The notes below the pieces were generated by a model that ran no database searches, was not told the DNA's origin, and saw only the letters and a program-made list of their open reading frames with translations. The position numbers and the translations under genes are program-made. From Pseudoxanthomonas broegbernensis (GTDB lineage Bacteria > Pseudomonadota > Gammaproteobacteria > Xanthomonadales > Xanthomonadaceae), in the NCBI RefSeq assembly GCF_014202435.1, contig NZ_JACHGU010000003.1:310001-374000 (forward strand): a stretch of DNA of 64,000 bases, given 5' to 3'. Below, piece after piece: positions 1 to 64,000 of this stretch; within the stretch, counting starts at the first letter, position 1, and every line of letters starts with the position of its first letter.

Positions 1-66
1 GCATCCGCCGCCTGACCGGCCGCCCGCGCCGGTTCCGCCCCGCTCCTATCCGGTAGCCTCCTCCCG

Positions 67-651
67 ATGTCGAACCTGCTGATTTCCGAAGTCCTCGAAA
101 AGTCCGACCTGCTGGTCGACCGCCCCGCCCTCGACGCGGCCATCGCCCGCATCGCCGACGCCATCGCCCGCGACTACATCGGCGACGTGCCGGCCGACCG
201 CCTCGGCGACAGCTTCGTGCCGGTGTTCCTGACGGTGATGCACGGCGGCCTGCCGTTCGCCGGGCAGTTGGCGCTGGAACTGGGCGCGCGCGGCCTGGAC
301 CTGCAGTTCGACTACCTGCACGCCACCCGCTACCGCGGCCAGAACCAGGGCGGCGAACTGGTATGGAAGCACCGCCCCGCCACCTCGCTGTACGGGCGCC
401 GGGTGCTGATCGCCGACGACATCCTCGACGAGGGCCACACCCTGGCCGAGGTGGGCCGCTGGTGCCTCGAGCAGGGCGCCACCGACGTGCGCATCGCCAC
501 CCTCGCCGTGAAGGACCACGACCGCTGCGTGGAAGGCGTGCGCGCCGACTACGTGGGCGTGCACGTGCCCGACCGCTACGTGTTCGGCTTCGGCATGGAC
601 TACCACGAGCAGGGCCGCAACCTGCCGGCCATCTACGCGCTGCGGGAATGA
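67..651 (+). CDS. hpt: hypoxanthine(-guanine) phosphoribosyltransferase
   Basis: Purine-salvage phosphoribosyltransferase that joins hypoxanthine or guanine to PRPP to give IMP or GMP in the cytoplasm. The 194-residue protein has the usual family length. The PRPP-binding loop is visible at about residues 113-125 (VLIADDILDEGHT, paired acidic residues followed by EGHT), and a type I PRTase hydrophobic core precedes it. The ATG has no clear Shine-Dalgarno sequence. The next gene, mtiP, follows 52 bases downstream on the same strand. That enzyme releases hypoxanthine, so the pair forms a coherent salvage unit: MtiP makes the base and Hpt recaptures it. The exact base preference (hypoxanthine versus guanine) cannot be read from sequence. 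Confidence 0.93.
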   Translation: MSNLLISEVLEKSDLLVDRPALDAAIARIADAIARDYIGDVPADRLGDSFVPVFLTVMHGGLPFAGQLALELGARGLDLQFDYLHATRYRGQNQGGELVWKHRPATSLYGRRVLIADDILDEGHTLAEVGRWCLEQGATDVRIATLAVKDHDRCVEGVRADYVGVHVPDRYVFGFGMDYHEQGRNLPAIYALRE

Positions 652-703
652 CCGGCGCCGGCTTCCCGCCCGTTCCCTCGTCGCCTTCCCGGAGCATCGC
701 CGC

Positions 704-1447
704 ATGAGTTCCATCGACCTGGCCGTCATCGGCGGCACCGGCGTCTACCGCCTGGCCGCGCTGGCGGACGTGGAGACGCGCCACCTCGAAACCCCCTATG
801 GCGCGCCCTCCGGGCCGCTGCGCATCGGCCGCATCGGCGATGCCCGGGTGGCCTTCCTCGCCCGCCACGGCGAGGGCCACGCGCTGCCGCCGCACCGGGT
901 CAACTACCGCGCCAACCTGCGTGCGCTGAAGGACACCGGCGCGCGCCGGGTGCTGGCGCTGAACACCGTCGGCGGCATCACCGGAGCCTATGGCCCGCGC
1001 GTGCTGGCCTGCCCGGACCAGTTGATCGACTACACCTGGGGCCGCGAATCGACCTTCTGGGACGGCGAAGGCGAACCGCTGCACGTGGATTTCGGCCACC
1101 CCTACGCCCCGGCGTTCCGGCAGGCGGTGCTGGCCGCCGCCCGGGCCGCCGGCGTGCCCGTGGTCGATGGCGGCTGCTATGGCGCCACCCAGGGCCCGCG
1201 CCTGGAGACCAACGCCGAGATCGCGCGCATGCGCCGCGACGGCTGCGACCTGGTCGGCATGACCGGCATGCCCGAGGCCGGGCTGGCCCGCGAGTTGGGC
1301 CTGGACTACGCCTGCCTGGCGATCGTGGCCAACTGGGCCGCCGGCTGCGCCGACGCCGGCGAGATCACCCTGGCCGAAGTGCTGGACAACGTGGCCGCGG
1401 CATCGGCCGGCCTGCCGCACCTGGTGGAGCGGCTGGCCCGGGGCTGA
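704..1447 (+). CDS. mtiP: S-methyl-5'-thioinosine phosphorylase
   Basis: Purine nucleoside phosphorylase-superfamily enzyme (247 residues) that splits 5'-methylthioinosine with phosphate into hypoxanthine and 5-methylthioribose-1-phosphate, part of methylthioadenosine recycling in pseudomonads and xanthomonads. Visible family signatures are the N-terminal phosphate loop GGTGVY (about residues 10-15), the central [11 protein letters not shown] block and [14 protein letters not shown]. In the base-binding loop the sequence reads VANWAAGC, with Asn where adenine-specific MTA phosphorylases carry Asp. This favours a 6-oxopurine substrate, so I call MtiP rather than MtnP. It lies directly after hpt, which can reuse the hypoxanthine released. 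Start ATG at 704 is preceded by CCGGAGC. Confidence 0.85.
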
Positions 1448-1502
1448 GCGGCGGGGCCGGCCGGGTTACCGGTAACGCCGGAAACCGATGCGGCGGCGCG
1501 CA

Positions 1503-1531
1503 TTGTCAGCCGCCGTCTGGCTTTGCATACT
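1503..1531 (+). promoter_or_regulatory. putative sigma-70 promoter of cold-shock gene
   Basis: TTGTCA (1503-1508) and CATACT (1526-1531) are separated by exactly 17 bases and lie about 55 bases before the cold-shock ATG. Each box differs from consensus by one or two bases. A perfect palindrome GTTACCGGTAAC (1465-1476) sits just upstream of the -35 box. Confidence 0.5.
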
Positions 1532-1584
1532 CGCGACGCGGCGGCTCGCCGCACTTCCGTCAAACGCAAGGACTACGCAGCATC

Positions 1585-1791
1585 ATGGCCAACGGTACCG
1601 TCAAGTGGTTCAACGACGCCAAGGGATTCGGCTTCATCTCGCCGGAAGACGGCAGCGCGGACGTGTTCGCGCACTTTTCCGCGATCAACTCGAAGGGTTT
1701 CCGGTCGTTGAAGGAAGGCCAGCGTGTGAGCTACGAGGTGACCCAGGGCCCGAAGGGCGCACAGGCTTCCAACATCACCCCGCTCGACTGA
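1585..1791 (+). CDS. cold-shock protein, CspA family
   Basis: Small (68 residues) single cold-shock-domain protein that binds single-stranded RNA/DNA and acts as an RNA chaperone. The RNP1-type motif KGFGFI and RNP2-type VFAHF are intact, as is the start NGTVKWFND. It has its own promoter-like boxes upstream and a strong intrinsic terminator 28 bases after the stop, so it is probably monocistronic. A second, divergent paralogue lies at 9709-9918. Whether this copy is cold-induced or constitutive cannot be told; its short leader (about 50 bases) argues against a long cspA-type thermosensor. Confidence 0.95.
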
Positions 1792-1818
1792 TCCCACCCG
1801 GACCGTCGCGCTTGGGAA

Positions 1819-1844
1819 CCCCGCCGCGAGGCGGGGTTTTTTTT
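1819..1844 (+). terminator. intrinsic terminator of cold-shock gene
   Basis: Perfect 7-bp stem CCCCGCC/GGCGGGG with a GCGA tetraloop, followed immediately by eight T residues (1837-1844). A textbook Rho-independent terminator for the gene ending at 1791. Confidence 0.95.
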
Positions 1845-1918
1845 GTTCCGCCGGGCGCGGCCGAACGAACACCGCTTGCCTCGGTGAGGTGGCGCCAGCC
1901 ACGCCGGACCGGACCGGC

Positions 1919-2551
1919 TCAACGCGGCGGACGCTCCATCTCCACCCACCCCCGCACCGTGGGCCGCTGCCATTGGCGCCGGGCGTAGCCGGCCAGCTTC
2001 GGCGGCACCGGGTCGTCGTTGAGCACGAGCCGGTTGAGCATGATCGCCAGGTCCAGGTCGACGATGCTCCATTGCCCGAACAGCGCTTCGTCGCCATTCG
2101 CCAGCAACCGGCCCGCGACGAAGAACAGCTTGTCCGCCGCCTCGCGCGCCTGCGCCGAGAGCGGCGCGGCGACCGGCCCGTAGAACACCACCTCGGTGGA
2201 GCGCTCCTGCCGGATCGGCATCAGGTCGGTCCGCAGCCATGCCTGGACCTGGCGCGCGCGCGCGCGCTGGCGCGGGTCGCGCGGGTACAGCGGCGTGCCC
2301 GGGAAGACCTCGTCCAGGTACTCGGCGATGGCCGAGGATTCGGACAGCGCGAAGCCGTCGTGCACCAGGGTGGGCACGCGGCCGGTCAACGACCGGTCCG
2401 CGTACGCCGGTGCGCGCTGCGCACCGCCGTCCAGGTCCAGGGTCGACAGCCCGAAGGCCAGTGCCTTCTCGTGCAGGGCCACGAACGCCTGCATGGCGAA
2501 CGGGCTGACGAACCGGGAGTCGACGTAGAGATGCAGGGAGGTCGATGTCAA
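1919..2551 (-). CDS. yfcF: glutathione S-transferase, YfcF type
   Basis: GST-fold protein of 210 residues that closely resembles E. coli YfcF from end to end: LHLYVDSRFVSP at the N-terminus, LSESSAIAEYLDEVFPG, QAWLRTDLMPIRQER, NRLVLNDD. The Ser at position 16 (VSP) matches the active-site Ser of YfcF. YfcF-type GSTs have peroxidase and disulfide-reductase activity with glutathione. I chose a TTG start at 2551 because AGGAGA lies 7 bases upstream and the protein then begins where YfcF does; the longer frame reading back to 2932 runs into the alpha-2-macroglobulin gene. A GC-rich hairpin at 2571-2596 separates it from that gene. Confidence 0.87.
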   Translation of the reverse strand: MTSTSLHLYVDSRFVSPFAMQAFVALHEKALAFGLSTLDLDGGAQRAPAYADRSLTGRVPTLVHDGFALSESSAIAEYLDEVFPGTPLYPRDPRQRARARQVQAWLRTDLMPIRQERSTEVVFYGPVAAPLSAQAREAADKLFFVAGRLLANGDEALFGQWSIVDLDLAIMLNRLVLNDDPVPPKLAGYARRQWQRPTVRGWVEMERPPR

Positions 2552-2570
2552 GGCAGGTCTCCTGGTGTTC

Positions 2571-2596
2571 GCCCGCCCGCCGCGAGGCGGGCGGGC
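2571..2596. other. strong GC-rich hairpin between alpha-2-macroglobulin and GST genes
   Basis: Perfect 11-bp stem GCCCGCCCGCC/GGCGGGCGGGC with a GCGA tetraloop. There is no T-run on either strand, so it is not a classical terminator. It could act as a transcript-stability element or Rho-linked barrier after the macroglobulin gene. Confidence 0.6.
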
Positions 2597-2657
2597 ATCG
2601 ATGGTCCCGGCGCGCGCGCCCGGGCGCCGGCGGCACGCGTCGCGGACGGCCCGGCGC

Positions 2658-5600
2658 TCAGGGCTGGACCACCGTGATCTGCGCCGGACGCGATACGCCG
2701 GTGCCTCGCAGGGTGGGCTGGTACATGTCCTCGGCCTGCGGCGGCGGCACCACGTAGGTCCCCGGGGTGACCGCGCGCGCCAGGTAGAACAGGCGCGCGG
2801 TCCCCCGTGCGCGCAGCGACAGCGCCGCCACGTAGCGGTCGTCACGATACTCCTCGTGGCGCAGGTCGGCCGCCCCCGAGCGTTCGGACAGCGACACGCC
2901 CTCGATCTCCACGCCGTCCCATTGCGCGCCATCGCCCAGGTTGAGGTTTTCCGCCTCCAGGCCCGCCGGCAGCAGGTCGGTGACCAGGGCGTCGGGCATC
3001 GACGCCTCCGCCTGCACGGTCAGGCGCACGACCAGCACCTGGCCTTCCTTGAGCGTGCCGCCCTTCCACGGCTTGCCGTCGGGCAGGAACCAGTCGCGCA
3101 CGATGCCGACCCGGCGCGTGTCCTCGGCCGGGGGCTGGCGCGGGATGCCGGCCACCTCCACGCTGGCGAAGAACGGGCCGCCCTCCGGCTCGAAGCGCAC
3201 CCCGGCCGACAGCGCGGCCGCGTCCAGGCGGCGGGCGAAGGCGCCGGCCGGCTCCACCGCCAGTGCCTCCCCGCCGGCCAGGTAGCGGCCGGCGACCTTG
3301 CGGCCGTCGCCCGCCTCCAGCGCCCTGCCCAGCCGCGCCAGCGCCATCTGTTCCTGGGTGCTCAGCCACAGGCGGTCGCCGCCGTCGCGCCGCGCCTGCA
3401 GCGCGCGGGCCAGGTCCAGGGCGCGCGCGTCGTACTTGGCATCGGCATGGCCGCGTTCGTGCAGCAGGGCGATCATCAATGCGTCGTCGCGGATGCGGCT
3501 GCTGTAGTCGCCCAGGTAGGCCGGCCGCTTGTCCGGATCGCGGGCGAAGCCGTCGGCGATCGCGGCCGCGCCGCGCTTGCCGTCGCCCTGCATGGCCAGG
3601 GCCAGGCCCAGTTGCACCAGCGGCAGGCCGGTCAGGCTGTTGTCCTTCTCCTGGTCGTACAGGGCGCGCAGGGTGCCCAGCGGCGCGCGGTTGACCCGCG
3701 CCAGCACATAGCCGGCGTAGGCGCGGTTGGCGAAGCGCAGGTGCTCGCGCCGGTCGCGCCCGTAGAACTGCGGGCCGCCGGAAAGCAGATCCTCGGACAG
3801 GCGGTCCAGCGCCTTCTGCAGCACGCCCTCGGGCACGGCGAAGCCGGCCTCGCGCGCGTCGAGCAGGAAGTCGGCGACGTACGGCGTCAGCGCCGGTTCG
3901 GTGCCGCCGCCCTGGCCGCCCCACATGGAGAAGTGGCCGCTGCCGGACTGCATCGCCGCCAGGCGGCCGAACGCGCCTTCCAGCCGCGCCCGCCGCGCGG
4001 CCGGATCCAGCACCGGCCCCCCCAGGCGCTGCGCGTTCTGCGGGTCCAGGACCAGTGCCGCGTAGCCCTTGCTGGCGGTCTGCTCGGCGCAGCCATAGGG
4101 ATAGTCGAGCAGGCCCCGCAGCGCGCTGGCGAAGGGAATCGGAGGCGTGGCCGTCACCCGCAGGTGCGCGTTCACCGTGTCCGCGATCAGGCCCTCGGCC
4201 AGCCCCGCGTCCAGCACCAGCGGCGTGCCATCCTCCAGCACCCGCGTCTGCGTGCGCAGCACCGACGGCCAGGCCGCGCGCACCGGCAGTTCGTAGCGGC
4301 GGTCCACCGCGTAGCCGCCGCCGTCCACGCGCACGCGCACCTTGGCCACCGCGTGGCCGGGCAATGCGGCAAGGGGGAACTCGAGCGTGGCCTTGGCGCC
4401 GTCGTCCAGGCGCAGGCCGCGCTCGCCCTCGCCTACCGACAGCGGCCCCTCGCCTTCCACGCGCACCCGGAACCCGCCCGCCGAACCGCTGAAGTTCTGC
4501 ACGTCCAGGCTGACCGTGGCGCGGTCGCCCGGCGCCATCACCCGCGGCATCCCGGCCTCGGCCACCACCGGCGCGCGCACCAGCACCTCGGCGTCGCGCT
4601 TGCCGTAGCGGTCGCCCGAATACACCAGCGCCGACAGGCGCAGGGTCCCGTTGAAGTCCGGCAGGGGCAGCTTCAGCCGCGCGTTGCCCTGCGCGTCCAG
4701 CGCCACCGGGCCGGAGAACAGGTCCACGGTCTGCACCCGCGCGGTCGGCCGCCGCGCCTGCGGCAGCGCCTCCAGCGCCATGTCGCCGCCGAAGCGCAGC
4801 CGCGCGCTGCCGCCGGCGAAGCTCTCGATCACCCGCCCGTAGACGTCGTAGGCGTCGGTGGCCAGGCGCCGCTGGGCGAAGAAATGCGCGGCCGCGTCCG
4901 GCACCGGGAACCGGGTGATGTTGAGGATGCCCACGTCCACCGCCGAGACGGTGACATGCGCCTCCTGCCCGGCCAGTTGCGGCACGCTCACCGTCACCGG
5001 CAGTGCCTGCTGCGGGCGCGTCTGCGCGGGTGCCTTCAGGCCCACCGCCACGCGCCGGTCCTCGCGCCGCATCGGCACGTGGACCACGCCCACCGCCCGC
5101 GCCGGGGTGACCTGGCGGGTGGCCGAGCCGCCGCGGAACACCAGCGCGGTCACGTATACGTCGTGCCGTTCCCAGTCCTGGGTCACCGGGATCTCGAAGG
5201 TGCCGGCCACCTTGCCCTGCGCGCCGCGCAGCTCGATGTCCTGCACGTACAGCAGGCGGTCGGTTTCCACCAGCAGCACGCCGCGCCCCGCGTGCGGCGG
5301 GGTCACCGTCACCTTGAGCGTGTCGCCGGCACGGTAGCCGGTGCGGTCCAGGGCCAGCTTGACCTTGTCCGGGCGCGCGTCGGGGCCGCGGTTGTCGTCG
5401 CCCCAGCTCCAGCCGGCACGGAACGGGTAGCGCATGGTCAGGCCGGTGGCCGGATCGAGCACGTCCACCCGGTACTCGCCCCATTCCACCGCGAAGTCGA
5501 AGCGCGCGGCACTGGCGCCGGCGTCCACGCTGCGCGTTTCCACGTTCTCGAAGCGGCGGGTGAAGTCGTAGTCCCAGCCGCCGCCGTCGTCGTAGCGCCA

Positions 5601-7634
5601 GTGGTAGTCGCGCAGTTCGCGCACCAGCGTGACCTGCAGTCCCTGCGCCGGCTGCGGCGCGCCCTGCGCGTCCACCCGCACCAGCTCGAAGCGCGCACGG
5701 GCGTTGGCGTCGGCGCCATCGTCGGCGTCGAACAGCGGGCGCACGCCCACCAGCGCCGGCGCCGGCCACAGCACGCGCTGCAGGCTGCGGTTGACCGGGC
5801 GACCGCCGCTCTCGTGCACGCTGCCGGCCACGGTCACCGTCACCGGGGTGGCGGCCTTGGCCGCTTCCTCGGGCAGCGCCAGCTTGGCATCGACGCGGCC
5901 TTGCGCGTCCAGTTCGGTGTCCAGCACATCGCGCGGGTCGGTCGGCAACTCCACGGTGGGATCGCCGAAGAAATAGCCCGGCAGGGATTCCAGCGGCCGG
6001 CGCGCCACCGCCAGGGCCATGCGCGCGGTGAAGCGGTTGCCCGCCGCCGGCGCGCCGTACAGGTAGGCCGCCTGCGCCTGCAACTGCAGCGGCTCCCCGG
6101 GCCGGAGCGTGTCCTGCGACTTCGGCGCGGCCAGGTCCAGCTTCATCCGCTCCGGCAGGAACTCCTCGATCCGCAGGGTCATGCCCTGCACCGCATCGCG
6201 CCCGGCCGGGTCGGTGCGGAACTCCACTTGCCAGCGCCCGGTCGGCGCGTCCTCCGGGATCGCCTGCTCGAACGCGTACTGGCCCTGCGCGCGCGCCTCC
6301 AGCCGGGTCTCCAGGAACACCCGCCCGTCCGGCCGCTTCAGCCGCAGGAACAGCGGCTGGGCCTTGCCGTCGCCGTCCTTGCCCGGGGCGGGTGCCGGCA
6401 GGGCGCGGCCGTCGCCGTCGCGCAGCAGCGCGAAGATGCGCACGGTCTCGCCCGGCCGGTACAGGTCGCGGCCGGACCAGGCGAACACGTCGAAGTCCGC
6501 CTGCGCGCGCCCGCCCACCGCGAACTCGGAAAGATCCAGCGCCGGCTGGTTGAACGGCAGCAGCGACACGTCCTTGCCGCGCCGCGCCACCAGCACCTGG
6601 GCGGCGTCGAGGCGATGGTCCAGCAGGGCGTTGCCGTTGGCGTCGGTGGCCGACTTCAGCGTGGCCTCGCCTCCGGCGTCCAGCACCCGCAGTTCCACGC
6701 CTTTCAGCGGCTGGCCGTCGTGCAGGGAGGCGGCGTGCACGTACAGCGTGTCGCGGTAGGCGCGCGCATGCAGGCCGATGTCGCTGACGGTGAAGAAGGC
6801 GGTGTCGTACTGGTCGGCGAACTGCCCGACCCGGCGCAGCACCGCGAAGTACAGCCCCGGCTGCTGCAGCTCGGCGATCTCCTGCACCGGCAGGTAGTTG
6901 AGCACGCGCTCGTTGCGCTCGCCGCCCAGGACGAAGCGGTTGAGGTAGACCGGCTCGGCCATCTTGCGCAGCGGCACGTGCTCGCCGTAGCTGCGGTCCA
7001 GCTCCCAGCCGCTGCGCTGGCCGCCGCGCTGGTACTCGGAGAAGAAGCGCGGCAGCTCGTCCTCGCGCACGCGCAGGAATTCCACGTCCACTTCCGGCAC
7101 GTTGACCGACACCACCGGCAGGCCCCGGCTCTCGCGCGCCGGCAGCACGCTGCCCTGCGAGGCGAAGCCGGCCACCGGGTCCAGCTCGCCGGTGTGCACG
7201 GTCTTCTCCAGCGCCTGCTCCAGGCGGCTGCCGTCGGCGGCGACCAGGCCGGCGGCCACGGTCACGGTGTAGTCGCGCGCCGGTTCGACGTAGGGATAGC
7301 GCAGGATGCGGCCATCGTCCGAGAGCGACCAGCCGCTGCCGTCCGTGCCGGCCGGCTCCACCTTCAGCAGGCTGTCGAAGTCCTGGGTGCCGACCAGCGG
7401 CCGCGAGAACTCCAGGGCCAGGGCCAGGCGCCCGTCGGCCTGGTCGGGCCAGGCGCGCACCAGTGCGAAACCGGTCACTTCCTCGCGCTGGGCCTGGAGC
7501 TTCTCGCCGCCGGCCTGCGGCAACTGCCCGCCCGGGTCGCGCCGGCAGCCGGAGGCCAGCATCGCCGCCAGCACGAGCAACACCGCCATCCCGCGCACCA
7601 GCCCCGTCCCGCTCCCGCCCGTCGCCATCCGCAT
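2658..7634 (-). CDS. alpha-2-macroglobulin family lipoprotein
   Basis: Very large (1658 residues) periplasmic protease trap of the bacterial alpha-2-macroglobulin (YfhM-like) family. The N-terminus is a lipoprotein signal (LLVLAAMLASGC, Cys near residue 30), so it is probably anchored to a membrane facing the periplasm. Many MG-type beta domains follow. The thioester site is intact: YPYGCAEQTASKGY with Cys at about residue 1182 forming the internal thioester with the Gln of CAEQ, typical of the colonization-type A2M that covalently captures attacking proteases. C-terminal thioester-helix and receptor-like domains complete it. In many proteobacteria the gene sits next to pbpC (penicillin-binding protein 1C); no pbpC is beside it here. 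Confidence 0.93.
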   Translation of the reverse strand: MRMATGGSGTGLVRGMAVLLVLAAMLASGCRRDPGGQLPQAGGEKLQAQREEVTGFALVRAWPDQADGRLALALEFSRPLVGTQDFDSLLKVEPAGTDGSGWSLSDDGRILRYPYVEPARDYTVTVAAGLVAADGSRLEQALEKTVHTGELDPVAGFASQGSVLPARESRGLPVVSVNVPEVDVEFLRVREDELPRFFSEYQRGGQRSGWELDRSYGEHVPLRKMAEPVYLNRFVLGGERNERVLNYLPVQEIAELQQPGLYFAVLRRVGQFADQYDTAFFTVSDIGLHARAYRDTLYVHAASLHDGQPLKGVELRVLDAGGEATLKSATDANGNALLDHRLDAAQVLVARRGKDVSLLPFNQPALDLSEFAVGGRAQADFDVFAWSGRDLYRPGETVRIFALLRDGDGRALPAPAPGKDGDGKAQPLFLRLKRPDGRVFLETRLEARAQGQYAFEQAIPEDAPTGRWQVEFRTDPAGRDAVQGMTLRIEEFLPERMKLDLAAPKSQDTLRPGEPLQLQAQAAYLYGAPAAGNRFTARMALAVARRPLESLPGYFFGDPTVELPTDPRDVLDTELDAQGRVDAKLALPEEAAKAATPVTVTVAGSVHESGGRPVNRSLQRVLWPAPALVGVRPLFDADDGADANARARFELVRVDAQGAPQPAQGLQVTLVRELRDYHWRYDDGGGWDYDFTRRFENVETRSVDAGASAARFDFAVEWGEYRVDVLDPATGLTMRYPFRAGWSWGDDNRGPDARPDKVKLALDRTGYRAGDTLKVTVTPPHAGRGVLLVETDRLLYVQDIELRGAQGKVAGTFEIPVTQDWERHDVYVTALVFRGGSATRQVTPARAVGVVHVPMRREDRRVAVGLKAPAQTRPQQALPVTVSVPQLAGQEAHVTVSAVDVGILNITRFPVPDAAAHFFAQRRLATDAYDVYGRVIESFAGGSARLRFGGDMALEALPQARRPTARVQTVDLFSGPVALDAQGNARLKLPLPDFNGTLRLSALVYSGDRYGKRDAEVLVRAPVVAEAGMPRVMAPGDRATVSLDVQNFSGSAGGFRVRVEGEGPLSVGEGERGLRLDDGAKATLEFPLAALPGHAVAKVRVRVDGGGYAVDRRYELPVRAAWPSVLRTQTRVLEDGTPLVLDAGLAEGLIADTVNAHLRVTATPPIPFASALRGLLDYPYGCAEQTASKGYAALVLDPQNAQRLGGPVLDPAARRARLEGAFGRLAAMQSGSGHFSMWGGQGGGTEPALTPYVADFLLDAREAGFAVPEGVLQKALDRLSEDLLSGGPQFYGRDRREHLRFANRAYAGYVLARVNRAPLGTLRALYDQEKDNSLTGLPLVQLGLALAMQGDGKRGAAAIADGFARDPDKRPAYLGDYSSRIRDDALMIALLHERGHADAKYDARALDLARALQARRDGGDRLWLSTQEQMALARLGRALEAGDGRKVAGRYLAGGEALAVEPAGAFARRLDAAALSAGVRFEPEGGPFFASVEVAGIPRQPPAEDTRRVGIVRDWFLPDGKPWKGGTLKEGQVLVVRLTVQAEASMPDALVTDLLPAGLEAENLNLGDGAQWDGVEIEGVSLSERSGAADLRHEEYRDDRYVAALSLRARGTARLFYLARAVTPGTYVVPPPQAEDMYQPTLRGTGVSRPAQITVVQP

Positions 7635-7676
7635 GCGCCCGCGCTCCGATCCATGATGGGCGCAGTATAGGGCGGG

Positions 7677-8483
7677 CTACGCGGAAGGACGCGGCCTGAG
7701 CAGCATCTCCAGCGCCTTGCCGGCGGCGGCGAAGGCGAAGGCGCCGGTGACGTGCGTGGCCGCGCCCAGGCCCGCGCCGCAGTCCAGCTTCAGTGCCGCA
7801 TCCGCGCCCAGCGCCGGGCGCAGCCCGCAGACGCTGCCGTCGGCCTGCGGATACTTCACGTTCTCCAGCGAATACACCGCCGGCACGCCGAAGTAGCGCT
7901 TCGGCGTCTTCGGGAAATTGAACTCGCCGCGCAGCTTCTTGCGCACCAGCGCCAGCATCGCGTCGTGCTCGGTGCGCGAGAGGTCGCGCACCCGGACCAG
8001 GGTCGGGTCGGTGCGGCCGCCGGCGGAGCCGACGGTGAGCACCGGCTGCTTGCGCCGCCGGCACCAGGCGATGGCCTCCACCTTGGAGCGGAAGCTGTCG
8101 CAGGCGTCGATCACCAGGTCGAACCCCCCGCCCAGCACCTGCTCCAGGTTGCCGCCGGTGAGGAAGGCCGGCACCGGCCGCGCATCGATGGCCGGATTGA
8201 TCGCCCGGCAGCGCTCGGCCATCGCCTCCGCCTTGCCGCGGCCGTACTGCCCGGCGATGGCGGGCAACTGGCGGTTGGTGTTGGACACGCACAGGTCGTC
8301 GGCGTCGATCAGGTCCAGCGCGCCCACCGCCGAGCGCGCCAGCGCCTCGGCCACCCAGGAGCCCACGCCGCCCAGGCCGACCACGGCCACGCGCCGCGCC
8401 GCCAGCCGTTCCACCGCGCCGCGGCCGTACAGCCGGTCGATACCGGCGAAGCGCTCGTGCAAGGTCCCGTCCATCGTCCGCAT
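7677..8483 (-). CDS. tcdA: tRNA threonylcarbamoyladenosine dehydratase
   Basis: E1-like ThiF/MoeB-fold enzyme (268 residues) that uses ATP to cyclise t6A37 to ct6A37 in tRNAs. It shows the Rossmann nucleotide loop VAVVGLGGVGSWVAEAL (about residues 32-48), DACDSFRSK, and the TcdA-type stretch FNFPKTPKRYFGVPAVYS with LRPALGADAALK. MoeB/ThiF zinc-cysteine motifs are absent, as in TcdA (CsdL/YgdL). I start at ATG 8483; an in-frame ATG three codons later (8474) is an equal candidate because neither has a clear ribosome-binding site. The gene ends 43 bases from the 5' end of the macroglobulin gene, same strand. Confidence 0.9.
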   Translation of the reverse strand: MRTMDGTLHERFAGIDRLYGRGAVERLAARRVAVVGLGGVGSWVAEALARSAVGALDLIDADDLCVSNTNRQLPAIAGQYGRGKAEAMAERCRAINPAIDARPVPAFLTGGNLEQVLGGGFDLVIDACDSFRSKVEAIAWCRRRKQPVLTVGSAGGRTDPTLVRVRDLSRTEHDAMLALVRKKLRGEFNFPKTPKRYFGVPAVYSLENVKYPQADGSVCGLRPALGADAALKLDCGAGLGAATHVTGAFAFAAAGKALEMLLRPRPSA

Positions 8484-8570
8484 TCTAGCGGCGGCCCGTC
8501 GCCGCGCGCCTGTCGCCCTGGGCAGCCCAGCGCCTATCATGTCGGCCGTCACCCGCCCGGAGCCCGCCAG

Positions 8571-9005
8571 ATGGCCAGCCAGGAAACCCGCCGCCCCTCG
8601 TCCGCCGCCCGCTACCTGTTCGTGCTCCTCGCCGGGCTGGTCATCGGCGCCATCTGCACGGTGATGCTGGTGCGCGCGCTGAAGGCCAGGAGCGATCCTT
8701 TCCCCGAGGCGCTGATGCAGGTGATGGCCAGGCAGGACCGCGAGCTGCGCGCCAACGTCGCCGCCAACCGCTGCACCGCCAACGACGCCCTGCCGCGGCT
8801 GCAATCGCTGCGCGCCATGGCCAACGACGTGGAGACCGCCTTCCCCGGCCTGCGCGACGACCAGCGCTTCGCCGCCGCGGCCAGCGGCCTGCGCGCGACG
8901 CTCGACGCCACCCTGGCGGCGCCGCCACAGGACTGCGCGCAGTTGACCGCGGCGGTCGCGCGCATCGGCGAGGACTGCAAGGCCTGCCATCGCGATTTCC
9001 GCTGA
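8571..9005 (+). CDS. membrane-anchored c'-type cytochrome-like protein
   Basis: 144-residue protein with an uncleaved-looking N-terminal membrane anchor (YLFVLLAGLVIGAICTVMLVRAL, about residues 15-37), followed by a helical periplasmic domain ending in CKACHRDFR. A CxxCH haem site placed at the extreme C-terminus and followed by an Arg is the layout of cytochrome c' and relatives, which are four-helix bundles. Two further Cys residues occur in the domain. I infer covalent haem attachment and an electron-transfer or NO/O2-binding role; no close named family was recognised. The gene is divergent from tcdA with an 87-base gap. Confidence 0.65.
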   Translation: MASQETRRPSSAARYLFVLLAGLVIGAICTVMLVRALKARSDPFPEALMQVMARQDRELRANVAANRCTANDALPRLQSLRAMANDVETAFPGLRDDQRFAAAASGLRATLDATLAAPPQDCAQLTAAVARIGEDCKACHRDFR

Positions 9006-9141
9006 ACCGGCGCTGATGCCGGCGGTGCCGGCGCGGCCGGGTTGGCGCGGCGTTCACGCGGCCGGCCGGAGCATGCGCGGCATGGACGCGGCGGATTGCC
9101 CTCCCGCGCCCGCCGCTTCGGTCCCAACAAGGAGACGCGCC

Positions 9142-9618
9142 ATGAAGTCCCGCATGCTCTGCCTCGCCGCCATCGGCACCCTGGCCCTGGCCGGCTGCAG
9201 CACGACCTCGCCCAACTACGGCTACGGCTCGTCGCCTTCCGGCTATCCCGCGTATCCCTCGCAGACGAGCTGCGCCGATTGCGGCATCGTCACCCGCATC
9301 GACGCCATCGCCTCCGGCCGCAGCGCGCCGTCGGCCACCGGCGCGGTCCTGGGCGGCATCGTCGGCGCGGTGGCCGGCCACGAAATCTCCGACAAGACCG
9401 GCGGCAGCAAGGGCAACCAGAACATCTCCGCGGCCGCCGGCGCGGCCGCCGGCGCGGTGGCCGGCAACGCCATCCAGAAGCGCGCGACCTCCGACACCTA
9501 CAACATCCACGTACGCATGGACGATGGCCGCACCGTGGTCGTCAACCAGCGCGACCTGGACGGCGTGCGCGAGAACACCTACGTGCGCGTGGTCAACGGC
9601 AAGGTCGTGATCCGCTGA
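9142..9618 (+). CDS. glycine-zipper 2TM domain lipoprotein
   Basis: Outer-membrane lipoprotein (158 residues) of the SlyB/PcP/RickA 17-kDa antigen group. It has a lipobox LALAGC (Cys 19) and a Tyr/Ser/Pro-rich linker, then an Ala/Gly-rich double glycine-zipper hairpin (about residues 68-113: GAVLGGIVGAVAGHEI... GAAAGAVAGNAIQK), and ends in a small beta-rich domain (DGRTVVVNQRDLDGVRENTYVRVV). AAGGAGA 7 bases before ATG fixes the start. Members stabilise the envelope and respond to stress; the exact role here is unknown. Confidence 0.85.
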   Translation: MKSRMLCLAAIGTLALAGCSTTSPNYGYGSSPSGYPAYPSQTSCADCGIVTRIDAIASGRSAPSATGAVLGGIVGAVAGHEISDKTGGSKGNQNISAAAGAAAGAVAGNAIQKRATSDTYNIHVRMDDGRTVVVNQRDLDGVRENTYVRVVNGKVVIR

Positions 9619-9652
9619 CCGCAGCGCGCGGTCGACGGCGGGGACGACCCGG

Positions 9653-9685
9653 AAAAAGGAACGGCCCGCACAGGCGGGCCGTTCC
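9653..9685 (-). terminator. intrinsic terminator of minus-strand cold-shock gene
   Basis: Perfect 12-bp stem (9658-9669 with 9674-9685, ACAG loop on the plus strand). On the minus strand it is followed by TTTTT (the AAAAA at 9653-9657), 24 bases beyond the cold-shock stop codon. On the plus strand it has no T-run but may still slow transcription leaving the lipoprotein gene. Confidence 0.88.
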
Positions 9686-9708
9686 GGTACGGCGGGCCCG
9701 GACCGGGC

Positions 9709-9918
9709 TCAGGCGGCCTGGACTGCGTCCGCCTGCAGGCCCTTCTGGCCCTGGACGACGGTGAAGCTGACTTTCTGGCCTTCCTTCAGGCTCTTGAAGC
9801 CCTGCATCTGGATGGCACGGAAATGCACGAACACGTCCTCGCCGTTCTCGCGACTGATGAATCCGAATCCCTTGGCATCGTTGAACCACTTCACGGTGCC
9901 CGTCTCGCGCTCTGCCAT
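9709..9918 (-). CDS. cold-shock protein, CspA family (second copy)
   Basis: 69-residue single cold-shock domain with intact KGFGFI and VFVHF nucleic-acid-binding motifs. It differs clearly from the copy at 1585-1791, with an N-terminal MAERE extension and Gln-rich loops, so it is an older paralogue and not a recent duplicate. GAGGAG lies 8 bases before the ATG. A candidate promoter about 160 bases upstream would give a long 5' leader like that of cold-inducible cspA mRNAs, so this copy is the better candidate for thermosensing control. It ends in an intrinsic terminator. Confidence 0.95.
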
Positions 9919-10079
9919 TACTGCTGACTCCTCGAACTTTGCGGGTGGTGGTTACGCCGCTGCCGCGGCGGCTGGTTGCAAGGAGTACGCGAGGTGCAAC
10001 AGACGTGGCGGACCGCCGGGAGGGTCCCGCCGCACCAGGCCACGGACCACGGTGACCTTGCCAAGCGCAGCGGCCCCAA

Positions 10080-10107
10080 ACTTAACCCGCGTTCAGGGGG
10101 ATTGCAA
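10080..10107 (-). promoter_or_regulatory. candidate promoter with long leader for second cold-shock gene
   Basis: On the minus strand TTGCAA (10102-10107) and TTAAGT (10080-10085) are 16 bases apart. The predicted start lies roughly 160 bases before the cold-shock ATG, giving a cspA-like long leader; an inverted repeat GTTGCA...TGCAAC (9975-10000) lies in that leader. Sequence-only guess. Confidence 0.35.
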
Positions 10108-10151
10108 TCGTACCCCCATGCTCCCCACAGACCCCTCGTGAGCCTTCTCCC

Positions 10152-10637
10152 ATGGACCTCTCCGCCCTGTGGTACGTGCTCGCCGCCCTGCTGATCCTTG
10201 CCGGTCTGGCCGGGGTCGTCCTGCCGGCCCTGCCCGGCCTGCCGCTGATGTTCGGCGGCATGCTGCTGGCCGCCTGGGCCGGCGGATTCGAGCGGATCGG
10301 CGCCCTGGCGCTGGCGGCGCTGGGCGCGCTGACCCTGCTGTCGGTGGCGGTGGACCTGCTGGCCACCGCGCTCGGCGCGCGGCGGGTCGGCGCCGGGCCG
10401 CTGGCGGTCTGGGGCGCGGCGCTGGGCACCCTGGCCGGCCTGGGGTTCAGGCCGCTGGGGCTGCTCCTGGGCCCGTTCGTCGGCGCCCTCGCCGGCGAGC
10501 TGTGGCACAGCCGCGCCTTGCTGCGCGCCGCCCACGTCGGCCTGGCCACCTGGCTGGGCCTGCTGCTGGGCACGGTCTTGAAGCTGGCGCTGGCCTTCGC
10601 CATGCTCGGGCTGTTCATCCTGGCCTGGTTCTTCTGA
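10152..10637 (+). CDS. DUF456 membrane protein
   Basis: 161-residue, almost wholly hydrophobic inner-membrane protein with four to five predicted helices. It has the DUF456 pattern: an N-terminal LPGLPLMFGGMLLAAW, a central conserved GARRVGAG, then a Gly-rich pair of helices (GLLLGPFVGALAGEL). No catalytic residues are apparent and the family has no established function. It is 35 bases upstream of pldA on the same strand and may be co-transcribed with it. Confidence 0.8.
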   Translation: MDLSALWYVLAALLILAGLAGVVLPALPGLPLMFGGMLLAAWAGGFERIGALALAALGALTLLSVAVDLLATALGARRVGAGPLAVWGAALGTLAGLGFRPLGLLLGPFVGALAGELWHSRALLRAAHVGLATWLGLLLGTVLKLALAFAMLGLFILAWFF

Positions 10638-10671
10638 TCCCGCGCGAGCGCATACGTCCCTGGAGCACGCC

Positions 10672-11862
10672 TTGAACCGGACCCGCCGCTTCGTCCCCGC
10701 CTTGTGCGCGCTGGCCGCGGGCGTGGCCGCGCCCACGGCCGCGCAGGAGATCACCGCCCACCCCGCCACCGCGCAGGCCTGCCTGGCCATCGTCTCCGGG
10801 GCGCAGCGCCTGGCCTGCTACGACACCGCGCTCGGCTATGCCGCCTCGACCCCGCAACAGGCCGACGATGCCGCGCAGGAAGCCGTGCAGCAACTGGAGG
10901 AGCAGCGCCTCCGCGAACGCGCCGCCGCCGAACCGGCAGAGGACGCCGGCGCGCGCGCGCGCATGCGCCAGCGTGCCGGCGAACTGTTCCGCCGCGACGA
11001 CCTGGACCCCGCGCCGGCCGCACGGGCCACCATCGCCAACGCCGGCCGCGGCTCGCTGCTGGACAGCCGCTGGGAACTGGCCAAGGACTCCAAGCTGGGC
11101 CTCTTCCAGTTGCGCGCGTACAAGCCGGTCTACGCGCTGCCCGCGTTCTGGACCAGCCACGTCAACCGGCGCCCCGCCTCGCCGAACCCGAACAACACCG
11201 CGACCGCCCCGGAGGACCTGGAAGCGGTCGAGGCCAAGTTCCAGCTCAGCTTCAAGACCAAGGTCGCCGAGGACCTGTTCGGCGACAACGGCGACGTGTG
11301 GGTGGGCTATACCCAGAGTTCGCGCTGGCAGGCCTACAACTCGGAGTTGTCGCGCCCGTTCCGCGAGACCAACTACGAGCCCGAGGCCATGCTGGTGTTC
11401 CGCAACAACTACAGCCTGTTCGGCTGGAAGGGGCGGATGATGGGCCTGAGCCTGAACCACCAGTCCAACGGCCGCGGCGACCCGCTCTCGCGAAGCTGGA
11501 ACCGGGTCATCCTCAGTGTCGGCCTGGACCGCGAGAACTGGGCACTGGTGCTGCGCCCGTGGTACCGCATCGAGGAAAGCGCGCGCGAGGACAACAACCC
11601 GGACATCGACGACTACCTCGGCCGCGGCGACGCGCTGCTGGTCTACAACCGCAACGGCCACGAGCTGAGCCTGACCGCGCGCCATTCGCTGCGCGGCGGC
11701 GAACATTCGCGCGGCGCGCTGCAGTTCGACTGGGGCTTCCCGATCAACAACCTGCTGCGCGGCCACGTGCAGGTGTTCGATGGCTACGGTGAGAGCCTGA
11801 TCGACTACAATCACCGGGCCACCTACGTCGGCGTGGGCTTCGCCCTGCTGGAGTGGTTCTGA
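10672..11862 (+). CDS. pldA: outer-membrane phospholipase A (OMPLA)
   Basis: Calcium-dependent outer-membrane phospholipase A1/A2 (396 residues) that removes surface phospholipids and helps keep membrane asymmetry. The catalytic triad of the family is intact in LNHQSNGRGDPLSRSWNR: His263, Ser265 and Asn277, with the same spacing as E. coli His142/Ser144/Asn156. A signal peptide (ALCALAAGVAAPTAA) and a 12-strand barrel pattern are visible. Longer than E. coli PldA because of a Glu/Ala/Arg-rich segment (about residues 60-110) before the barrel. The start is TTG with GGAG 6 bases upstream. Its stop overlaps the next start (TGATG). Confidence 0.92.
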   Translation: MNRTRRFVPALCALAAGVAAPTAAQEITAHPATAQACLAIVSGAQRLACYDTALGYAASTPQQADDAAQEAVQQLEEQRLRERAAAEPAEDAGARARMRQRAGELFRRDDLDPAPAARATIANAGRGSLLDSRWELAKDSKLGLFQLRAYKPVYALPAFWTSHVNRRPASPNPNNTATAPEDLEAVEAKFQLSFKTKVAEDLFGDNGDVWVGYTQSSRWQAYNSELSRPFRETNYEPEAMLVFRNNYSLFGWKGRMMGLSLNHQSNGRGDPLSRSWNRVILSVGLDRENWALVLRPWYRIEESAREDNNPDIDDYLGRGDALLVYNRNGHELSLTARHSLRGGEHSRGALQFDWGFPINNLLRGHVQVFDGYGESLIDYNHRATYVGVGFALLEWF

Positions 11863-12224
11863 TGCCCGCCGGCGCGCAGGCGACGATCTGGCACAACCCG
11901 CGCTGCTCCAACTCGCGCGGCGCACTGCAACTGTTGCGCGAGCACGGGATCGAACCGCGGATCGTGGACTACCTGGCCCGGCCGCCGGACCGCGCCGCGC
12001 TGCTGCGGGCGGCCGCCGACAGCGGCGTCGGCCTGCGCGGCCTGGTGCGCGACAAGGAAGCGATCTACCGCGAACTGGACCTGGACGGCGCCGACGATGC
12101 GGTCTTGCTGGACGCCATGCTCGCCCACCCGGTGCTGATCAACCGGCCGGTGGTCATCACCGCGCGCGGCACGCGCCTGTGCCGGCCGCCGGAAACGGTG
12201 CTGGAACTGCTGCCCGGCGGGTGA
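11862..12224 (+). CDS. arsC: ArsC-family arsenate reductase (glutaredoxin type)
   Basis: 120-residue thioredoxin-fold protein of the ArsC/Spx family. The active-site Cys sits in HNPRCSNSRGAL, as in E. coli ArsC (HNPACGTSRN), and the anion-binding arginines of the family appear to be kept (GLRGLVR, INRPVV, RLCRPPE). It would reduce arsenate with glutathione and glutaredoxin. There are no ars transporter or ArsR genes nearby, and it overlaps pldA by one base, so it may be the common housekeeping YffB/ArsC-like protein and not a resistance gene. An alternative GTG start 9 bases upstream lies inside pldA and is less likely. Confidence 0.8.
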   Translation: MPAGAQATIWHNPRCSNSRGALQLLREHGIEPRIVDYLARPPDRAALLRAAADSGVGLRGLVRDKEAIYRELDLDGADDAVLLDAMLAHPVLINRPVVITARGTRLCRPPETVLELLPGG

Positions 12225-12339
12225 CGCCGGCCCGGGCCGGCAGCGCGGAACAGCCGGTGGCGCATCCGTGGCCTTTCCTGCGGACGGCCCGTCCCGGCCG
12301 GTACGATAGGCGCCCATTGCGCCAGGGGAAGCCGCACCG

Positions 12340-13500
12340 ATGAAGACGCTCGTCCACGCAACCGCCCTGGCCGCCTGCCTGCTGTGGTCCACGGCCGCGC
12401 CCGCCGCATCGCCGACGGTCTCGCGCATCGACGCCCCGCCCCCGGGCGCCGTGCCGGCCCCCATGGCCAGCGGCGGCCGCGTCGTCCTGGACGAGGCCGG
12501 CGGCGTGAAGCGCGCGGCCTTCCAGTGGCCCGGCGCGTATTTCGAGACGGCCTTCCACGGCGACGGCATCGTGTTCGAGATCGGCCCGGGCCAGGTCATC
12601 GTCCACGTCGAGGCCGACGGGCGGCTCGTGCAGACGCTGGTCGAGCCGGCCGGCGCCTACCGCATCGCCGGCCTGGGCCGGGGCGAGCACACGGTCCGCA
12701 TCGACGTGGCCACCGAGAGCCAGGCCGGCGCCAATCGCTTCGACGGCTTCCTGCTGCCGGCCGGCGCCACTGCGCGGCCCCTGCCCGCGCGAGCGCACCG
12801 GATCGAATTCATTGGCGACTCGCACACGGTCGGCTACGGCAACACCTCGGCCAGCCGCGATTGCAGCCAGGCCGATGTCTGGGCCAGCACCGACACTACC
12901 CGCGCCTTCGCGCCGCGGGTGGCCGGCCACTACGATGCCGACTACCGGGTCCATGCGATCTCCGGGCGCGGCGTCGTGCGCAACTACGACGGCGCTTCCG
13001 GCGACACCCTGCCGCAGGCCTATCCGTATGTCTTGTTCGACCGTTCGGCGGCCAACGACGACGCATGGCAGCCGGAGGTCGTGGTCATCGCCCTGGGCAC
13101 CAACGATTTCTCGACCCCGCTGCGGCCCGGCGAGAAGTGGGAGACGCGCCAGGCCCTGCATGCCGACTACCAGCGCACCTATGCCGGCTTCGTGCGCGCG
13201 CTGCGCGCGCGCTACCCACGGGCGCATTTCGTGCTCTGGGCCACGGACCTGGCCGACGGCGAGATCATCGCCCAGGCGGCGGAAGCGACGGCGCTGCTGC
13301 ACCGCTCCGGAGAAACGCGGGTGAGCTTCCTGCCGGTGCGCGGCCTGGCCATGGAGGGCTGCCATTGGCATCCCTCGGTGGCGGACGACCGGCGCATCGC
13401 CGACCTGCTGATCCGGCACATCGACGACCTGCCGCTCTCGCCCTGGCGGGAATCCTCCGCCGGGGATCAGGTCCAGTCGGCGATGCCTTCGCGCCGGTAG
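12340..13500 (+). CDS. secreted SGNH/GDSL esterase, CE2-like
   Basis: 386-residue exported hydrolase: signal peptide (ATALAACLLWSTAAPAAA), an N-terminal beta-jelly-roll domain (about residues 25-145), then an SGNH hydrolase domain with nucleophile Ser161 in IEFIGDSHTVGYGN, oxyanion residues in SGRGVVRNY and ALGTNDFS, and the C-terminal catalytic His in CHWHPS (about residue 344). This two-domain order and the GDSHT.GYG motif are those of carbohydrate esterase family 2 acetyl esterases, which deacetylate xylan or mannan. The substrate is not provable here, as no other polysaccharide genes adjoin. The 3' end overlaps the convergent GST by 34 bases. Confidence 0.82.
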   Translation: MKTLVHATALAACLLWSTAAPAASPTVSRIDAPPPGAVPAPMASGGRVVLDEAGGVKRAAFQWPGAYFETAFHGDGIVFEIGPGQVIVHVEADGRLVQTLVEPAGAYRIAGLGRGEHTVRIDVATESQAGANRFDGFLLPAGATARPLPARAHRIEFIGDSHTVGYGNTSASRDCSQADVWASTDTTRAFAPRVAGHYDADYRVHAISGRGVVRNYDGASGDTLPQAYPYVLFDRSAANDDAWQPEVVVIALGTNDFSTPLRPGEKWETRQALHADYQRTYAGFVRALRARYPRAHFVLWATDLADGEIIAQAAEATALLHRSGETRVSFLPVRGLAMEGCHWHPSVADDRRIADLLIRHIDDLPLSPWRESSAGDQVQSAMPSRR

Positions 13501-14102
13501 ACCTCGGCGAAGGACGGCCGCGCCTTCATGCGCCGCGCGTGGGCATGCAGCGCCGGCCAGCCGTCGCTGGGCCGCGGCATGTTGCGCGACCAGCGCATCA
13601 GCATGGTCAGCACGAAGTCGGCGGCCGAGGGCCGTTCGCCCAGCAGGTATGGGCCATGCGCCTGCAGGTGGTCGTCCACCTGCTGCCAGGCCGTCTCCAG
13701 TTGCGCGCGGGCGCACGCCCTGGCCGCGTCGGCGTTCGCCTCGCCCGCCGGTTCGTGCGGGTAGAACCAGCCCCGGTAGGCCGGCATCAGCGTGTACACG
13801 CAGAAGCACATCCAGCGGTAGTAGGCGCCGCGCGCCGGGGTGCCCGGGGCCGGGGCCAGCCGCGCCTGCGGATGCAGGTCGGCCAGGTGCATGGCGATGG
13901 CCGCCGACTCGGTCAGCACCTGGCCGTCGATCACCAGCGTGGGCACGCGCCCGGTCGGATTGATCGCCAGGTAGTCCGGCGCCTTCTGCTCGCGCCGGTC
14001 GAAGTCCAGTTGGCGCAGCTCGTGCTCGACGCCCAGCTCGATCAGCAGCCAGTGGACGACCAGCGAAGCGGTGCTCGGCGAGCCGTAGAGGACGGTGGAC
14101 AT
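13467..14102 (-). CDS. glutathione S-transferase family protein
   Basis: 211-residue cytosolic GST: N-terminal thioredoxin fold (MSTVLYGSPSTASLVVHWLL), the glutathione-binding segment GRVPTLVIDGQVLTESAAIAMHLAD, then an all-helical C-terminal domain with ERPSAADFVLTMLMRW. It would conjugate or reduce small electrophiles with glutathione; the substrate is unknown. AAGGAG lies 6 bases upstream of the ATG. The TetR gene ends only 31 bases upstream on the same strand, so the two may form a detoxification operon. Its last 34 bases overlap the convergent esterase gene. Confidence 0.85.
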   Translation of the reverse strand: MSTVLYGSPSTASLVVHWLLIELGVEHELRQLDFDRREQKAPDYLAINPTGRVPTLVIDGQVLTESAAIAMHLADLHPQARLAPAPGTPARGAYYRWMCFCVYTLMPAYRGWFYPHEPAGEANADAARACARAQLETAWQQVDDHLQAHGPYLLGERPSAADFVLTMLMRWSRNMPRPSDGWPALHAHARRMKARPSFAEVYRREGIADWT

Positions 14103-14133
14103 GCGCGGCTCCTTGAGGCCGGTACGAAAGCGG

Positions 14134-14712
14134 TCAACCCATTGTCTTCTTGGCATCGCTGCCAGGCCGGCTTGTCAGGATGGCGCTCGTAACGAGGTCA
14201 ACGAGACGGTCCGCCCGTGACGCGAATGAGGGTTGGTCGACCGCCCAGCCGAGGGCCGTTATCAGGGCGAACAGGTCGTCGCCATTCATATCGGCGCGCG
14301 CCGTTCCCTCGCCCTGAGCACGGAGCAGTAGTCGCGCGCCCGCTTCGTGCACCGCTGCGCACGAAGCATAAAGCGCGGAGTCCGGGTTCGTGTGGGCGGC
14401 CGCCATCATGGCGACAACGCCCCTATAGCCTTGGGTGAATGCCACCAGTTCCCGAAACCAGGACAGGAGCGCTTGGTCAGCCGAAGTCGACGTTTCGAGT
14501 TCGTCCGCCTTCTGCGTCAGTGCGTCGAGATGGGTACACAGCAACGCTTCGAACAGGGCTTCTCGCGTCGGGAAATGTCGAAGCAGTGTGGCCAACCCGA
14601 CGCCGGCCCGGCGGGCGATATCGCGCATCGACGCATCGGCCCCATGCTCGGCGACGACGTCACGTGCGACCGTGAGAATTTGGCTGCGATTTTTTTTTGC
14701 GTCGGCTCGCAT
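14134..14712 (-). CDS. TetR/AcrR-family transcriptional regulator
   Basis: 192-residue repressor with a canonical N-terminal helix-turn-helix (about residues 8-55: [50 protein letters not shown], shown here only in part: ASMRDIARRAGVG and LLRHFPTRE) and a divergent ligand-binding C-terminus. The start at 14712 has AGGAAA 4 bases upstream. It is divergent from an SDR gene, with a dense cluster of palindromic operators between them (14723-14797), so autoregulation and repression of the SDR gene are very likely. Visibly lower GC than its neighbours, fitting acquisition by transfer. The inducer is unknown. Confidence 0.9.
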   Translation of the reverse strand: MRADAKKNRSQILTVARDVVAEHGADASMRDIARRAGVGLATLLRHFPTREALFEALLCTHLDALTQKADELETSTSADQALLSWFRELVAFTQGYRGVVAMMAAAHTNPDSALYASCAAVHEAGARLLLRAQGEGTARADMNGDDLFALITALGWAVDQPSFASRADRLVDLVTSAILTSRPGSDAKKTMG

Positions 14713-14722
14713 GATTTCCTTG

Positions 14723-14797
14723 ACAAGTGGACCACTGATCCATATAAATGGATCAGTGGTCCACTTGTGAGGTCCAGGATATGGATCGGTGGTCCAC
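14723..14797. promoter_or_regulatory. TetR operator cluster (21-bp perfect inverted repeat plus a third half-unit)
   Basis: Arms 14723-14743 and 14748-14768 are perfect 21-base reverse complements around the spacer ATAA. Each arm carries a 17-base unit ATGGATCAGTGGTCCAC; a third copy with one mismatch (G for A) lies at 14781-14797. The unit itself ends in GTGGTCCAC, a 9-base near-palindrome. The cluster begins 10 bases from the TetR start and covers the divergent promoter region of the SDR gene. Confidence 0.8.
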
Positions 14798-14861
14798 AAG
14801 ATACCGCCTCCCTGCACCCATGGGAACAGCGGCGCTGTCCATACAATCAAAGGTGAACGTC

Positions 14862-15596
14862 ATGGGAAAGCTCGAAAGCAAGGTTGCAGTCATCACGGGG
14901 GGCGCTACCGGCATCGGCCGCGCCGCCGCGAAGCGCTTCATCGAGGAAGGCGCCTTCGTCTTCATCTTCGGCCGTCGGCAGGAAGCGCTCGACGCCGCCG
15001 TAGCCGACCTCGGACCCAATGCCCGTGCGGTGAGGGGCTCGGTTTCCGATCCAGCCGACCTCGACCGGCTCTACGCGGCGGTGAAGGCCGAGCGCGGAAC
15101 CCTCGACATCGTTTTCGCCAACGCCGGGACCGGAAGTCCGCTTCCGCTCGGCAAGATCACCGCCGAGCACATTGATAAAACCTTCGACACAAACGTGAAG
15201 GGTACGATTTTCACGGTTCAGAAGGCGCTGCCTCTGATGGACCAGGGCGGTTCGATCATCCTGACCGGATCGAGCGCCGGCACCACGGGCGCCCCGGCAT
15301 TCAGCGCCTACAGCGCGAGCAAGGCGGCAGTGCGCAACCTCGCGCGGACCTGGGCGGAGGACTTGAAGGGCACCGGCATCCGGGTAAACGTGCTGTCGCC
15401 CGGGCCGACGGCGACCGAACTCGCGAAGGAAGCGCTGGGCGAGGAGGGCATGAAGGTATTCGCCTCGATGAACCCGCTCCAGCGCATGGCCGAGCCGGCG
15501 GAGATCGGGGCCGTGGCTGCCTTTCTCGCGTCGCGGGACAGCAGTTTCATGACCGCCAGCGAGGTCGCTGCCGACGGCGGCCTGGCGCAAATCTGA
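14862..15596 (+). CDS. SDR-family oxidoreductase
   Basis: Classical short-chain dehydrogenase/reductase of 244 residues: cofactor motif TGGATGIG (12-19), NAG at 87-89, catalytic Ser137 and Tyr150-x-x-x-Lys154 (YSASK), and the C-terminal SPGPTATEL segment. Arg38-Arg39 after beta-2 (FGRRQ) suggests NADP(H) preference. AAAGGTG lies 7 bases before the ATG. Directly downstream is an F420-reductase-like NADP-binding protein, and upstream the divergent TetR and its operators. The set resembles TetR-controlled SDR modules for detoxifying reactive carbonyls or quinones; the substrate is not identifiable. Confidence 0.9.
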   Translation: MGKLESKVAVITGGATGIGRAAAKRFIEEGAFVFIFGRRQEALDAAVADLGPNARAVRGSVSDPADLDRLYAAVKAERGTLDIVFANAGTGSPLPLGKITAEHIDKTFDTNVKGTIFTVQKALPLMDQGGSIILTGSSAGTTGAPAFSAYSASKAAVRNLARTWAEDLKGTGIRVNVLSPGPTATELAKEALGEEGMKVFASMNPLQRMAEPAEIGAVAAFLASRDSSFMTASEVAADGGLAQI

Positions 15597-15670
15597 CGCA
15601 CCACGCCCAGCCGGTCGCTCCATTCGACATTCGGAGCCCCTAGGGCACGGTAAACCATAAGGAAAACATT

Positions 15671-16267
15671 ATGAGCTACGCAATTATCGGCTTCGGCAAG
15701 ATCGGCCAGGCTCTTGCCAAGGCGTTTGCCCGAAGCGGCATCGAAGTATCCGTTGCGACCACGCGCGGCCCGGAAAGCTTTGCGGCCGATGCGGCCGCGA
15801 TCGGGCCCACGATCATCCCCCAAACGCTGGCGGAAGCCGTCAAGGCGGACATCGTCTTCTTGGCGGTCCGTTTCGAGTCGCACCCGGATGTCGCCAAGGC
15901 ACTCCCCACCTGGCAGGGGAAGATCGTCGTCGATGTGACCAACACCCGCGTGCCTCCCGAGGAACTGGGAGGACAGCCTTCCTCCAAGGTCGTCGCGCAG
16001 GCATTCACCGGCGCAAGACTGGTCAAGGGCTTCAACCATCTGGTCGCCGCGGTCCTTGGCCAAGATCCGGCCATACAGGGTGGCAGGAGAGTGGTGTTCC
16101 TGGCGAGCGACGATGACGGCGCCGCAGCGGAGATTGGTGCGCTTGCGGAAAACCTCGGTTTCTCGCCGATCGAACTCGGCGGGCTTTCGGAAGGTGGACT
16201 GCTTGTGCAGGCACGTGGAAATAGCTGGGGTCAACTGATCTTCAAGGACTTGGTCAAGTTCGACTGA
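15671..16267 (+). CDS. F420-reductase-like NAD(P)-binding protein
   Basis: 198-residue Rossmann protein of the NADPH-dependent F420 reductase/ProC-like superfamily (Pfam F420_oxidored pattern): nucleotide loop AIIGFGKIGQALAKAF (4-19), IVFLAVRFESHPDVAKAL, then VVDVTNTRVP and VKGFNHLVA. In proteobacteria without cofactor F420 such proteins are NADPH-dependent reductases of unknown substrate. AAGGAAAA precedes the ATG. It lies 74 bases after the SDR gene, same strand, and is followed by the decayed remains of a paralogue, so the module once held two such genes. Confidence 0.8.
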   Translation: MSYAIIGFGKIGQALAKAFARSGIEVSVATTRGPESFAADAAAIGPTIIPQTLAEAVKADIVFLAVRFESHPDVAKALPTWQGKIVVDVTNTRVPPEELGGQPSSKVVAQAFTGARLVKGFNHLVAAVLGQDPAIQGGRRVVFLASDDDGAAAEIGALAENLGFSPIELGGLSEGGLLVQARGNSWGQLIFKDLVKFD

Positions 16268-16277
16268 TGGGTCGTGC

Positions 16278-16452
16278 ATGAGCACTATCGGCATCATTGA
16301 CAACAGGGACGCTCGGCGCCGCCCCGGCCGGGGACATCGTCATCCTGGCGGTTCCCCACTCCGCCGTCATCGACGCGGTGAAGCAATACGGCGAAAAGCT
16401 GGCAGGCAAGGTGGCGCAGACCCGCCAAGCACGGTGCCGGGGGGCATCGTGA
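16278..16452 (+). pseudogene. degenerate second F420-reductase-like gene
   Basis: Starts with MSTIGIID, the typical N-terminus of NADPH-dependent F420-reductase-like proteins. It then breaks and resumes in another frame as AAPAGDIVILAVPHSAVID and AVKQYGEKLAGKVAQ, the conserved middle of the family, before drifting to a TGA at 16450-16452. At least one internal deletion with frameshift and a 3' truncation are needed to explain it. It starts 10 bases after an intact member of the same family. The adjacent chromosomal gene (rlmD) begins 24 bases further on, so the truncation marks the edge of the acquired segment. Confidence 0.75.
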
Positions 16453-16475
16453 AAAGCCACCCGCAGCGGCGAATC

Positions 16476-17789
16476 TCAGCGCTGGAACAGCGCGATGCTC
16501 TCCACGTGCGCCGTGTGCGGGAACATGTCCATCACCCCCGCCGACACCAGCCGGTAGCCGTGCTCGTTCACCAGGAAGCCCGCGTCGCGCGCCAGCGAGC
16601 CGGGATGGCAGCTCACGTAGACGATCCGCTCGATGTCCCGCAGCGGCAGTTGCTTGAGCACTTCGTCGGCGCCCGAGCGCGGCGGGTCCAGCAGCAGCCG
16701 GTCGAAGCCCTGGCGCATCCACGGCGTGCCACGCTGGTCCTGGGTCAGGTCCGCGGCGAAGAACCGCGCGTTGTCCAGCCCGTTGCGCTGCGCATTGGCC
16801 CGCGCCCGCGCCACCAGGCCCGCGTCGCCCTCCACGCCCACCGCCTCGCGCACCTGCCGGGCCAGCGGCAGGGTGAAGTTGCCCAGCCCGCAGAACAGGT
16901 CCAGCACCCGGTGTTCCGGCCGCGCGTCGAGCATCTCCAGCGCAAGCGCGATCATCTTCTCGTTGAGCTTGGCGTTGACCTGGATGAAGTCCAGCGGCTC
17001 GAACGCCAGCTCCACGTCCCACTGCGGCAGCCGGAACGACAGCGCCGGCGCCTCCCCGTCCAGCGGATGCACGCTGTCGATGCCCTTGGGCTGCAGGAAG
17101 ACGGCGAAACCCTGCGCGCGCGCGAACGCGCCCAGCGCGGCGCGGTCGGCCTCGCCCAGCGGCACCAGGTGGCGCACGGTCAGGGCGATGGCGTCATCGC
17201 CGGCGATGAACTCGATCTGCGGGATGTGTGCGCGCGCCTGCAGGCCGTCGACCAGCGCCGATAGCGCCTGGATCTTCATCCCGATCTCCGGGACGACCGT
17301 GTGGCACTCGCGCAGGTCGGCCACGAAGCGCGGGTCCTGCTCGCGGAAGCCGACCAGGGTCTTGTCCTTCTTGTCGACCCGGCGCACCGAGAACCGGCCC
17401 TTGCGCCGGTAGCCCCAACTGCCGGCGGTCAGCGGCGGCAGCACCCGCTCCGGCGCGACCTTGCCGATCCGCTCCAGGTTCTCCAGCAGCACCCGCTGCT
17501 TGGCCACGATCTGCCGGTCCTCGGCCAGGTGCTGCAGCACGCAGCCGCCACAGGTGCCGAAGTGGGGGCAGCGCGGCGCCACCCGCTCCGGCGAGGCCTC
17601 CAGCACTTCCAGCGTGCGCGCCTGGTCGAAGCGGCGGCTGCGCGCGGTGGGCTCGGCCAGCACCGTCTCACCGGGCAGCGCGCCGTCGACGAACACGGCC
17701 TTGCCGTCGGCGTGGCGGGCCACGCCGCGCCCGTCGTGGCTGAGGTCGAGGATGTCGGTCCGGAAGGGGGTGCGGTCGAATCGGGCCAC
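16476..17789 (-). CDS. rlmD: 23S rRNA (uracil(1939)-C(5))-methyltransferase
   Basis: 437-residue SAM-dependent RNA methyltransferase (RumA) that makes m5U1939 in 23S rRNA. Order of domains: N-terminal TRAM domain (about 1-60), an iron-sulfur site CPHFGTCGGC, the central domain, then the methyltransferase domain with VLDLFCGLGNFTLPLA (SAM site), LLLDPPRSGA and the nucleophile Cys in YVSCHPGSLARD. Length and motifs match the family. The gene faces the broken end of the transferred cassette and is divergent from the response-regulator gene. Confidence 0.95.
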   Translation of the reverse strand: MARFDRTPFRTDILDLSHDGRGVARHADGKAVFVDGALPGETVLAEPTARSRRFDQARTLEVLEASPERVAPRCPHFGTCGGCVLQHLAEDRQIVAKQRVLLENLERIGKVAPERVLPPLTAGSWGYRRKGRFSVRRVDKKDKTLVGFREQDPRFVADLRECHTVVPEIGMKIQALSALVDGLQARAHIPQIEFIAGDDAIALTVRHLVPLGEADRAALGAFARAQGFAVFLQPKGIDSVHPLDGEAPALSFRLPQWDVELAFEPLDFIQVNAKLNEKMIALALEMLDARPEHRVLDLFCGLGNFTLPLARQVREAVGVEGDAGLVARARANAQRNGLDNARFFAADLTQDQRGTPWMRQGFDRLLLDPPRSGADEVLKQLPLRDIERIVYVSCHPGSLARDAGFLVNEHGYRLVSAGVMDMFPHTAHVESIALFQR

Positions 17790-17928
17790 GTGGCGCGGGC
17801 TGCGGGGCGGACAAGGCCGGCCATTGTCTCAGATCGAAGGCGCCCGCCGTGCCCGAACCGTGACCGGCGTTGACATTCTTCGCCCCCGGCAAGGCTAAGA
17901 TGCGCCCAGCCGACAAGGAGTCAGCCAT

Positions 17929-18618
17929 ATGGAACTGCGCGATCCGCCCACGCTCCCCCATATCCTGCTGGTCGAAGACGACACGATCAGCCAGGCCTAT
18001 TTCCGCGCCGTGCTCGAATCCCTGCCCGCCCGGGTCGACGCGACAGCCACGCAGGCCTGCGCCCTGGCCCGGGCCAGGGCCACCCGGTACGACCTGTGGC
18101 TGATCGACCTGAGCCTGCCGGACGGCACCGGCACGGAGCTGCTGGCGCAATTGCTCGACCGCTGGCCGCAGCCGCCGCCGGCCCTGGCCCATACCGCCGA
18201 GGCCGGCCCAGGCCCGCGCGCCGAAGCGCTGCGCGCCGGCTTCGGCGACCTGCTGGTCAAGCCGGTGTCCAGTGCCGGCCTCGCCGCGGCCGTGCGCACC
18301 GCCCTGGCCGCCGGCGTCGCCCTGCCCGACTGGGACAACGCCGCCGCCGCGATCGCGCTCAACCACGACCCGGCCAACGTCAAGGCCCTGCGCCGGCTGT
18401 TCCTCGACGAGCTGCCGGGCGCCCACGCCGCGGTGGTGGACAGCGCGCGCAAGGGCGATGCGGCGACGCTGCGGGCGCGGCTGCACCGCCTCCAGGCCAG
18501 TTGCGGCCTGGTCGGGGCGCCGCGCCTGGCCGACGCAGTGGAGTCGCTGCGCCGCACGCCCGAATCGCACGCGGCGCTGGAGCGCTTCGACCACGCCGCG
18601 CGCGACCTGATCCGCTGA
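17929..18618 (+). CDS. receiver-Hpt phosphorelay protein
   Basis: 229-residue two-domain signalling protein without an output DNA-binding domain. Receiver (about 11-128): acidic pair D17/D18, phospho-acceptor Asp60 in LWLIDLSLPDG, Thr89 and Lys111 (LLVKPVSS). Then an Hpt-like four-helix domain (about 140-225) with a candidate phospho-His186 in LHRLQASCGLVGAPRL. The usual H-x-x-K-G context is altered to H-R-L-Q-A, so phosphotransfer competence is uncertain. No histidine kinase is adjacent, so it probably works as a phosphorelay intermediate for a kinase elsewhere. rlmJ follows 29 bases downstream. Confidence 0.82.
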   Translation: MELRDPPTLPHILLVEDDTISQAYFRAVLESLPARVDATATQACALARARATRYDLWLIDLSLPDGTGTELLAQLLDRWPQPPPALAHTAEAGPGPRAEALRAGFGDLLVKPVSSAGLAAAVRTALAAGVALPDWDNAAAAIALNHDPANVKALRRLFLDELPGAHAAVVDSARKGDAATLRARLHRLQASCGLVGAPRLADAVESLRRTPESHAALERFDHAARDLIR

Positions 18619-18647
18619 GGCCGGACATGCCGGCTTACACTGCCGGC

Positions 18648-19508
18648 ATGAACTACCGCCACGCCTTCCATGCCGGCAACCACGCCGACGTGCTCAAGCA
18701 CGTCGTCCTGCTGGCCCTGATCGACGCCCTGCGGCGCAAGGACGCCCCGTTCTTCGTCCTGGACACCCATGCGGGCCGTGGCCGCTACCTGCTGCAAGGC
18801 AAGGACGCCGGGCGCACCGGCGAGGCCGCCGCCGGGATCCTGGCGCTGGCCGGCGCGAAGGACCCGCCAGCGGCCGTGGCCCGCTACCTGCACGAGGTGG
18901 CCGCCGACAACCCCGTCGACGCCCTGCTCGCCTATCCCGGCTCGCCGCTGCTGGCCGCCCGCGCGATGCGCGACCAGGACCGGCTGGCCGCCTGCGAACT
19001 GCAGCCGGAAGAGGCCGCCGAACTCAAGGCCCTGTTCGTGCACGACCCGCGCGTGGCCGTGCACGCACGCGACGGCTATGGCGCGGTGCGCGCCCTGCTG
19101 CCGCCCCGGGTCGACGGCCTGCGCTATGCCCGCGGCCTGGTCCTGGTCGACCCGCCCTACGAGGCGCAGGACGCCGAATATCCCTTGGTGGCGCACGCCC
19201 TGCGCGAAGCGCTGGAGCGCTGGCCGCAGGCGACCTGCGCGGCCTGGTACCCGGTCAAGCAGCGCCGCAGCCTGCTGCCGTTCTTCCGCAAGCTGGAGGC
19301 GATGCCGGCCCGCTCGGCGCTGCTGGCCGAGCTGCTGGTCCGCCCCGACGACTCGCCCCTGCGCCTCAACGGCAGCGGCATGGCGATCCTCAATCCGCCG
19401 TGGAAGCTGGACGAGGCACTGGCACCCGCCCTGCCCTTCCTGCAGCGGAAACTGGGCGAAGCCGGCGCCTCGACACGGCTGGAGTGGCTGAAGCGCGAGG
19501 CCCGCTGA
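18648..19508 (+). CDS. rlmJ: 23S rRNA (adenine(2030)-N(6))-methyltransferase
   Basis: 286-residue SAM-dependent methyltransferase that makes m6A2030 in 23S rRNA. It begins with the RlmJ-type MNYRHAFHAGNHADVLKHVVL, has the SAM-site segment LDTHAGRGRYLL, the N6-adenine catalytic motif DPPYE (about residues 165-169) and the C-terminal GSGMAILNPPW. The ATG at 18648 gives the standard family start; reading further upstream would overlap the receiver-Hpt gene. Same strand as and 29 bases from that gene. Confidence 0.95.
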   Translation: MNYRHAFHAGNHADVLKHVVLLALIDALRRKDAPFFVLDTHAGRGRYLLQGKDAGRTGEAAAGILALAGAKDPPAAVARYLHEVAADNPVDALLAYPGSPLLAARAMRDQDRLAACELQPEEAAELKALFVHDPRVAVHARDGYGAVRALLPPRVDGLRYARGLVLVDPPYEAQDAEYPLVAHALREALERWPQATCAAWYPVKQRRSLLPFFRKLEAMPARSALLAELLVRPDDSPLRLNGSGMAILNPPWKLDEALAPALPFLQRKLGEAGASTRLEWLKREAR

Positions 19509-19649
19509 GGGTCCCACCGCGACCCGGTTCATCCCGGCGGCCCCGGCCGCGCCCATAAGAAACGCGGACCCAGCGCGCGCGGACGCGGCGCGCGCGGACG
19601 TGGCGGGCCGGATGCGCTGTGGCTGTCGGCGATGCCCCGGCCGCCCGTC

Positions 19650-20570
19650 TCAGGCCGGCTTCGGCTCCGCCCCTTCCGGCTCGAAGAAGCTCCAGCGCAC
19701 CACCGGGAACTCCCGCTTCAGCGCCCGCTCGACCTGGTCGATTTCACGCAGCATCCGCTCCCCGTCCCGGCTCTGGCGCATCCGCGCATGGATCGACACC
19801 AGCACCTCGTTGCCCTGCTGCAGGGTGATCAGGTGCAGCAACTCGGCGATCTCCTCGCGCCCGTCCAGGAACCGGCGGATCTGCGCCTGCAGCAAGGGGT
19901 CCACGCTCTGCCCGATCAGCATCGCCTTGACCTCGATGGCCACCAGCACCGCGATCACGATCAGCAGCGCGCCGATGACGATGGTGCCCAGCGCGTCCCA
20001 CAGCGGGTTGCCGGTGGCCACCGCCAGCAGCACCGCGGCCAGCGCGAACATCAGGCCCAGCAGCGCGGCCAGGTCCTCGCCGAAGATCACCACCAGCTCG
20101 GCCTGGCGGCTCTCGCGGAACCACCGCCACAGGCTGCGCGAGCCGCGCGCCTTATTCACCTCGTGCAGGCAGGCCCGCATCGAGACGCCCTCGGCGACGA
20201 TGGCGAACACCAGCACGCCCACCGCCCACCCCCACTGCCGCAGCGGCTCGGGGTGTCGCAGCTTGTGCACGCCCTCGTACACCGAGAACATGCCGCCGAC
20301 GCTGAACAGCATCACCGCCACCAGGAACGACCAGAAGTAGATCGCCCGCCCGTAGCCGAGCGGGTACTCGGGCGAGACCGGCCGCGCCGCCTGGCGCAGG
20401 CCCAGCAGCAGCAGGAGCTGGTTGCCGCAGTCGGCCAGGGAGTGGACCGTCTCGGCCAGCATCGCGCCCGAGCCGGTGACGAAGGCGGCCACGCCCTTGG
20501 CCACCGCGATGGCGAAATTGGCGCCCAGCGCGAAGAAGATCGCGCGGGTGGAATCGCCGTTGCCCGCCAT
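19650..20570 (-). CDS. cation diffusion facilitator transporter, ZnT9-like
   Basis: 306-residue inner-membrane transporter with six predicted helices and a cytoplasmic C-terminal domain (LITLQQGNEVLVSIHARM). Helix 2 carries the CDF metal pair His43/Asp47 (ETVHSLADCGNQ). In helix 5 the usual His-x-x-x-Asp pair is missing; the segment reads VIFGEDLAALLG (E165-D166), followed by GNPLWDALG, as in the SLC30A9/ZnT9 branch and its bacterial relatives. Metal specificity and direction therefore cannot be assumed to be zinc efflux. Divergent from the GNAT gene with an 84-base gap. Confidence 0.85.
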   Translation of the reverse strand: MAGNGDSTRAIFFALGANFAIAVAKGVAAFVTGSGAMLAETVHSLADCGNQLLLLLGLRQAARPVSPEYPLGYGRAIYFWSFLVAVMLFSVGGMFSVYEGVHKLRHPEPLRQWGWAVGVLVFAIVAEGVSMRACLHEVNKARGSRSLWRWFRESRQAELVVIFGEDLAALLGLMFALAAVLLAVATGNPLWDALGTIVIGALLIVIAVLVAIEVKAMLIGQSVDPLLQAQIRRFLDGREEIAELLHLITLQQGNEVLVSIHARMRQSRDGERMLREIDQVERALKREFPVVRWSFFEPEGAEPKPA

Positions 20571-20654
20571 CGCCGCGCCCTCCACCGTGTCCGCGCGGAT
20601 TCTAGCAAGCCGCCGCACTCCACCACCGCGCCGCGAATGTGGGAATATCGCCGC

Positions 20655-21197
20655 ATGCCACGCAATCGGCTTCCCCCCTGGCACGAGGAGTTCGTGCTGC
20701 CCAACCGGCGGGCGATCCTGATCCGCCCGATCCGCCCCGAGGACGCGGCGCCGCTGCAGGGTGCGTTCGACCTGCTCGGGCCCGGGGAGATCCGTGCCCG
20801 CTTCGCCGGGCAGGACGGGCTGGACAAGGCCGCCGCCGCGCACCTGGCGCGCCCGGACCCGAGGATCGAGCTGGTCCTGGTCGGCGCCGAGCCGCTGCCG
20901 CCGGGCGAGGCCATGATCGCCGGCCTGGCCCGGGCGCGGATCGTGCCCGGCACGCGCCAGGCCGAGTACGCCATCCTGCTGGGCGGCTACGTCGCCGGCC
21001 TGGGCCTGGGCCGGCACCTGATGCAGAAGCTGGTGAAGTGGTCGCGCGGCCGCTACCTGGACCGCCTGTACGGCGACACGCCCGAGAACAACGCGCCGAT
21101 GCTCGACCTGGCCGCCTCGATGGGCTTCCGCCCCAGCCTGGAAAGCGGCGTGCCGCCCGGGCTGATACGGCTGGTGCTGGACCTGCAGGACACGTAA
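20655..21197 (+). CDS. GNAT-family N-acetyltransferase
   Basis: 180-residue acetyltransferase. After an N-terminal strand (FVLPNRRAILIRPIRPEDAAPLQ) it has the acetyl-CoA loop GLGLGRHLMQKLVKWSR and the typical C-terminal GDTPENNAPMLDLAASMGF. The arrangement resembles the GNAT modules of the Pat/YfiQ type but stands alone, without an acyl-CoA synthetase domain. Substrate unknown. A perfect 20-bp inverted repeat follows the stop before mfd. Confidence 0.8.
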   Translation: MPRNRLPPWHEEFVLPNRRAILIRPIRPEDAAPLQGAFDLLGPGEIRARFAGQDGLDKAAAAHLARPDPRIELVLVGAEPLPPGEAMIAGLARARIVPGTRQAEYAILLGGYVAGLGLGRHLMQKLVKWSRGRYLDRLYGDTPENNAPMLDLAASMGFRPSLESGVPPGLIRLVLDLQDT

Positions 21198-21209
21198 GCG
21201 AACCCGGCC

Positions 21210-21256
21210 CCGCGTGCCGGGACACGGCCATGCCAGGGCCGTGTCCCGGCACGCGG
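21210..21256. repeat. perfect 20-bp inverted repeat between GNAT gene and mfd
   Basis: Arms 21210-21229 and 21237-21256 are exact reverse complements separated by ATGCCAG. They would form a very stable hairpin in RNA or a cruciform in DNA. No T-run follows, so it is not a standard terminator. It lies 13 bases after the GNAT stop and 41 bases before the mfd start. Confidence 0.8.
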
Positions 21257-21296
21257 CTACAATGCGCGGTTCACCCTGTCGTCGGCGTCTCCCACC

Positions 21297-24200
21297 GTGT
21301 CCACCCCTCTTCCGCTGCCCCGGCGCGGCCAGGCCCGTGCCTGGTGGCGCGCGCCGGCCTCGCCCTCGGCGCTGGCCTGGCACTTGGCGCGCGCCGCGCA
21401 GGCGCATCCCGGCCCCTTGCTGTTCGTGGCCCGCGACAACCAGAGCGCCCACCAGGTCGAAGCCGACCTGCGCACCCTGCTCGGCGAAGGCTCCTCCCTG
21501 CCGGTGGTGCCCTTCCCGGACTGGGAAACCCTGCCCTACGACCGTTTCAGCCCGCATCCGGACATCGTCAGCCAGCGCCTGGCCGCGCTGCAGCGGATGC
21601 CGCACCTGGAGCAGGGCATCGTCGTGGTGCCGGTGCAGACCCTGCTGCAGCGCCTGCCGCCGCTGCGCTACATCGCCGGCGGCAGCTTCGACCTGGCCAC
21701 CGGCCAGCGCCTGGACCTGGACGCGGAGAAGCGCCGCCTGGAGGCGGCCGGCTACCGCAACGTGCCGCAGGTGCTGGACCCGGGCGACTTCGCCGTGCGC
21801 GGCGGCCTGCTGGACGTGTACCCGATGGGCGCCGACGCGCCGCTGCGGATCGAGCTGCTGGACGACGAGATCGACTCCATCCGCCGCTTCGACCCCGAGA
21901 GCCAGCGCTCGCTGGAGCGCACCGAGTCGGTGCGCATGCTGCCCGGCCGCGAGCTGCCGATGGACGAGGCCAGCATCGCCCGCGTGCTCGACGCCCTGCG
22001 CGAGCGCTTCGACGTGGACACCCGGCGCAGCGCGCTGTACCAGGACCTGAAGGCCGGCCTGGCGCCGGCCGGCATCGAGTACTACCTGCCGCTGTTCTTC
22101 GAAGGCCCGCACAAGGCCGGCAGGGCCCCGCACGGCGGCCAGGACGCCACCGCCTCCCTGTTCGACTACCTGCCCATGTCCGTGCTGCCGGTGCTGGCCG
22201 ACGGCGCCAACGCCGCCGCCGACGCCTTCTGGCAGCAGACCCGCGCGCGCCACGAGCAGCGCCGGCACGACGTCGAACACCCGGTGCTGGCGCCCGAGGA
22301 GCTGTACCTGCCTCCGGACACGCTGCGCGAGCGCCTGAACCAGGTCATCCGCATCGAGGTCTGCGGGCCCGGGCACGCGCGCATCTCCGAGGCCGTGCCC
22401 CTGGGCGACCAGCCGGCGCCGGCGCTGCCGGTGGCCGGCCGCGACCAGCCGGCGGCCGGCGAGACCCTTCGCGGCTTCCTGGGCGGCTATCCGGGCCGGG
22501 TGCTGGTGGCGGCCGACTCGCCGGGCCGCCGCGAGGCGCTGCTGGAGGTGCTGCAGGCGGCCGGCGTGCACCCGCAGGTGCTGGCCGACTTCCCCGCGTT
22601 CCTCGCCGGCGGCGAGCGCCTCGCCCTGGCCGTGGCGCCGCTGGAAGACGGTTTCGCCCTGGACGACCCGCGGCTGGCCGTCCTCACCGAGCGCCAGTTG
22701 TTCCCCGAGCGCGCCACCCAGCCGCGTCGCGGCCGCCGCGCCGGGCGCGAGCCGGAAGCGATCATCCGCGACCTGGGCGAACTGACCGAGGGCGCGCCCA
22801 TCGTCCACGAGGACCACGGCGTGGGCCGCTACCGCGGGCTGGTGGCGATGGACATCGGCGGCATGCCCGGCGAGTTCCTCGACATCGAGTACGCCAAGGG
22901 CGACCGCCTGTACGTGCCGGTGTCGCAACTGCACCTGGTCAGCCGCTACTCCGGCGCCTCGCCGGAGACCGCCCCGCTGCACTCGCTCGGCGGCGAGCAG
23001 TGGAGCAAGGCCAAGCGCAAGGCCCAGGAGAAGGTCCGCGACGTGGCCGCCGAGCTGCTGGAGATCCAGGCCCGCAGGCAGGCCCGCGCCGGCCTGGCCC
23101 TGGACATCGACCGCGCCATGTACGAGGGCTTCGCCGCCGGCTTCCCGTTCGAGGAAACGCCCGACCAGCTCGCCGCCATCGAGGCGGTGCTGCGCGACCT
23201 GCAGTCCAGCCAGCCGATGGACCGGGTGGTCTGCGGCGACGTCGGCTTCGGCAAGACCGAGGTCGCCGTGCGCGCGGCCTTCGCCGCGGCCAGCGGCGGC
23301 CGCCAGGTGGCGGTGCTGGTGCCCACCACCCTGCTGGCCGAGCAGCACTTCCGCAACTTCCGCGACCGCTTCGCCGACTGGCCGATGAAGGTCGAGGTGC
23401 TGTCGCGCTTCAAGAGCAAGAAGGAAATCGCCGCCGAGCTGGAAAAGGTGGCCAAGGGCGAGATCGACGTGATCGTCGGCACCCACCGCCTGCTGCAGGC
23501 CGACGTGAAGTTCAAGGACCTGGGCCTGGTCATCGTCGACGAGGAGCAGCGCTTCGGCGTGCGCCAGAAGGAGGCGCTGAAGGCGCTGCGCGCCAACGTG
23601 CACCTGCTCACCCTCACCGCCACGCCGATCCCGCGCACGCTGAACATGGCCATGGCCGGCCTGCGCGACCTGTCGATCATCGCCACCGCGCCGCCCAACC
23701 GGCTGGCGGTGCAGACCTTCGTGGTGCCCTGGGACGACGCCCAGTTGCGCGAGGCCTTCCAGCGCGAGCTGGCGCGCGGCGGCCAGTTGTACTTCCTGCA
23801 CAACGACGTGGAGAGCATCGGCCGCATGCAGCGCCAACTGGCCGAAATGGTGCCGGAAGCGCGTATCGGCATCGCCCACGGGCAGATGCCCGAGCGCGAG
23901 CTGGAACGGGTGATGCTCGACTTCCAGAAGCAGCGCTTCAACGTGCTGCTGTCGACCACGATCATCGAGTCGGGCATCGACATCCCCAACGCCAACACCA
24001 TCGTCATCAACCGCGCCGACCGCTTCGGCCTGGCCCAGTTGCACCAGTTGCGCGGGCGCGTGGGCCGCTCGCACCACCGCGCCTACGCCTACCTGCTGGT
24101 GCCGCCTGACCGGCGCGCGATGACCCCCGACGCGGAGAAGCGCCTGGAGGCGATCGCCTCGATGGACGAACTGGGCGCCGGCTTCACCCTGGCCACCCAC

Positions 24201-24800
24201 GACCTGGAGATCCGCGGCGCCGGCGAGCTGCTGGGCGAGGACCAGAGCGGGCAGATGGCCGAGGTCGGCTTCAGCCTCTACACCGAGCTGCTGGAGCGGG
24301 CGGTGCGCAGCATCCGCCAGGGCAAGCTGCCGGACCTGGACGCCGGCCAGCAGGCGCGCGGCGCCGAGGTCGAGCTGCACGTGCCGGCGCTGATCCCGGA
24401 GGACTACCTGCCCGACGTGCACACCCGCCTGACCCTGTACAAGCGCATCTCCAGCGCCCGCGACGCCGAGGCGCTGCGCGAGCTGCAGGTGGAGATGATC
24501 GACCGCTTCGGCCTGTTGCCGGATGCGGTCAAGCACATGTTCGCGGTGGCCGAACTGAGGCTGCAGGCCGACGCGCTGGGCATCCGCAAGCTGGACCTGG
24601 GCGAGGGCGGCGGCCGCATCGTGTTCGCGTCCAAGCCCGACGTCGACCCGATGACGGTGATCCGCCTGATCCAGCAGCAACCCAAGCTCTACGCGATGGA
24701 CGGGCCGGACAAGCTGCGCGTGCGCCTGCCGCTGCCGCAGGCGGCCGACCGCTTCAACGCCGCGCGCGGCCTGCTGGCGGCGCTGGCACCCAATGGCTGA
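21297..24800 (+). CDS. mfd: transcription-repair coupling factor
   Basis: 1167-residue ATP-dependent translocase that removes RNA polymerase stalled at DNA damage and recruits UvrA. Order of domains: UvrB-homology region (about 1-340), RNA-polymerase-interacting domain (about 480-570, EDHGVGRYRGLVAMDI), the RecG-like translocase with Walker A GDVGFGKTEVAVRAAF, DEEQRFG and TATPIPRTLNMA, then IIESGIDIPNANTI and QLRGRVGR, and the C-terminal TRCF domain. The length fits the family. The start is GTG at 21297. Confidence 0.96.
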   Translation: MSTPLPLPRRGQARAWWRAPASPSALAWHLARAAQAHPGPLLFVARDNQSAHQVEADLRTLLGEGSSLPVVPFPDWETLPYDRFSPHPDIVSQRLAALQRMPHLEQGIVVVPVQTLLQRLPPLRYIAGGSFDLATGQRLDLDAEKRRLEAAGYRNVPQVLDPGDFAVRGGLLDVYPMGADAPLRIELLDDEIDSIRRFDPESQRSLERTESVRMLPGRELPMDEASIARVLDALRERFDVDTRRSALYQDLKAGLAPAGIEYYLPLFFEGPHKAGRAPHGGQDATASLFDYLPMSVLPVLADGANAAADAFWQQTRARHEQRRHDVEHPVLAPEELYLPPDTLRERLNQVIRIEVCGPGHARISEAVPLGDQPAPALPVAGRDQPAAGETLRGFLGGYPGRVLVAADSPGRREALLEVLQAAGVHPQVLADFPAFLAGGERLALAVAPLEDGFALDDPRLAVLTERQLFPERATQPRRGRRAGREPEAIIRDLGELTEGAPIVHEDHGVGRYRGLVAMDIGGMPGEFLDIEYAKGDRLYVPVSQLHLVSRYSGASPETAPLHSLGGEQWSKAKRKAQEKVRDVAAELLEIQARRQARAGLALDIDRAMYEGFAAGFPFEETPDQLAAIEAVLRDLQSSQPMDRVVCGDVGFGKTEVAVRAAFAAASGGRQVAVLVPTTLLAEQHFRNFRDRFADWPMKVEVLSRFKSKKEIAAELEKVAKGEIDVIVGTHRLLQADVKFKDLGLVIVDEEQRFGVRQKEALKALRANVHLLTLTATPIPRTLNMAMAGLRDLSIIATAPPNRLAVQTFVVPWDDAQLREAFQRELARGGQLYFLHNDVESIGRMQRQLAEMVPEARIGIAHGQMPERELERVMLDFQKQRFNVLLSTTIIESGIDIPNANTIVINRADRFGLAQLHQLRGRVGRSHHRAYAYLLVPPDRRAMTPDAEKRLEAIASMDELGAGFTLATHDLEIRGAGELLGEDQSGQMAEVGFSLYTELLERAVRSIRQGKLPDLDAGQQARGAEVELHVPALIPEDYLPDVHTRLTLYKRISSARDAEALRELQVEMIDRFGLLPDAVKHMFAVAELRLQADALGIRKLDLGEGGGRIVFASKPDVDPMTVIRLIQQQPKLYAMDGPDKLRVRLPLPQAADRFNAARGLLAALAPNG

Positions 24801-24852
24801 AGCCGGGGCACCGGCGACCGCCTGCGCAACCCGGAACCGCCGCGTCCGTACG

Positions 24853-24878
24853 TGCGGGCGCCGACTCCAGTCGGCGAC
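24853..24878 (-). repeat. REP-like hairpin repeat, copy 1
   Basis: Minus strand TCGCCGACTGGAGTCGGC then GCCCGC: the same layout as the repeats at 55814-55840 and 56587-56612. Compact hairpin GCCGACT/AGTCGGC with a 2-base loop. It lies in the otherwise empty 186-base gap between mfd and the phospholipase D gene. Confidence 0.5.
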
Positions 24879-24986
24879 AAGGCACAGACAGAAGGCGCAG
24901 GCAGCAAGAACGGCCGATGCGCACGCATGGCGGCGGGCGCCGGCCATCCCCGGCGCCTACGACGGCCAGCGCACCCGCCGCCCCCG

Positions 24987-26546
24987 CTACAACTGCGACT
25001 CCACGGGCAGCCAGCCGATGGCGCGCGCGGCGGCGCGGCGCCAGAGGCCGGCCTCCGGCTCGCGTTCCCAGGTGCGCGGCGGCTGTGCCGCGTCGTCGTG
25101 CCAGCGCAGCGCGCCATCGGCCAGTTCCAGCCGGTAGCTGGTCTGCGCGCCGGTCTTGGTCCGGTACAGCGCCTCCAGTTCGGCCGCCGCGTCGGGGCAG
25201 TCGAACAGCAGGCCCATCTCGGTGTTGAGGTTGATCGAGCGCGGGTCCAGGTTGAACGACCCGATGAAACCGCTGCGGCCATCGACGATGAAGGCCTTGG
25301 TGTGCAGGCTGGCACCGCTGGAGCCGAACAGGCTGCCCTCGGTCTTGCCGTGCGGCTTGAGTTCGTACAGCGCCACGCCGCGCTCCAGCAGCGGGATGCG
25401 ATAGCCGGCGTAGCCGCCGTGCACGGCCATCACGTCGTTGGCCGCCAGCGAGTTGGTGAGGATGCCCACCTCCACCCCGCGCTGGCGCAGCCCCGCGATC
25501 CAGTCCACGCCATCGGCCCCGGGCACGAAGTACGGCGAGACCATCTTCAGCTCGCGCTGCGCGCGCGAGGCGCGCTCCAGCAGCACCGGGGTCATCCAGT
25601 CCGGCTGCGAAGCGGCGCCCTCGGCCTTCTGCGGCGGATCGGACACCACCGCCGCGTCCGCGGTCCAGTGCATGCGCGCGCGCCCCTCCAGCAGGTCGCG
25701 CACCCGCGGAGACTGGCGCAGGCGCCCGATGTAGGGCGCGGCGCGCACCGACTGCAGGCCGGCGTCGATGCCGTCGCGCAGGCGCTCCAGCGCACCGGGC
25801 TCGGCCCGCACCATCGCCTCCAGCGGGATGGCCGATGCGCTGTTCCAGTAGGCGTCGAAGATCGCCTCGGACTGCTTCACCGCCGGGCCGACCACGGCCG
25901 CGTCGGTATCCATGAAGTTGATGTCCGAGGCCGCGTCGAAATACTCGTCGCCGATGTTGCGGCCGCCGACGATGGCCACCCGTCCGTCGGCGATCCAGGC
26001 CTTGTTGTGCATGCGCCGGTTGAGGCTGAAGAAGCGCAGCAGCAGCTCCACGCCGCGGGCGACGGTGCCCTCGCGCGCGCGGGTCGGATTGAACAGGCGC
26101 ACCTCGATCCGCGGATGGCTGTCCAGCGCGGCCAGCACCGAATGGCTGCCGTGCACGTTCAGGTCGTCCAGCAGCAGGCGCACGCGCACGCCGCGATCGG
26201 CCGCGCGCAGCAGTTCGTTGTAGATCAGGTTGCCGGTGAAGTCGGCGTGCCAGATGTAGTACTGCAGGTCCAGGCTGCGTCCGGCGGCGCGGGCCGTGGC
26301 CGCGCGCACGGCGAAGGCGTCGAGGTTGTCCGACAGGATCAGCATGGCGGTCTGGTCGGGCCGGCCGGAGGTCAGCGGCGCGATGGCGCGGTCCAGCGGG
26401 GTGCCGGCGGGCTGCACGTCGAGGGCGTGCGAGGCGGGGCCGCGGGCGCGTTCGGCGAAGCGGCCGTAGGCGTAAAGCGACAGCAGCGAGGCGGCCACGA
26501 ACAGGACCGCGGCGAGGCCGATCCACTTGAACACCTTCTTCTTCAT
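24987..26546 (-). CDS. phospholipase D family protein (cardiolipin synthase C-like)
   Basis: 519-residue membrane-anchored protein with an N-terminal transmembrane helix (WIGLAAVLFVAASLLSLYAYG) and two intact HKD catalytic motifs: HNKAWIADG with His180 and LHTKAFIVDG with His415, each followed by a conserved GGRNIGDEYF or GSFNLDPRS segment. The spacing and the RRMHNKAWI/NLDPRSINLNTE signatures match ClsC-type phosphatidyl transferases, which make cardiolipin from phosphatidylglycerol and phosphatidylethanolamine. Hydrolytic phospholipase D activity cannot be excluded. The start at 26546 was chosen because it gives a classical KKK-then-TM N-terminus. Confidence 0.87.
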   Translation of the reverse strand: MKKKVFKWIGLAAVLFVAASLLSLYAYGRFAERARGPASHALDVQPAGTPLDRAIAPLTSGRPDQTAMLILSDNLDAFAVRAATARAAGRSLDLQYYIWHADFTGNLIYNELLRAADRGVRVRLLLDDLNVHGSHSVLAALDSHPRIEVRLFNPTRAREGTVARGVELLLRFFSLNRRMHNKAWIADGRVAIVGGRNIGDEYFDAASDINFMDTDAAVVGPAVKQSEAIFDAYWNSASAIPLEAMVRAEPGALERLRDGIDAGLQSVRAAPYIGRLRQSPRVRDLLEGRARMHWTADAAVVSDPPQKAEGAASQPDWMTPVLLERASRAQRELKMVSPYFVPGADGVDWIAGLRQRGVEVGILTNSLAANDVMAVHGGYAGYRIPLLERGVALYELKPHGKTEGSLFGSSGASLHTKAFIVDGRSGFIGSFNLDPRSINLNTEMGLLFDCPDAAAELEALYRTKTGAQTSYRLELADGALRWHDDAAQPPRTWEREPEAGLWRRAAARAIGWLPVESQL

Positions 26547-26830
26547 CACCGCCCCGCCGGCATCCCCCACTGCGGGCGATTGTAGGCGAGCGGCGCGAGG
26601 GCGCCAGGCGCAGGGGAAAGCCGGACCGGCGCGGGCCGGGCGCGCCTCCTGCGCTTGCCGCCGCTCCCGGTGGCCGCCGGCAAGCGTCCGGGCATGGCCC
26701 GCCCGGCCCGAGGCCAGCCGCCCGGGGCGCATCGGCCGCCGCTTTCCTCCCTGCGTTCGCGAGCGATGCCGCCTCCATGCCCTGGAACGTGCCATGCTGC
26801 CGGCGTCGCGAAAACCATGAGGACACGACA

Positions 26831-26947
26831 ATGGCCAAGGGCCTGGACAAGAAGAAGGAACAGAAGAAGAAACCCGCCAAGACGATGAAGGAGAAGCGGG
26901 CGGAGAAAAACGAGAAGAAGTCCACGCGCGGCTTCATGCCGACCTGA
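26831..26947 (+). CDS. small lysine-rich protein (38 residues)
   Basis: Short but convincing gene: GAGGA 8 bases upstream of ATG, 38 codons, stop TGA. The product is extremely basic and hydrophilic (about 15 Lys; MAKGLDKKKEQKKK ... KTMKEKRAEKNEKK) and ends STRGFMPT. AAG/AAA-rich codons contrast with the GC-rich surroundings. Similar tiny Lys-rich proteins recur in xanthomonad genomes to my knowledge, without a known role; binding to nucleic acid or ribosomes would fit the charge. It is followed by a GC-rich hairpin (27009-27032). Confidence 0.65.
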   Translation: MAKGLDKKKEQKKKPAKTMKEKRAEKNEKKSTRGFMPT

Positions 26948-27008
26948 GGAGGCTGCTTCCGGTCGTCGATCCGGCGGGGCTGGCGGAGTGTCCAGCCCTC
27001 CGGGCGAA

Positions 27009-27032
27009 GGCCCCCGGAAAAGTCCGGGGGCC
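27009..27032. terminator. possible terminator hairpin after small basic gene
   Basis: Perfect 10-bp stem GGCCCCCGGA/TCCGGGGGCC with AAAG loop, 62 bases after the small gene and 30 bases beyond the end of the convergent DUF3325 gene. It lacks a T-run on either strand, so it is only a weak terminator candidate serving both. Confidence 0.4.
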
Positions 27033-27061
27033 CGTTGCCGCGCCGCCGCTTTGCACGGGCC

Positions 27062-27403
27062 CTAGCGTCGCGCCCCGCATGCCCGCACCCACGGCGCCAG
27101 CACGCCGAGCCATCGCGCCCGCCAGGCCAGGGTGAAGGCCACGGTGAACGCCGCGCCGGCCAGCGTCATCACCCACACCAGCACGGCCATCGAGGCATGG
27201 TCCGCCGCCAGGCACAACGCCAGGGCGGCCAGCAGTCCAAGGACGCCCAGGATTCGCAGGGCCTTGGCCGTGGACGGCGGCACCGCCGTGCCCCACACCT
27301 GCTGCGCGTGGACCCGCATCGCCAGGGCCAGCCAGCCCATGCCGGCCACGCTGGCGGCCAGCGCCGCGCCCAGCAGCCAGGCGGCATGGGCGGGCTCAGG
27401 CAT
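27062..27403 (-). CDS. DUF3325 membrane protein of iron-uptake operon
   Basis: 113-residue protein with three predicted membrane helices (WLLGAALAASVAGMGWLALAM; ILGVLGLLAALALCLA; AVLVWVMTLAGAAFTVAF). This is the length and pattern of DUF3325 proteins, which are found last in TonB-receptor/PepSY operons. It overlaps the preceding PepSY gene by 8 bases and is the last gene of the unit. Function unknown; context points to ferric-siderophore handling at the inner membrane. Confidence 0.78.
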   Translation of the reverse strand: MPEPAHAAWLLGAALAASVAGMGWLALAMRVHAQQVWGTAVPPSTAKALRILGVLGLLAALALCLAADHASMAVLVWVMTLAGAAFTVAFTLAWRARWLGVLAPWVRACGARR

Positions 27404-29084
27404 GCGCGGCCTCCCGCTTGCGCACCGGTCCGGCGGCCGTGGCCGCCACGCGGCGTGAGAGCGTGCGCGCGGCCAGGGCCGCGAGCGCGGCGCTGGCCAG
27501 CAGCGCCAGGTCCATGCCGGCGACCGGCCAGTAGCCGGCGCCGAGCGTGCGCAACAGGTGGTCGCCGGTGGTGACCCAGTTCAGCGCCACCGCGGCCACC
27601 GCCAGCACGGCGATGGCTCCGCACTGCTCGCGCCAGGCCGGGTTGGCGAGGCCGCGGGCCACCGGCGCGCTGCGCCAGCCGGCGTGCAGCAGCGCAAGCG
27701 CCCAGGCAGCCCAGAACGCGCAGCGCTCCCAGCCGCCCCGCGCCGGCAGGTCGTCGGGCAGCAGCCGGTTGGCCACCAGGATGCCCAGGGCCGCCACGAC
27801 CATGCCGGTCACGGTGGCGACCGCCAGCGCATCGACCAGGCGCGCGCCCTGGCTGCCCTGACGGGCGTGCTGGCGCTTGCGCTTGTCGACGAAGAACACG
27901 AAGCCGGTGGCGATGCACACCGCGCCCGCCAGCCCGCCCAGCACGTACAGCCAGCGCAGCAGCCAGTGGCGGAAATGCTGCAGGTGCAGGCCGGTGAGGA
28001 ACTCCGCGACACGGGCGACCGGCGTGGCCGGCGGGTCCTCGCGGATCAGCTCGCCGGTCGAGGCATCGAAGTGGATGCCGTCGCCCACCAGGGCGATGCG
28101 GTCGGTGCCGGCGCGGTAGACGCTGACGTAGCCGTTGGCGTCGCCCACGTGCTGCAGCACCAGGAAGCCGACCTCGCCGGCCTTGTCGTGCGCCTCCCAG
28201 CGCCGCTGCGCCTCGGCGACCATCGCATCGACGTTCGCCAGCCCCGCGGGCACGCCGGCGCGCTCGTGCGGCAGGCCGGTCTCGCGCGCTTCCGCCTGCT
28301 CGTGCAGGTCGTGCAGGTCGTGCAACTGGGTGTGGCCGATCGGGAAGTAGATGCCGGCGAAGATCAGCAGGCCGGTGAAGGCGAAGAAGAAATGGAACGG
28401 CAGCGCCACCACGCCGGTGAGGTTGTGCAGGTCCAGCACGCTGCGCAGCCCGCCCTTGCCGGGGCGGAAGGTGAACAGTTCGCGGAACAGCTTGCGGTGC
28501 ATCACCACGCCGCTGACCAGCGCGGCCAGCATCATCAGCGCCGAGAATCCGACGATCCAGTAGCCCAGGCTCTTCCAGTCCAGGGTCAGGCTGTAGTGCA
28601 TGGGATAGAAGAAGTCGCTGCCGACCTTGAGCCGGTCGTCCGGCAGCGCGGCGCCATCGCGCGGATCGATGGTGGCGTAGGCCCAGATCCACTCGTCCGG
28701 GTCCTTGGCGCCGGGTACCTCGTAGCCGGCGTACAGCGCCAGCACCGGGTCGCGGTGGGTGGTATAGGCGCTCCAGTTGGCCACGGTGTCGAAGCGCTCG
28801 GGCATGGCGCCATCGACCCGCGGGCGCATGGCGTCCACGGCCGCGCGGGTGGGCTGCATGCGCTCGAACGCCGGCCGCAGCACCCGTTCGAACGAGGGCA
28901 TGGGCTGCGGCTCGATGCGGGTGGCGGGAATGGCCCAGCGGTCGATCTCGCGGTCGAACACCGACAGCGCGCCGAAGAAGAACGCGGCCATCAGCACGAA
29001 GCCCAGCACCAGGCCGAACCACGTATGCAGCCAGGCCATGGCCTGGCGGAAGCTCTGGAACACGATGGACTCTCCCTGCTGCAT
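27396..29084 (-). CDS. PepSY-associated TM protein (siderophore reductase-like)
   Basis: 562-residue inner-membrane protein with PepSY_TM architecture: an N-terminal helix (WLHTWFGLVLGFVLMAAFFFGALSVFDREIDRW), a periplasmic PepSY-like region, a second helix set around DLHNLTGVVALPFHFFFAFTGL, another PepSY segment, HFRHWLLRWLYVLGGLAGAVCIATGFVFF, and three more C-terminal helices. Conserved histidines in the helices are candidate haem ligands, and relatives (FoxB/FpvG/PiuB type) reduce ferric siderophores at the inner membrane. It lies in a tight operon behind the siderophore receptor and DUF3649 genes. Confidence 0.85.
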   Translation of the reverse strand: MQQGESIVFQSFRQAMAWLHTWFGLVLGFVLMAAFFFGALSVFDREIDRWAIPATRIEPQPMPSFERVLRPAFERMQPTRAAVDAMRPRVDGAMPERFDTVANWSAYTTHRDPVLALYAGYEVPGAKDPDEWIWAYATIDPRDGAALPDDRLKVGSDFFYPMHYSLTLDWKSLGYWIVGFSALMMLAALVSGVVMHRKLFRELFTFRPGKGGLRSVLDLHNLTGVVALPFHFFFAFTGLLIFAGIYFPIGHTQLHDLHDLHEQAEARETGLPHERAGVPAGLANVDAMVAEAQRRWEAHDKAGEVGFLVLQHVGDANGYVSVYRAGTDRIALVGDGIHFDASTGELIREDPPATPVARVAEFLTGLHLQHFRHWLLRWLYVLGGLAGAVCIATGFVFFVDKRKRQHARQGSQGARLVDALAVATVTGMVVAALGILVANRLLPDDLPARGGWERCAFWAAWALALLHAGWRSAPVARGLANPAWREQCGAIAVLAVAAVALNWVTTGDHLLRTLGAGYWPVAGMDLALLASAALAALAARTLSRRVAATAAGPVRKREAAHA

Positions 29085-29093
29085 GCTTCGGGG

Positions 29094-29408
29094 TCAGACC
29101 ATGCTGGCCTGCACCAGCGAACCGATGGCGGCCATCGCCGCCCCGCCGCCGGGCAGCGCCAGCCAGGCCACCGCCAGCCGGCGGGTGGCGATCGTCCACA
29201 GGAACGCGGCCAGGAACAGCAGCAGCCCCAGCATGCTGGACAGGAACTCGGCGTCGTGGAACTCCATCCCGGCCTTGAACAGCAAGGCCATGGCCGCGGC
29301 GATGAAGCCCCAGGCAAGGACGTAGCCGCCGAGTATGGCGGCGGCTACCCGCGCGGCGAGCCGCAGGCGCGGGGACCAGGCGTTGGCGAGGGCGGGCGTG
29401 CGGGACAT
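29094..29408 (-). CDS. DUF3649 iron-uptake membrane protein
   Basis: 104-residue membrane protein with three predicted helices (VAAAILGGYVLAWGFIAAAMALLF; SSMLGLLLFLAAFLWTIA; WLALPGGGAAMAAIGSLVQ). The pattern is that of DUF3649 proteins, which always travel with TonB siderophore receptors and PepSY proteins. 40 bases after the receptor stop and 9 bases before the PepSY gene, same strand. No activity is known. Confidence 0.78.
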   Translation of the reverse strand: MSRTPALANAWSPRLRLAARVAAAILGGYVLAWGFIAAAMALLFKAGMEFHDAEFLSSMLGLLLFLAAFLWTIATRRLAVAWLALPGGGAAMAAIGSLVQASMV

Positions 29409-29448
29409 GGCGTCGGGCTGGCGTCTGTGCGCGGTGGCGGGCGGCGGA

Positions 29449-31650
29449 TCAGAACCGCCAGTTCAGGCTCAGCGAGTAGTTGCGCGGGGCGCCGTAGTAG
29501 CCGCTGTAGCGCAAGGTGTTGATGTACTTCTCGTCGCCGACGTTGTTGGCGTTGAGCTGCACCGTGGCATTGGGCAGGAAGTCCCAGGCGGCGAACGCGT
29601 TGAGCACCGCGTAGCCGCCCTGGCGCACGGGATGGCCGCTGGACTCGACGTTGAAGATGTCGCTCTGCCAGCGGCCGCCGACGCCCCAGGACAGCGCCTT
29701 GTAGCCGGGCAGGCGGCCGCTGAGCAACAGGTTGGCGGTGCGGCGCGGCACCCACGAATAGGTGTCGTCGCCATTCAGGCCGTCCAGCTTCAGCGCGGTG
29801 TAGCCGAACACCAGGTCGAGGCCGTCGGCGATCTTGCCGACCGCCTCCAGCTCCACGCCCTTGGAGCGCACGTCCACCGGCGCGTAGATGGTCGAGCCGT
29901 ATTCGTTGTACTCGCCGGTGGGCGTGGCCAGCCCGTCCTGGTCGGCCTTGAACACGGCCAGCGTGGTCAGCAGGCGCTTGTCCAGCCAGTCGGCCTTGAT
30001 GCCGGCTTCGTAGTTCACGCCCTTGCTGGCGTCCAGATAACGGTCGTTCGCGTCGGTCTGGTCCTGTGGCTGGTAGATGTCCGAATAGCTGACGTAGCCG
30101 AGGACGTGGTCGCTGAAGTCGAAGGTCAGGCCGCCATAGGGACTGGTATGGCGGGTGGTCTGGTCGAAGGCCAGGGCGTACGAATTGCCGTTGCGGCGGT
30201 ACTCGGCGTAGTTGGCGCCGACGATGGCCTTCAGGCGGTCGCTCAGGGCGATCCGGGTGGCGCCGAAGGCGCGCTTCAGGCGCTGGTTCAGGACCGAATA
30301 AAGCGACAGCTCGCTCCAGGCCGGCTCGGGGATGGCGTTGGCCGCGTACGGGAACGGCGGCAGCGCGCCCCAGGCCGGCGAGGAGAAGTCCGCGCTGCGT
30401 TCCCAACTGTCCGATTCGCTCCTGGCGACGCTTGCGCCCAGCATCGCCTCGTGGTCGCGGCCGAGCAGCCGGAAGCGGCCGTTGAGCGTGACCGCGCCCA
30501 GGTGGGCGGTCGCCTCGTCCTTGCCGCCCCACGGATAGCCGTACAGGCCCAGGCCGGTGGCCGGGTCCAGGGCTTCGGCAACACCGTCGCCGTCGGTGTC
30601 CTGCAGGAAGGCGTAGAACATGTTCTCGTCGCCGGTGGCACGGCGGTAGTTGTACGAAAGCTTCAACTGCCAGTCCTCGCCGAGCCGGTGGCTGTATTCG
30701 GCGAAGACGGACTGATTCGTGGTGTCCCAGTAGGTCCAGTCCTGGGTGGTGGAGGCGCGGGTCGGCCACCGCGACTGGGTGCCGTCGCTGTTCATGAAGG
30801 TCAGTGCGCCCCACATGATGCCGTCGGACTTGGCCCGCTGGTACGAATAGCCCAGGGCCAGGGTGCCGTTCTCGCCGATCTGGCCATCGACCACGCCGTA
30901 CAGGTAGTTGCGGCTGTTCTCGTTGGCGCGCAGCCAGCTTTCGCCGTCCTCGTGCGCGGCCACCACGCGACCGGCCCAGCGGCCGTCGTCGGTGAACGGG
31001 GTCGAATAGTCGGCTTCGGCGCGGAGCGTGTTCCACGAGCCGTAGCCGATGCCGAGCGAGCCCTGCCGCTCGTTGGTCGGGCGCTTGCGCACGTAGTTGA
31101 TGGTGCCGGCGGCGTTGCCGACGCCGGTGAGCAGGCCGTTGGCGCCGCGGATCACTTCCACCTTCTCGTAGCCGAAGGTATCGAACGCGCCGGTGGCGAT
31201 GCCCCAGCCGTTGGGCAGGCCGACGCCGTCGATCTGGGTGTTGAGGATGTCGAAGCCGCGCGCACTGTAGCTGGTGCGGTTGGTTTCCCATTCGTCGACC
31301 TGCACGCCGGTGGCCAGGCGCAGCGCGTCGTTGACGCTGCTGGCGCCGAACTGGCGCATCTGCTCGCCGCTGACCACGCTGATCGACTGCGGGGTGTCCT
31401 TGATCGCCAGGTCGAGGTTGGTCGCGCCGCTGCTGACGCGCTCGGCGCGCTGGGCGACGACCAGCACCGCGTCCAGGTCGGTGGTGCGGGCGTCGCCGCC
31501 GGCCTGCGCGGCGCCCGGGGCGGCCGCCATCGCGGCCGCCGGCGCGCCGGCGAGGGCCAGCCCGATCGCCAGGTGGAGGGCGGCGTTGGCCAGAGGGAGG
31601 GGAACCAGGATGCGCGCGGACCGCGGGCCGCGGGAATGCTTCGGGGACAT
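29449..31650 (-). CDS. TonB-dependent siderophore receptor
   Basis: 733-residue outer-membrane receptor for a ferric siderophore. After a long signal peptide come the TonB-box region (LDAVLVVAQR), a plug domain with DTPQSISVVSGEQM, SARGFDI and EVIRGANGLLTG (the ferrichrome/ferrioxamine/pyoverdine receptor group), and a 22-strand barrel ending in the aromatic LNWRF. No N-terminal signalling (STN) domain is present, so regulation is probably by Fur alone. I start at ATG 31650; an upstream ATG at 31713 would put a non-signal stretch in front. A strong Fur box lies 72 bases upstream. The ligand cannot be deduced. Confidence 0.93.
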   Translation of the reverse strand: MSPKHSRGPRSARILVPLPLANAALHLAIGLALAGAPAAAMAAAPGAAQAGGDARTTDLDAVLVVAQRAERVSSGATNLDLAIKDTPQSISVVSGEQMRQFGASSVNDALRLATGVQVDEWETNRTSYSARGFDILNTQIDGVGLPNGWGIATGAFDTFGYEKVEVIRGANGLLTGVGNAAGTINYVRKRPTNERQGSLGIGYGSWNTLRAEADYSTPFTDDGRWAGRVVAAHEDGESWLRANENSRNYLYGVVDGQIGENGTLALGYSYQRAKSDGIMWGALTFMNSDGTQSRWPTRASTTQDWTYWDTTNQSVFAEYSHRLGEDWQLKLSYNYRRATGDENMFYAFLQDTDGDGVAEALDPATGLGLYGYPWGGKDEATAHLGAVTLNGRFRLLGRDHEAMLGASVARSESDSWERSADFSSPAWGALPPFPYAANAIPEPAWSELSLYSVLNQRLKRAFGATRIALSDRLKAIVGANYAEYRRNGNSYALAFDQTTRHTSPYGGLTFDFSDHVLGYVSYSDIYQPQDQTDANDRYLDASKGVNYEAGIKADWLDKRLLTTLAVFKADQDGLATPTGEYNEYGSTIYAPVDVRSKGVELEAVGKIADGLDLVFGYTALKLDGLNGDDTYSWVPRRTANLLLSGRLPGYKALSWGVGGRWQSDIFNVESSGHPVRQGGYAVLNAFAAWDFLPNATVQLNANNVGDEKYINTLRYSGYYGAPRNYSLSLNWRF

Positions 31651-31721
31651 GGGGGGAATGCCTTTTCGATTGCCGGGACGGGAGCCGAAGGGAGCGCCCC
31701 CGGGAATTTGCACCGCAATTA

Positions 31722-31740
31722 AATGCGAATGGGTCTCATT
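31722..31740 (-). promoter_or_regulatory. Fur box upstream of siderophore receptor operon
   Basis: Minus strand AATGAGACCCATTCGCATT matches the 19-bp Fur dyad AATGAGAATNATTCTCATT at all but three informative positions. It lies 72 bases upstream of the receptor ATG, where Fur-Fe2+ would block the promoter. It is the only such match I saw in the window and it sits in front of the iron operon. Confidence 0.75.
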
Positions 31741-31804
31741 TTACAAGCAAGCGCGCGCATGCCGCACCGGCCTTACCCGTCTGCACGGCCGCATTACCCG
31801 CCGC

Positions 31805-31842
31805 GGGCCGAAACGAAGACACCCGGCCGGAGCCGGGTGTCT
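31805..31842 (-). terminator. terminator of gpmA
   Basis: Perfect 11-bp stem AGACACCCGGC/GCCGGGTGTCT with a 4-base loop (31817-31842). On the minus strand it is followed by TCGTTTCGG, a weak T-tract. It lies 27 bases past the gpmA stop and between gpmA and the divergently read Fur-controlled promoter region. Confidence 0.75.
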
Positions 31843-31868
31843 TCTGCGTCGACGCTGGGCTGGCTGCC

Positions 31869-32618
31869 TTACTTCGCCTTGCCCTGGTTGGCCACCGCCT
31901 CGGCCGCGCGCCTGGCCGCCTCCGGGTCGCCCAGGTAGCGGTGCGCGACCACCTTCAGCTCGTCGTCCAGCTCGAACAGCAGCGGGATGCCGGTGGGGAT
32001 GTTGAGTTCGAGGATCTCTTCCTTGGACACGCCGTTGAGGTACTTGTACAGCGCGCGCAGCGAGTTGCCGTGCGCGGCCACCAGCACCGTGGCGCCGGAC
32101 TTGAGCTGCGGGGCGATGGCGTCGTGCCAGTACGGCAGCACCCGGTCCAGGGTGGTGGCCAGCGATTCGGTGGACGGCAGCGCGTTGCGGTCCAGGCCGG
32201 CGTAGCGTGGGTCGTTGGCCGGGTGGCCTGGGTCGTCCAGCGCCATCGGCGGCGGCGGGATGTCGTAGGAACGGCGCCACACTTTGACCTGCTCCTCGCC
32301 GTGCTTGGCCGCGGTCTCGGCCTTGTCCAGGCCCTGCAGCGCGCCGTAGTGGCGCTCGTTCAGGCGCCAGCTCTTATGCACCGGCAGCCAGTCCTGGTCC
32401 ATCTCGCCCAGAGCCAGGTTGAGGGTGCGGATGGCGCGCTTGAGCGTCGAGGTGAACGCCACGTCGAAGCGTAGGCCCTCCGCGCCGATCAGCTTGCCGG
32501 CGGCGGCGGCCTCGCGGCGGCCCTGCTCGGTCAGGTCGACGTCGACCCAGCCGGTGAAGCGGTTTTCGAGGTTCCACTGGCTCTGGCCGTGGCGCAGCAG
32601 GACAAGCTTGCGGGTCAC
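31869..32618 (-). CDS. gpmA: 2,3-bisphosphoglycerate-dependent phosphoglycerate mutase
   Basis: Glycolytic/gluconeogenic enzyme (249 residues) interconverting 3- and 2-phosphoglycerate. The phospho-His10 lies in [10 protein letters not shown]. The family signature [16 protein letters not shown], the residue cluster [16 protein letters not shown] and the second catalytic His in [11 protein letters not shown] are all intact, as is the C-terminal [13 protein letters not shown]. Length and motifs match GpmA. It has its own hairpin terminator. Confidence 0.97.
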
Positions 32619-32764
32619 TGTGGGGATCTCCGGTGCGGACGAAGGGACGGGCCGGGGATTGTAGCGGCATGGTGCCGGCGTAAGGTTGGCCGGCGCTTGG
32701 CCGCGGCCGTCCCTCGCGACCGCGCAATCGCCCGTGCTTCACCCGCCGGGTCCATAATCCGTGC

Positions 32765-33454
32765 ATGGCGCTGGATCACGCAACGGACCCCTTCCCCGGC
32801 TGGGACGGCAGCCTCGCCGGCGCCCGCACCCTGCAGGCGCAACTGGCCGCGCAGGTGAACCTGGACGATGGCTTCGTCACGCCGCTGCGGACCCTGGCCG
32901 GGTTCGACGTCGGCTTCGAGGACCAGGGCGCCGTCACCCGTGCGGCCGTGGTGCTGCTGGATGCGCGGACGCTGCAGCCGCTGGAGTCGCACGTGGCGCG
33001 GGTGCCCACGGCGATGCCCTACGTGCCTGGCCTGCTCAGCTTCCGCGAGTTGCCGGCGCTGCTGGGGGCACTGGCGATGCTGTCGCACGCGCCCGACCTG
33101 GCGGTGATCGACGGCCAGGGCATCGCCCACCCGCGGCGGCTGGGCATCGCGGCCCATTTCGGCGTGGCCACCGGGCTGCCCAGCCTGGGCGTGGGCAAGA
33201 GCGTACTGGTCGGCCGCTGCGAGGAACCCGGCCCGGAGCGCGGCGACCGCAGCCCGCTCCTGCACCGCGGCGAACAGATCGGCTGGGCGCTGCGCAGCAA
33301 GCCGCGCTGCAACCCGCTGATCGTCTCGCCCGGCCATCGCGTCTCGCTGGACACGGCCGCCGAACTGGTCATGCGCTGGCTCGCCGGCTATCGCCTGCCC
33401 GAACCCACCCGGCTGGCCGACCGCCTGGCCTCGCGCCGCGACCAGCCGCGCTGA
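32765..33454 (+). CDS. nfi: endonuclease V (deoxyinosine 3' endonuclease)
   Basis: 229-residue repair nuclease that nicks the second phosphodiester bond 3' to deoxyinosine. Family signatures: the first metal-binding Asp in [21 protein letters not shown] with the catalytic Glu, [19 protein letters not shown] and the Lys in GVGKSVL. The C-terminal [16 protein letters not shown] is also typical. Stands alone between gpmA (divergent) and the pirin gene. Confidence 0.93.
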
Positions 33455-33548
33455 TCCGCGCCCGCGGCGGAACGGTCCATCGCGGCCGCGCGCCGGCCCG
33501 TGCGCGCATTCCCATGCGATGCTGCGGCCGCCCATCACGGAGACGGCC

Positions 33549-34412
33549 ATGACCACCCTCATCCAACCCCGCGTGCACGACCTGGGCGACGGCTTCCTGG
33601 TGCGGCGCGCGGTGCCGTCGATCCAGGCGCGCAGCGTCGGCCCGTTCGTGTTCGTCGACCACATGGGGCCGGTGGTGTTCGAGGGCGGACGCGGCCTGGA
33701 CGTGCGCCCGCACCCGCACATCGGCCTGGCCACGGTCACCTTCCTCTGGGCCGGGGCGATCGACCACCGCGACACGCTGGGGTCCGAGCAGGTCATCCGG
33801 CCCGGCGACGTGAACTGGATGACCGCCGGCCGCGGCATCGCCCATTCCGAGCGCACCCCGGCGGCCGAGCGCGCCGCCGGCGGCCAGGCCCACGGCATGC
33901 AGACCTGGGTGGCATTGCCGAAGGCGCACGAGGAGACCGGCCCGGAGTTCCACCACCATCCGGCCGCCAGCCTGCCGCAGCAGCGCCGCGACGGCGCCTG
34001 GCTGCGGGTGATCGCCGGCCGCGGCTACGGCGAGGAATCGCCGGTGAAAGTGTTCGCCGACACGCTCAACGTGGCCCTCGACCTCGATCCGGACGCGGAA
34101 CTGGCGCTGGACGACGGCCATGCCGAGCGCGCGCTCTACATCCTCGAAGGCGAGGCGCAACTGGACGGGGCGGACATCCCGGCCCGGCACCTGGTCGTCC
34201 TCGACCCGGGCACGCGGCCCAGGCTGCGGGCGCGCACGCCGCTGAAGGCCATGCTGCTCGGGGGCGAGCCGCTGGACGGCCACCGCCACATGTGGTGGAA
34301 CTTCGTCTCCAGCTCCAAGGAGCGGATCGAGCAGGCCAAGCAGGACTGGCTCGAAGGGCGCTTCGGCAAGATCGCCGGCGACGACGAGTTCATCCCGCTG
34401 CCGCAGCGGTGA
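33549..34412 (+). CDS. pirin family protein
   Basis: 287-residue bicupin. The N-terminal cupin has the metal ligands of pirins: RPHPHIGLATVT (His55, His57) and GRGIAHSE further on; PGDVNWMTAGRGI is the family signature. The C-terminal cupin (about 165-270) has lost obvious metal ligands, as usual. Bacterial pirins include quercetin 2,3-dioxygenases and redox-sensing cofactors; neither role can be assigned. The ATG at 33549 gives the typical start ahead of the conserved RRAVPS segment. Confidence 0.88.
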   Translation: MTTLIQPRVHDLGDGFLVRRAVPSIQARSVGPFVFVDHMGPVVFEGGRGLDVRPHPHIGLATVTFLWAGAIDHRDTLGSEQVIRPGDVNWMTAGRGIAHSERTPAAERAAGGQAHGMQTWVALPKAHEETGPEFHHHPAASLPQQRRDGAWLRVIAGRGYGEESPVKVFADTLNVALDLDPDAELALDDGHAERALYILEGEAQLDGADIPARHLVVLDPGTRPRLRARTPLKAMLLGGEPLDGHRHMWWNFVSSSKERIEQAKQDWLEGRFGKIAGDDEFIPLPQR

Positions 34413-34552
34413 GCCCAGGCGGTCGCGGGCAGGCACCATCGCCGCCGCGTCCGGCCCCTGCCGGTTGGCCGCAAGCTCACTCCCTGCGCAGCATCTCAAG
34501 CACACCTGCGACGCATGCGTTGCCGCGTCCGCGAATCCGGTAGGATGACGCG

Positions 34553-35830
<1,278 letters not shown>

Positions 35831-35852
35831 GGCCAGCGGCGTCGCGGCGATG

Positions 35853-35886
35853 GGAAAGCCCCGCTTGCGCGGGGCTTTCCGTTTCC
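35853..35886 (+). terminator. terminator after phaZ
   Basis: Perfect 12-bp stem GGAAAGCCCCGC/GCGGGGCTTTCC with a TTGC loop (35853-35880), then GTTTCC. It lies 22 bases after the PHB depolymerase stop and about 70 bases before the convergent sensor-domain gene; the symmetrical AAAG/CTTT ends suit bidirectional use. Confidence 0.85.
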
Positions 35887-35957
35887 GGCGAACGCACAGC
35901 GGCGGGTTGGCGGCGGCACGGGGGCGTCGCCGCCCGCGCCGCCAGCCCCACCCTGCC

Positions 35958-36881
35958 TCATACCACCGGGTCGCGGACCAGCAGGTGCTTGGCCAGCCAG
36001 CCATGGAAGCGGCCGACGCCGCGGAACAGGTGCAAGGTGGCGAACAGCAGCGCCACCCCGGCGGCGAAGCACAGCGGCCCCAGCACCGGCGCGGCCGGCA
36101 GCACGCCGTCCAGCACGATGGCGCCCGTCGCGCCCAGCAGCAGCGCCACCGGCGCGGCGATCAGCGACAGCGAGGTCGACAGCAGCGCCACCGCCACGCT
36201 GAAGTAGGCGGCGCCCAGCGGCAGCATCAACAGGAAGTAGAGCATCGTGGTCCAGGTGCGGCCGTCGGTGAACAGTTCGCCGATGCGCTTGAGCCAGGAC
36301 CTGTCGCGCTGGGTGTAGGGCGGCCGGCGCGGCATGCGCTCGCCCAGCAGCACCTCCACGATGCGTCCCTCCACCAGCGACAGCAGCCGCACCGACATCA
36401 GGAACAGCAGCAGCAGCGGTATTCCGACGATCAGTACAAGCAGGCCCGCCGACAGGCTCGCCCCGGCCACCACCCAGGTGAAGTAGAAAATGCCCGTGGC
36501 CAGCGACAGCAGCATGTAGAACAGGCCCCCGTAGGTGTACGGATCGGCGGCCACGCCGAAGAAGCGGGCGGCCAGCGAGCGGCCCCTGGGCGGCTGCGGA
36601 GGGCGCAGCGCGCGGTTCACGGTCACCTCTGTCTGGCGGTAGATGTCGGCCACCTCCTCCGGCGCGCCGTAGCTGCCGGCGACCGCGGCGACCACCTCCG
36701 CCTCCGCGCGCCCGGGCTGCTCGGCCAGCTCCGCGCGCAGGTATTCCTCCGCGTCGTACAGGGCGTCCTGGACCAGCGCCGGGTCGGCGCCGCGCAAGGC
36801 CTGGCGCAACTGCTCCAGGTACTCGGGAATGGTGGCGGGCAACGGCTGGCCCGTGGCGGCGGCGGTGTGTTCGGTGTTCAT
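35958..36881 (-). CDS. HAAS/sensor-domain membrane protein
   Basis: 307-residue membrane protein. The N-terminal 100 residues form a helical HAAS/DUF1700-like domain (IPEYLEQLRQALRGADP... DAEEYLRAEL). Then come two pairs of long hydrophobic helices (about residues 125-185 and 225-295, GLFYMLLSLATGIFYFTWVV and others), typical of the 'sensor' family. It overlaps the upstream PadR regulator gene by 4 bases (ATGA). HAAS proteins are commonly co-encoded with PadR regulators, and the pair probably senses an envelope signal or drug. Ligand unknown. Confidence 0.82.
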   Translation of the reverse strand: MNTEHTAAATGQPLPATIPEYLEQLRQALRGADPALVQDALYDAEEYLRAELAEQPGRAEAEVVAAVAGSYGAPEEVADIYRQTEVTVNRALRPPQPPRGRSLAARFFGVAADPYTYGGLFYMLLSLATGIFYFTWVVAGASLSAGLLVLIVGIPLLLLFLMSVRLLSLVEGRIVEVLLGERMPRRPPYTQRDRSWLKRIGELFTDGRTWTTMLYFLLMLPLGAAYFSVAVALLSTSLSLIAAPVALLLGATGAIVLDGVLPAAPVLGPLCFAAGVALLFATLHLFRGVGRFHGWLAKHLLVRDPVV

Positions 36882-37243
36882 TCGATGGCTCCCTCGAGCA
36901 CGGAATCGACGGAATCGCGGGTGGCGCGCCAGGCGGCCACCCATTGGCCCAGTGCCTGCCGGCCCTGTGCGGTGATGCGGTAGTAGCGGCGCGGCGGCCC
37001 GGCCACGGACGGCTCCATGTGGCTTTCCAGCAGGCCGGCGGCCTCCAGGTTGCGCAGCACCGGGTACAGCGCGCTCTGCTTGCCGCTGAGCGCGCCCTCG
37101 CCGATCCGCTCCAGGCGCTTGGCGATCAGGTAGCCGTACAGCGGCTCCCGCGCGCGGGCCAGCACGGCCAGCAACGCCAGCGACACGGTGCCGGTGCTGA
37201 GCTCCTTCTGGAATTTCTTCAGGGACGCTTCGGCCTCGCTCAT
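36878..37243 (-). CDS. PadR-family transcriptional regulator
   Basis: 121-residue winged-helix regulator: [52 protein letters not shown] are the PadR core. I place the start at 37243 because GGAGG lies 5 bases upstream; an in-frame ATG at 37282 has no ribosome-binding site and falls inside the operator-like region. Start/stop overlap with the downstream sensor-domain gene shows translational coupling. PadR proteins usually repress their own operon until a ligand binds. Confidence 0.87.
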
Positions 37244-37287
37244 GTCGGCCTCCGCCGCTAGGTCGACCAGGACTCTATCCATCACTT

Positions 37288-37312
37288 GACTATAGTGGAT
37301 GTGCCGATAGTC
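37288..37312. promoter_or_regulatory. possible PadR operator
   Basis: Inverted repeat GACTAT (37288-37293) / ATAGTC (37307-37312) with 13 bases between, about 45 bases upstream of the PadR start and unusually AT-rich for the region. The placement suits autoregulation; no consensus was available to test. Confidence 0.35.
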
Positions 37313-37446
37313 ATTCCGCAGGCGGTCCGGCGTGGACAGGCGTCTCATCCGAGCAGCGGCGGGAAGCCCCAGGGGACGCATGGCCAGCTTGGCGGGCACG
37401 CCGACCGGAGCGAGAATCGGGGCTTCCCCATCTACCGGTCCATGCC

Positions 37447-38367
37447 ATGTCCCTGCGTCCCGCCCTGCTGGCCTGCGCCTTCGTCCTGGCGTCCGGGCCG
37501 GCCGCCGCCCAGGCGCCCTACCGCAGCCCGCAGCAGATCCTGGACGCCGCGCCGGCGTCGGACTGGCGCACGCCGGACCCGGCCAACCTGCTGTACATGG
37601 AACTGGACACGCCGCCGGGCGCGGAAGGCCGCATCGTCATCGAACTGGCGCCGGACTTCGCGCCGCGGCATGTCGGCAACATCCGCATCCTGGCGCGCCA
37701 GGGGTTCTGGGACGGCACCGGCATCTATCGCGCGCAGGACAATTTCGTCGTGCAGTTCGGCGACGCCGACGGCGACGACCCGGCCAAGGCCAAATCACTG
37801 GGCGCGGCCGTCACGCACCTGCCCGCCGAGTTCCACCGCGCGGCGGCCGGGCTGGCGTTCGACCGCCTGCCAGACCCCGACGGCTGGGCGCCGGAGACGG
37901 GCTTCGTCGGCGGCTTCCCCGCCGGGCGCGACCCGGAAGCGGGCACCGCATGGCTGGCGCACTGCTACGGCACGGTCGGCGCCGGCCGCAACAGCGCCGA
38001 CGACAGCAGCCTGGGCGCCGAACTGTACGTGGTCATCGGCCAGTCGCCGCGGCAACTGGACGACAACATCACCGTGGTCGGCCGCGTGCTCCACGGCATG
38101 GAGCGACTGAGCGCCATCAGGCGCGGCCCGGCGCCGATGGGCTTCTACGCGGACCCCGCCGAGCGCACGCCGATCAAGTCCATCCGCCTGGCCAGCGACC
38201 TGCCCGAAGCCGAACGCCTCCCGCTGCAGGTGCTGCGCACCGACACCCCGGCCTTCCGCGACGCCACCGAAGCGCGGCGCAACCGCGTCGACGACTTCTA
38301 CAAGCGTCCGGCCGGCCACATCGACCTGTGCAACGTGCCGGTACCGGTGCGCATGGCGCCACGCTGA
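37447..38367 (+). CDS. periplasmic cyclophilin-type peptidyl-prolyl isomerase
   Basis: 306-residue exported protein: signal peptide ([17 protein letters not shown], cleavage near residue 22) followed by a cyclophilin domain (about 45-235) with [30 protein letters not shown] and [12 protein letters not shown]. The active-site region is divergent: the canonical FHR...IQGGD reads [13 protein letters not shown], and the later GSQFFI reads GAELYVVIG, so catalytic strength is uncertain. It has an extra C-terminal tail of about 60 residues. Likely a periplasmic folding helper. Confidence 0.8.
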
Positions 38368-38491
38368 GGACCGGCGCCGCTGCGCCCACGCACCGGGCGG
38401 TACGTTCCCAGTGCGGCCGGGCCGCGCCCTCACCCGGCCTTGATCGCCGCGGCGGCAGGCTGGCCCGGTCGCACCCCACCGAGGCCACGCC

Positions 38492-38785
38492 ATGCCCCAG
38501 CTCCGCATCCGCATCACCGGCAGCGAGGACGACCTGCGCGCGGTCGCCGACCTGCTGCAAAGCGTGGAGGGCATCGAGCACGTGGAGGAAGTGGCCGACC
38601 TGATGCCGCGCATGGACGACGAGGATTCCAGTTCGGCCGGACTCTCGGACGACATCGGCCCCGGTACCCACGAGCTGGAGGTGGAAGCGCCCAACGACTA
38701 CACCACCGGCCGCGTGCGCGAGGCGGTGGAGGAACTGGCCCTGCGCCTGGACGTGGTGGTGGAGTTCGAAACCGACGAGGAGTGA
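38492..38785 (+). CDS. acidic hypothetical protein (97 residues)
   Basis: Not recognised. A small soluble protein with an alpha/beta look: LRIRITGSEDDLRAVADLLQSVEGIEHVEEVADL resembles a ferredoxin-fold strand-helix-strand. A very acidic linker (MDDEDSSSAGLSDDIGPG) follows, then a second similar half (THELEVEAPNDYTTGRVREAVEELALRLDVVVEFETDEE, quoted here in pieces: THELEVEAP, REAVEELALRLDVVVEFE). The two halves suggest an ACT-like or duplicated RRM-like fold. Strong negative charge, no membrane or signal segment. Codon pattern is typical of the genome, so it is likely a real gene. Confidence 0.6.
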   Translation: MPQLRIRITGSEDDLRAVADLLQSVEGIEHVEEVADLMPRMDDEDSSSAGLSDDIGPGTHELEVEAPNDYTTGRVREAVEELALRLDVVVEFETDEE

Positions 38786-39388
38786 GGCCGTCGCCTCCAG
38801 GGCGGCGCGAGCATCAACCGCTTCCTCGCTCCCCAGGCAGCATGCGCGAAGTGCGCAGCCTGCTGTGGGCGTTGTCCGACGGCCGCCTGGATGGAGAAGA
38901 CGACCGCCAGCGTGCGCCGCAACGCCGATCACGCGCGCCAGGCCGACCGCCTGGCGCAGGAGGCGGCCGACCCGGACGCCCACGTACTTCGTCGGCGCGC
39001 AGGAGCACTTCGACCTGCGCCGCGAGACCTAGCGCCGGCAGGGCGAGGACTTCGACCTCAAGGCCCACCACGACCGGGTACTGTCCTACGGCGCGCCGCC
39101 GGTGCGCTTCGTGCGCCAACTGGTACTGGACGAGCCGATCCGGTAAGCGGCGCGGCAGGCAGGCGCACCTGGCCCCTCGCCGCGTGTCTCGCGGCGAAAA
39201 CGGGCCACGCCTTCCCAAGCTTTTCTTCCCGGAACGGAGGAGCATCCGATGCATAGCGGCGGTGCTTTATCGCGCCGCACCTCGCCGCTTCACGATCATG
39301 GCCACCGAACGGAAGGCCAAGATGCACGATGTCTGTTTCGGCGCGCGGATCCCGCTTTTGTGCAAAGGGCCTTCCAAGCCTGGAGCGC
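38786..39388. other. 603-base region without an intact gene
   Basis: Lies between the acidic 97-residue protein and the MHS transporter gene. It contains the decayed 3' end of a DUF885-type peptidase (38982-39146) and about 240 bases beyond it in which I see no supportable gene. A 57-codon frame from ATG 39249 with GGAGGA upstream runs antisense into the transporter gene and is not convincing. No terminator for the transporter operon was found. Confidence 0.6.
38982..39146 (+). pseudogene. 3' remnant of a DUF885-family peptidase gene
   Basis: One frame reads TYFVGAQEHFDLRRET, then an in-frame TAG (39030-39032), then RRQGEDFDLKAHHDRVLSYG and APPVRFVRQLVLDEPIR and a TAA. The FDLKxxHDRVLsyGxxPvrFvR ending is the typical C-terminus of DUF885 (M20-unrelated, zinc-dependent carboxypeptidase-like) proteins. 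No matching upstream catalytic part is present, so this is a truncated, stop-interrupted fossil. The coding-like stretch just upstream (38891-38981) may be further decayed remains in another frame. Confidence 0.55.
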
Positions 39389-40708
39389 TCAGGCGTCGGC
39401 GGCCGCCTTCGGGTAGGCGAAGATCGCCACCAGCAGGGACACCACGCAGGCCACGGTCATGTACCAGCCGAAGGACACGTCGGTGCCGGTGCGCATGTGC
39501 AGCCAGGTGGCCATCAGCGGCGCGGTGGAGCCGATCAGCGTGGTGCCGACGTTGAAGTTCAGCGCCGCGGCGGTGCCGCGCACCTCCGGCGGGAAGCTCA
39601 GCACGTAGGCGTGGGTCAGCGGCGCGCCGACGAAGTTGTTGATGAAGGTGAAACCCACCACCGCCACCGTCGCCACCGCGACCGAACCGCCGCCCAGCGC
39701 GGCGAAGGTCGGTACCGTGAACAGCACGAAGGCGGCGTAGCCGATCAGCAGCACGCGGCGCCCGCCGTAGCGGTCGGCCAGCAGCCCGCCCCAGATCGCC
39801 GCCGGCGGCCCGATCAGGTAGGTCAGGATCGAGGCCAGCAGCGCGCGGTCGGCGCCGAAGCCGGAGTTGATCAGCGCCACCACGAAGTAGGTCTGGATGC
39901 AGAACGTGCCCACGCGCTGCCCGGCGCCCAGCAGGATCACCTGGCACATCTGCTTCCAGTGCCCGCGCACGGCCTCGGTGAACGGGTGCGGCGGCGGGAT
40001 TTCCTCGGCGGCCTGCTCCAGCGCCTGCTGGATGCGCGGCAGCTCCGGCACGCTGCGGCGGATGTACAGGGTCACCAGGCCCAGCGGCGCGGCCAGCAGG
40101 AACGGGATGCGCCAGCCCCAGTGCGAGAACGCGTCCTCGGGCATGCTCAGAATCAGGACCAGGGCCACGATCGAGGCCAGCAGCGGGCCCAGCGAGGTCG
40201 AGCCCACGCTCCAGCCGGCCAGGTACTGGCGGCGCTTGCGCGGCCCATGCTCGAGGATGAAGTTGGCGGCCACGGTGTATTCGCCGCTGGCGCCCACGCC
40301 CTGGATCAGCCGGCACAGCATCAGCAGGATCGGCGCGGCGATGCCGATGGCCGCGTACCCGGGCAGGATACCGATCAGCACCGTGCCCACGGTCATCAGC
40401 GCGATGGTCAGGATCAGGGTGAAGCGGTGCCCGCGCAGGTCGCTCAGCCGGCCCATCACCACCCCGCCGATCGGCCGGATGGCGTAGGAGGCAATCAGTC
40501 CGATATAGGTGGCGATCAGCGCCACGTAGGGATCGCCTTCGGGGAAGAAGATCCGCGACATGAACACGGCCAGGATGCCGTACAGCGCGTGGTCGTACCA
40601 CTCCACCACGTTGCCCAGCACCGCGGTGAACAGGACGCGGCGCCAGACCGGCGAACCGGCGTCGGGATCGTGCGGCGGCGCATGGGCGGCCGCGGAAGGA
40701 TGCTGCAT
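39389..40708 (-). CDS. MHS-family (MFS) metabolite:H+ symporter
   Basis: 439-residue inner-membrane transporter of the metabolite:proton symporter group (ProP/KgtP/ShiA type): WRRVLFTAVLGNVVEWYDHALYG at helix 1, the loop 2-3 motif GRLSDLRGHRFTL, CRLIQGVGASGEYTVAA, and a repeat motif LLADRYGGRRVLL. Twelve helices are predicted. GGAG lies 8 bases upstream of the ATG. It is the last gene of the minus-strand operon behind two gamma-glutamyltransferase-like genes and a TonB receptor (35-base gap). MHS carriers take up small zwitterions and carboxylates, so it probably imports the product of the periplasmic step. Confidence 0.88.
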   Translation of the reverse strand: MQHPSAAAHAPPHDPDAGSPVWRRVLFTAVLGNVVEWYDHALYGILAVFMSRIFFPEGDPYVALIATYIGLIASYAIRPIGGVVMGRLSDLRGHRFTLILTIALMTVGTVLIGILPGYAAIGIAAPILLMLCRLIQGVGASGEYTVAANFILEHGPRKRRQYLAGWSVGSTSLGPLLASIVALVLILSMPEDAFSHWGWRIPFLLAAPLGLVTLYIRRSVPELPRIQQALEQAAEEIPPPHPFTEAVRGHWKQMCQVILLGAGQRVGTFCIQTYFVVALINSGFGADRALLASILTYLIGPPAAIWGGLLADRYGGRRVLLIGYAAFVLFTVPTFAALGGGSVAVATVAVVGFTFINNFVGAPLTHAYVLSFPPEVRGTAAALNFNVGTTLIGSTAPLMATWLHMRTGTDVSFGWYMTVACVVSLLVAIFAYPKAAADA

Positions 40709-40743
40709 GGGGAAACTCCGGAAAAAAGTGGGGCGGCGACGCG

Positions 40744-42363
40744 TCAGTAGCCTTCGACGCTGCCGCAGCGACGCGGATCGGCGCACGAGGCCAGGCGGCC
40801 GCTGTCCGGATCCAGGGTGATCGCTTCGAAGTTGCCGGTCAGCGTGCAGCGCGGGTGCACCAACTGGTGCCAGAGCCGCCGCTTCCGGGCCCAGGCCAGG
40901 AACGCGTCCTGCATCGCCGGGGCGAAGTCGGATTCGAGCGTATTGCCCCGCTCCCAGCCGTGGGCCGGGTTGTGCGGCCGGGTGCCGAAGCGCGGCTGGT
41001 GCACCGAGGCCTCGATGTCCATGCCGAAGTCCATCAGGTTGACCAGGTTCTGCAGCACGCAGGCCACCAGCGATACCGAAGGCGAGCCGGAGACGATGGC
41101 CGGCCGGCCGTCGCGCAGCACGATGTTCGGCGCCAGGTAGACCGTGGCCTTGGCGCCGGGCTGCGGCAGGATGCGCTGGAAGAACGAGCCGCCGCCGGAG
41201 AGCTGGAATCCTTCGGCGAACAGGCCGTTGGCCCAGCCCGAGGCCATGTGCGAATGGGTGCAGCTGGCGATGTTGCCGTCCTTGTCGACCACCGCCAGGT
41301 GGATGGTGCCGGGCGTGGGCAGCACCGTGCCGGCGGCGCGCGGCTCGCGCACCCGCATCAGCTCGAAGCGCTGCGCCGCGTACTCCTTGGACAGCAGGAT
41401 GCCGGTCTCCACCGGCGCGGTGTCCAGGTCGCCCTGGCGCGGCGGTGCGTAGTAGACCTCGTCGTGTACGCGCATCAGCCACTGCAGCGTCTCGAACGAC
41501 TCCGAGGCCTGGCCCAGCCGGGCCAGGTCGACGTGCTCGAGCAGGTTCAACGCCTCGATCAGCATCATCCCGCCGTCGTCCGGCGCCGGCGAGCCGATCA
41601 GGGTGTAGCGGTCGCGATAGGTGCCCTGCACCGGGCGCTGGAACAGCGGCTGCGCCGACAGGAAGTCCTCCGGCACGATCACCCCGCCGCCGCGCCGGCA
41701 CTCGGCGCTGAAGGCGCGGGCGAAGCCGCCGGTGTAGTAGTCCATGCCCTCGTCGCGCAGGCGCTCCAGGGTGCGCGCCACGCGCGCCTGCACCACGGTC
41801 TCGCCCTGGGTCAGCAGGTGGCCCTGGGGCCAGAACACCTCGCGACCCTGGGGGTGGACGCCGATGCCTTCCTGGCGCCCGTACATCACGCCGTACAAAT
41901 ACGGATCCATCGGGAAGCCCTCGCGCGCCACCTCGATGGCGTCGCGCATCAGCCGCGCGCGGTCGCGCGTGCCCCAGCGCCGGCGCGCGGCCTCGAACGC
42001 CGGCCACCAGCCCGGCACCGGCACGCCTCGGCCGCTGTACAGGTCGGCCCCGCTGAAGCCGGGCAGTTCGGCCAGCGGCGCGCTGACGTTGCCGTTGAGG
42101 TAGGTGGCCTCGCCGCTGGCGGCGTCGCGGTAGAGCAGGCTCAGCCCGCCGGTGATCGAGGTCATGTGCGGCTCGGTCACCAGTTGCATCGTCGCCGCGG
42201 CCAGGATCGCGTCGCAGGCGTTGCCCCCGTCGCGCAGCACGTCCAGCGCCGCGCGGGTGGCCAGCGGGTCGGAGCTGACCACCAGTGCGTTGTCCGCCTC
42301 CACCCGCCGCTTGTGCCCGAAGCGGGCCTGCGCCATCAGCGCCTTGCGTTCGTCGGCATGCAT
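40744..42363 (-). CDS. gamma-glutamyltransferase-family Ntn hydrolase, cytoplasmic-type copy
   Basis: 539-residue Ntn-hydrolase precursor of the gamma-glutamyltranspeptidase family. The expected self-cleavage site and nucleophile is Thr353 in GTIHLAVVDKDGN, giving a large subunit of 352 and a small one of 187 residues. Substrate-loop features such as SGSPSVSLVACVLQNLVNLMDFGMD and HQPRFGTRPHNP are present. No signal peptide is visible, unlike its neighbour, which it matches nearly end to end (long DNA stretches identical), so they arose by tandem duplication. Within an Amadori-type locus it may hydrolyse gamma-glutamyl or gamma-amide bonds; classical glutathione breakdown is the alternative. 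Confidence 0.88.
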   Translation of the reverse strand: MHADERKALMAQARFGHKRRVEADNALVVSSDPLATRAALDVLRDGGNACDAILAAATMQLVTEPHMTSITGGLSLLYRDAASGEATYLNGNVSAPLAELPGFSGADLYSGRGVPVPGWWPAFEAARRRWGTRDRARLMRDAIEVAREGFPMDPYLYGVMYGRQEGIGVHPQGREVFWPQGHLLTQGETVVQARVARTLERLRDEGMDYYTGGFARAFSAECRRGGGVIVPEDFLSAQPLFQRPVQGTYRDRYTLIGSPAPDDGGMMLIEALNLLEHVDLARLGQASESFETLQWLMRVHDEVYYAPPRQGDLDTAPVETGILLSKEYAAQRFELMRVREPRAAGTVLPTPGTIHLAVVDKDGNIASCTHSHMASGWANGLFAEGFQLSGGGSFFQRILPQPGAKATVYLAPNIVLRDGRPAIVSGSPSVSLVACVLQNLVNLMDFGMDIEASVHQPRFGTRPHNPAHGWERGNTLESDFAPAMQDAFLAWARKRRLWHQLVHPRCTLTGNFEAITLDPDSGRLASCADPRRCGSVEGY

Positions 42364-42391
42364 CGTCGTATCCCGTTGTCCTATCTCAGGT

Positions 42392-44122
42392 TCACAGTCC
42401 CATGGCCACGCCGGCCCGGCGCGGGTCGGCGCAGGCCGACAGGCGTCCGCTGTCCGGGTCCTGGACCACGGCCTCGAAACCGCCGGTCAGCGACGCCCAG
42501 GGCTGGACCAGCTTGTGCCACAGGCGGCGCTCGCCGGCCCAGGCCAGGTACTGCCGCTGGATGCCCTCGGAGAAGCCGCATTCGAGGATGTTGCCGCGCT
42601 CCCAGCCGTTCTGCGGATTGTGCGGGCGGGCGCCGAAGCGCGGCTGGTGCACGCTCTGGCGCACGTCCATGCCGAAGTCCATCAGGTTCACCAGGTTCTG
42701 CAGGACGCAGGCCACCAGCGACACCGAGGGCGAGCCGGAGGCGATCACCGGCGCGTCGCCGCGCATGACGATGTTCGGCGCCAGGTAGACCGTGGCCCGG
42801 GCACCGGGCTGCGGCAGGATGCGCTGGAAGAACGAGCCGCCGCCGGAGAGCTGGAAGCCTTCGGCGAACAGGCCGTTCTCCCAGCCGCCGGCCATGTGCG
42901 AATGGGTGCAGCTGGCGACGTTGCGGTCGCGGTCCATCGCCGAGATGTGGATGGTGCCCGGGGTGGGCATGACCCGTCCGGTGGGATGCGGATCGCGCTG
43001 CGACATCAGCTCGAAACGGCGCGCCGCGTATTCCTTGGACAGCAGCAAGGCGACGTCCTCCGGCGCGGTGTCCAGGTCGCCCTGGCGCGGCGGCGCGTAG
43101 TAGACCTCGTTGTGCACGCGGATCAGCCACTGCAGGGTCTCGAACGACTCCGAGGCCGGGCCCAGCCGGGCCAGGTCCACGTGCTCGAGCAGGTTCAGCG
43201 CCTCGACCAGCATCATCCCGCCGTCGTCCGGCGCCGGCGAGCCGATCAGGGTGTAGCGGTCGCGGTAGCTGCCCTGCACCGGGCGCTGGAACATCGGCCG
43301 GTAGGCGCGCAGGTCCTCCGGCACGATCACCCCGCCGCCGCGCCGGCACTCGGCGCTGAAGGCGCGGGCGAAGTCGCCGGTGTAGTAGTCCATGCCCTCG
43401 TCGCGCAGCCGCTCCAGGGTGCGCGCCACGCGGGCCTGCTTCAGCGCCTGCCCCGGCATCACCAGGTAGCCGTCGGGCCAGAACACCTCGCGCCCCTGCG
43501 GATGGATGCCGATGTTGTCGGCGCTCCCGCTGTAGCTGGCGAACAGGCGCGGATCGACCGCGAAGCCCTCGCGCGCGATGTCGATGGCGTCGCGCATCAG
43601 CCGCGCCCGGCCGATGCGGCCCCAGCGCTGGCGCGCGGCCTCGAACGCGGGCCACCAGCCCGGCACCGGCACGCCGCGGCCGCTGTACAGGTCCGCGCCG
43701 CTGAAGCCGGGCAACGGCGCCAGCGGGGCGTTGACGTTGCCGTTGAGATAGGTCGCTTCGCCGCTGGCGGCGTCGCGGTACATCATGCTCAGGCCGCCGG
43801 TGATCGAGGTCATGTGCGGCTCGGTGACCAACTGCACCATGGCCGCGGCCAGCACCGCATCGCAGGCGTTGCCGCCCTCCCGCAGCACCTCGATGCCGGC
43901 GCGCGTGGCCAGCGGGTTTGAGGTGACCACCATGGCGCCGTCGGCGGTGGCCATCTGCTTCGGGCCGGGATGAGCATCCAGGCCGTCCAGGCCGCGGCGG
44001 CGCGGCGCGCGTGCCAGCGCAGGCAGCGCGGCGCCTGCGGCGGCGCCCAGGCCTGCTGCGGCGGCGCCGGCCATGAAGCGGCGGCGGCCCGTGGCGTCGG
44101 GAAGGTCGTTGCGGTCGGTCAC
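42392..44122 (-). CDS. gamma-glutamyltransferase-family Ntn hydrolase, Tat-exported copy
   Basis: 576-residue paralogue of the gene at 40744-42363 with a twin-arginine signal (GRRRFMAGAAAAGLGAAAGAALPALARA, about residues 12-39), so it should be folded in the cytoplasm and exported to the periplasm. Nucleophile Thr390 in PTPGTIHISAMDRDRN; the rest of the core (SGGLSMMYRDAASGE-type segments, SPAPDDGGMMLVEALNLLEHVDLARLG) is shared with the paralogue. First enzyme gene after the TonB receptor, 78 bases away, and 28 bases before the second copy. The role is likely periplasmic trimming of imported gamma-glutamyl or amide substrates. Confidence 0.88.
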   Translation of the reverse strand: MTDRNDLPDATGRRRFMAGAAAAGLGAAAGAALPALARAPRRRGLDGLDAHPGPKQMATADGAMVVTSNPLATRAGIEVLREGGNACDAVLAAAMVQLVTEPHMTSITGGLSMMYRDAASGEATYLNGNVNAPLAPLPGFSGADLYSGRGVPVPGWWPAFEAARQRWGRIGRARLMRDAIDIAREGFAVDPRLFASYSGSADNIGIHPQGREVFWPDGYLVMPGQALKQARVARTLERLRDEGMDYYTGDFARAFSAECRRGGGVIVPEDLRAYRPMFQRPVQGSYRDRYTLIGSPAPDDGGMMLVEALNLLEHVDLARLGPASESFETLQWLIRVHNEVYYAPPRQGDLDTAPEDVALLLSKEYAARRFELMSQRDPHPTGRVMPTPGTIHISAMDRDRNVASCTHSHMAGGWENGLFAEGFQLSGGGSFFQRILPQPGARATVYLAPNIVMRGDAPVIASGSPSVSLVACVLQNLVNLMDFGMDVRQSVHQPRFGARPHNPQNGWERGNILECGFSEGIQRQYLAWAGERRLWHKLVQPWASLTGGFEAVVQDPDSGRLSACADPRRAGVAMGL

Positions 44123-44160
44123 GGACTTCTCCGGAAAATGGGGATACGGACGAACGTTTG

Positions 44161-44190
44161 CGGCCGCCGCCCCTTCCGGAGCGGCGGCCG
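44161..44190. other. intercistronic hairpin between TonB receptor and GGT-like gene
   Basis: Perfect 10-bp stem CGGCCGCCGC/GCGGCGGCCG with a 10-base loop, in the 78-base gap of the minus-strand operon. It lacks a T-run, so transcription probably continues, but it could protect the receptor mRNA or lower downstream expression. Confidence 0.6.
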
Positions 44191-44200
44191 CCGGCGTGCC

Positions 44201-47023
44201 TCACTCGAACGCGAAGCTCATCCGCGCGTAGACGAAGCGCCCGATCACGTCGTAGGTGCTGTAGTCCACCGCGAAGCTGTCCATTTCCTTGTCGAACAGG
44301 TTGTTCACGCCCAGGCTGAAGGTCGCGTTCCAGGGCGCGTAGTGCCAGGCGCCGGACAGGTCCACGTAGTTGTACGCCGGGACCTTGTACTTGCACACCA
44401 CGCCGCCCTGCGGCGTATCCACCACAGAGCGGCTGCCGTCGCAGTGCGCGCCGCTGGCGGTGTCCAGGTTGTCGACGTAGACGTGCGACACGTAGCGGTG
44501 GACCAGCGCCGCGCTGAAGTCGCCCTGCGACCAGTTCAGCGTGGTCCGCGCGCGGTTGCGGGCGAAGTTGCCCAGGCCGCCGGAGTCCGAGCCCTTCCAC
44601 TTGCCGGCGTAGCCAACCCGCGTGCCGGGCTGGTCGGACACGGCGGTGTAGTCGTAGGAGTCCAGGTAGGTGCCGTCGAAGCTGAGCTGGAAGTGGCCGA
44701 AGCGCGTCTGGCCCAGCGTCCAGTGCAGCCCGAGGTCGACGCCGCGGGTCTCGATGGCGCCGACGTTGGCCAGGGTGTTGTCGATGTTGACGATGTTGCC
44801 CTGGGCGCCGCGGGTCACCAGCGAGCAGTACGACGGCAGCCCGGCGCGGTAGCACAGGTCCAGGATGGTCTGCGCGCCCGGGGCCACGATGGCGTCCTCG
44901 ATGCGGTACTGCCAGAAGTCCAGCGAGACCGTCAGCGGGGTGTAGAACGAAGGGTTGTAAACGAAGCCGACATTGGTGGCCCGGCCCGTCTCCGGCTGCA
45001 GGCTCGGGTTGCTGCCGTTGGTGGCCGGCGGCTGTTTCTCGCCGATGAAGCCGGCCGGCACGCCCGAGCACGCCCCCACGCCGGCGGCGGCGCCGGAGCA
45101 CGGGTCGTTGACCGTCGGCGTGTCGCCGGTCTGGCCGCCGTAGAGGTCGTCGATGGTCGGGGCGCGGAAGATGTCGGCGTAGCTGGCCCGCACCAGCAGG
45201 TCGGCGTACGGGCGCCACTCCAGGCCGAGCTTGGAGTTGGTGGTGTCGCCGAAGCTGGAATAATCGGAGTAGCGCACGCCGGCGGTGAGGTTCAGCGCCT
45301 GCGCGAACGGCTTGTCGGCCAGCAGCGGCGCGCTGAACTCGGCGTAGACCTCGTTCACGTCGTAGCTGCCGCGCGAGGGCGCCTCGGGGGTGGCGTCGAC
45401 CATCTTGTTGGCCAGCAGGTAGTCCGGCTGGAAGTCGGACTTCTGGCGCCGATACTCGTAGCCGAACGCCGCGCCGACCGGGCCGGCCGGCAAGTCGAAC
45501 AGGTCGCCGGTGATGTTGGCCAGGAAGTCGGTCTGCTCGCCGTCGTACAGGTTGATCAGGGTCGGCGAGAAGGCCTGCAACTGCTCGCGGGTCAGCGGGC
45601 CGAACACGTTCAGCGGGGTGCAGTTGGCGATCGCCGCGCCCGGAGCGCCGCAGCGCGCGACGCCGTCGGCGTCGAGGAACGACGTGCCGATCGCGTTCTG
45701 CAGCGCCGGCAAGTAGATGCTGCCGGTCTTGGTGATGCGTTGCTGCTGCTTGGCGTAGGTGAAGGCCGTATCCCAGTCGAAGCGGCCCAGCCGGCCGCGC
45801 AGGCCGGTGGTCACCTGGACGTCGTCGCGGTCGTAGGTGCGCACGCGCGGGCCCAGGTCGACCAGGCGGATGCTGAAGTTGCTGATGTCGGTCCCGAACG
45901 GGTTGTAGATGCCCGCGCCCGAGGCGACCACGCCGTAGTTGCCCGCCAGCAGCGGGTCCGAGGCCAGGGTCGAGTCCGAGCGGGTGTGGGTGTAGAAGCC
46001 GTCCGCGAAGAAGGTCACCGAGGGGGAGAGGTCGTAGCTGCCGTTGAGGAACAGGCTGTAGCGGTCCTGCGGCGTGCTCAGCTGGGTCTCCCCGGCGTAC
46101 TCGTAGGTGTCGTTGCCCTCACCCGAGGCGATGTAGCAGCGGAAGTCGGCGGCCGAGGCGCCGGCGGCGCCGTCGCGGCGGGTCAGATAGACCGTGCTGG
46201 CGGTGTTGCCGGCGTTGCCGCAGTCCAGCGACGGGTCCAGCGCCGCGGCGGCGGCGCGCGGCACGGCGAAGCGGCCGTTGGGGATGGTCGAGGAACCCGC
46301 GAAGACCGGCTTGCCGTAGCTGAGCGACTGGCTCACCTCCGACCAGTCGCGGTCGGTGCGCCACATCGCCTTCTGCTTGCCGTAGTTCAGGCCGCCGACG
46401 AAGGTGCCGCGGTCGAAGGTCTTGCCGAAGGTCAGCTGGTAGCTCTGGGTCTGGGCGTCGCCCTTGTCGCTGGCGCCGTAGTAGGCGCTGACCTCCACCC
46501 CGTCCACGTCCTGGCGGGTGATGACGTTGACCACGCCGGCGATGGCGTCGGAGCCGTACACCACCGAGGCGCCGTCCTTCAGCACTTCGATGCGCTGGAT
46601 CATGTTGGCCGGCAGGGCATTGACGTCGCCGGCGTAGTAGCGCACGCCATTGAGCAGGATCAGAGTACGCTCGCTGCCCAGGCCGCGCAGCGAGACGGTC
46701 GAGGCCCCGGTGCCGCCGTAGGAGTTGTCGGCGGTGGTCATGCCGGCGCCGGCGATGTTGGGCAACTGCTGCAGCAGTTCGCCCACGGTCATGTAGCCGG
46801 ACTTCTCGATCGTCTGCCGGTCCATGGTGAAGACCGGGTTGGCGGTTTCCGCGTCCACGCGGCGGATGCGCGAGCCGGTGACGGCCACGGTTTCGAGCTG
46901 GGTGGGCTGTTCCGCGCCCGGGGAGACTTCCTGTTGCTGGGCCTGCGCCGCGGCCGGCATGCCGCTGATGGCCAGCATGCACGCGGCGGCCAGCAGACCG
47001 AGCCTGGGGGTCGTTGCACTCAT
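44201..47023 (-). CDS. TonB-dependent outer-membrane receptor
   Basis: 940-residue outer-membrane active transporter: signal peptide (LLAAACMLAISGMPAAAQA), a TonB-box/plug start LETVAVTGSRIRRVDAE, the plug (about 60-180, with VYGSDAIAGVVNVITR) and a long 22-strand barrel with several Cys-containing extracellular loops (for example DPSLDCGNAG, NDPCSGAAAGVGACSG). This is the Xanthomonas/Caulobacter type used for nutrients other than iron. The ATG at 47023 has AGAGGAAA 9 bases upstream. It leads the minus-strand operon with the two GGT-like enzymes and the MHS carrier, and its promoter holds a GntR operator, so it should import the inducer or a precursor. Confidence 0.9.
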   Translation of the reverse strand: MSATTPRLGLLAAACMLAISGMPAAAQAQQQEVSPGAEQPTQLETVAVTGSRIRRVDAETANPVFTMDRQTIEKSGYMTVGELLQQLPNIAGAGMTTADNSYGGTGASTVSLRGLGSERTLILLNGVRYYAGDVNALPANMIQRIEVLKDGASVVYGSDAIAGVVNVITRQDVDGVEVSAYYGASDKGDAQTQSYQLTFGKTFDRGTFVGGLNYGKQKAMWRTDRDWSEVSQSLSYGKPVFAGSSTIPNGRFAVPRAAAAALDPSLDCGNAGNTASTVYLTRRDGAAGASAADFRCYIASGEGNDTYEYAGETQLSTPQDRYSLFLNGSYDLSPSVTFFADGFYTHTRSDSTLASDPLLAGNYGVVASGAGIYNPFGTDISNFSIRLVDLGPRVRTYDRDDVQVTTGLRGRLGRFDWDTAFTYAKQQQRITKTGSIYLPALQNAIGTSFLDADGVARCGAPGAAIANCTPLNVFGPLTREQLQAFSPTLINLYDGEQTDFLANITGDLFDLPAGPVGAAFGYEYRRQKSDFQPDYLLANKMVDATPEAPSRGSYDVNEVYAEFSAPLLADKPFAQALNLTAGVRYSDYSSFGDTTNSKLGLEWRPYADLLVRASYADIFRAPTIDDLYGGQTGDTPTVNDPCSGAAAGVGACSGVPAGFIGEKQPPATNGSNPSLQPETGRATNVGFVYNPSFYTPLTVSLDFWQYRIEDAIVAPGAQTILDLCYRAGLPSYCSLVTRGAQGNIVNIDNTLANVGAIETRGVDLGLHWTLGQTRFGHFQLSFDGTYLDSYDYTAVSDQPGTRVGYAGKWKGSDSGGLGNFARNRARTTLNWSQGDFSAALVHRYVSHVYVDNLDTASGAHCDGSRSVVDTPQGGVVCKYKVPAYNYVDLSGAWHYAPWNATFSLGVNNLFDKEMDSFAVDYSTYDVIGRFVYARMSFAFE

Positions 47024-47195
47024 GGGTACGCTTTCCTCTCCTCGCATAGACGTCAACGCCAGTCCGTCGGGGAGACGGCTGGCACGGCGCCGGTTTCTGT
47101 TGGGAATCCGTTCGTCGCGGCGCCGGTGGATTCCGGCGACGCGTATACCAATTGACGATTCTGGTAGACCGGCTCGACCCAGAAGCGTGCAACAA

Positions 47196-47224
47196 GAGTT
47201 ACACTGGTCTAGACCAATATGCAA
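47196..47224 (-). promoter_or_regulatory. promoter of TonB receptor operon with embedded GntR operator
   Basis: Minus strand -35 TTGCAT (47219-47224) and -10 TAACTC (47196-47201) are 17 bases apart. The spacer (47202-47218) is filled by the palindrome ACTGGTCTAGACCAAT, whose core TGGTCTAGACCA (47205-47216) is perfectly symmetrical. A repressor bound there must exclude RNA polymerase. A weaker related dyad CTGGTAGACCGG is at 47161-47172. The 5' leader would be about 165 bases. Confidence 0.6.
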
Positions 47225-47318
47225 GCGGCATAGCACCAATTCTTAACACTGGTGGACCCAGTGCGATCGAGGGAGGCAGGGAGGGAGGCGCCGCGGCGAC
47301 CCGCGCGGCGCGAGGACC

Positions 47319-48095
47319 TCAGCCGGTCATCTCGGCTTTGGAGGTTTTGAACATCACCAGGCCCGGATGGTTCACCGAGCGCATGTACTCGATCGGCCGG
47401 CCGCGCTCGTCGCACACCTCCAGCCGCAGCAGCAGGCAGGCCGAGCCCGGCGGCAGGCCGAGCAGCCGGGTTTCCATCTGGCTGCCCGCGGCCACGGAGA
47501 TCTGGCGCTCGCCGGTGACCGTGCCGATGCCGTAGCGCTCGCGCAGCAACCCGTACAGGGACTGCCCCGCCATCAGGTCCTCGGCCGCCAGCCCCGGCAC
47601 CAGGTCCAGCGGGATGTGGCTGGTCTCGATGCAGCACGGGGTGTCGTTGACCGTCCACAGCCGCCGGAACATCACGATCTCGCTGCCTTCCTTGATCTGC
47701 AGATGCTCGGCCACTTGGGTGCTGGCGCGGGTCTGCTCGAAGTGCAGCAGTTTGTTGCCGGCCACGCTGCCGCCGCTCTGGATGATCCGGGTGATGCCCA
47801 GCGACGTGCGCGCATCGATCGGCCGCATCACCCGCGGCATCGGGATGCGGGTACCGCTGGTGCTGTTGCGCTCCAGCAGCCCCTGCGCCACCAGCCCGTC
47901 GATGGCCTTGCGCACCGTCATCCGGTTCTTGCCCAACTGCTCGGCCAGGGCGCGCTCGGAGGGGATGCGGTCGCCGGGGCCGTAGTCGGGCCCCTGGATC
48001 ATCTCCAGGACGAAGCCCTGGATGGCGCGGTAGGCGGGGACGGAATCGTCCAGGACGTAGGACGGCAGGATCGTGCTGGAGGTGTCTTGGGTCAT
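47319..48095 (-). CDS. GntR/UTRA (HutC-type) transcriptional regulator
   Basis: 258-residue repressor: N-terminal winged helix (about 17-85; PAYRAIQGFVLEMIQ, GDRIPSERALAEQLGKNRMTVRKAID) and a C-terminal UTRA ligand-binding domain (about 105-250; EGSEIVMFRRLWTVNDTPCCIETSHIP in part, and ISVAAGSQMETRLLGLPPGSACLLLRLE in part). UTRA domains bind small metabolites such as sugar phosphates or histidine intermediates. It is divergent from the deglycase operon and upstream of the receptor operon on its own strand; both promoters contain TTGGT-N4-ACCAA palindromes. By position it corresponds to FraR/FrlR, with the inducer probably a phosphorylated Amadori compound. Confidence 0.9.
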   Translation of the reverse strand: MTQDTSSTILPSYVLDDSVPAYRAIQGFVLEMIQGPDYGPGDRIPSERALAEQLGKNRMTVRKAIDGLVAQGLLERNSTSGTRIPMPRVMRPIDARTSLGITRIIQSGGSVAGNKLLHFEQTRASTQVAEHLQIKEGSEIVMFRRLWTVNDTPCCIETSHIPLDLVPGLAAEDLMAGQSLYGLLRERYGIGTVTGERQISVAAGSQMETRLLGLPPGSACLLLRLEVCDERGRPIEYMRSVNHPGLVMFKTSKAEMTG

Positions 48096-48171
48096 GGCCT
48101 GTCGAGGATCAAAGGTGGCTAACCATCGCAGATTCCGGAACGGCAAAGCCAGCCCCGGCTCGAATTGCCTG

Positions 48172-48200
48172 TTGTACTTGGTCGATGCAATTGGTAGGCT
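48172..48200 (+). promoter_or_regulatory. candidate promoter of deglycase operon
   Basis: TTGTAC (48172-48177), 17-base spacer, TAGGCT (48195-48200). The predicted start lies just before the palindromic operator at 48212-48225. The spacer also contains a half-site (CAATTGG). Weak -10 box, so tentative. Confidence 0.35.
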
Positions 48201-48211
48201 CCACTTCGTTA

Positions 48212-48225
48212 TTGGTATATACCAA
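48212..48225. promoter_or_regulatory. GntR operator upstream of deglycase gene
   Basis: Perfect 14-bp palindrome TTGGTATATACCAA in the divergent region between the GntR gene and the SIS-domain gene, 16 bases before the latter's ATG. It shares TTGGT-N4-ACCAA with the site in the receptor promoter. This symmetry is typical of GntR/UTRA operators (for example the NagR/DasR TGGTCTAGACCA type). Confidence 0.75.
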
Positions 48226-48241
48226 CGGAGAGCAGTACATC

Positions 48242-49255
48242 ATGGCATCGGAAGTGAATCGCAGCGCCATCCTGTCCGGACTGGCCCATACCGTATCGAC
48301 CTTGCCGGAGGCGATGGCGCTCGGCCGCAGCCTGGCGAACGAGGTGGACCGCGTCTACTTCGTCGCCCACGGCTCGGCCAACCGCGCCATGCAGGGCATG
48401 CAGTACTGGATCGAGCATTTCAGCCCCAGCCTGGAAGTGCGCCGCTACTTCCCCTCCGAGCTGATGGCCCAGGATCCGCCGCGTCTGGACGAGCGCACCC
48501 TGGTGTTCCTGGCGTCCAAGTCCGGCACCACGCCCGAGACCGTGGCCGCGGCCGAATACCTGCGCGGCAAGCCCTGCCGCACCGTCGGCTTCACCCTCAA
48601 GGGCGACAGCCCGCTGGCGGGACTGGCGCAGCGCGGCTTCCTGGCCGGCGACACGGGCGAGTCGTTCGTGGCGCTGTTCATGCTGATGCAGTCGGTGATC
48701 GGCGGCATCCTGGCCGAGCGCGACGGCTGGCCGCACGCCGACGAGCTGCTGTCGTCGCTGGCCGCCCTGCCCGGCGCGATCGCCGACACCGCCGCCGCCA
48801 ACGACGCGCGCGCGCTGGAGGACGCCAAGACCTACCAGCACGACCGCAACCTCTACCACGTCGCTTCCGGCCCGGGCTTCACGCCGGCGTACGTGTTCGG
48901 CGTGTGCATCCTGATGGAGATGCTGTGGCTGCACAGCTACCCGATCGAGGCGGCCGAGTTCTTCCACGGCCCGTTCGAGATCGTCGACGAGACCACGCCG
49001 CTGATCCTGATCCTGGGCGAGGACCCCAGCCGCCCGCTGATGGAGCGCGTGCTGCGCTTCTGCGACAAGAACGCCAAGCGGGTGATGGTCTACGATTCGC
49101 GCGACTACGAGATGAAGGGCATCGCCCCGGCCATCCGCCCGATCGTCGCGCCGTACGTGCTGCAGGCCGCGCTCAAGCGCCTGTCCGAGCACCTGTCCGA
49201 CCTGCACGGCCAGCCGCTCAGCACGCGCCGGTACATGTGGAAGACCGAATACTGA
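48242..49255 (+). CDS. SIS-domain Amadori-phosphate deglycase, FraB/FrlB-like
   Basis: 337-residue tandem-SIS protein of the fructosamine-6-phosphate deglycase family, which splits 6-phospho-Amadori compounds into glucose-6-phosphate and an amino acid. It shows SKSGTTPETVAAAEYLRG, YHVASGPGF and the diagnostic MEMLWLHSYPIEAAEFFHGPFEI. The catalytic Glu/His pair of FraB (Glu214/His230, 16 residues apart) maps to Glu226 and His242 with identical spacing. The C-terminus RRYMWKTEY is also FraB-like. There is no glutaminase domain, so it is not GlmS. I start at 48242; an earlier ATG (48185) would place the operator inside the gene. First gene of the plus-strand operon. Confidence 0.82.
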   Translation: MASEVNRSAILSGLAHTVSTLPEAMALGRSLANEVDRVYFVAHGSANRAMQGMQYWIEHFSPSLEVRRYFPSELMAQDPPRLDERTLVFLASKSGTTPETVAAAEYLRGKPCRTVGFTLKGDSPLAGLAQRGFLAGDTGESFVALFMLMQSVIGGILAERDGWPHADELLSSLAALPGAIADTAAANDARALEDAKTYQHDRNLYHVASGPGFTPAYVFGVCILMEMLWLHSYPIEAAEFFHGPFEIVDETTPLILILGEDPSRPLMERVLRFCDKNAKRVMVYDSRDYEMKGIAPAIRPIVAPYVLQAALKRLSEHLSDLHGQPLSTRRYMWKTEY

Positions 49256-49271
49256 GCCAGGCGTGACGACC

Positions 49272-50126
49272 ATGGGCAACCCGCACCGCATCCTCGGCAT
49301 CGGCGACAACACCGTCGACACCTACGTGTCGTCCCGGACCCAGTACCCGGGCGGGAACACGGTCAACGTGGCCGCCCTGGCCCGCCGGCTCGGCGCCCGC
49401 AGCGCCTACCTGGGCTGTGTCGGCGACGATGCCGGCGGGCGCCTGGTCCGCGACGCCCTCATGGCCGAGGGCGTGGACGTAACACGCCTGCGGGTGCGCC
49501 CCGGCGAGAACGCGCGGGCCTTCGTCGTCCACGACCAGGGCGACCGCCGGTTCCTCGGTTCCCACCCCGGGGTACGCGCGCAGTACCGGCTGACCGACGC
49601 CGACTTCGACTACGTGGCCGGCTTCGACCTGGCCCACAGCAGCGTGTACAGCGGGCTGGAGGCGGAACTGCCGCGCCTGGCGGCCGCCGCGCAGCGGCTG
49701 TCGTTCGACTATTCCAACCGCTGGGACGAGGCGATGCTGCGCGACACCGCGGGCCTGTTCGACGCGGTGTTCCTCTCCGCCGCCCACCTGCACGAGGCCG
49801 CTTGCCGGGTGCTGCTGGAACGCTGCATCGGCCATGGCGCGCGCTGCGCGGTCGCCACCCGCGGCGCGGCCGGTGCGCTGGCCATCGATGCCGCCGGCCA
49901 GCTCCATGCCCAGGGCGTGTTTCCCGCCGAGGCGGTCGATACGCTCGGCGCCGGCGACGGCTTCATCACCGCCTTCCTGCTGGCCCGCCTCGACGGCCGG
50001 CCGCTGCCGGACTGCCTGGAGGCCGGGGCGCGCTTCGGCGCCCGGGTCTGCGGCTGGCACGGCGGTTTCGGCCACGGCCGGCCCTGGGAGGGCGAAGGCG
50101 CCCACCACCTGGAGCGCGCGCCATGA
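49272..50126 (+). CDS. PfkB-family sugar kinase, FrlD/FraD-like
   Basis: 284-residue ribokinase-fold kinase. The N-terminus ILGIGDNTVDTYVSSRTQYPGGNTVNVA (read in parts: GIGDNTVDTY, YPGGNTVNVAALARRLGA) is nearly that of fructoselysine kinase FrlD, and FDYSNRWDEAML resembles FrlD's FDFSDKWD. The ATP/catalytic motif VDTLGAGDGF has the base Asp229. It should phosphorylate the 6-hydroxyl of an Amadori compound, the step before the adjacent deglycase. ATG 49272 has AGG 10 bases upstream; GTG 49263 is a possible alternative. It lies 16 bases behind the deglycase gene. Confidence 0.83.
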   Translation: MGNPHRILGIGDNTVDTYVSSRTQYPGGNTVNVAALARRLGARSAYLGCVGDDAGGRLVRDALMAEGVDVTRLRVRPGENARAFVVHDQGDRRFLGSHPGVRAQYRLTDADFDYVAGFDLAHSSVYSGLEAELPRLAAAAQRLSFDYSNRWDEAMLRDTAGLFDAVFLSAAHLHEAACRVLLERCIGHGARCAVATRGAAGALAIDAAGQLHAQGVFPAEAVDTLGAGDGFITAFLLARLDGRPLPDCLEAGARFGARVCGWHGGFGHGRPWEGEGAHHLERAP

Positions 50127-50205
50127 CCGCCTCCCCTCCCTTCCCTTCGCACATCGCGGCGCGCGGCGCGCGGCGCTCCCTTCCCCTCTTGCTCAAGGTC
50201 ATCGC

Positions 50206-52260
50206 ATGAATTGGCGAATTGGCGTGGATTCCGGCGGCACGTTCACCGACGTGTGCCTGTTCGAAGAAAGCACCGGGCGCACCGAGATCTGGAAGGTCTC
50301 CTCCACCCCGGACGATCCCTCGCGCGGCATCGCCCAGGGCGTGGCCGAAGCCCTGGAGCGGGTGGGCGCCACGCCCGACGCGGTGAGCTATTTCGGCCAC
50401 GGCACCACCGTGGGCACCAACGCACTGATCCAACTGCGCGGCGTGCCCACCGGCCTGATCACCACCGACGGCTTCCGCGACCTGCTGGAGATCGGCCGCC
50501 AGAAGCGCCCCGACCTGTACGACCTGCAGGCCGACAAGCCGCCGGTGCTGGTCGCCCGCGACCTGCGCCTGGAAGTGCCCGAGCGCGTGCGCCACGATGG
50601 CAGCGTCGAGACCGCCCTGGACGAACGGGCCGTGCGCGAGGCCGCGCGCGCGCTGCGCGAGGCCGGGGTGCGCTCGGTGGCGATCAGCTTCCTGTACGGC
50701 TTCGTCCGCCCCGAGCACGAGGAGACCGCGCGCCGCATCGTGGCCGAGGAATTCCCGGAGGCCTTCGTCTCCACCTCCTCCGAGGTCGCGCCCGAATTCC
50801 GCGAGTACGAGCGCATGTCCACCACGGTGGTCAACGCCTACCTGGGCCCGGTGATGGAGCGCTACATCCGCCGCCTGGGCGACCGCCTGGCCGAGCTGGG
50901 CCTGAAGGCCGCGCCGCACCTGACCCAGTCCAACGGCGGGGTGATCGGCTTCGAGCAGGCCTCGCGCCTGCCGGTGCGCACCGTCCTGTCCGGGCCCAGC
51001 ACCGGCGTGGTCGCCGCGCAGGCCATCGGCGAACAAACCGGGTTCGGCAACCTCATCACCTTCGACGTCGGCGGCACCAGCAGCGACGTGGCCTTGATGC
51101 AGGACGGCCGCTGCGCCCTGGCCAGCGAGGCGGTGGTGCACGGCTACCCGATCAAGGCGCCGATGCTGGACATCCACACCGTCGGCGCCGGCGGCGGCTC
51201 CATCGCCTACGTCGACAACGGCGGCCTGCTCAAGGTCGGCCCGCGCAGCGCCGGCGCCGATCCCGGACCGGTGTGCTACGGCCGCGGCAACGACGAGCCC
51301 ACCGTCACCGACGCCAACGTGGTGCTGCAGACCCTCAACCCCACCCACCTGCTGGCCGGGCGCATGCCCATCGACCGGCAACTGGCGGTGGATGCGGTCG
51401 CCCGCCTGGCCGACCGCCTCGGCCTGGGCACGATGGAGACGGCCCAAGGCATCCTGTCGGTGGTGATCGCCAACATGGCCCGCGCCATCCGCGTGATCAG
51501 CGTGCAGCGCGGCCACGACCCGCGCGACTACAGCCTGGTCGCCTTCGGCGGCGCCGGCCCGCTGCACGCCGCGCGCCTGGCCAAGGAATTGGAGATGTCG
51601 CGGGTGATCGTGCCCCTGACCCCGGGCATTCTCTGCGCCACCGGCTTGCTGCTGACCGACCTGCGCGCCGACTTCGCCGGCAGCCTGTTGCGGGTGCTCG
51701 ATGCCGGCGCCGCCGCACCGCTGGAACAGGCCTTCGCCGCGCTGAACGCGCAGGCCCAGGCCTGGTTCGAGGAGGAGAGCATCGCCGCGGCCGACCGCGG
51801 CCTGGCGCGCTCGGTGGACGTGCGCTACCTGGGCCAGAACTACGAGATCGCCGTGCCCGTGCCCGAAGGCTCCATCGGCCCGGCCGCGCTGGAGGCCATC
51901 GCCGCCCGCTTCGCTGCCGAGCACGAGCGCCTGTACGGCTTCTCGGCCAAGGACGATCCCATCCAACTGGTGACCTGCCGCGCCGGCGCCACCGGCGCCG
52001 TGCGCAAGGCCGCCTTCCAGCCGCAGCCCGACGCCGGCCCCGACCCGTCGGCCGCGCGCGTCGGCCAGCGCCAAGTCTGGATGCCCGAATACGGCGATTT
52101 CGTCGACTGCCCGGTCTACGACCGCGCGCGGCTGGCCGCGGGCAACCGCATCGCCGGCCCGGCCATCGTCGAGCAGATGGACACCACCACCATCGTGCTG
52201 CCCGGCATGACCGCCACGGTCGAGCCCTACCTCAACCTGATCCTGGAGTTCGGCGCATGA
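50206..52260 (+). CDS. hyuA: HyuA: hydantoinase/5-oxoprolinase family, ATP-binding subunit
   Basis: 684-residue subunit of an ATP-dependent cyclic-amide hydrolase (N-methylhydantoinase A/5-oxoprolinase group). ASKHA-type signatures: IGVDSGGTFTDVCLF at the N-terminus, HGTTVGTNALI, DVGGTSSDVALM and GAGGGSIAYVD. AAGGTC lies 6 bases before the ATG. It is 79 bases after the kinase gene, and its stop overlaps the hyuB start (ATGA). In this context I infer that the complex opens a lactam such as a glycated pyroglutamate or frees glutamate from 5-oxoproline; a hydantoin substrate is the alternative. Confidence 0.88.
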   Translation: MNWRIGVDSGGTFTDVCLFEESTGRTEIWKVSSTPDDPSRGIAQGVAEALERVGATPDAVSYFGHGTTVGTNALIQLRGVPTGLITTDGFRDLLEIGRQKRPDLYDLQADKPPVLVARDLRLEVPERVRHDGSVETALDERAVREAARALREAGVRSVAISFLYGFVRPEHEETARRIVAEEFPEAFVSTSSEVAPEFREYERMSTTVVNAYLGPVMERYIRRLGDRLAELGLKAAPHLTQSNGGVIGFEQASRLPVRTVLSGPSTGVVAAQAIGEQTGFGNLITFDVGGTSSDVALMQDGRCALASEAVVHGYPIKAPMLDIHTVGAGGGSIAYVDNGGLLKVGPRSAGADPGPVCYGRGNDEPTVTDANVVLQTLNPTHLLAGRMPIDRQLAVDAVARLADRLGLGTMETAQGILSVVIANMARAIRVISVQRGHDPRDYSLVAFGGAGPLHAARLAKELEMSRVIVPLTPGILCATGLLLTDLRADFAGSLLRVLDAGAAAPLEQAFAALNAQAQAWFEEESIAAADRGLARSVDVRYLGQNYEIAVPVPEGSIGPAALEAIAARFAAEHERLYGFSAKDDPIQLVTCRAGATGAVRKAAFQPQPDAGPDPSAARVGQRQVWMPEYGDFVDCPVYDRARLAAGNRIAGPAIVEQMDTTTIVLPGMTATVEPYLNLILEFGA

Positions 52261-53912
52261 GCACGTCCACCGCCACCACGCGGGTCCCGGTCGACCCGAT
52301 CACGGTCGAGGTCATCGGCAGCGCCCTGTCCTCCATCGTCGAGGAGATGGGCGAAGCGCTGGTGCGCGCCAGCCACTCGGCCAACATCAAGGAGCGGCGC
52401 GACTGCTCCACCGCGCTGTTCGACACCGCCGGCCAGGCGCTGTGCCAGGCCGAGCACATCCCCATGCACCTGGGCAGCTTCCTGGGCATCATCCCGCACA
52501 TCCTCAAGCGCTACGCGCCGGAGGAGATCCGCGCCGGCGACGTGTTCATCGGCAACGACGCCTACGAGGGCGGCGCCACCCACCTGCCGGACATCGTGAT
52601 CGCCGAACCGGTGTTCTTCGAGGGCGCGCTGGTGGCCTGGGCGGTCAACACCGCGCACCACGCCGATTTCGAGGACCGCGGCCACGCCCACATCTACCAG
52701 GAAGGCCTGCGCATCCCGCCGATCCGGCTGTACCGCGCCGGCGTGCTGCAGGAGGACCTGCAGGCCCTGTTCCTGCTCAACTGCCAGGTGCCGCGCGAGC
52801 GCATCTCCGACCTGCGCGCGCAGATGGCCGCCAACCGCCTGGCCACCGAGCGCCTGGGCAAGCTGTGCGCCAAGTACGGTCGCGACGTGGTGCTGTCGGC
52901 AGGCCAGGAACTGATGGACTACGCCGAGCGCAAGATGCGCGCCGGCATCGCCGCCATCCCAGACGGCACCTATAGTTTCAGCGACCGCTTCGACAACCCG
53001 GCCTTCGACGGCGAGATGACCTTCGAATGCAGCGTCACCGTGGCTGGCGACGAGATGAACCTGCATTTCGACGGCCCCGACCAGGTGCGCGCCGGACTGA
53101 ACATGGTCTACACCGCCCTGCTGTCGACCGTGTACTACGCGGTCAAGACCGTGGTCGATCCCACCATCCTGCCCAACGGCGGCCTGGCGCGGCCGCTGCA
53201 CGTGACCGCGCGCGAAGGCAGCCTGCTCAACTGCCGGCACCCGGCGGCGGTCAACGGCCGCATCGCCCCCTGCCAGCGCATCGTCGACCTGGTCCACGGC
53301 GCGCTGGCGCAGGTGGTGCCCGAGCGGGTGACCGCGGCCGGCAACGGCGCGGTGGCCTCGGCCACCTTCGTCGGCACCCGCCCGGACGGCGAACTGTGGG
53401 TGTACCTGGAGACCATCGGCGGCGGCGCCGGCGCGCGCGCCACCAAGGACGGCCTGGACGGCGTGCACGTGCACATGACCAACACCTCCAACCTGCCGGC
53501 CGAGGCGCTGGAGCAGGAATACCCGCTCACCCTGCTGCGCTACGAGATGGTGGACGGCTCCGGCGGCGCCGGGCGCTGCCGCGGCGGCATGGGCCTGCGC
53601 CGGGTCTACCGCGCCGAGCGCACCTGCCGGGTCAAGGTGGACGGCTCGCGCATGCGCAGCCAGCCCTGGGGCCTGGCCGGCGGCCTGCCCGGCGCCAGCG
53701 GCGGCTACGCCTTCAGCGAAGGCGTGCAGGTGGAGAACGGCATCGCCGAACTGCAGCCGGGCGACCAGGTGACGGTGATCACCCCTGGCGCCGGCGGCTA
53801 CGGCCCGCCTTCCGAGCGCAGCCGCGAGGCGGTGATCCGCGACCTGGCCGAGCGCCGGATCGACCGGGACACCGCGGGCCGCATCTACGCCGCGCAGTTG
53901 TCGCAAGCCTAG
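52257..53912 (+). CDS. hyuB: HyuB: hydantoinase/5-oxoprolinase family, catalytic partner subunit
   Basis: 551-residue partner of HyuA. The family core is complete: DPITVEVIGSALSSIVEEMGEALVRASHS, GNDAYEGGATHLPDIVI, NTAHHADFED with metal-ligand-like His and Asp residues, and the C-terminal GGAGRCRGGMGLRR and PGAGGYGPPSER. HyuA phosphorylates the cyclic amide and HyuB hydrolyses it. Translationally coupled to hyuA by a 4-base overlap. Last gene of the plus-strand Amadori-type operon, followed by a hairpin terminator. Confidence 0.88.
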   Translation: MSTSTATTRVPVDPITVEVIGSALSSIVEEMGEALVRASHSANIKERRDCSTALFDTAGQALCQAEHIPMHLGSFLGIIPHILKRYAPEEIRAGDVFIGNDAYEGGATHLPDIVIAEPVFFEGALVAWAVNTAHHADFEDRGHAHIYQEGLRIPPIRLYRAGVLQEDLQALFLLNCQVPRERISDLRAQMAANRLATERLGKLCAKYGRDVVLSAGQELMDYAERKMRAGIAAIPDGTYSFSDRFDNPAFDGEMTFECSVTVAGDEMNLHFDGPDQVRAGLNMVYTALLSTVYYAVKTVVDPTILPNGGLARPLHVTAREGSLLNCRHPAAVNGRIAPCQRIVDLVHGALAQVVPERVTAAGNGAVASATFVGTRPDGELWVYLETIGGGAGARATKDGLDGVHVHMTNTSNLPAEALEQEYPLTLLRYEMVDGSGGAGRCRGGMGLRRVYRAERTCRVKVDGSRMRSQPWGLAGGLPGASGGYAFSEGVQVENGIAELQPGDQVTVITPGAGGYGPPSERSREAVIRDLAERRIDRDTAGRIYAAQLSQA

Positions 53913-53923
53913 CGTTCCCGGCA

Positions 53924-53974
53924 CGGTGCCGCGGGGGTCCCCTCCCCCATCCTCCGCGGCACCGCTGCCTTTTC
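53924..53974 (+). terminator. likely terminator of deglycase-hyuAB operon
   Basis: 11-bp stem CGGTGCCGCGG/CCGCGGCACCG (53924-53934 with 53954-53964) with a 19-base loop, followed by CTGCCTTTTCC. It starts 12 bases after the hyuB stop. The large loop makes it weaker than the other terminators here. Confidence 0.6.
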
Positions 53975-54060
53975 CTGCGCTTCCGCGTCCGCATGCGGGC
54001 GGTCATCGGCGCTCGATAGCCGGCCGGCCTTCGATTCGCCGCCGACCTCGAGCGAACGCT

Positions 54061-55716
54061 TCATCGCGGCCTGAGGCGCAGGTCCTGGAAGTCGAAGCTG
54101 AAATCGGTCAGCTCCGAGGCCGGCTCCATCCGCACCTCGTCGACGCGGCCGTCCGCGTCCAGCACGAAGGTGACGAGGGCGTCGCCGTTGAGCGTGCGCT
54201 CGTCCCAGCGCGCCAGGAAGGTGTCGTGCTGCCAGTGCTGCAGGGCCCCGGTCAGCAGCGGCGTGCGGTCGAAGCGCATCGCCAGGCCCGCCTTGCCTTG
54301 CGTCACCTCCACGTCGCCGTACCAGGCATCGCGGTACGTGCCCGCATAGGCGGACAGCGGCAGCGACGGCCTGGAGCGTGCGTCGCGCGCCGCCACGCGC
54401 GCCGCCCAGGCGTTCTCGGCCTTTTTCCGTCCCTTGTCCGCCGCGGCCGCATAGGCGGCGACCCAGTCGGTGCGCTCGGCCGGCGCCAGGTAGGCGTCCA
54501 GCGCCTGCATGGTGATCGCGTTGAAGGCCGCGCCCGACTCCTGGTTGGTCAGCACCACCACGCCCAGGCCAAGCTCGGGCACCAGGGTCACCCGCGAGAC
54601 CATGCCGGGCCAGCCCCCGGTGTGCCAGACCAGCTTGCGGCCGCGATGGCTGGACACGATCCAGCCCAGGCCGTAGCCGAGGAAGGCGGGTACGGCCGGC
54701 GCCAGTTCGGGCACCGCCGGCGCGGCGATGTTCATCGGCGAGTGCAGCGACCACATGGCCTTTTGCTGCCCCTCCGAGAACAGCCTGCGCTGGTTGCCTT
54801 CGGCGTCGGCGTAGATGCCGCCGGCCAGTTGCGCCTTCACCCAGCGCGCCATGTCGTGCGCGCTGGAATAGAGGCCCCCGGCCCCGGAGGCGTTGTGCCA
54901 GGTCAGCGCGAAGGTCGGCTGCAGGCGGGTGAAGTCGGCCCTGGCATGGCCGGTGGCCGCCGGGTCGCCGGGTCGCAGCGCGTCGGCGTTGAAGCGCGTG
55001 CCGTCCATGCCCAGCGGATCGAAGAAGCGCTGCTGCAGGAACTGCGCGTAGGGCTGCCCGGCGACCTTCTCGATCACCAGCGTGGCCGCCGCGTAGAGGA
55101 TGTTGTCGTAGGCGTAGCGCTCGCGGAAGCCGGCCTTCAGCGGCACGTCCTTGAGCCGGCGCACCACGTCCTCGGTGCCATAGTCGCTGCCCGGCCAGAA
55201 CAGCAGGTCGCCCGCGCCCAGGCCCAGGCCGCTGCGGTGGGTGAGCAGGTCGCCGATGCGCATCTGGCCGGTGACGTACGGGTCGGCCATGCGGAACCAC
55301 GGCAGGTGGTCGATCACCCGGTCGTCCATCGAGAGCCTGCCCTCGTCGGCCAGCATCGACAGCGAGGCGGCGGTGAACGCCTTGGTGTTGGAGGCGATGG
55401 CGAACAGCGTGCGCGCGTCCACCTTCTCCGGCTTGCCCAGCGCGCGCACGCCCCAGCCGCGCTCCAGCACCACCTGGCCGTCCTTGACGATGGCCACCGC
55501 GATGCCGGGCACCTCGAATCGCGAGCGCACCCGTTCGACATGCGCATCGAACGCGGCCGGGTCGAACGGCACGGACGCCGCTTCCGCGATGCAGGACGCG
55601 CACGGCGCATCGCCGGCCACGGCCGGCAGCGGCGCCAGCGACGATAAACCGGATACGAGCAGCAGGCCGGATACGAGCAGGCTGCGGAGGAGCCGCGGGC
55701 AGGAAGACGGGCGCAT
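54061..55716 (-). CDS. periplasmic serine hydrolase, beta-lactamase/DD-peptidase fold
   Basis: 551-residue class C beta-lactamase-like hydrolase with catalytic S109-N-T-K112 (ASNTKAF), Y203-D-N205 and the third motif HTGG (VWHTGGWPG). An additional C-terminal lipocalin-like domain (DUF3471 type; about 440-551, LSAYAGTYRDAWYGDVEV) is present. Export signal: LLVSGLLLVSGLSSLAPLPAVAG. Such proteins are esterases, D-aminopeptidases or peptidases rather than antibiotic-resistance enzymes. AGGGAAAA precedes the ATG at 55716. Not visibly part of the adjacent Amadori-type operon, from which a terminator separates it. Confidence 0.85.
   Translation of the reverse strand: MRPSSCPRLLRSLLVSGLLLVSGLSSLAPLPAVAGDAPCASCIAEAASVPFDPAAFDAHVERVRSRFEVPGIAVAIVKDGQVVLERGWGVRALGKPEKVDARTLFAIASNTKAFTAASLSMLADEGRLSMDDRVIDHLPWFRMADPYVTGQMRIGDLLTHRSGLGLGAGDLLFWPGSDYGTEDVVRRLKDVPLKAGFRERYAYDNILYAAATLVIEKVAGQPYAQFLQQRFFDPLGMDGTRFNADALRPGDPAATGHARADFTRLQPTFALTWHNASGAGGLYSSAHDMARWVKAQLAGGIYADAEGNQRRLFSEGQQKAMWSLHSPMNIAAPAVPELAPAVPAFLGYGLGWIVSSHRGRKLVWHTGGWPGMVSRVTLVPELGLGVVVLTNQESGAAFNAITMQALDAYLAPAERTDWVAAYAAAADKGRKKAENAWAARVAARDARSRPSLPLSAYAGTYRDAWYGDVEVTQGKAGLAMRFDRTPLLTGALQHWQHDTFLARWDERTLNGDALVTFVLDADGRVDEVRMEPASELTDFSFDFQDLRLRPR
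55649..55684. repeat. 18-base tandem repeat inside a signal-peptide coding region
   Basis: CCGGATACGAGCAG occurs at 55649-55662 and again at 55667-55680, an 18-base period. It encodes the repeated LLVSGL of the serine hydrolase signal peptide and so is an in-frame duplication lengthening the hydrophobic core. Confidence 0.7.
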
Positions 55717-55813
55717 GCGGTTTTCCCTGAGGCGCAAAGCCCCGATTCTAGGCGCAACCGTGGATTCGCAGGCGCCGGGCCCGCATGCGGAACGTTCCTG
55801 GGCCCGGAGGCGG

Positions 55814-55840
55814 TCGCCGGCCGAAGCCGGCTCTACGACA
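55814..55840 (+). repeat. REP-like hairpin repeat, copy 2
   Basis: TCGCCGGCCGAAGCCGGC followed by TCTACGACA: stem GCCGGC/GCCGGC with CGAA loop. Same layout as 24853-24878 (minus strand) and 56587-56612. It lies in the gap between the serine hydrolase and dcd. Such short extragenic repeats are frequent in Lysobacteraceae genomes. Confidence 0.6.
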
Positions 55841-55870
55841 GGGGCGTGCGAGGGCGCCGCCATACCGCGC

Positions 55871-56458
55871 TCAAGTGCGCGGCAGGGTCACCCCGGTCTG
55901 GCCCTGGTACTTGCCGCCGCGATCCTTGTAGGAAGTCTCGCACACGTCGTCCACATCGGACTGGAAGAACAGCATCTGGGCCACGCCCTCGTTGGCGTAG
56001 ATGCGCGCCGGCAGCGGCGTGGTGTTGCTGAACTCCAGGGTCACGTGCCCTTCCCACTCGGGTTCGAGCGGGGTGACATTGACGATGATCCCGCAGCGCG
56101 CGTAGGTGCTCTTGCCCAGGCATACCACCAGCACGTCGCGCGGGATGCGGAAATACTCCACCGTGCGCGCCAGGGCGAAGCTGTTGGGCGGGATGATGCA
56201 CTCGTCGGCCTCGATGTCCACGAAGCTCTTGGGGTCGAAGCGCTTGGGGTCGACGATGGTCGAGTTGATGTTGGTGAACACCTTGAACTCGCGCGAGCAG
56301 CGCACGTCGTAGCCGTAGCTGGAGGTGCCGTAGCTGACGATGCGCTGGCCCTGACCGCCGCCCTTGTCGGAGAACTTGACCTGGCCCGGCTCGAACGGCT
56401 CGATCATCCCCTGCTGCTCGGCCATGCGGCGGATCCAGCGGTCGCTCTTGATGCTCAT
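55871..56458 (-). CDS. dcd: dCTP deaminase
   Basis: 195-residue homotrimeric enzyme converting dCTP to dUTP for dTMP synthesis. Family signatures: [22 protein letters not shown] start, [15 protein letters not shown], the substrate/catalytic region [32 protein letters not shown] (read in parts: [23 protein letters not shown] with the catalytic Glu), and the C-terminal [14 protein letters not shown] precedes the ATG at 56458. It ends 266 bases from mrp/apbC, same strand. Confidence 0.95.
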
Positions 56459-56586
56459 GCGGTGTCCTGTGCGGCCGTGCGGCCCGGATCGCAGGATTCT
56501 AGCCGAGCCCGCAACCTTCCTTGTAGCCGGGTTCGAGCAGCGGCCGCCATGCCTGCGCGTTTGTCCCCTCGCGAATCGGCCGTGGA

Positions 56587-56612
56587 TCGCCGGCCGGAGC
56601 CGGCTCCCGCGA
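56587..56612 (+). repeat. REP-like hairpin repeat, copy 3
   Basis: TCGCCGGCCGGAGCCGGC followed by TCCCGCGA: stem GCCGGC/GCCGGC with CGGA loop. It lies in the 264-base gap between dcd and apbC, which otherwise shows no gene. Confidence 0.6.
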
Positions 56613-56722
56613 AAGGCGACGGCGGGCGGGAATGCGGGCATTCCGGCGCGATGCCTGCAACCGCTTCCCGTGCCGGCGCCTCGCGTCCATGGGAGGCGCA
56701 GGCCGGCCCGGGCGATACGGCG

Positions 56723-57799
<1,077 letters not shown>

Positions 57800-57909
57800 G
57801 GAATGAGGCTTCGACTGCGGTGGGGGAACACGATTGTGGCAAATATCCGCCCGCCGGGCCTGTCCGGGACGGTCCGCAGGAGGGCGACGGCCCCCGGACG
57901 GCCACTCAC

Positions 57910-57925
57910 CATACGAATGCGTATG
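57910..57925. promoter_or_regulatory. 16-bp dyad in apbC-DUF2147 divergent region
   Basis: CATACGAATGCGTATG: perfect 6-bp arms around AATG, in the 204-base region between apbC and the DUF2147 gene. It could be an operator for either gene. No matching consensus known to me. Confidence 0.3.
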
Positions 57926-58003
57926 CATGCCGGCGCTTCTGCGCTAGAGTGCGGAAAACCACGGCCCGGCCACCGGCCGGGCCTACGAGCCACCGGAGGG
58001 AAT

Positions 58004-58453
58004 ATGCGCAGCAACCGTTCCAAACCGCTCCTCGCCGTCCTGCTGCTGCCGGCCCTGTTCGCGGCCGGCGCGGCCGTCGCCGCCGACCCCGTCGTCGGCC
58101 ACTGGAAGACCATCGACAGCGATTCGGGCAAGCCCAAGTCCATCGTCGAGATCACCCAGGCGGCCAATGGCGCCCTCAGCGGGCGCATCGTCGAACTGCT
58201 CGATCCGAGCAAGCCCAACCCGGCCTGCGACAAGTGCAAGGACGACCGCAAGGGCAAGCCGATCGCCGGGATGGAGATCATCCGCGGCATGAAGCCCGAT
58301 GGCGGCAACCGCTACGCCGGCGGCACCATCCTCAAGCCGGACGAAGGCAAGGTCTACAAGTCGAAGATGGAACTGGTCGACGGCGGCGCCAGGCTGGAGG
58401 TCTCCGGCTGCGTCGCCTTCATCTGCAAGTCGCAGGTGTGGGAACGGCAGTAG
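58004..58453 (+). CDS. periplasmic DUF2147 protein
   Basis: 149-residue exported protein: signal peptide (LLAVLLLPALFAAGAAVAA) then a DUF2147 domain with VGHWKTIDSDSGKPKSIVEI, DPSKPNPACDKCKDDRKGKPI, GGTILKPDEGKVYKSKMEL and the C-terminal LEVSGCVAFICKSQVW. The family folds as a lipocalin-like beta barrel; the conserved Cys residues could form disulfides or bind a ligand. GGAGGG lies just upstream of the ATG. Function unknown. Confidence 0.88.
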   Translation: MRSNRSKPLLAVLLLPALFAAGAAVAADPVVGHWKTIDSDSGKPKSIVEITQAANGALSGRIVELLDPSKPNPACDKCKDDRKGKPIAGMEIIRGMKPDGGNRYAGGTILKPDEGKVYKSKMELVDGGARLEVSGCVAFICKSQVWERQ

Positions 58454-58626
58454 GCGCCCTTCCCCGTGGCGATGCGGCCGGGTCCGGACGCATCGCTTCT
58501 TCCCGAGGGCCGCCATGGCCCCTGGAGCGCGGCGCGGGCCATGCCTCCGGAAACGCCCGGCCGGTGCCGGCAAGGCCCGATCCGTGCGCATGCGATAATC
58601 GCCGGTCCTCCGCGTCCGGCCCCGAC

Positions 58627-60696
58627 ATGTCCCGCTCCGCGCTCGTCACTAACGCCCTGCCCTACGCCAACGGCCCGCTGCACCTGGGCCACCTGGTCGG
58701 CTACATCCAGGCCGACATCTGGGTGCGGGCGCGGCGCCTGCGCGGCGACACGGTGCACTACGTCTGCGCCGACGACACCCACGGCACCCCGATCATGCTC
58801 GCCGCCGAGAAGGCCGGGGTCACCCCGGAGGCCTTCATCGCCGGCATGCAGGCCAGCCACGAGCGCGACTTCGCCGCCTTCGGCGTGGCCTTCGACCACT
58901 ACGACTCCACCCATTCGGCCGCCAACCGCGAACTGACCGAGTTGTTCTACGCGCGCCTGGACGCCGGCGGCCACATCGCCCGGCGCTCGGTGGCGCAGTT
59001 CTACGACCCGGCCAAGGGCATGTTCCTGCCGGACCGCTACATCAAGGGCACCTGCCCCAACTGCGGCACCGCCGACCAGTACGGCGACAATTGCGAGGCC
59101 TGCGGCGCCACCTACTCGCCGACCGACCTGAAGGCCCCCCGGTCGGTGCTGTCCGGGGCCGCGCCCGAACTGCGCGACTCGGAACATTTCTTCTTCGAGG
59201 TCGGCCGCTTCGAAGCATTCCTGCGCCAGTGGCTGGACGGCGACGTGGCCGTGCCCGGGGTCAAGGCCAAGCTGCGCGAATGGCTGGACGGCGAAGGCGG
59301 CCTGCGCGCCTGGGACATCTCCCGCGACGCGCCGTACTTCGGCTTCCAGATCCCCGGCCAGCCGGGCAAGTACTTCTACGTCTGGCTAGACGCGCCGATC
59401 GGCTACCTGAGCAGCTTCCGCAACCTGTGCGCGGACAACGGCGCCGACTTCGACGCCTACCTGCGCCCGGACAGCGGCGCCGAGATGCACCACTTCATCG
59501 GCAAGGACATCGTCAACTTCCACGGCCTGTTCTGGCCGGCGGTGCTGCACGGCGCCGGCCTGCGTGCGCCCACGCGGCTGCACGTCAACGGCTACCTGAC
59601 CGTGGACGGAGCCAAGATGTCCAAGTCGCGCGGCACCTTCATCATGGCCCGCACCTACCTGGACGTGGGCCTGGACCCGGAGGCGCTGCGCTACTACTAC
59701 GCGGCCAAGTCCTCCGGCGGCGTGGACGACCTTGACCTGAACCTGGCCGACTTCACCGCCCGGGTGAACGCCGACCTGGTGGGCAAGTTCGTCAACCTGG
59801 CCAGCCGCTGCGCCGGCTTCGTCGACAAGCGCTTCGGCGGCCGCCTGGCCGGCGCCCTGCCCGACCCGGCCCAGTACGCGCGCTTCGTCGCCGCCCTGGA
59901 CGGCGTGCGCGAGGCCTACGAGCGCAACGACCCGGCCGCGGCGATCCGCCAGGTGATGGCGCTGGCCGACGAGGCCAACAAGTACATCGACGAGCGCAAG
60001 CCGTGGGTGATCGCCAAGCAGGAGGGCATGGAGACCGAGTTGCAGGCGGTGTGCACCCAGGGCCTGAACCTGTTCCGCGTGCTGGCCGCCGCGCTGGCCC
60101 CGGTGCTGCCGCGCACCAGCGCGCAGGCCGCCGAGTTCCTGGCCGCGCCCGTGCGCGCCTGGCCCGACCTGGACGCGCCGCTGCTCGCGCACGCCATCAA
60201 CGCCTATGCCCCGCTGTTCACCCGCATCGATCCCAAGCTCATCGACGCCATGACCGACGCTTCCAGGGACACCCTCGCCGCCCCGCCCGCCGCCGCCGCG
60301 AAGCAGGCCGGGACGAAGAAGGCCGAGGCCAGGCCGGCCCCCGCGCAGGACCCGGGCGCGCCTTCGTACATCGGCATCGAGGATTTCGCCCGGCTCGACC
60401 TGCGCATCGGCCAGGTGCTCGAATGCGGCTTCGTCGACGGCTCGGACAAGCTGCTGCGCTTCCTGCTCGACGCCGGCGAACTGGGCCGGCGGCAGATCTT
60501 CTCCGGCATCCGTGCCAGCTACGGCGCGCCGGAAAGGCTGGTGGGCCGCAACGTGGTGTTCGTCGCCAACCTGGCCCCGCGCAAGATGCGCTTCGGCGTG
60601 AGCGAAGGCATGATCCTGTCGGCCGGCTTCGACGGCGGCGCCCTGGCACTGCTGGATGCCGACGCCGGCGCGCAACCCGGCATGCCGGTGCGCTGA
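58627..60696 (+). CDS. metG: methionyl-tRNA synthetase
   Basis: 689-residue class I aminoacyl-tRNA synthetase. ATP-binding HLGH at 19-22 ([13 protein letters not shown]), a zinc knuckle [22 protein letters not shown] at 330-334, the anticodon-binding helical domain (about 400-550), an Ala/Lys-rich linker ([18 protein letters not shown]) and a C-terminal tRNA-binding/dimerisation domain (about 585-689, [16 protein letters not shown]). The full-length long form is as in E. coli. Start at ATG 58627. Confidence 0.97.
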
Positions 60697-60857
60697 CGCC
60701 TGCGCATCGCCTGCGCATCGCCTGGCACCGCGGCCGCGGCGACACCGTGGTCCGGGTCTCCGGCGCGGGGGACGAAGGGCCAAGGGGAGACGGTGCCGCC
60801 ATCGGCGATAATGCGCCACAGGTGCGCTGCACCGGATACGCGGGCCCGCTGCCAGGC

Positions 60858-61286
60858 ATGTTTCCCATGGCCATCCAGATCGAACGAGTCGAGCGCCTCG
60901 ACCGCCTGCTGCCGCAGACCCAGTGCGGGCAGTGCGGCTACGACGGCTGCCGGCCGTACGCCGAGGCGATGGCGCGCGGCGCGGCCGGGCCGGACCATTG
61001 CCCGCCCGGCGGCGATGCGGGCGCGCGCGCGCTGGCGCGGGTCCTGGGCATCGCGCCGCGGCCGTACGACCGGAGCCGGGGCGAGTGCAAGCCGCCGCAA
61101 GTGGCGGTGGTGGTGGAGGCCGACTGCATCGGCTGCACCAAGTGCATCCAGGCCTGCCCGGTGGACGCCATCGTCGGCGCGGCCAAGCTGATGCACGTGA
61201 TCCTCGACCCGCTGTGCACCGGCTGCGAGCTGTGCGTGCCGGCCTGCCCGGTGGACTGCATCGTGATGGAGCCGGCCGCCCAGTAG
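60858..61286 (+). CDS. RnfB/RsxB-like ferredoxin
   Basis: 142-residue iron-sulfur protein: a four-Cys cluster site [16 protein letters not shown] plus Cys48 (Cys23, 26, 31, 48), as in RnfB, and two ferredoxin 4Fe-4S sites [12 protein letters not shown] (90-101) and [12 protein letters not shown] (120-131). RnfB's N-terminal membrane helix is missing and no other rnf/rsx genes are nearby, so this is a soluble stand-alone ferredoxin and not a subunit of a complete Rnf complex here. Xanthomonads usually carry it next to metG or nth. The partner is unknown. Confidence 0.85.
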
Positions 61287-61405
61287 CAGGGTTCGGCGCG
61301 CAAGGCGTTCCCGGCTCGAACCGAAGTCGGCCCCTACAAGGGATGGCTACAAGCCGCGCGCTTGCAGGGGCCGGGCATAGCCGGCGACCGGCCTGCCCTG
61401 GTGGG

Positions 61406-62320
61406 TCAATGCGCGCAGGCCGAGCAGATCCGTTCCACGCGATAGCCCTTGGCGCGCAGTTTCTCCACCAGGCCATCCCCGCCCAGCAGGTGCAGGGCGC
61501 CGACCACCACGAGGGTGTCGTCGTCCTTGCGCGCCAGGCGCTGTTCCAGTTTCGGCAGCCAGGCGTCGTTGCGGGCCACGTTGATCCGCGCATACAACGC
61601 CGGGTAGTCGCGCCTCATCTCCGCGGCCATCTCGTTCCACAGGCGGGCGGCATCGCCGGCGCGCCAGGCCGCATGCAGCCGGCGCGCCTGCGTCGGCCCT
61701 TCCTCGGCCTGCTGCAGCGCTTCGGCCAGCATCTGCCGCTGCTCGTCCAGGCTCATGCCGGCCAGCACCGCGATCTGTTCGCTTGCCGGCTCCAGACCCG
61801 CAGCCGGCTTGCCGGCGCGCGCGGCCGCTTCCATGAAATGCCGGTCCAGGCCAAGCGCCGGGTTCAGGCCCTGCTTGCCCATTTCGAGAATGCCCACGGT
61901 CAGGCCGATGAACCAGGGCTCGAAGCCTTCCAGCATCGCCATCGAAAGCTTGTTGGACGCCACGTAGGCCTGCAGCCTGGCCCATAGCTCCGGCCCCAGG
62001 TCGCCGCGCAGGTCGCCCGCGCGGCGACGCATGGCCGCCTGCGCCATCTGCATCGGCAGGGCCCCCGAGGCGGCCTCCTCGGGGGAAAGCTCGAACATCA
62101 GGTCCTCGGCGTCGGCGAAGGCCGCCTGCACGTCCGCCGAGAGCGGGTAGTCGTCCTCGCCCAGCAGGTGGAACGAGCCGAGCAGGTAGATCGAGTTGTC
62201 CGCATCGGACACCTTCCACAGCAGCGGCACCGGGGGTTCGGCGCGCAGCGGCCAGGCCAGGGCCGACAGGACGATGAGCGAGGCGGCGAGGCGCTGCGGC
62301 AGGCGAGGCATGCGGGGCAT
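61406..62320 (-). CDS. TraB/GumN family protein
   Basis: 304-residue exported protein of the TraB/PrgY/GumN family: signal peptide (LIVLSALAWPLRA), the first GxxH motif in YLLGSFHLL, EGFEPWFIGL in the middle, a Glu/Gln-rich helix, and the second motif VVVGALHLLGGDGLVEKLRAKGYRVER. The family has a Tiki-like metalloprotease fold; the His residues of both GxxH motifs are conserved, so metal-dependent proteolysis is possible. Followed by a DUF1684 gene upstream on the same strand, 33 bases away. Confidence 0.86.
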   Translation of the reverse strand: MPRMPRLPQRLAASLIVLSALAWPLRAEPPVPLLWKVSDADNSIYLLGSFHLLGEDDYPLSADVQAAFADAEDLMFELSPEEAASGALPMQMAQAAMRRRAGDLRGDLGPELWARLQAYVASNKLSMAMLEGFEPWFIGLTVGILEMGKQGLNPALGLDRHFMEAAARAGKPAAGLEPASEQIAVLAGMSLDEQRQMLAEALQQAEEGPTQARRLHAAWRAGDAARLWNEMAAEMRRDYPALYARINVARNDAWLPKLEQRLARKDDDTLVVVGALHLLGGDGLVEKLRAKGYRVERICSACAH

Positions 62321-62352
62321 CGGGTTCGGGCGAGGCGGGAAGGCCGGGCAGG

Positions 62353-63300
62353 TTATCGGTGCACCGGCGAGACGTAGGTCTTCTCGCCCGCGGCGATGGC
62401 CAGGTCCAGCCGGTTCTGCGGCGGCGGCAGCGGACAGGTGGCGAACAGGGTGAACGCGCACGGCGGGTTGTAGGCGCGGTTGAAGTCCAGCACCACCTTG
62501 CCGTCCGCGCCCGGCCATGCCGCGTCGAGGAAGCGGCCGGCCGGATAGCTGCCATGGCCGCTGGTGCGGTCGGCCAGGACGAAGAACAGCTCGCGGCCCG
62601 GTTCGCCCAGCGCCTCCAGGCGGTACTGCACGCCGTCGCGCTCGAACTCGACCGCACCGGGATTGGACGTGTCGGTCCGCACGCCGATGACGTCGCCGAT
62701 GGACAGGGTGCTGCCCACCGGGTTCGGGACGAAGCGTCCCTCGATGCGCCACGAGGGGTCGGCCGGCCAGTATTCCAGGCCGGCGAACTGCAGCCGCGTC
62801 GGCGCGTCGGCATGCTTCACCCGCAACGCGTGGCGGCTGCCGCGCCGGATCAGGCTCACCTGGCCCTTGCCCTCGTCGAAGCCGATCACCGCGGGCGCGG
62901 CGGCGTGGTCGCCGTGCAGCGCCACCCGGCCCTTCAGCGGCTCGCCGTTCAAGGTCAGCTCCACGCCGTCCTCGGGGGTGAACCAGTAGCCGCCGCGCGC
63001 ATCGCGCGAGACCATGCCCATGCGCTCCGGGCCGAAGGCGAAGCGCACGCCGTTGCCGATGCGCTCGCCGCTGCCCACGTAGTGCGCCTTGAGTTCCAGC
63101 CAGTGCAGGCCGACGAGGCTGGTCCAGCCATCCGGACGCAGCAGTTCCTCGCGGCGCTGGTCGCGCCAGGCCTGCTGCCCGGCCGCGAACGCCGGGTCGA
63201 TCCGCGGCGCGGCCGATGCCGACGCATCGCCCTGCCCGCGCCCGCAGGCGGCCAGCGCCGCCAGCAGCGCCATCCCCATGGCGATGCCGGCCGTCCTCAT
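62353..63300 (-). CDS. DUF1684 lipoprotein
   Basis: 315-residue lipoprotein with lipobox LLAALAAC (Cys19) and a DUF1684 domain: [73 protein letters not shown] (given in parts). The conserved [14 protein letters not shown] block is the family hallmark; function is unknown. AGAGGAAG precedes the ATG, which overlaps the mutL stop by 4 bases, so it is translationally coupled to mutL. Confidence 0.87.
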
Positions 63301-64000
63301 CTTCCTCTCAGGAACCATCGGTCGATCTCCCCCAGGCTGAAGCGCGCCCAGGTCGGGCGGCCATGGTTGCACTGCCCGGAGCGCTCGGTGGCTTCCATGT
63401 CGCGCAGCAGGGCGTTCATTTCGGGAATCGTCAGCCGGCGGTTGGCGCGCACCGCGCCGTGGCAGGCCATCGTGGACAGCAGTTCGTCGCGCGCGGCGGC
63501 CACCCGGCGGGTGGCGCCGTGCTCGCGCAGGTCGGCCAGCACGTCGCGCAGCAGCGCCTCCGGATCGGCATGCGCCAGCAGCGCCGGCACGCTGCGCACG
63601 GCCAGCGCCTGCGGGCCGCTGCGGGTGACGTCGAACCCCAGCTCGGCCAGAGTGGCGGCCTCGCGCTCGGCCAGGTCGGCGTCGCGTTCGCCCACCGCCA
63701 GCGAAAGCGGCACCAGCAGCGGCTGGGCGCGCAGGCCGATGCCGTCGTGGGCGGCCTTCAGCCGCTCGTAGCCGATGCGCTCGTGGGCGGCGTGCATGTC
63801 CACCACCACCAGGCCCTGCGCGTTCTCGGCCAGGATGTAGATGCCGTGGAGCTGGGCGACGGCATAGCCCAGCGGCGGCACCTCGCCGTCGCCGGCAGGC
63901 AGTGTGGCGTCGGGCCGCGGCATGTCCGCCCGGGCAGGCGCTCCGGAGGCCGCGGCACTGGCGGGCGACGCATACAGCGCGGCATACGCGGCGGCCGCCT
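63297..64000 (-). CDS. mutL: DNA mismatch repair protein MutL, C-terminal part (runs off the window)
   Basis: The last 234 or so residues of MutL; the 5' part lies beyond 64000. The C-terminal dimerisation domain is clear: [36 protein letters not shown] (read in parts: [20 protein letters not shown]), [13 protein letters not shown] and CNHGRPTW at the end. The DQHAxxER-type metal-binding endonuclease motif is DMHAAHER, and no CPHGRP zinc motif but CNHGRP is present, which suits the endonuclease-type MutL of bacteria lacking MutH only partly. The Ala/Pro-rich linker (about 63900-64000) joins it to the missing ATPase domain. Confidence 0.92.

What the first reader, a model, noticed from the sequence alone, without database searches (positions are those of the whole stretch)
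39389..53912. Putative Amadori-compound (glycated glutamine/gamma-glutamyl) utilisation locus with a new gene combination
Seen: a GntR/UTRA regulator sits between two operons. One has a FraB/FrlB-like deglycase (Glu226/His242 conserved), a FrlD/FraD-like kinase, then hyuA and hyuB. The other has a TonB receptor, a Tat-exported and a cytoplasmic gamma-glutamyltransferase-like enzyme, and an MHS symporter. Known: Salmonella fraRBDAE imports fructose-asparagine, removes its amide in the periplasm (FraE asparaginase), phosphorylates it (FraD) and deglycates it (FraB). Inferred: here TonB uptake replaces porins, the GGT-like enzymes take the place of the asparaginase, MHS replaces FraA, and HyuAB opens or processes the lactam that glycated glutamine readily forms (fructosyl-pyroglutamate). 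I know of no described system with this full set.
Basis: partly seen in the sequence, partly recalled or inferred. Interest (0 to 1): 0.88.

Follow-up and report, generated by a model that had tools for sequence, protein, structure and literature searches.

The report
Glycated-glutamine lactam catabolism gene cluster
A 14.6-kb gene block, apparently acquired by a bacterium, looks built to import sugar-bound glutamine, open the ring it readily forms and release glucose-6-phosphate and glutamate, using relatives of the genes with which crown-gall bacteria eat opines.

Summary
In detail: nine intact genes, correctly placed, form one 14.6-kb unit also carried by Luteimonas wenzhouensis (90% DNA identity); the deglycase is missing from the 16 other same-genus genomes searched. 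The Amadori reading holds, for better reasons than those given. (1) SIS, kinase and GntR resemble MocD, MocE and MrtR of pAoF64/95; a mocD mutant cannot degrade deoxyfructosyl-glutamine (DFG), and DFG is the proposed inducer of MrtR. (2) TTGGTATATACCAA stands before the deglycase here and at both moc promoters there; a second palindrome precedes the TonB-receptor operon, so both operons probably form one regulon. (3) HyuAB is 67-69% identical to HyuAB of Ti/opine plasmids, pointing to a hexosyl-pyroglutamate lactam. A HyuAB pair accompanies this deglycase in 19 of 19 close loci and a distant version in Priestia; 8 of 8 other deglycase-like loci lack it. Weak: the two 'GGTs' as stand-ins for FraE; they keep the nucleophilic Thr but most gamma-glutamyl-pocket residues differ. 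Verdict: new variant of a known kind, a probable fructosyl-pyroglutamate/glycated-glutamine pathway joining moc-type deglycation with an aga-type lactamase. Substrate and all activities are inferred.

The parts
39385..53964 (.). The whole unit: block collinear with Luteimonas wenzhouensis scaffold L010
   Evidence: blastn, 14,636-column alignment at 90.0%
39389..40708 (-). MHS-type metabolite/H+ symporter (MFS); proposed inner-membrane uptake
   Evidence: Pfam MFS_1; NCBIfam TIGR00883 307 bits, cut-off 443
40744..42363 (-). GGT-superfamily Ntn hydrolase 2, no export signal seen by eye; 76% identical to its neighbour
   Evidence: PF01019 233 bits; pocket residues altered
42392..44122 (-). GGT-superfamily Ntn hydrolase 1 with Tat-like N-terminus (by eye)
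   Evidence: PF01019 238 bits; Thr nucleophile kept, positions of E. coli Arg114, Asp433, Ser462-463 altered
44201..47023 (-). TonB-dependent outer-membrane receptor
   Evidence: Pfam plug and barrel; 94% and 55% identical in L010 and L011
47205..47216 (.). Operator-like perfect palindrome TGGTCTAGACCA, 182 bases upstream of the receptor start
47319..48095 (-). GntR/UTRA regulator, related to MrtR of pAoF64/95 (38%)
48212..48225 (.). Operator TTGGTATATACCAA, identical to that at both moc promoters of pAoF64/95
   Evidence: the 14-bp repeat there is described in PMC6341043 (discussion, part 1 of 2 read)
48242..49255 (+). SIS-domain fructosamine-6-phosphate deglycase, FrlB/FraB/MocD type; Glu226, His242
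49263..50126 (+). PfkB kinase, FrlD/MocE type
   Evidence: NCBIfam FrlD 200 bits; 40% identical to the kinase at the MocE position of pAoF64/95
50206..52260 (+). HyuA, ATP-dependent lactamase large subunit
   Evidence: Pfam; 67-68% to opine-plasmid HyuA; tree
52257..53912 (+). HyuB, ATP-dependent lactamase small subunit
   Evidence: Pfam 560 bits; 68-69% to opine-plasmid HyuB

Best explanation
It is an acquired catabolic regulon for Amadori compounds of glutamine, above all their lactam form N-(1-deoxyfructosyl)-pyroglutamate. The TonB receptor takes the compound through the outer membrane and the MHS symporter through the inner one. In the cytoplasm the FrlD/MocE-type kinase phosphorylates the sugar at C6, the ATP-dependent HyuAB opens the lactam to the fructosyl-glutamate form, and the SIS deglycase splits fructosyl-glutamate-6-phosphate into glucose-6-phosphate and glutamate. 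Lactam opening must precede deglycation, because the deglycase reaction needs an amine, not an amide, nitrogen (chemical inference); the order of kinase and HyuAB is open. A MrtR-like GntR/UTRA repressor silences both operons through TTGGTATATACCAA-like operators until a deoxyfructosyl-glutamine-like compound binds it. The two GGT-superfamily hydrolases, one periplasmic and one cytoplasmic, probably remove an amide substituent from an alpha-N-blocked acyl group in part of the substrate range. Shown here: genes, families, conserved residues, conserved neighbourhood, operator sequences, presence in this genome against absence in relatives. Inferred: substrate, transport route, order of steps, regulation itself, the GGT role.
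For: SIS: best solved relative is a putative fructose-amino-acid-6-phosphate deglycase (3eua, 212 bits); it sits inside the deglycase group, apart from six other SIS rows; Glu/His pair in 9 of 9 rows. Kinase: FrlD top model. Regulator: nearest described relative MrtR, 38%, 157 bits, against 82 bits for E. coli FrlR; operator identical to both moc promoters of pAoF64/95. [quoted passage not shown] Operator before SIS in 17 of 19 loci. Lactamase: HyuA/HyuB 67-69% identical to those of the octopine Ti plasmid and pAoF64/95, which lie beside a FAD oxidoreductase and an ABC operon; [quoted passage not shown] Deglycase-linked HyuAs form a clade (97/94) in the same 23-row group as the opine-plasmid ones. 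A HyuAB pair occurs in 19 of 19 close-relative loci, 17 of them directly behind the kinase, and in Priestia with only 37% SIS and 45% HyuA identity. No oxidase or SDR lies in the window's unit, so a substrate already at the Amadori level fits better than a mannityl opine. Fructosyl-pyroglutamate occurs in nature, e.g. honey (PMC12114437, passages).
Against: No activity, growth or expression data. SIS is only 29-36% identical to the Ti and pAoF64/95 proteins and 29% to E. coli FrlB, and falls below the FrlB model's cut-off. The exact lactam is not shown: the ATP-dependent lactamase family takes oxoproline, hydantoins and caprolactam (PMC8453981, passages), and the best NCBIfam model for HyuA is caprolactamase, below cut-off. 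HyuAB genes also occur in the nopaline catabolism region of nopaline Ti plasmids (PMC6733357, passage), so nearness to opine genes does not fix the substrate. This genome has no PxpA-family gene (PF03746), so HyuAB could serve plain 5-oxoproline. That the Ti-plasmid HyuAB hydrolyses agropinic acid is recalled (Lyi, Jafri and Winans 1999), not read. Deinococcus loci (3 of 3) have GntR-SIS-PfkB without HyuAB, so the deglycase can do without it. The 19 loci come from a search that finds only close relatives, 11 of them Bosea by title and a twelfth (L018) branching among them; two of the 19 (L012, L015) have a diverged HyuAB on the other side. In L011 the SIS promoter's best operator match is only 9 of 14. 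The GGT role is a guess.
Confidence: 0.67

Rival explanations
1. The substrate is a mannityl or similar opine (agropinic or mannopinic acid) rather than an Amadori compound: HyuAB opens the mannityl-pyroglutamate lactam, and the deglycase works on the ketose formed after oxidation.
For: HyuAB closest to opine-plasmid HyuAB among described ones. In a Bosea and in Limobrevibacterium the same module carries a FAD oxidase 56-61% identical to that of the Ti plasmid (L013, L021).
Against: No oxidase or SDR lies among the window genes scanned, so the mannityl group could not be oxidised by the cluster itself.
Confidence: 0.12
2. HyuAB acts after or beside deglycation on another cyclic amide, such as free 5-oxoproline or a hydantoin formed from the released amino acid.
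For: The family is broad (PMC8453981, passages). This genome has no PxpA-family gene, so HyuAB could be its 5-oxoprolinase; one other, weak HyuA-type match exists (89.5 bits, not studied).
Against: Orthologues on opine plasmids sit with opine genes; in 17 of 19 loci hyuAB directly follows the kinase gene.
Confidence: 0.15
3. The target is glycated gamma-glutamyl peptides, with the TonB receptor and the two GGT-like enzymes as the key parts and HyuAB clearing the pyroglutamate formed.
For: GGT-like genes lie in one gene row with the receptor, behind its operator; loss of the Asp433 position fits a donor without the usual free alpha-amino group, as in class IV cephalosporin acylases where it is Asn.
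Against: The Arg that meets the alpha-carboxylate and the two Ser are altered too; only 2 of 19 loci have these enzymes in the flanks held.
Confidence: 0.14
4. Chance neighbours: a fructosamine operon and an unrelated receptor/hydrolase/symporter operon on either side of a regulator.
For: GGT-like pair, TonB receptor and MHS of the window's kind were not found in the Bosea loci.
Against: Both promoters carry the only two perfect palindromes of this pattern in the 3.47-Mb genome; the receptor-GGT-MHS set recurs next to the module in Sphingomonas sp. BK235, L011; L. wenzhouensis keeps the whole block.
Confidence: 0.04

Closest known systems
Agrobacterium moc system (MocD, MocE, MrtR on pAoF64/95)
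   Same: SIS protein, PfkB kinase, GntR/UTRA repressor and an identical 14-bp operator; DFG is the inducer in pAoF64/95 (PMC6341043, passages)
   Different: oxidoreductases and ABC importer of the moc region are absent here; proteins only 36-40% identical; HyuAB lies about 18 kb away there, not in the moc operon
Agropinic-acid (aga) region of octopine Ti plasmid and pAoF64/95 (gene roles recalled)
   Same: HyuA/HyuB 67-69% identical
   Different: Ti and pAoF64/95 have a FAD oxidoreductase and an ABC importer beside HyuAB; here a deglycase and kinase, TonB receptor and MHS
Salmonella fraRBDAE (fructose-asparagine; PMC4072780, passages)
   Same: GntR regulator, deglycase, kinase; Amadori compound of an amide amino acid
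   Different: no FraE asparaginase, no Dcu-type FraA; HyuAB and TonB receptor instead
Bacillus subtilis frlBONMD / E. coli frlABCD
   Same: deglycase and kinase families; B. subtilis enzymes prefer alpha-glycated amino acids (PMC12632257, passage)
   Different: other importers, no lactamase (E. coli locus seen; B. subtilis operon from the paper)
Caprolactamase CapAB / ATP-dependent lactamase family
   Same: family of HyuAB
   Different: below the CapA/CapB cut-offs (624 and 269 bits against 1000)
Gamma-glutamyltransferase / class IV cephalosporin acylase
   Same: family and Thr nucleophile
   Different: most gamma-glutamyl recognition residues altered

Membership tests
Amadori 6-phosphate deglycase (FrlB/FraB/MocD) | Catalytic Glu and His | tested here: met
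Glu226/His242 aligned in 9 of 9 rows.
Amadori 6-phosphate deglycase (FrlB/FraB/MocD) | Groups with deglycases, not GlmS/NagB | tested here: met
   Tree of 45 rows, 39-row deglycase side 99/96; Ti mas2' falls inside the window's clade on a very long branch, unreliable
Amadori 6-phosphate deglycase (FrlB/FraB/MocD) | Glucose-6-phosphate release | not testable with these tools
   none
E. coli FrlB equivalog NF008481 | Score above 430 bits | tested here: not met
   111.5 bits
Salmonella Fra system | FraE asparaginase and Dcu-type FraA | tested here: not met
   No such family in the ten proteins scanned, 39389-55863
moc/MrtR regulon | GntR/UTRA repressor with TTGGTATATACCAA operator | tested here: met
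   Sequence only; binding not tested
moc system | MocC oxidoreductase and mot ABC importer | tested here: not met
   None in the ten proteins scanned
Opine-plasmid (aga-type) HyuAB | Groups with the HyuA of opine plasmids | tested here: met
   One 23-row clade (100/99) with Ti, pAoF64/95, Martelella and Paracoccus HyuA; the order of its three branches is not resolved
aga locus | FAD oxidoreductase beside HyuAB | tested here: not met
   None in the ten proteins scanned
Gamma-glutamyltransferase | Thr nucleophile | tested here: met
   both copies
Gamma-glutamyltransferase | Arg114, Asp433, Ser462-Ser463, Gly483-Gly484 (E. coli numbering) | tested here: not met
   Asn, gap, Val-Tyr, Ser-Val in both copies; the three other GGTs of this genome keep Arg, Ser-Ser and Gly-Gly. 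Caution: a high-scoring GGT of a Bosea locus (L017) also lacks the Arg and has Asn for Asp433, and extremophile GGTs vary here too (PMC8062742, passages)
Gamma-glutamyltransferase TIGR00066 | Score above 357.85 bits | tested here: not met
   208 and 214 bits
ATP-dependent lactamase (oxoprolinase/hydantoinase) | Hydantoinase A and B domains | tested here: met
   PF05378, PF01968, PF19278 and PF02538 over cut-off

The most novel reading that the evidence does not exclude
An undescribed catabolic module, spread over Alpha- and Gammaproteobacteria and assembled separately in Bacillota, uses an ATP-dependent lactamase to feed an Amadori deglycase, so that the cyclic end form of glycated glutamine becomes food. 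Mannityl-opine catabolism on Ti plasmids and this module share one gene stock, so opine eating may have been built from ordinary scavenging of glycated plant amino acids (or the reverse). In Luteimonas and sphingomonads the module gained a TonB receptor, an outer-membrane receptor for an Amadori compound; I know of none described, and the six papers listed (titles and abstract starts only) showed none.
Probability: 0.53. Interest if true: 0.72.

Novelty: new variant of a known kind. Interest (0 to 1): 0.6.

Why it matters
Glycated glutamine cyclises readily (recalled chemistry), and the lactam should block ordinary deglycases. A dedicated ring-opening step would fill that gap and give these HyuAB proteins a testable substrate. 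It ties opine catabolism of crown-gall bacteria to a wider bacterial trait, and supplies a regulator and operator that mark the regulon in other genomes. If the receptor imports an Amadori compound, that would be a new kind of TonB substrate as far as I know.

Tried and rejected
Rejected or weakened: the GGT-like pair as ordinary gamma-glutamyltransferases; Salmonella fra as nearest model (moc/aga fits better); a genus-wide ancestral trait (SIS absent in the 16 other same-genus genomes searched, 3 of them under 90% complete; both flanking genes found in all 17; L. wenzhouensis, which has the block, came from another collection). Co-occurrence in the general background was uninformative for HyuA, because loci returned with family searches are only about 3.9 kb; for deglycases I fetched longer stretches. 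One of these (L142) has the contig length and gene row of L017 and was not counted, leaving 8 other deglycase-like loci from 7 genomes, none with a HyuA or HyuB match at E 1e-8 in the 12-20 kb held. They are the best-scoring loci, mostly from one family (f61), and some lie near contig ends. In a first script the wrong frame was taken for the three other GGTs of this genome; corrected. SIS tree: L006 gave no match and was left out; the mas2' placement is a long-branch artefact. Literature: ten full-text searches listed no paper that, by title and abstract start, joins HyuAB with an Amadori deglycase; the only listed paper holding both 'oxoprolinase' and 'deglycase' was an eye-disease review (PMC12189886, listing only). 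One search showed 20 of 68 papers and 20 of 46, so this is not proof of absence. Papers on DFG genes, pAoF64/95 (2014), agropinic-acid import and Amadori binding proteins were not held; Lyi et al. 1999 was not looked up by id and did not appear.
Full report
1. The observation. The nine genes are there, intact and in the reported order. The unit is real: the stretch 39385-53964 matches a Luteimonas wenzhouensis scaffold (L010) as one 14.6-kb block at 90% DNA identity; outside it only short pieces match at 80-82% (54061-54482 on the right, 38978-39142 on the left). The 16 other genomes of the genus searched lack the deglycase (3 of the 16 are under 90% complete). Both flanking genes occur in all 17 genomes including this one. 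In 12 of the 16 relatives the two lie on one contig, 2.5-10.9 kb apart in 11 and 35.7 kb in one, against 15.7 kb here. What fills those gaps was looked at in four relatives only, and no cluster gene was recognised there (L144-L147). So the block is most simply an acquisition at a variable site. In the wider order 1 of 298 other genomes has any match at E 1e-20, at 28% identity.

2. Deglycase and kinase. The SIS protein's best solved relative is named a putative fructose-amino-acid-6-phosphate deglycase (3eua, 212 bits; a B. subtilis protein as I recall), far above glutamine-fructose-6-phosphate transaminase (39 bits). In a 45-row tree it lies with FrlB, the MocD-type and PTS-linked SIS proteins and apart from six other SIS rows (99/96), in a distinct subfamily that includes Deinococcus. 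One row, the T-DNA protein mas2', falls into that subfamily on a branch of 3 changes per site and should be disregarded. The Glu/His pair is present in all nine proteins aligned. The kinase scores best against FrlD (200 bits; next 89). Both lie below the curated cut-offs of those models.

3. Neighbourhood. A scan of the genome collection (84,980 species) gave 19 loci, 64-92% identical. The search finds close relatives only; 11 of the 19 are Bosea by title and L018 branches among them. SIS and kinase are adjacent in 19 of 19; GntR was recognised in 18 of 19 (not L021); a HyuA-HyuB pair of the window's type follows directly in 17, and in two (L012, L015) a diverged pair (43-44% HyuA identity) stands on the other side, with an operator before hyuA in L012 and one between hyuB and gntR in L015. 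A plasmid of Priestia filamentosa (Bacillota) has MFS-MFS-SIS-HyuA-HyuB-PfkB-GntR with 37% SIS and 45% HyuA identity, without the operator. A Terrarubrum plasmid has GntR-SIS-PfkB with HyuAB about 10 kb on, the genes between on the same strand. Against: three of three Deinococcus plasmids have GntR-SIS-PfkB and no HyuAB, with the operator TGGTCTATACCA. As a comparison, 8 more distant deglycase-like loci from 7 genomes have no HyuA or HyuB in the 12-20 kb held, and none is listed in the E. coli frl, Enterococcus and Klebsiella stretches.

4. Uptake parts vary. L013 (Bosea) and L021 have a family-5 binding protein and an FAD oxidase, L021 and L026 permease genes of the Dpp type (Pfam-tested only in L013, L021, L026). 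The oxidase of L013 and L021 is 56-61% identical to that of the Ti plasmid. TonB receptor plus MHS go with the module in Luteimonas and in L011, L012 and L016 (L015 has MHS, its receptor was not tested). The GGT-like genes were found only in Luteimonas (two) and L011 (one).

5. Regulation. TGGTNTANACCA occurs twice in the window, 47205 and 48213, upstream of the receptor operon and of the deglycase operon; 0 in 100 shuffles. The whole 3.47-Mb genome holds two more, neither palindromic. The exact pattern stands before SIS in 17 of 19 loci; a further site stands before the receptor in L010 and L012, before the binding protein in L013, L021 and L026, and at the same place in the other Bosea loci. 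In L016 the best matches are 12 of 14 (SIS side) and 13 of 14 (receptor side); in L011 11 of 14 on the receptor side but only 9 of 14 at SIS; no chance control was made for these. The 14-mer TTGGTATATACCAA at 48212 is identical to that at both moc promoters of pAoF64/95. PMC6341043 (passages, and part 1 of 2 of the discussion; [quoted passage not shown] Relief of MrtR by DFG is their model, and they leave open whether MrtR controls the whole mot-mocDE operon. The gene order there (motABCDmocDE) makes MocD the SIS protein and MocE the kinase of L031 (my reading). The window's regulator is closest to MrtR among described proteins compared (38%, 157 bits; FrlR 82 bits; undescribed background regulators up to 85 bits).

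6. The lactamase. HyuA and HyuB are 67-69% identical to the pair on the octopine Ti plasmid and on pAoF64/95. There they stand beside a FAD oxidoreductase and an ABC operon. [quoted passage not shown] that it belongs to this ABC operon is my inference. That HyuAB there opens agropinic acid (mannityl-pyroglutamate) is my recollection of Lyi et al. 1999. PMC6733357 and PMC8554961 (passages) propose ring opening of lactam opines for other HyuAB pairs of Ti plasmids; the former adds that nopaline plasmids have such genes too, which makes the link to sugar lactams less exclusive. In a 40-row tree the 19 deglycase-linked HyuAs are one clade (97/94) inside a 23-row group (100/99) with the opine-plasmid, Martelella and Paracoccus ones, whose order is unresolved; Priestia and L012/L015 lie outside, on long branches whose joining is uncertain. 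This points to at least two, perhaps three, separate recruitments of HyuAB to deglycase clusters. Against a dedicated role: this genome has no PxpA-family gene, so HyuAB could also be its 5-oxoprolinase.

7. GGT-like pair. The copies are 76% identical. They keep the nucleophilic Thr, but Arg114 is Asn, Asp433 is in a gap, Ser462-Ser463 is Val-Tyr and Gly483-Gly484 is Ser-Val; Asn411 is kept. The three other GGTs of this genome keep Arg114, Ser-Ser and Gly-Gly. PMC8062742 (passages) gives Arg114 the alpha-carboxylate and reports no activity in R114L of E. coli, and cephalosporin-acylase activity in D433N. It also reports that R109S of the B. licheniformis enzyme keeps 85% activity and that extremophile GGTs have other residues at these places; and a high-scoring GGT of Bosea locus L017 has Leu and Asn there. 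So an altered acyl specificity is likely, not proven. One copy is probably exported by Tat, one cytoplasmic (by eye). The nearest plasmid relatives are about 30-33% identical (25 of 721 records listed); of 398 phylum genomes only this one matches at E 1e-60, though L011 has a 66% relative.

8. Reading. Import, kinase, ring opening and deglycation to glucose-6-phosphate plus glutamate explain the core well. The absence of an oxidase speaks for an Amadori rather than a mannityl substrate. Fructosyl-pyroglutamate is a natural compound (honey, PMC12114437, passages) and DFG occurs in decaying plant matter (PMC4231840, passages). All steps are inferred; the substrate could still be an opine, a glycated peptide or, for HyuAB, plain 5-oxoproline.

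9. Novelty. The parts are known kinds. The joined module, its breadth and the TonB/MHS version were not seen in ten full-text searches (listed in Tried and rejected), which cover open-licence papers only and of which two lists were cut. I rate it a new variant of a known kind, interest 0.6.

Noticed in passing
L045 6016-12974 (Priestia filamentosa plasmid pBEH4): SIS-HyuA-HyuB-PfkB-GntR with two MFS genes in a Gram-positive: a distant version of the same module.
   Followed up: partly
L033, L034, L043 (Deinococcus plasmids): GntR-SIS-PfkB-binding protein on three Deinococcus plasmids, no HyuAB, each with the operator TGGTCTATACCA just before the SIS gene.
   Followed up: partly
L040 7597-12669 and L041 2007-12656: Martelella and Paracoccus plasmids carry the opine-type HyuAB and FAD oxidase with a transporter but no annotated deglycase: possible agropinic-acid-type catabolism outside agrobacteria.
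   Followed up: no
window 40744-44122: Tandem pair of GGT-like hydrolases, 76% identical, one with a Tat-like leader and one without, both with an altered gamma-glutamyl pocket.
   Followed up: partly
window 54061-55863: Flanking serine-hydrolase/DUF3471 gene found in all 17 genus genomes; on the L. wenzhouensis scaffold only about its last 420 bases match beside the block, suggesting rearrangement there.
   Followed up: partly
whole genome G000: No PxpA-family 5-oxoprolinase subunit was found (PF03746), although 5 of 14 control genomes have it.
   Followed up: no
L048 3535-10720 (Klebsiella plasmid): LacI-SIS-PfkB-amino-acid ABC importer-TIM-barrel cluster, likely another Amadori utilisation set.
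   Followed up: no
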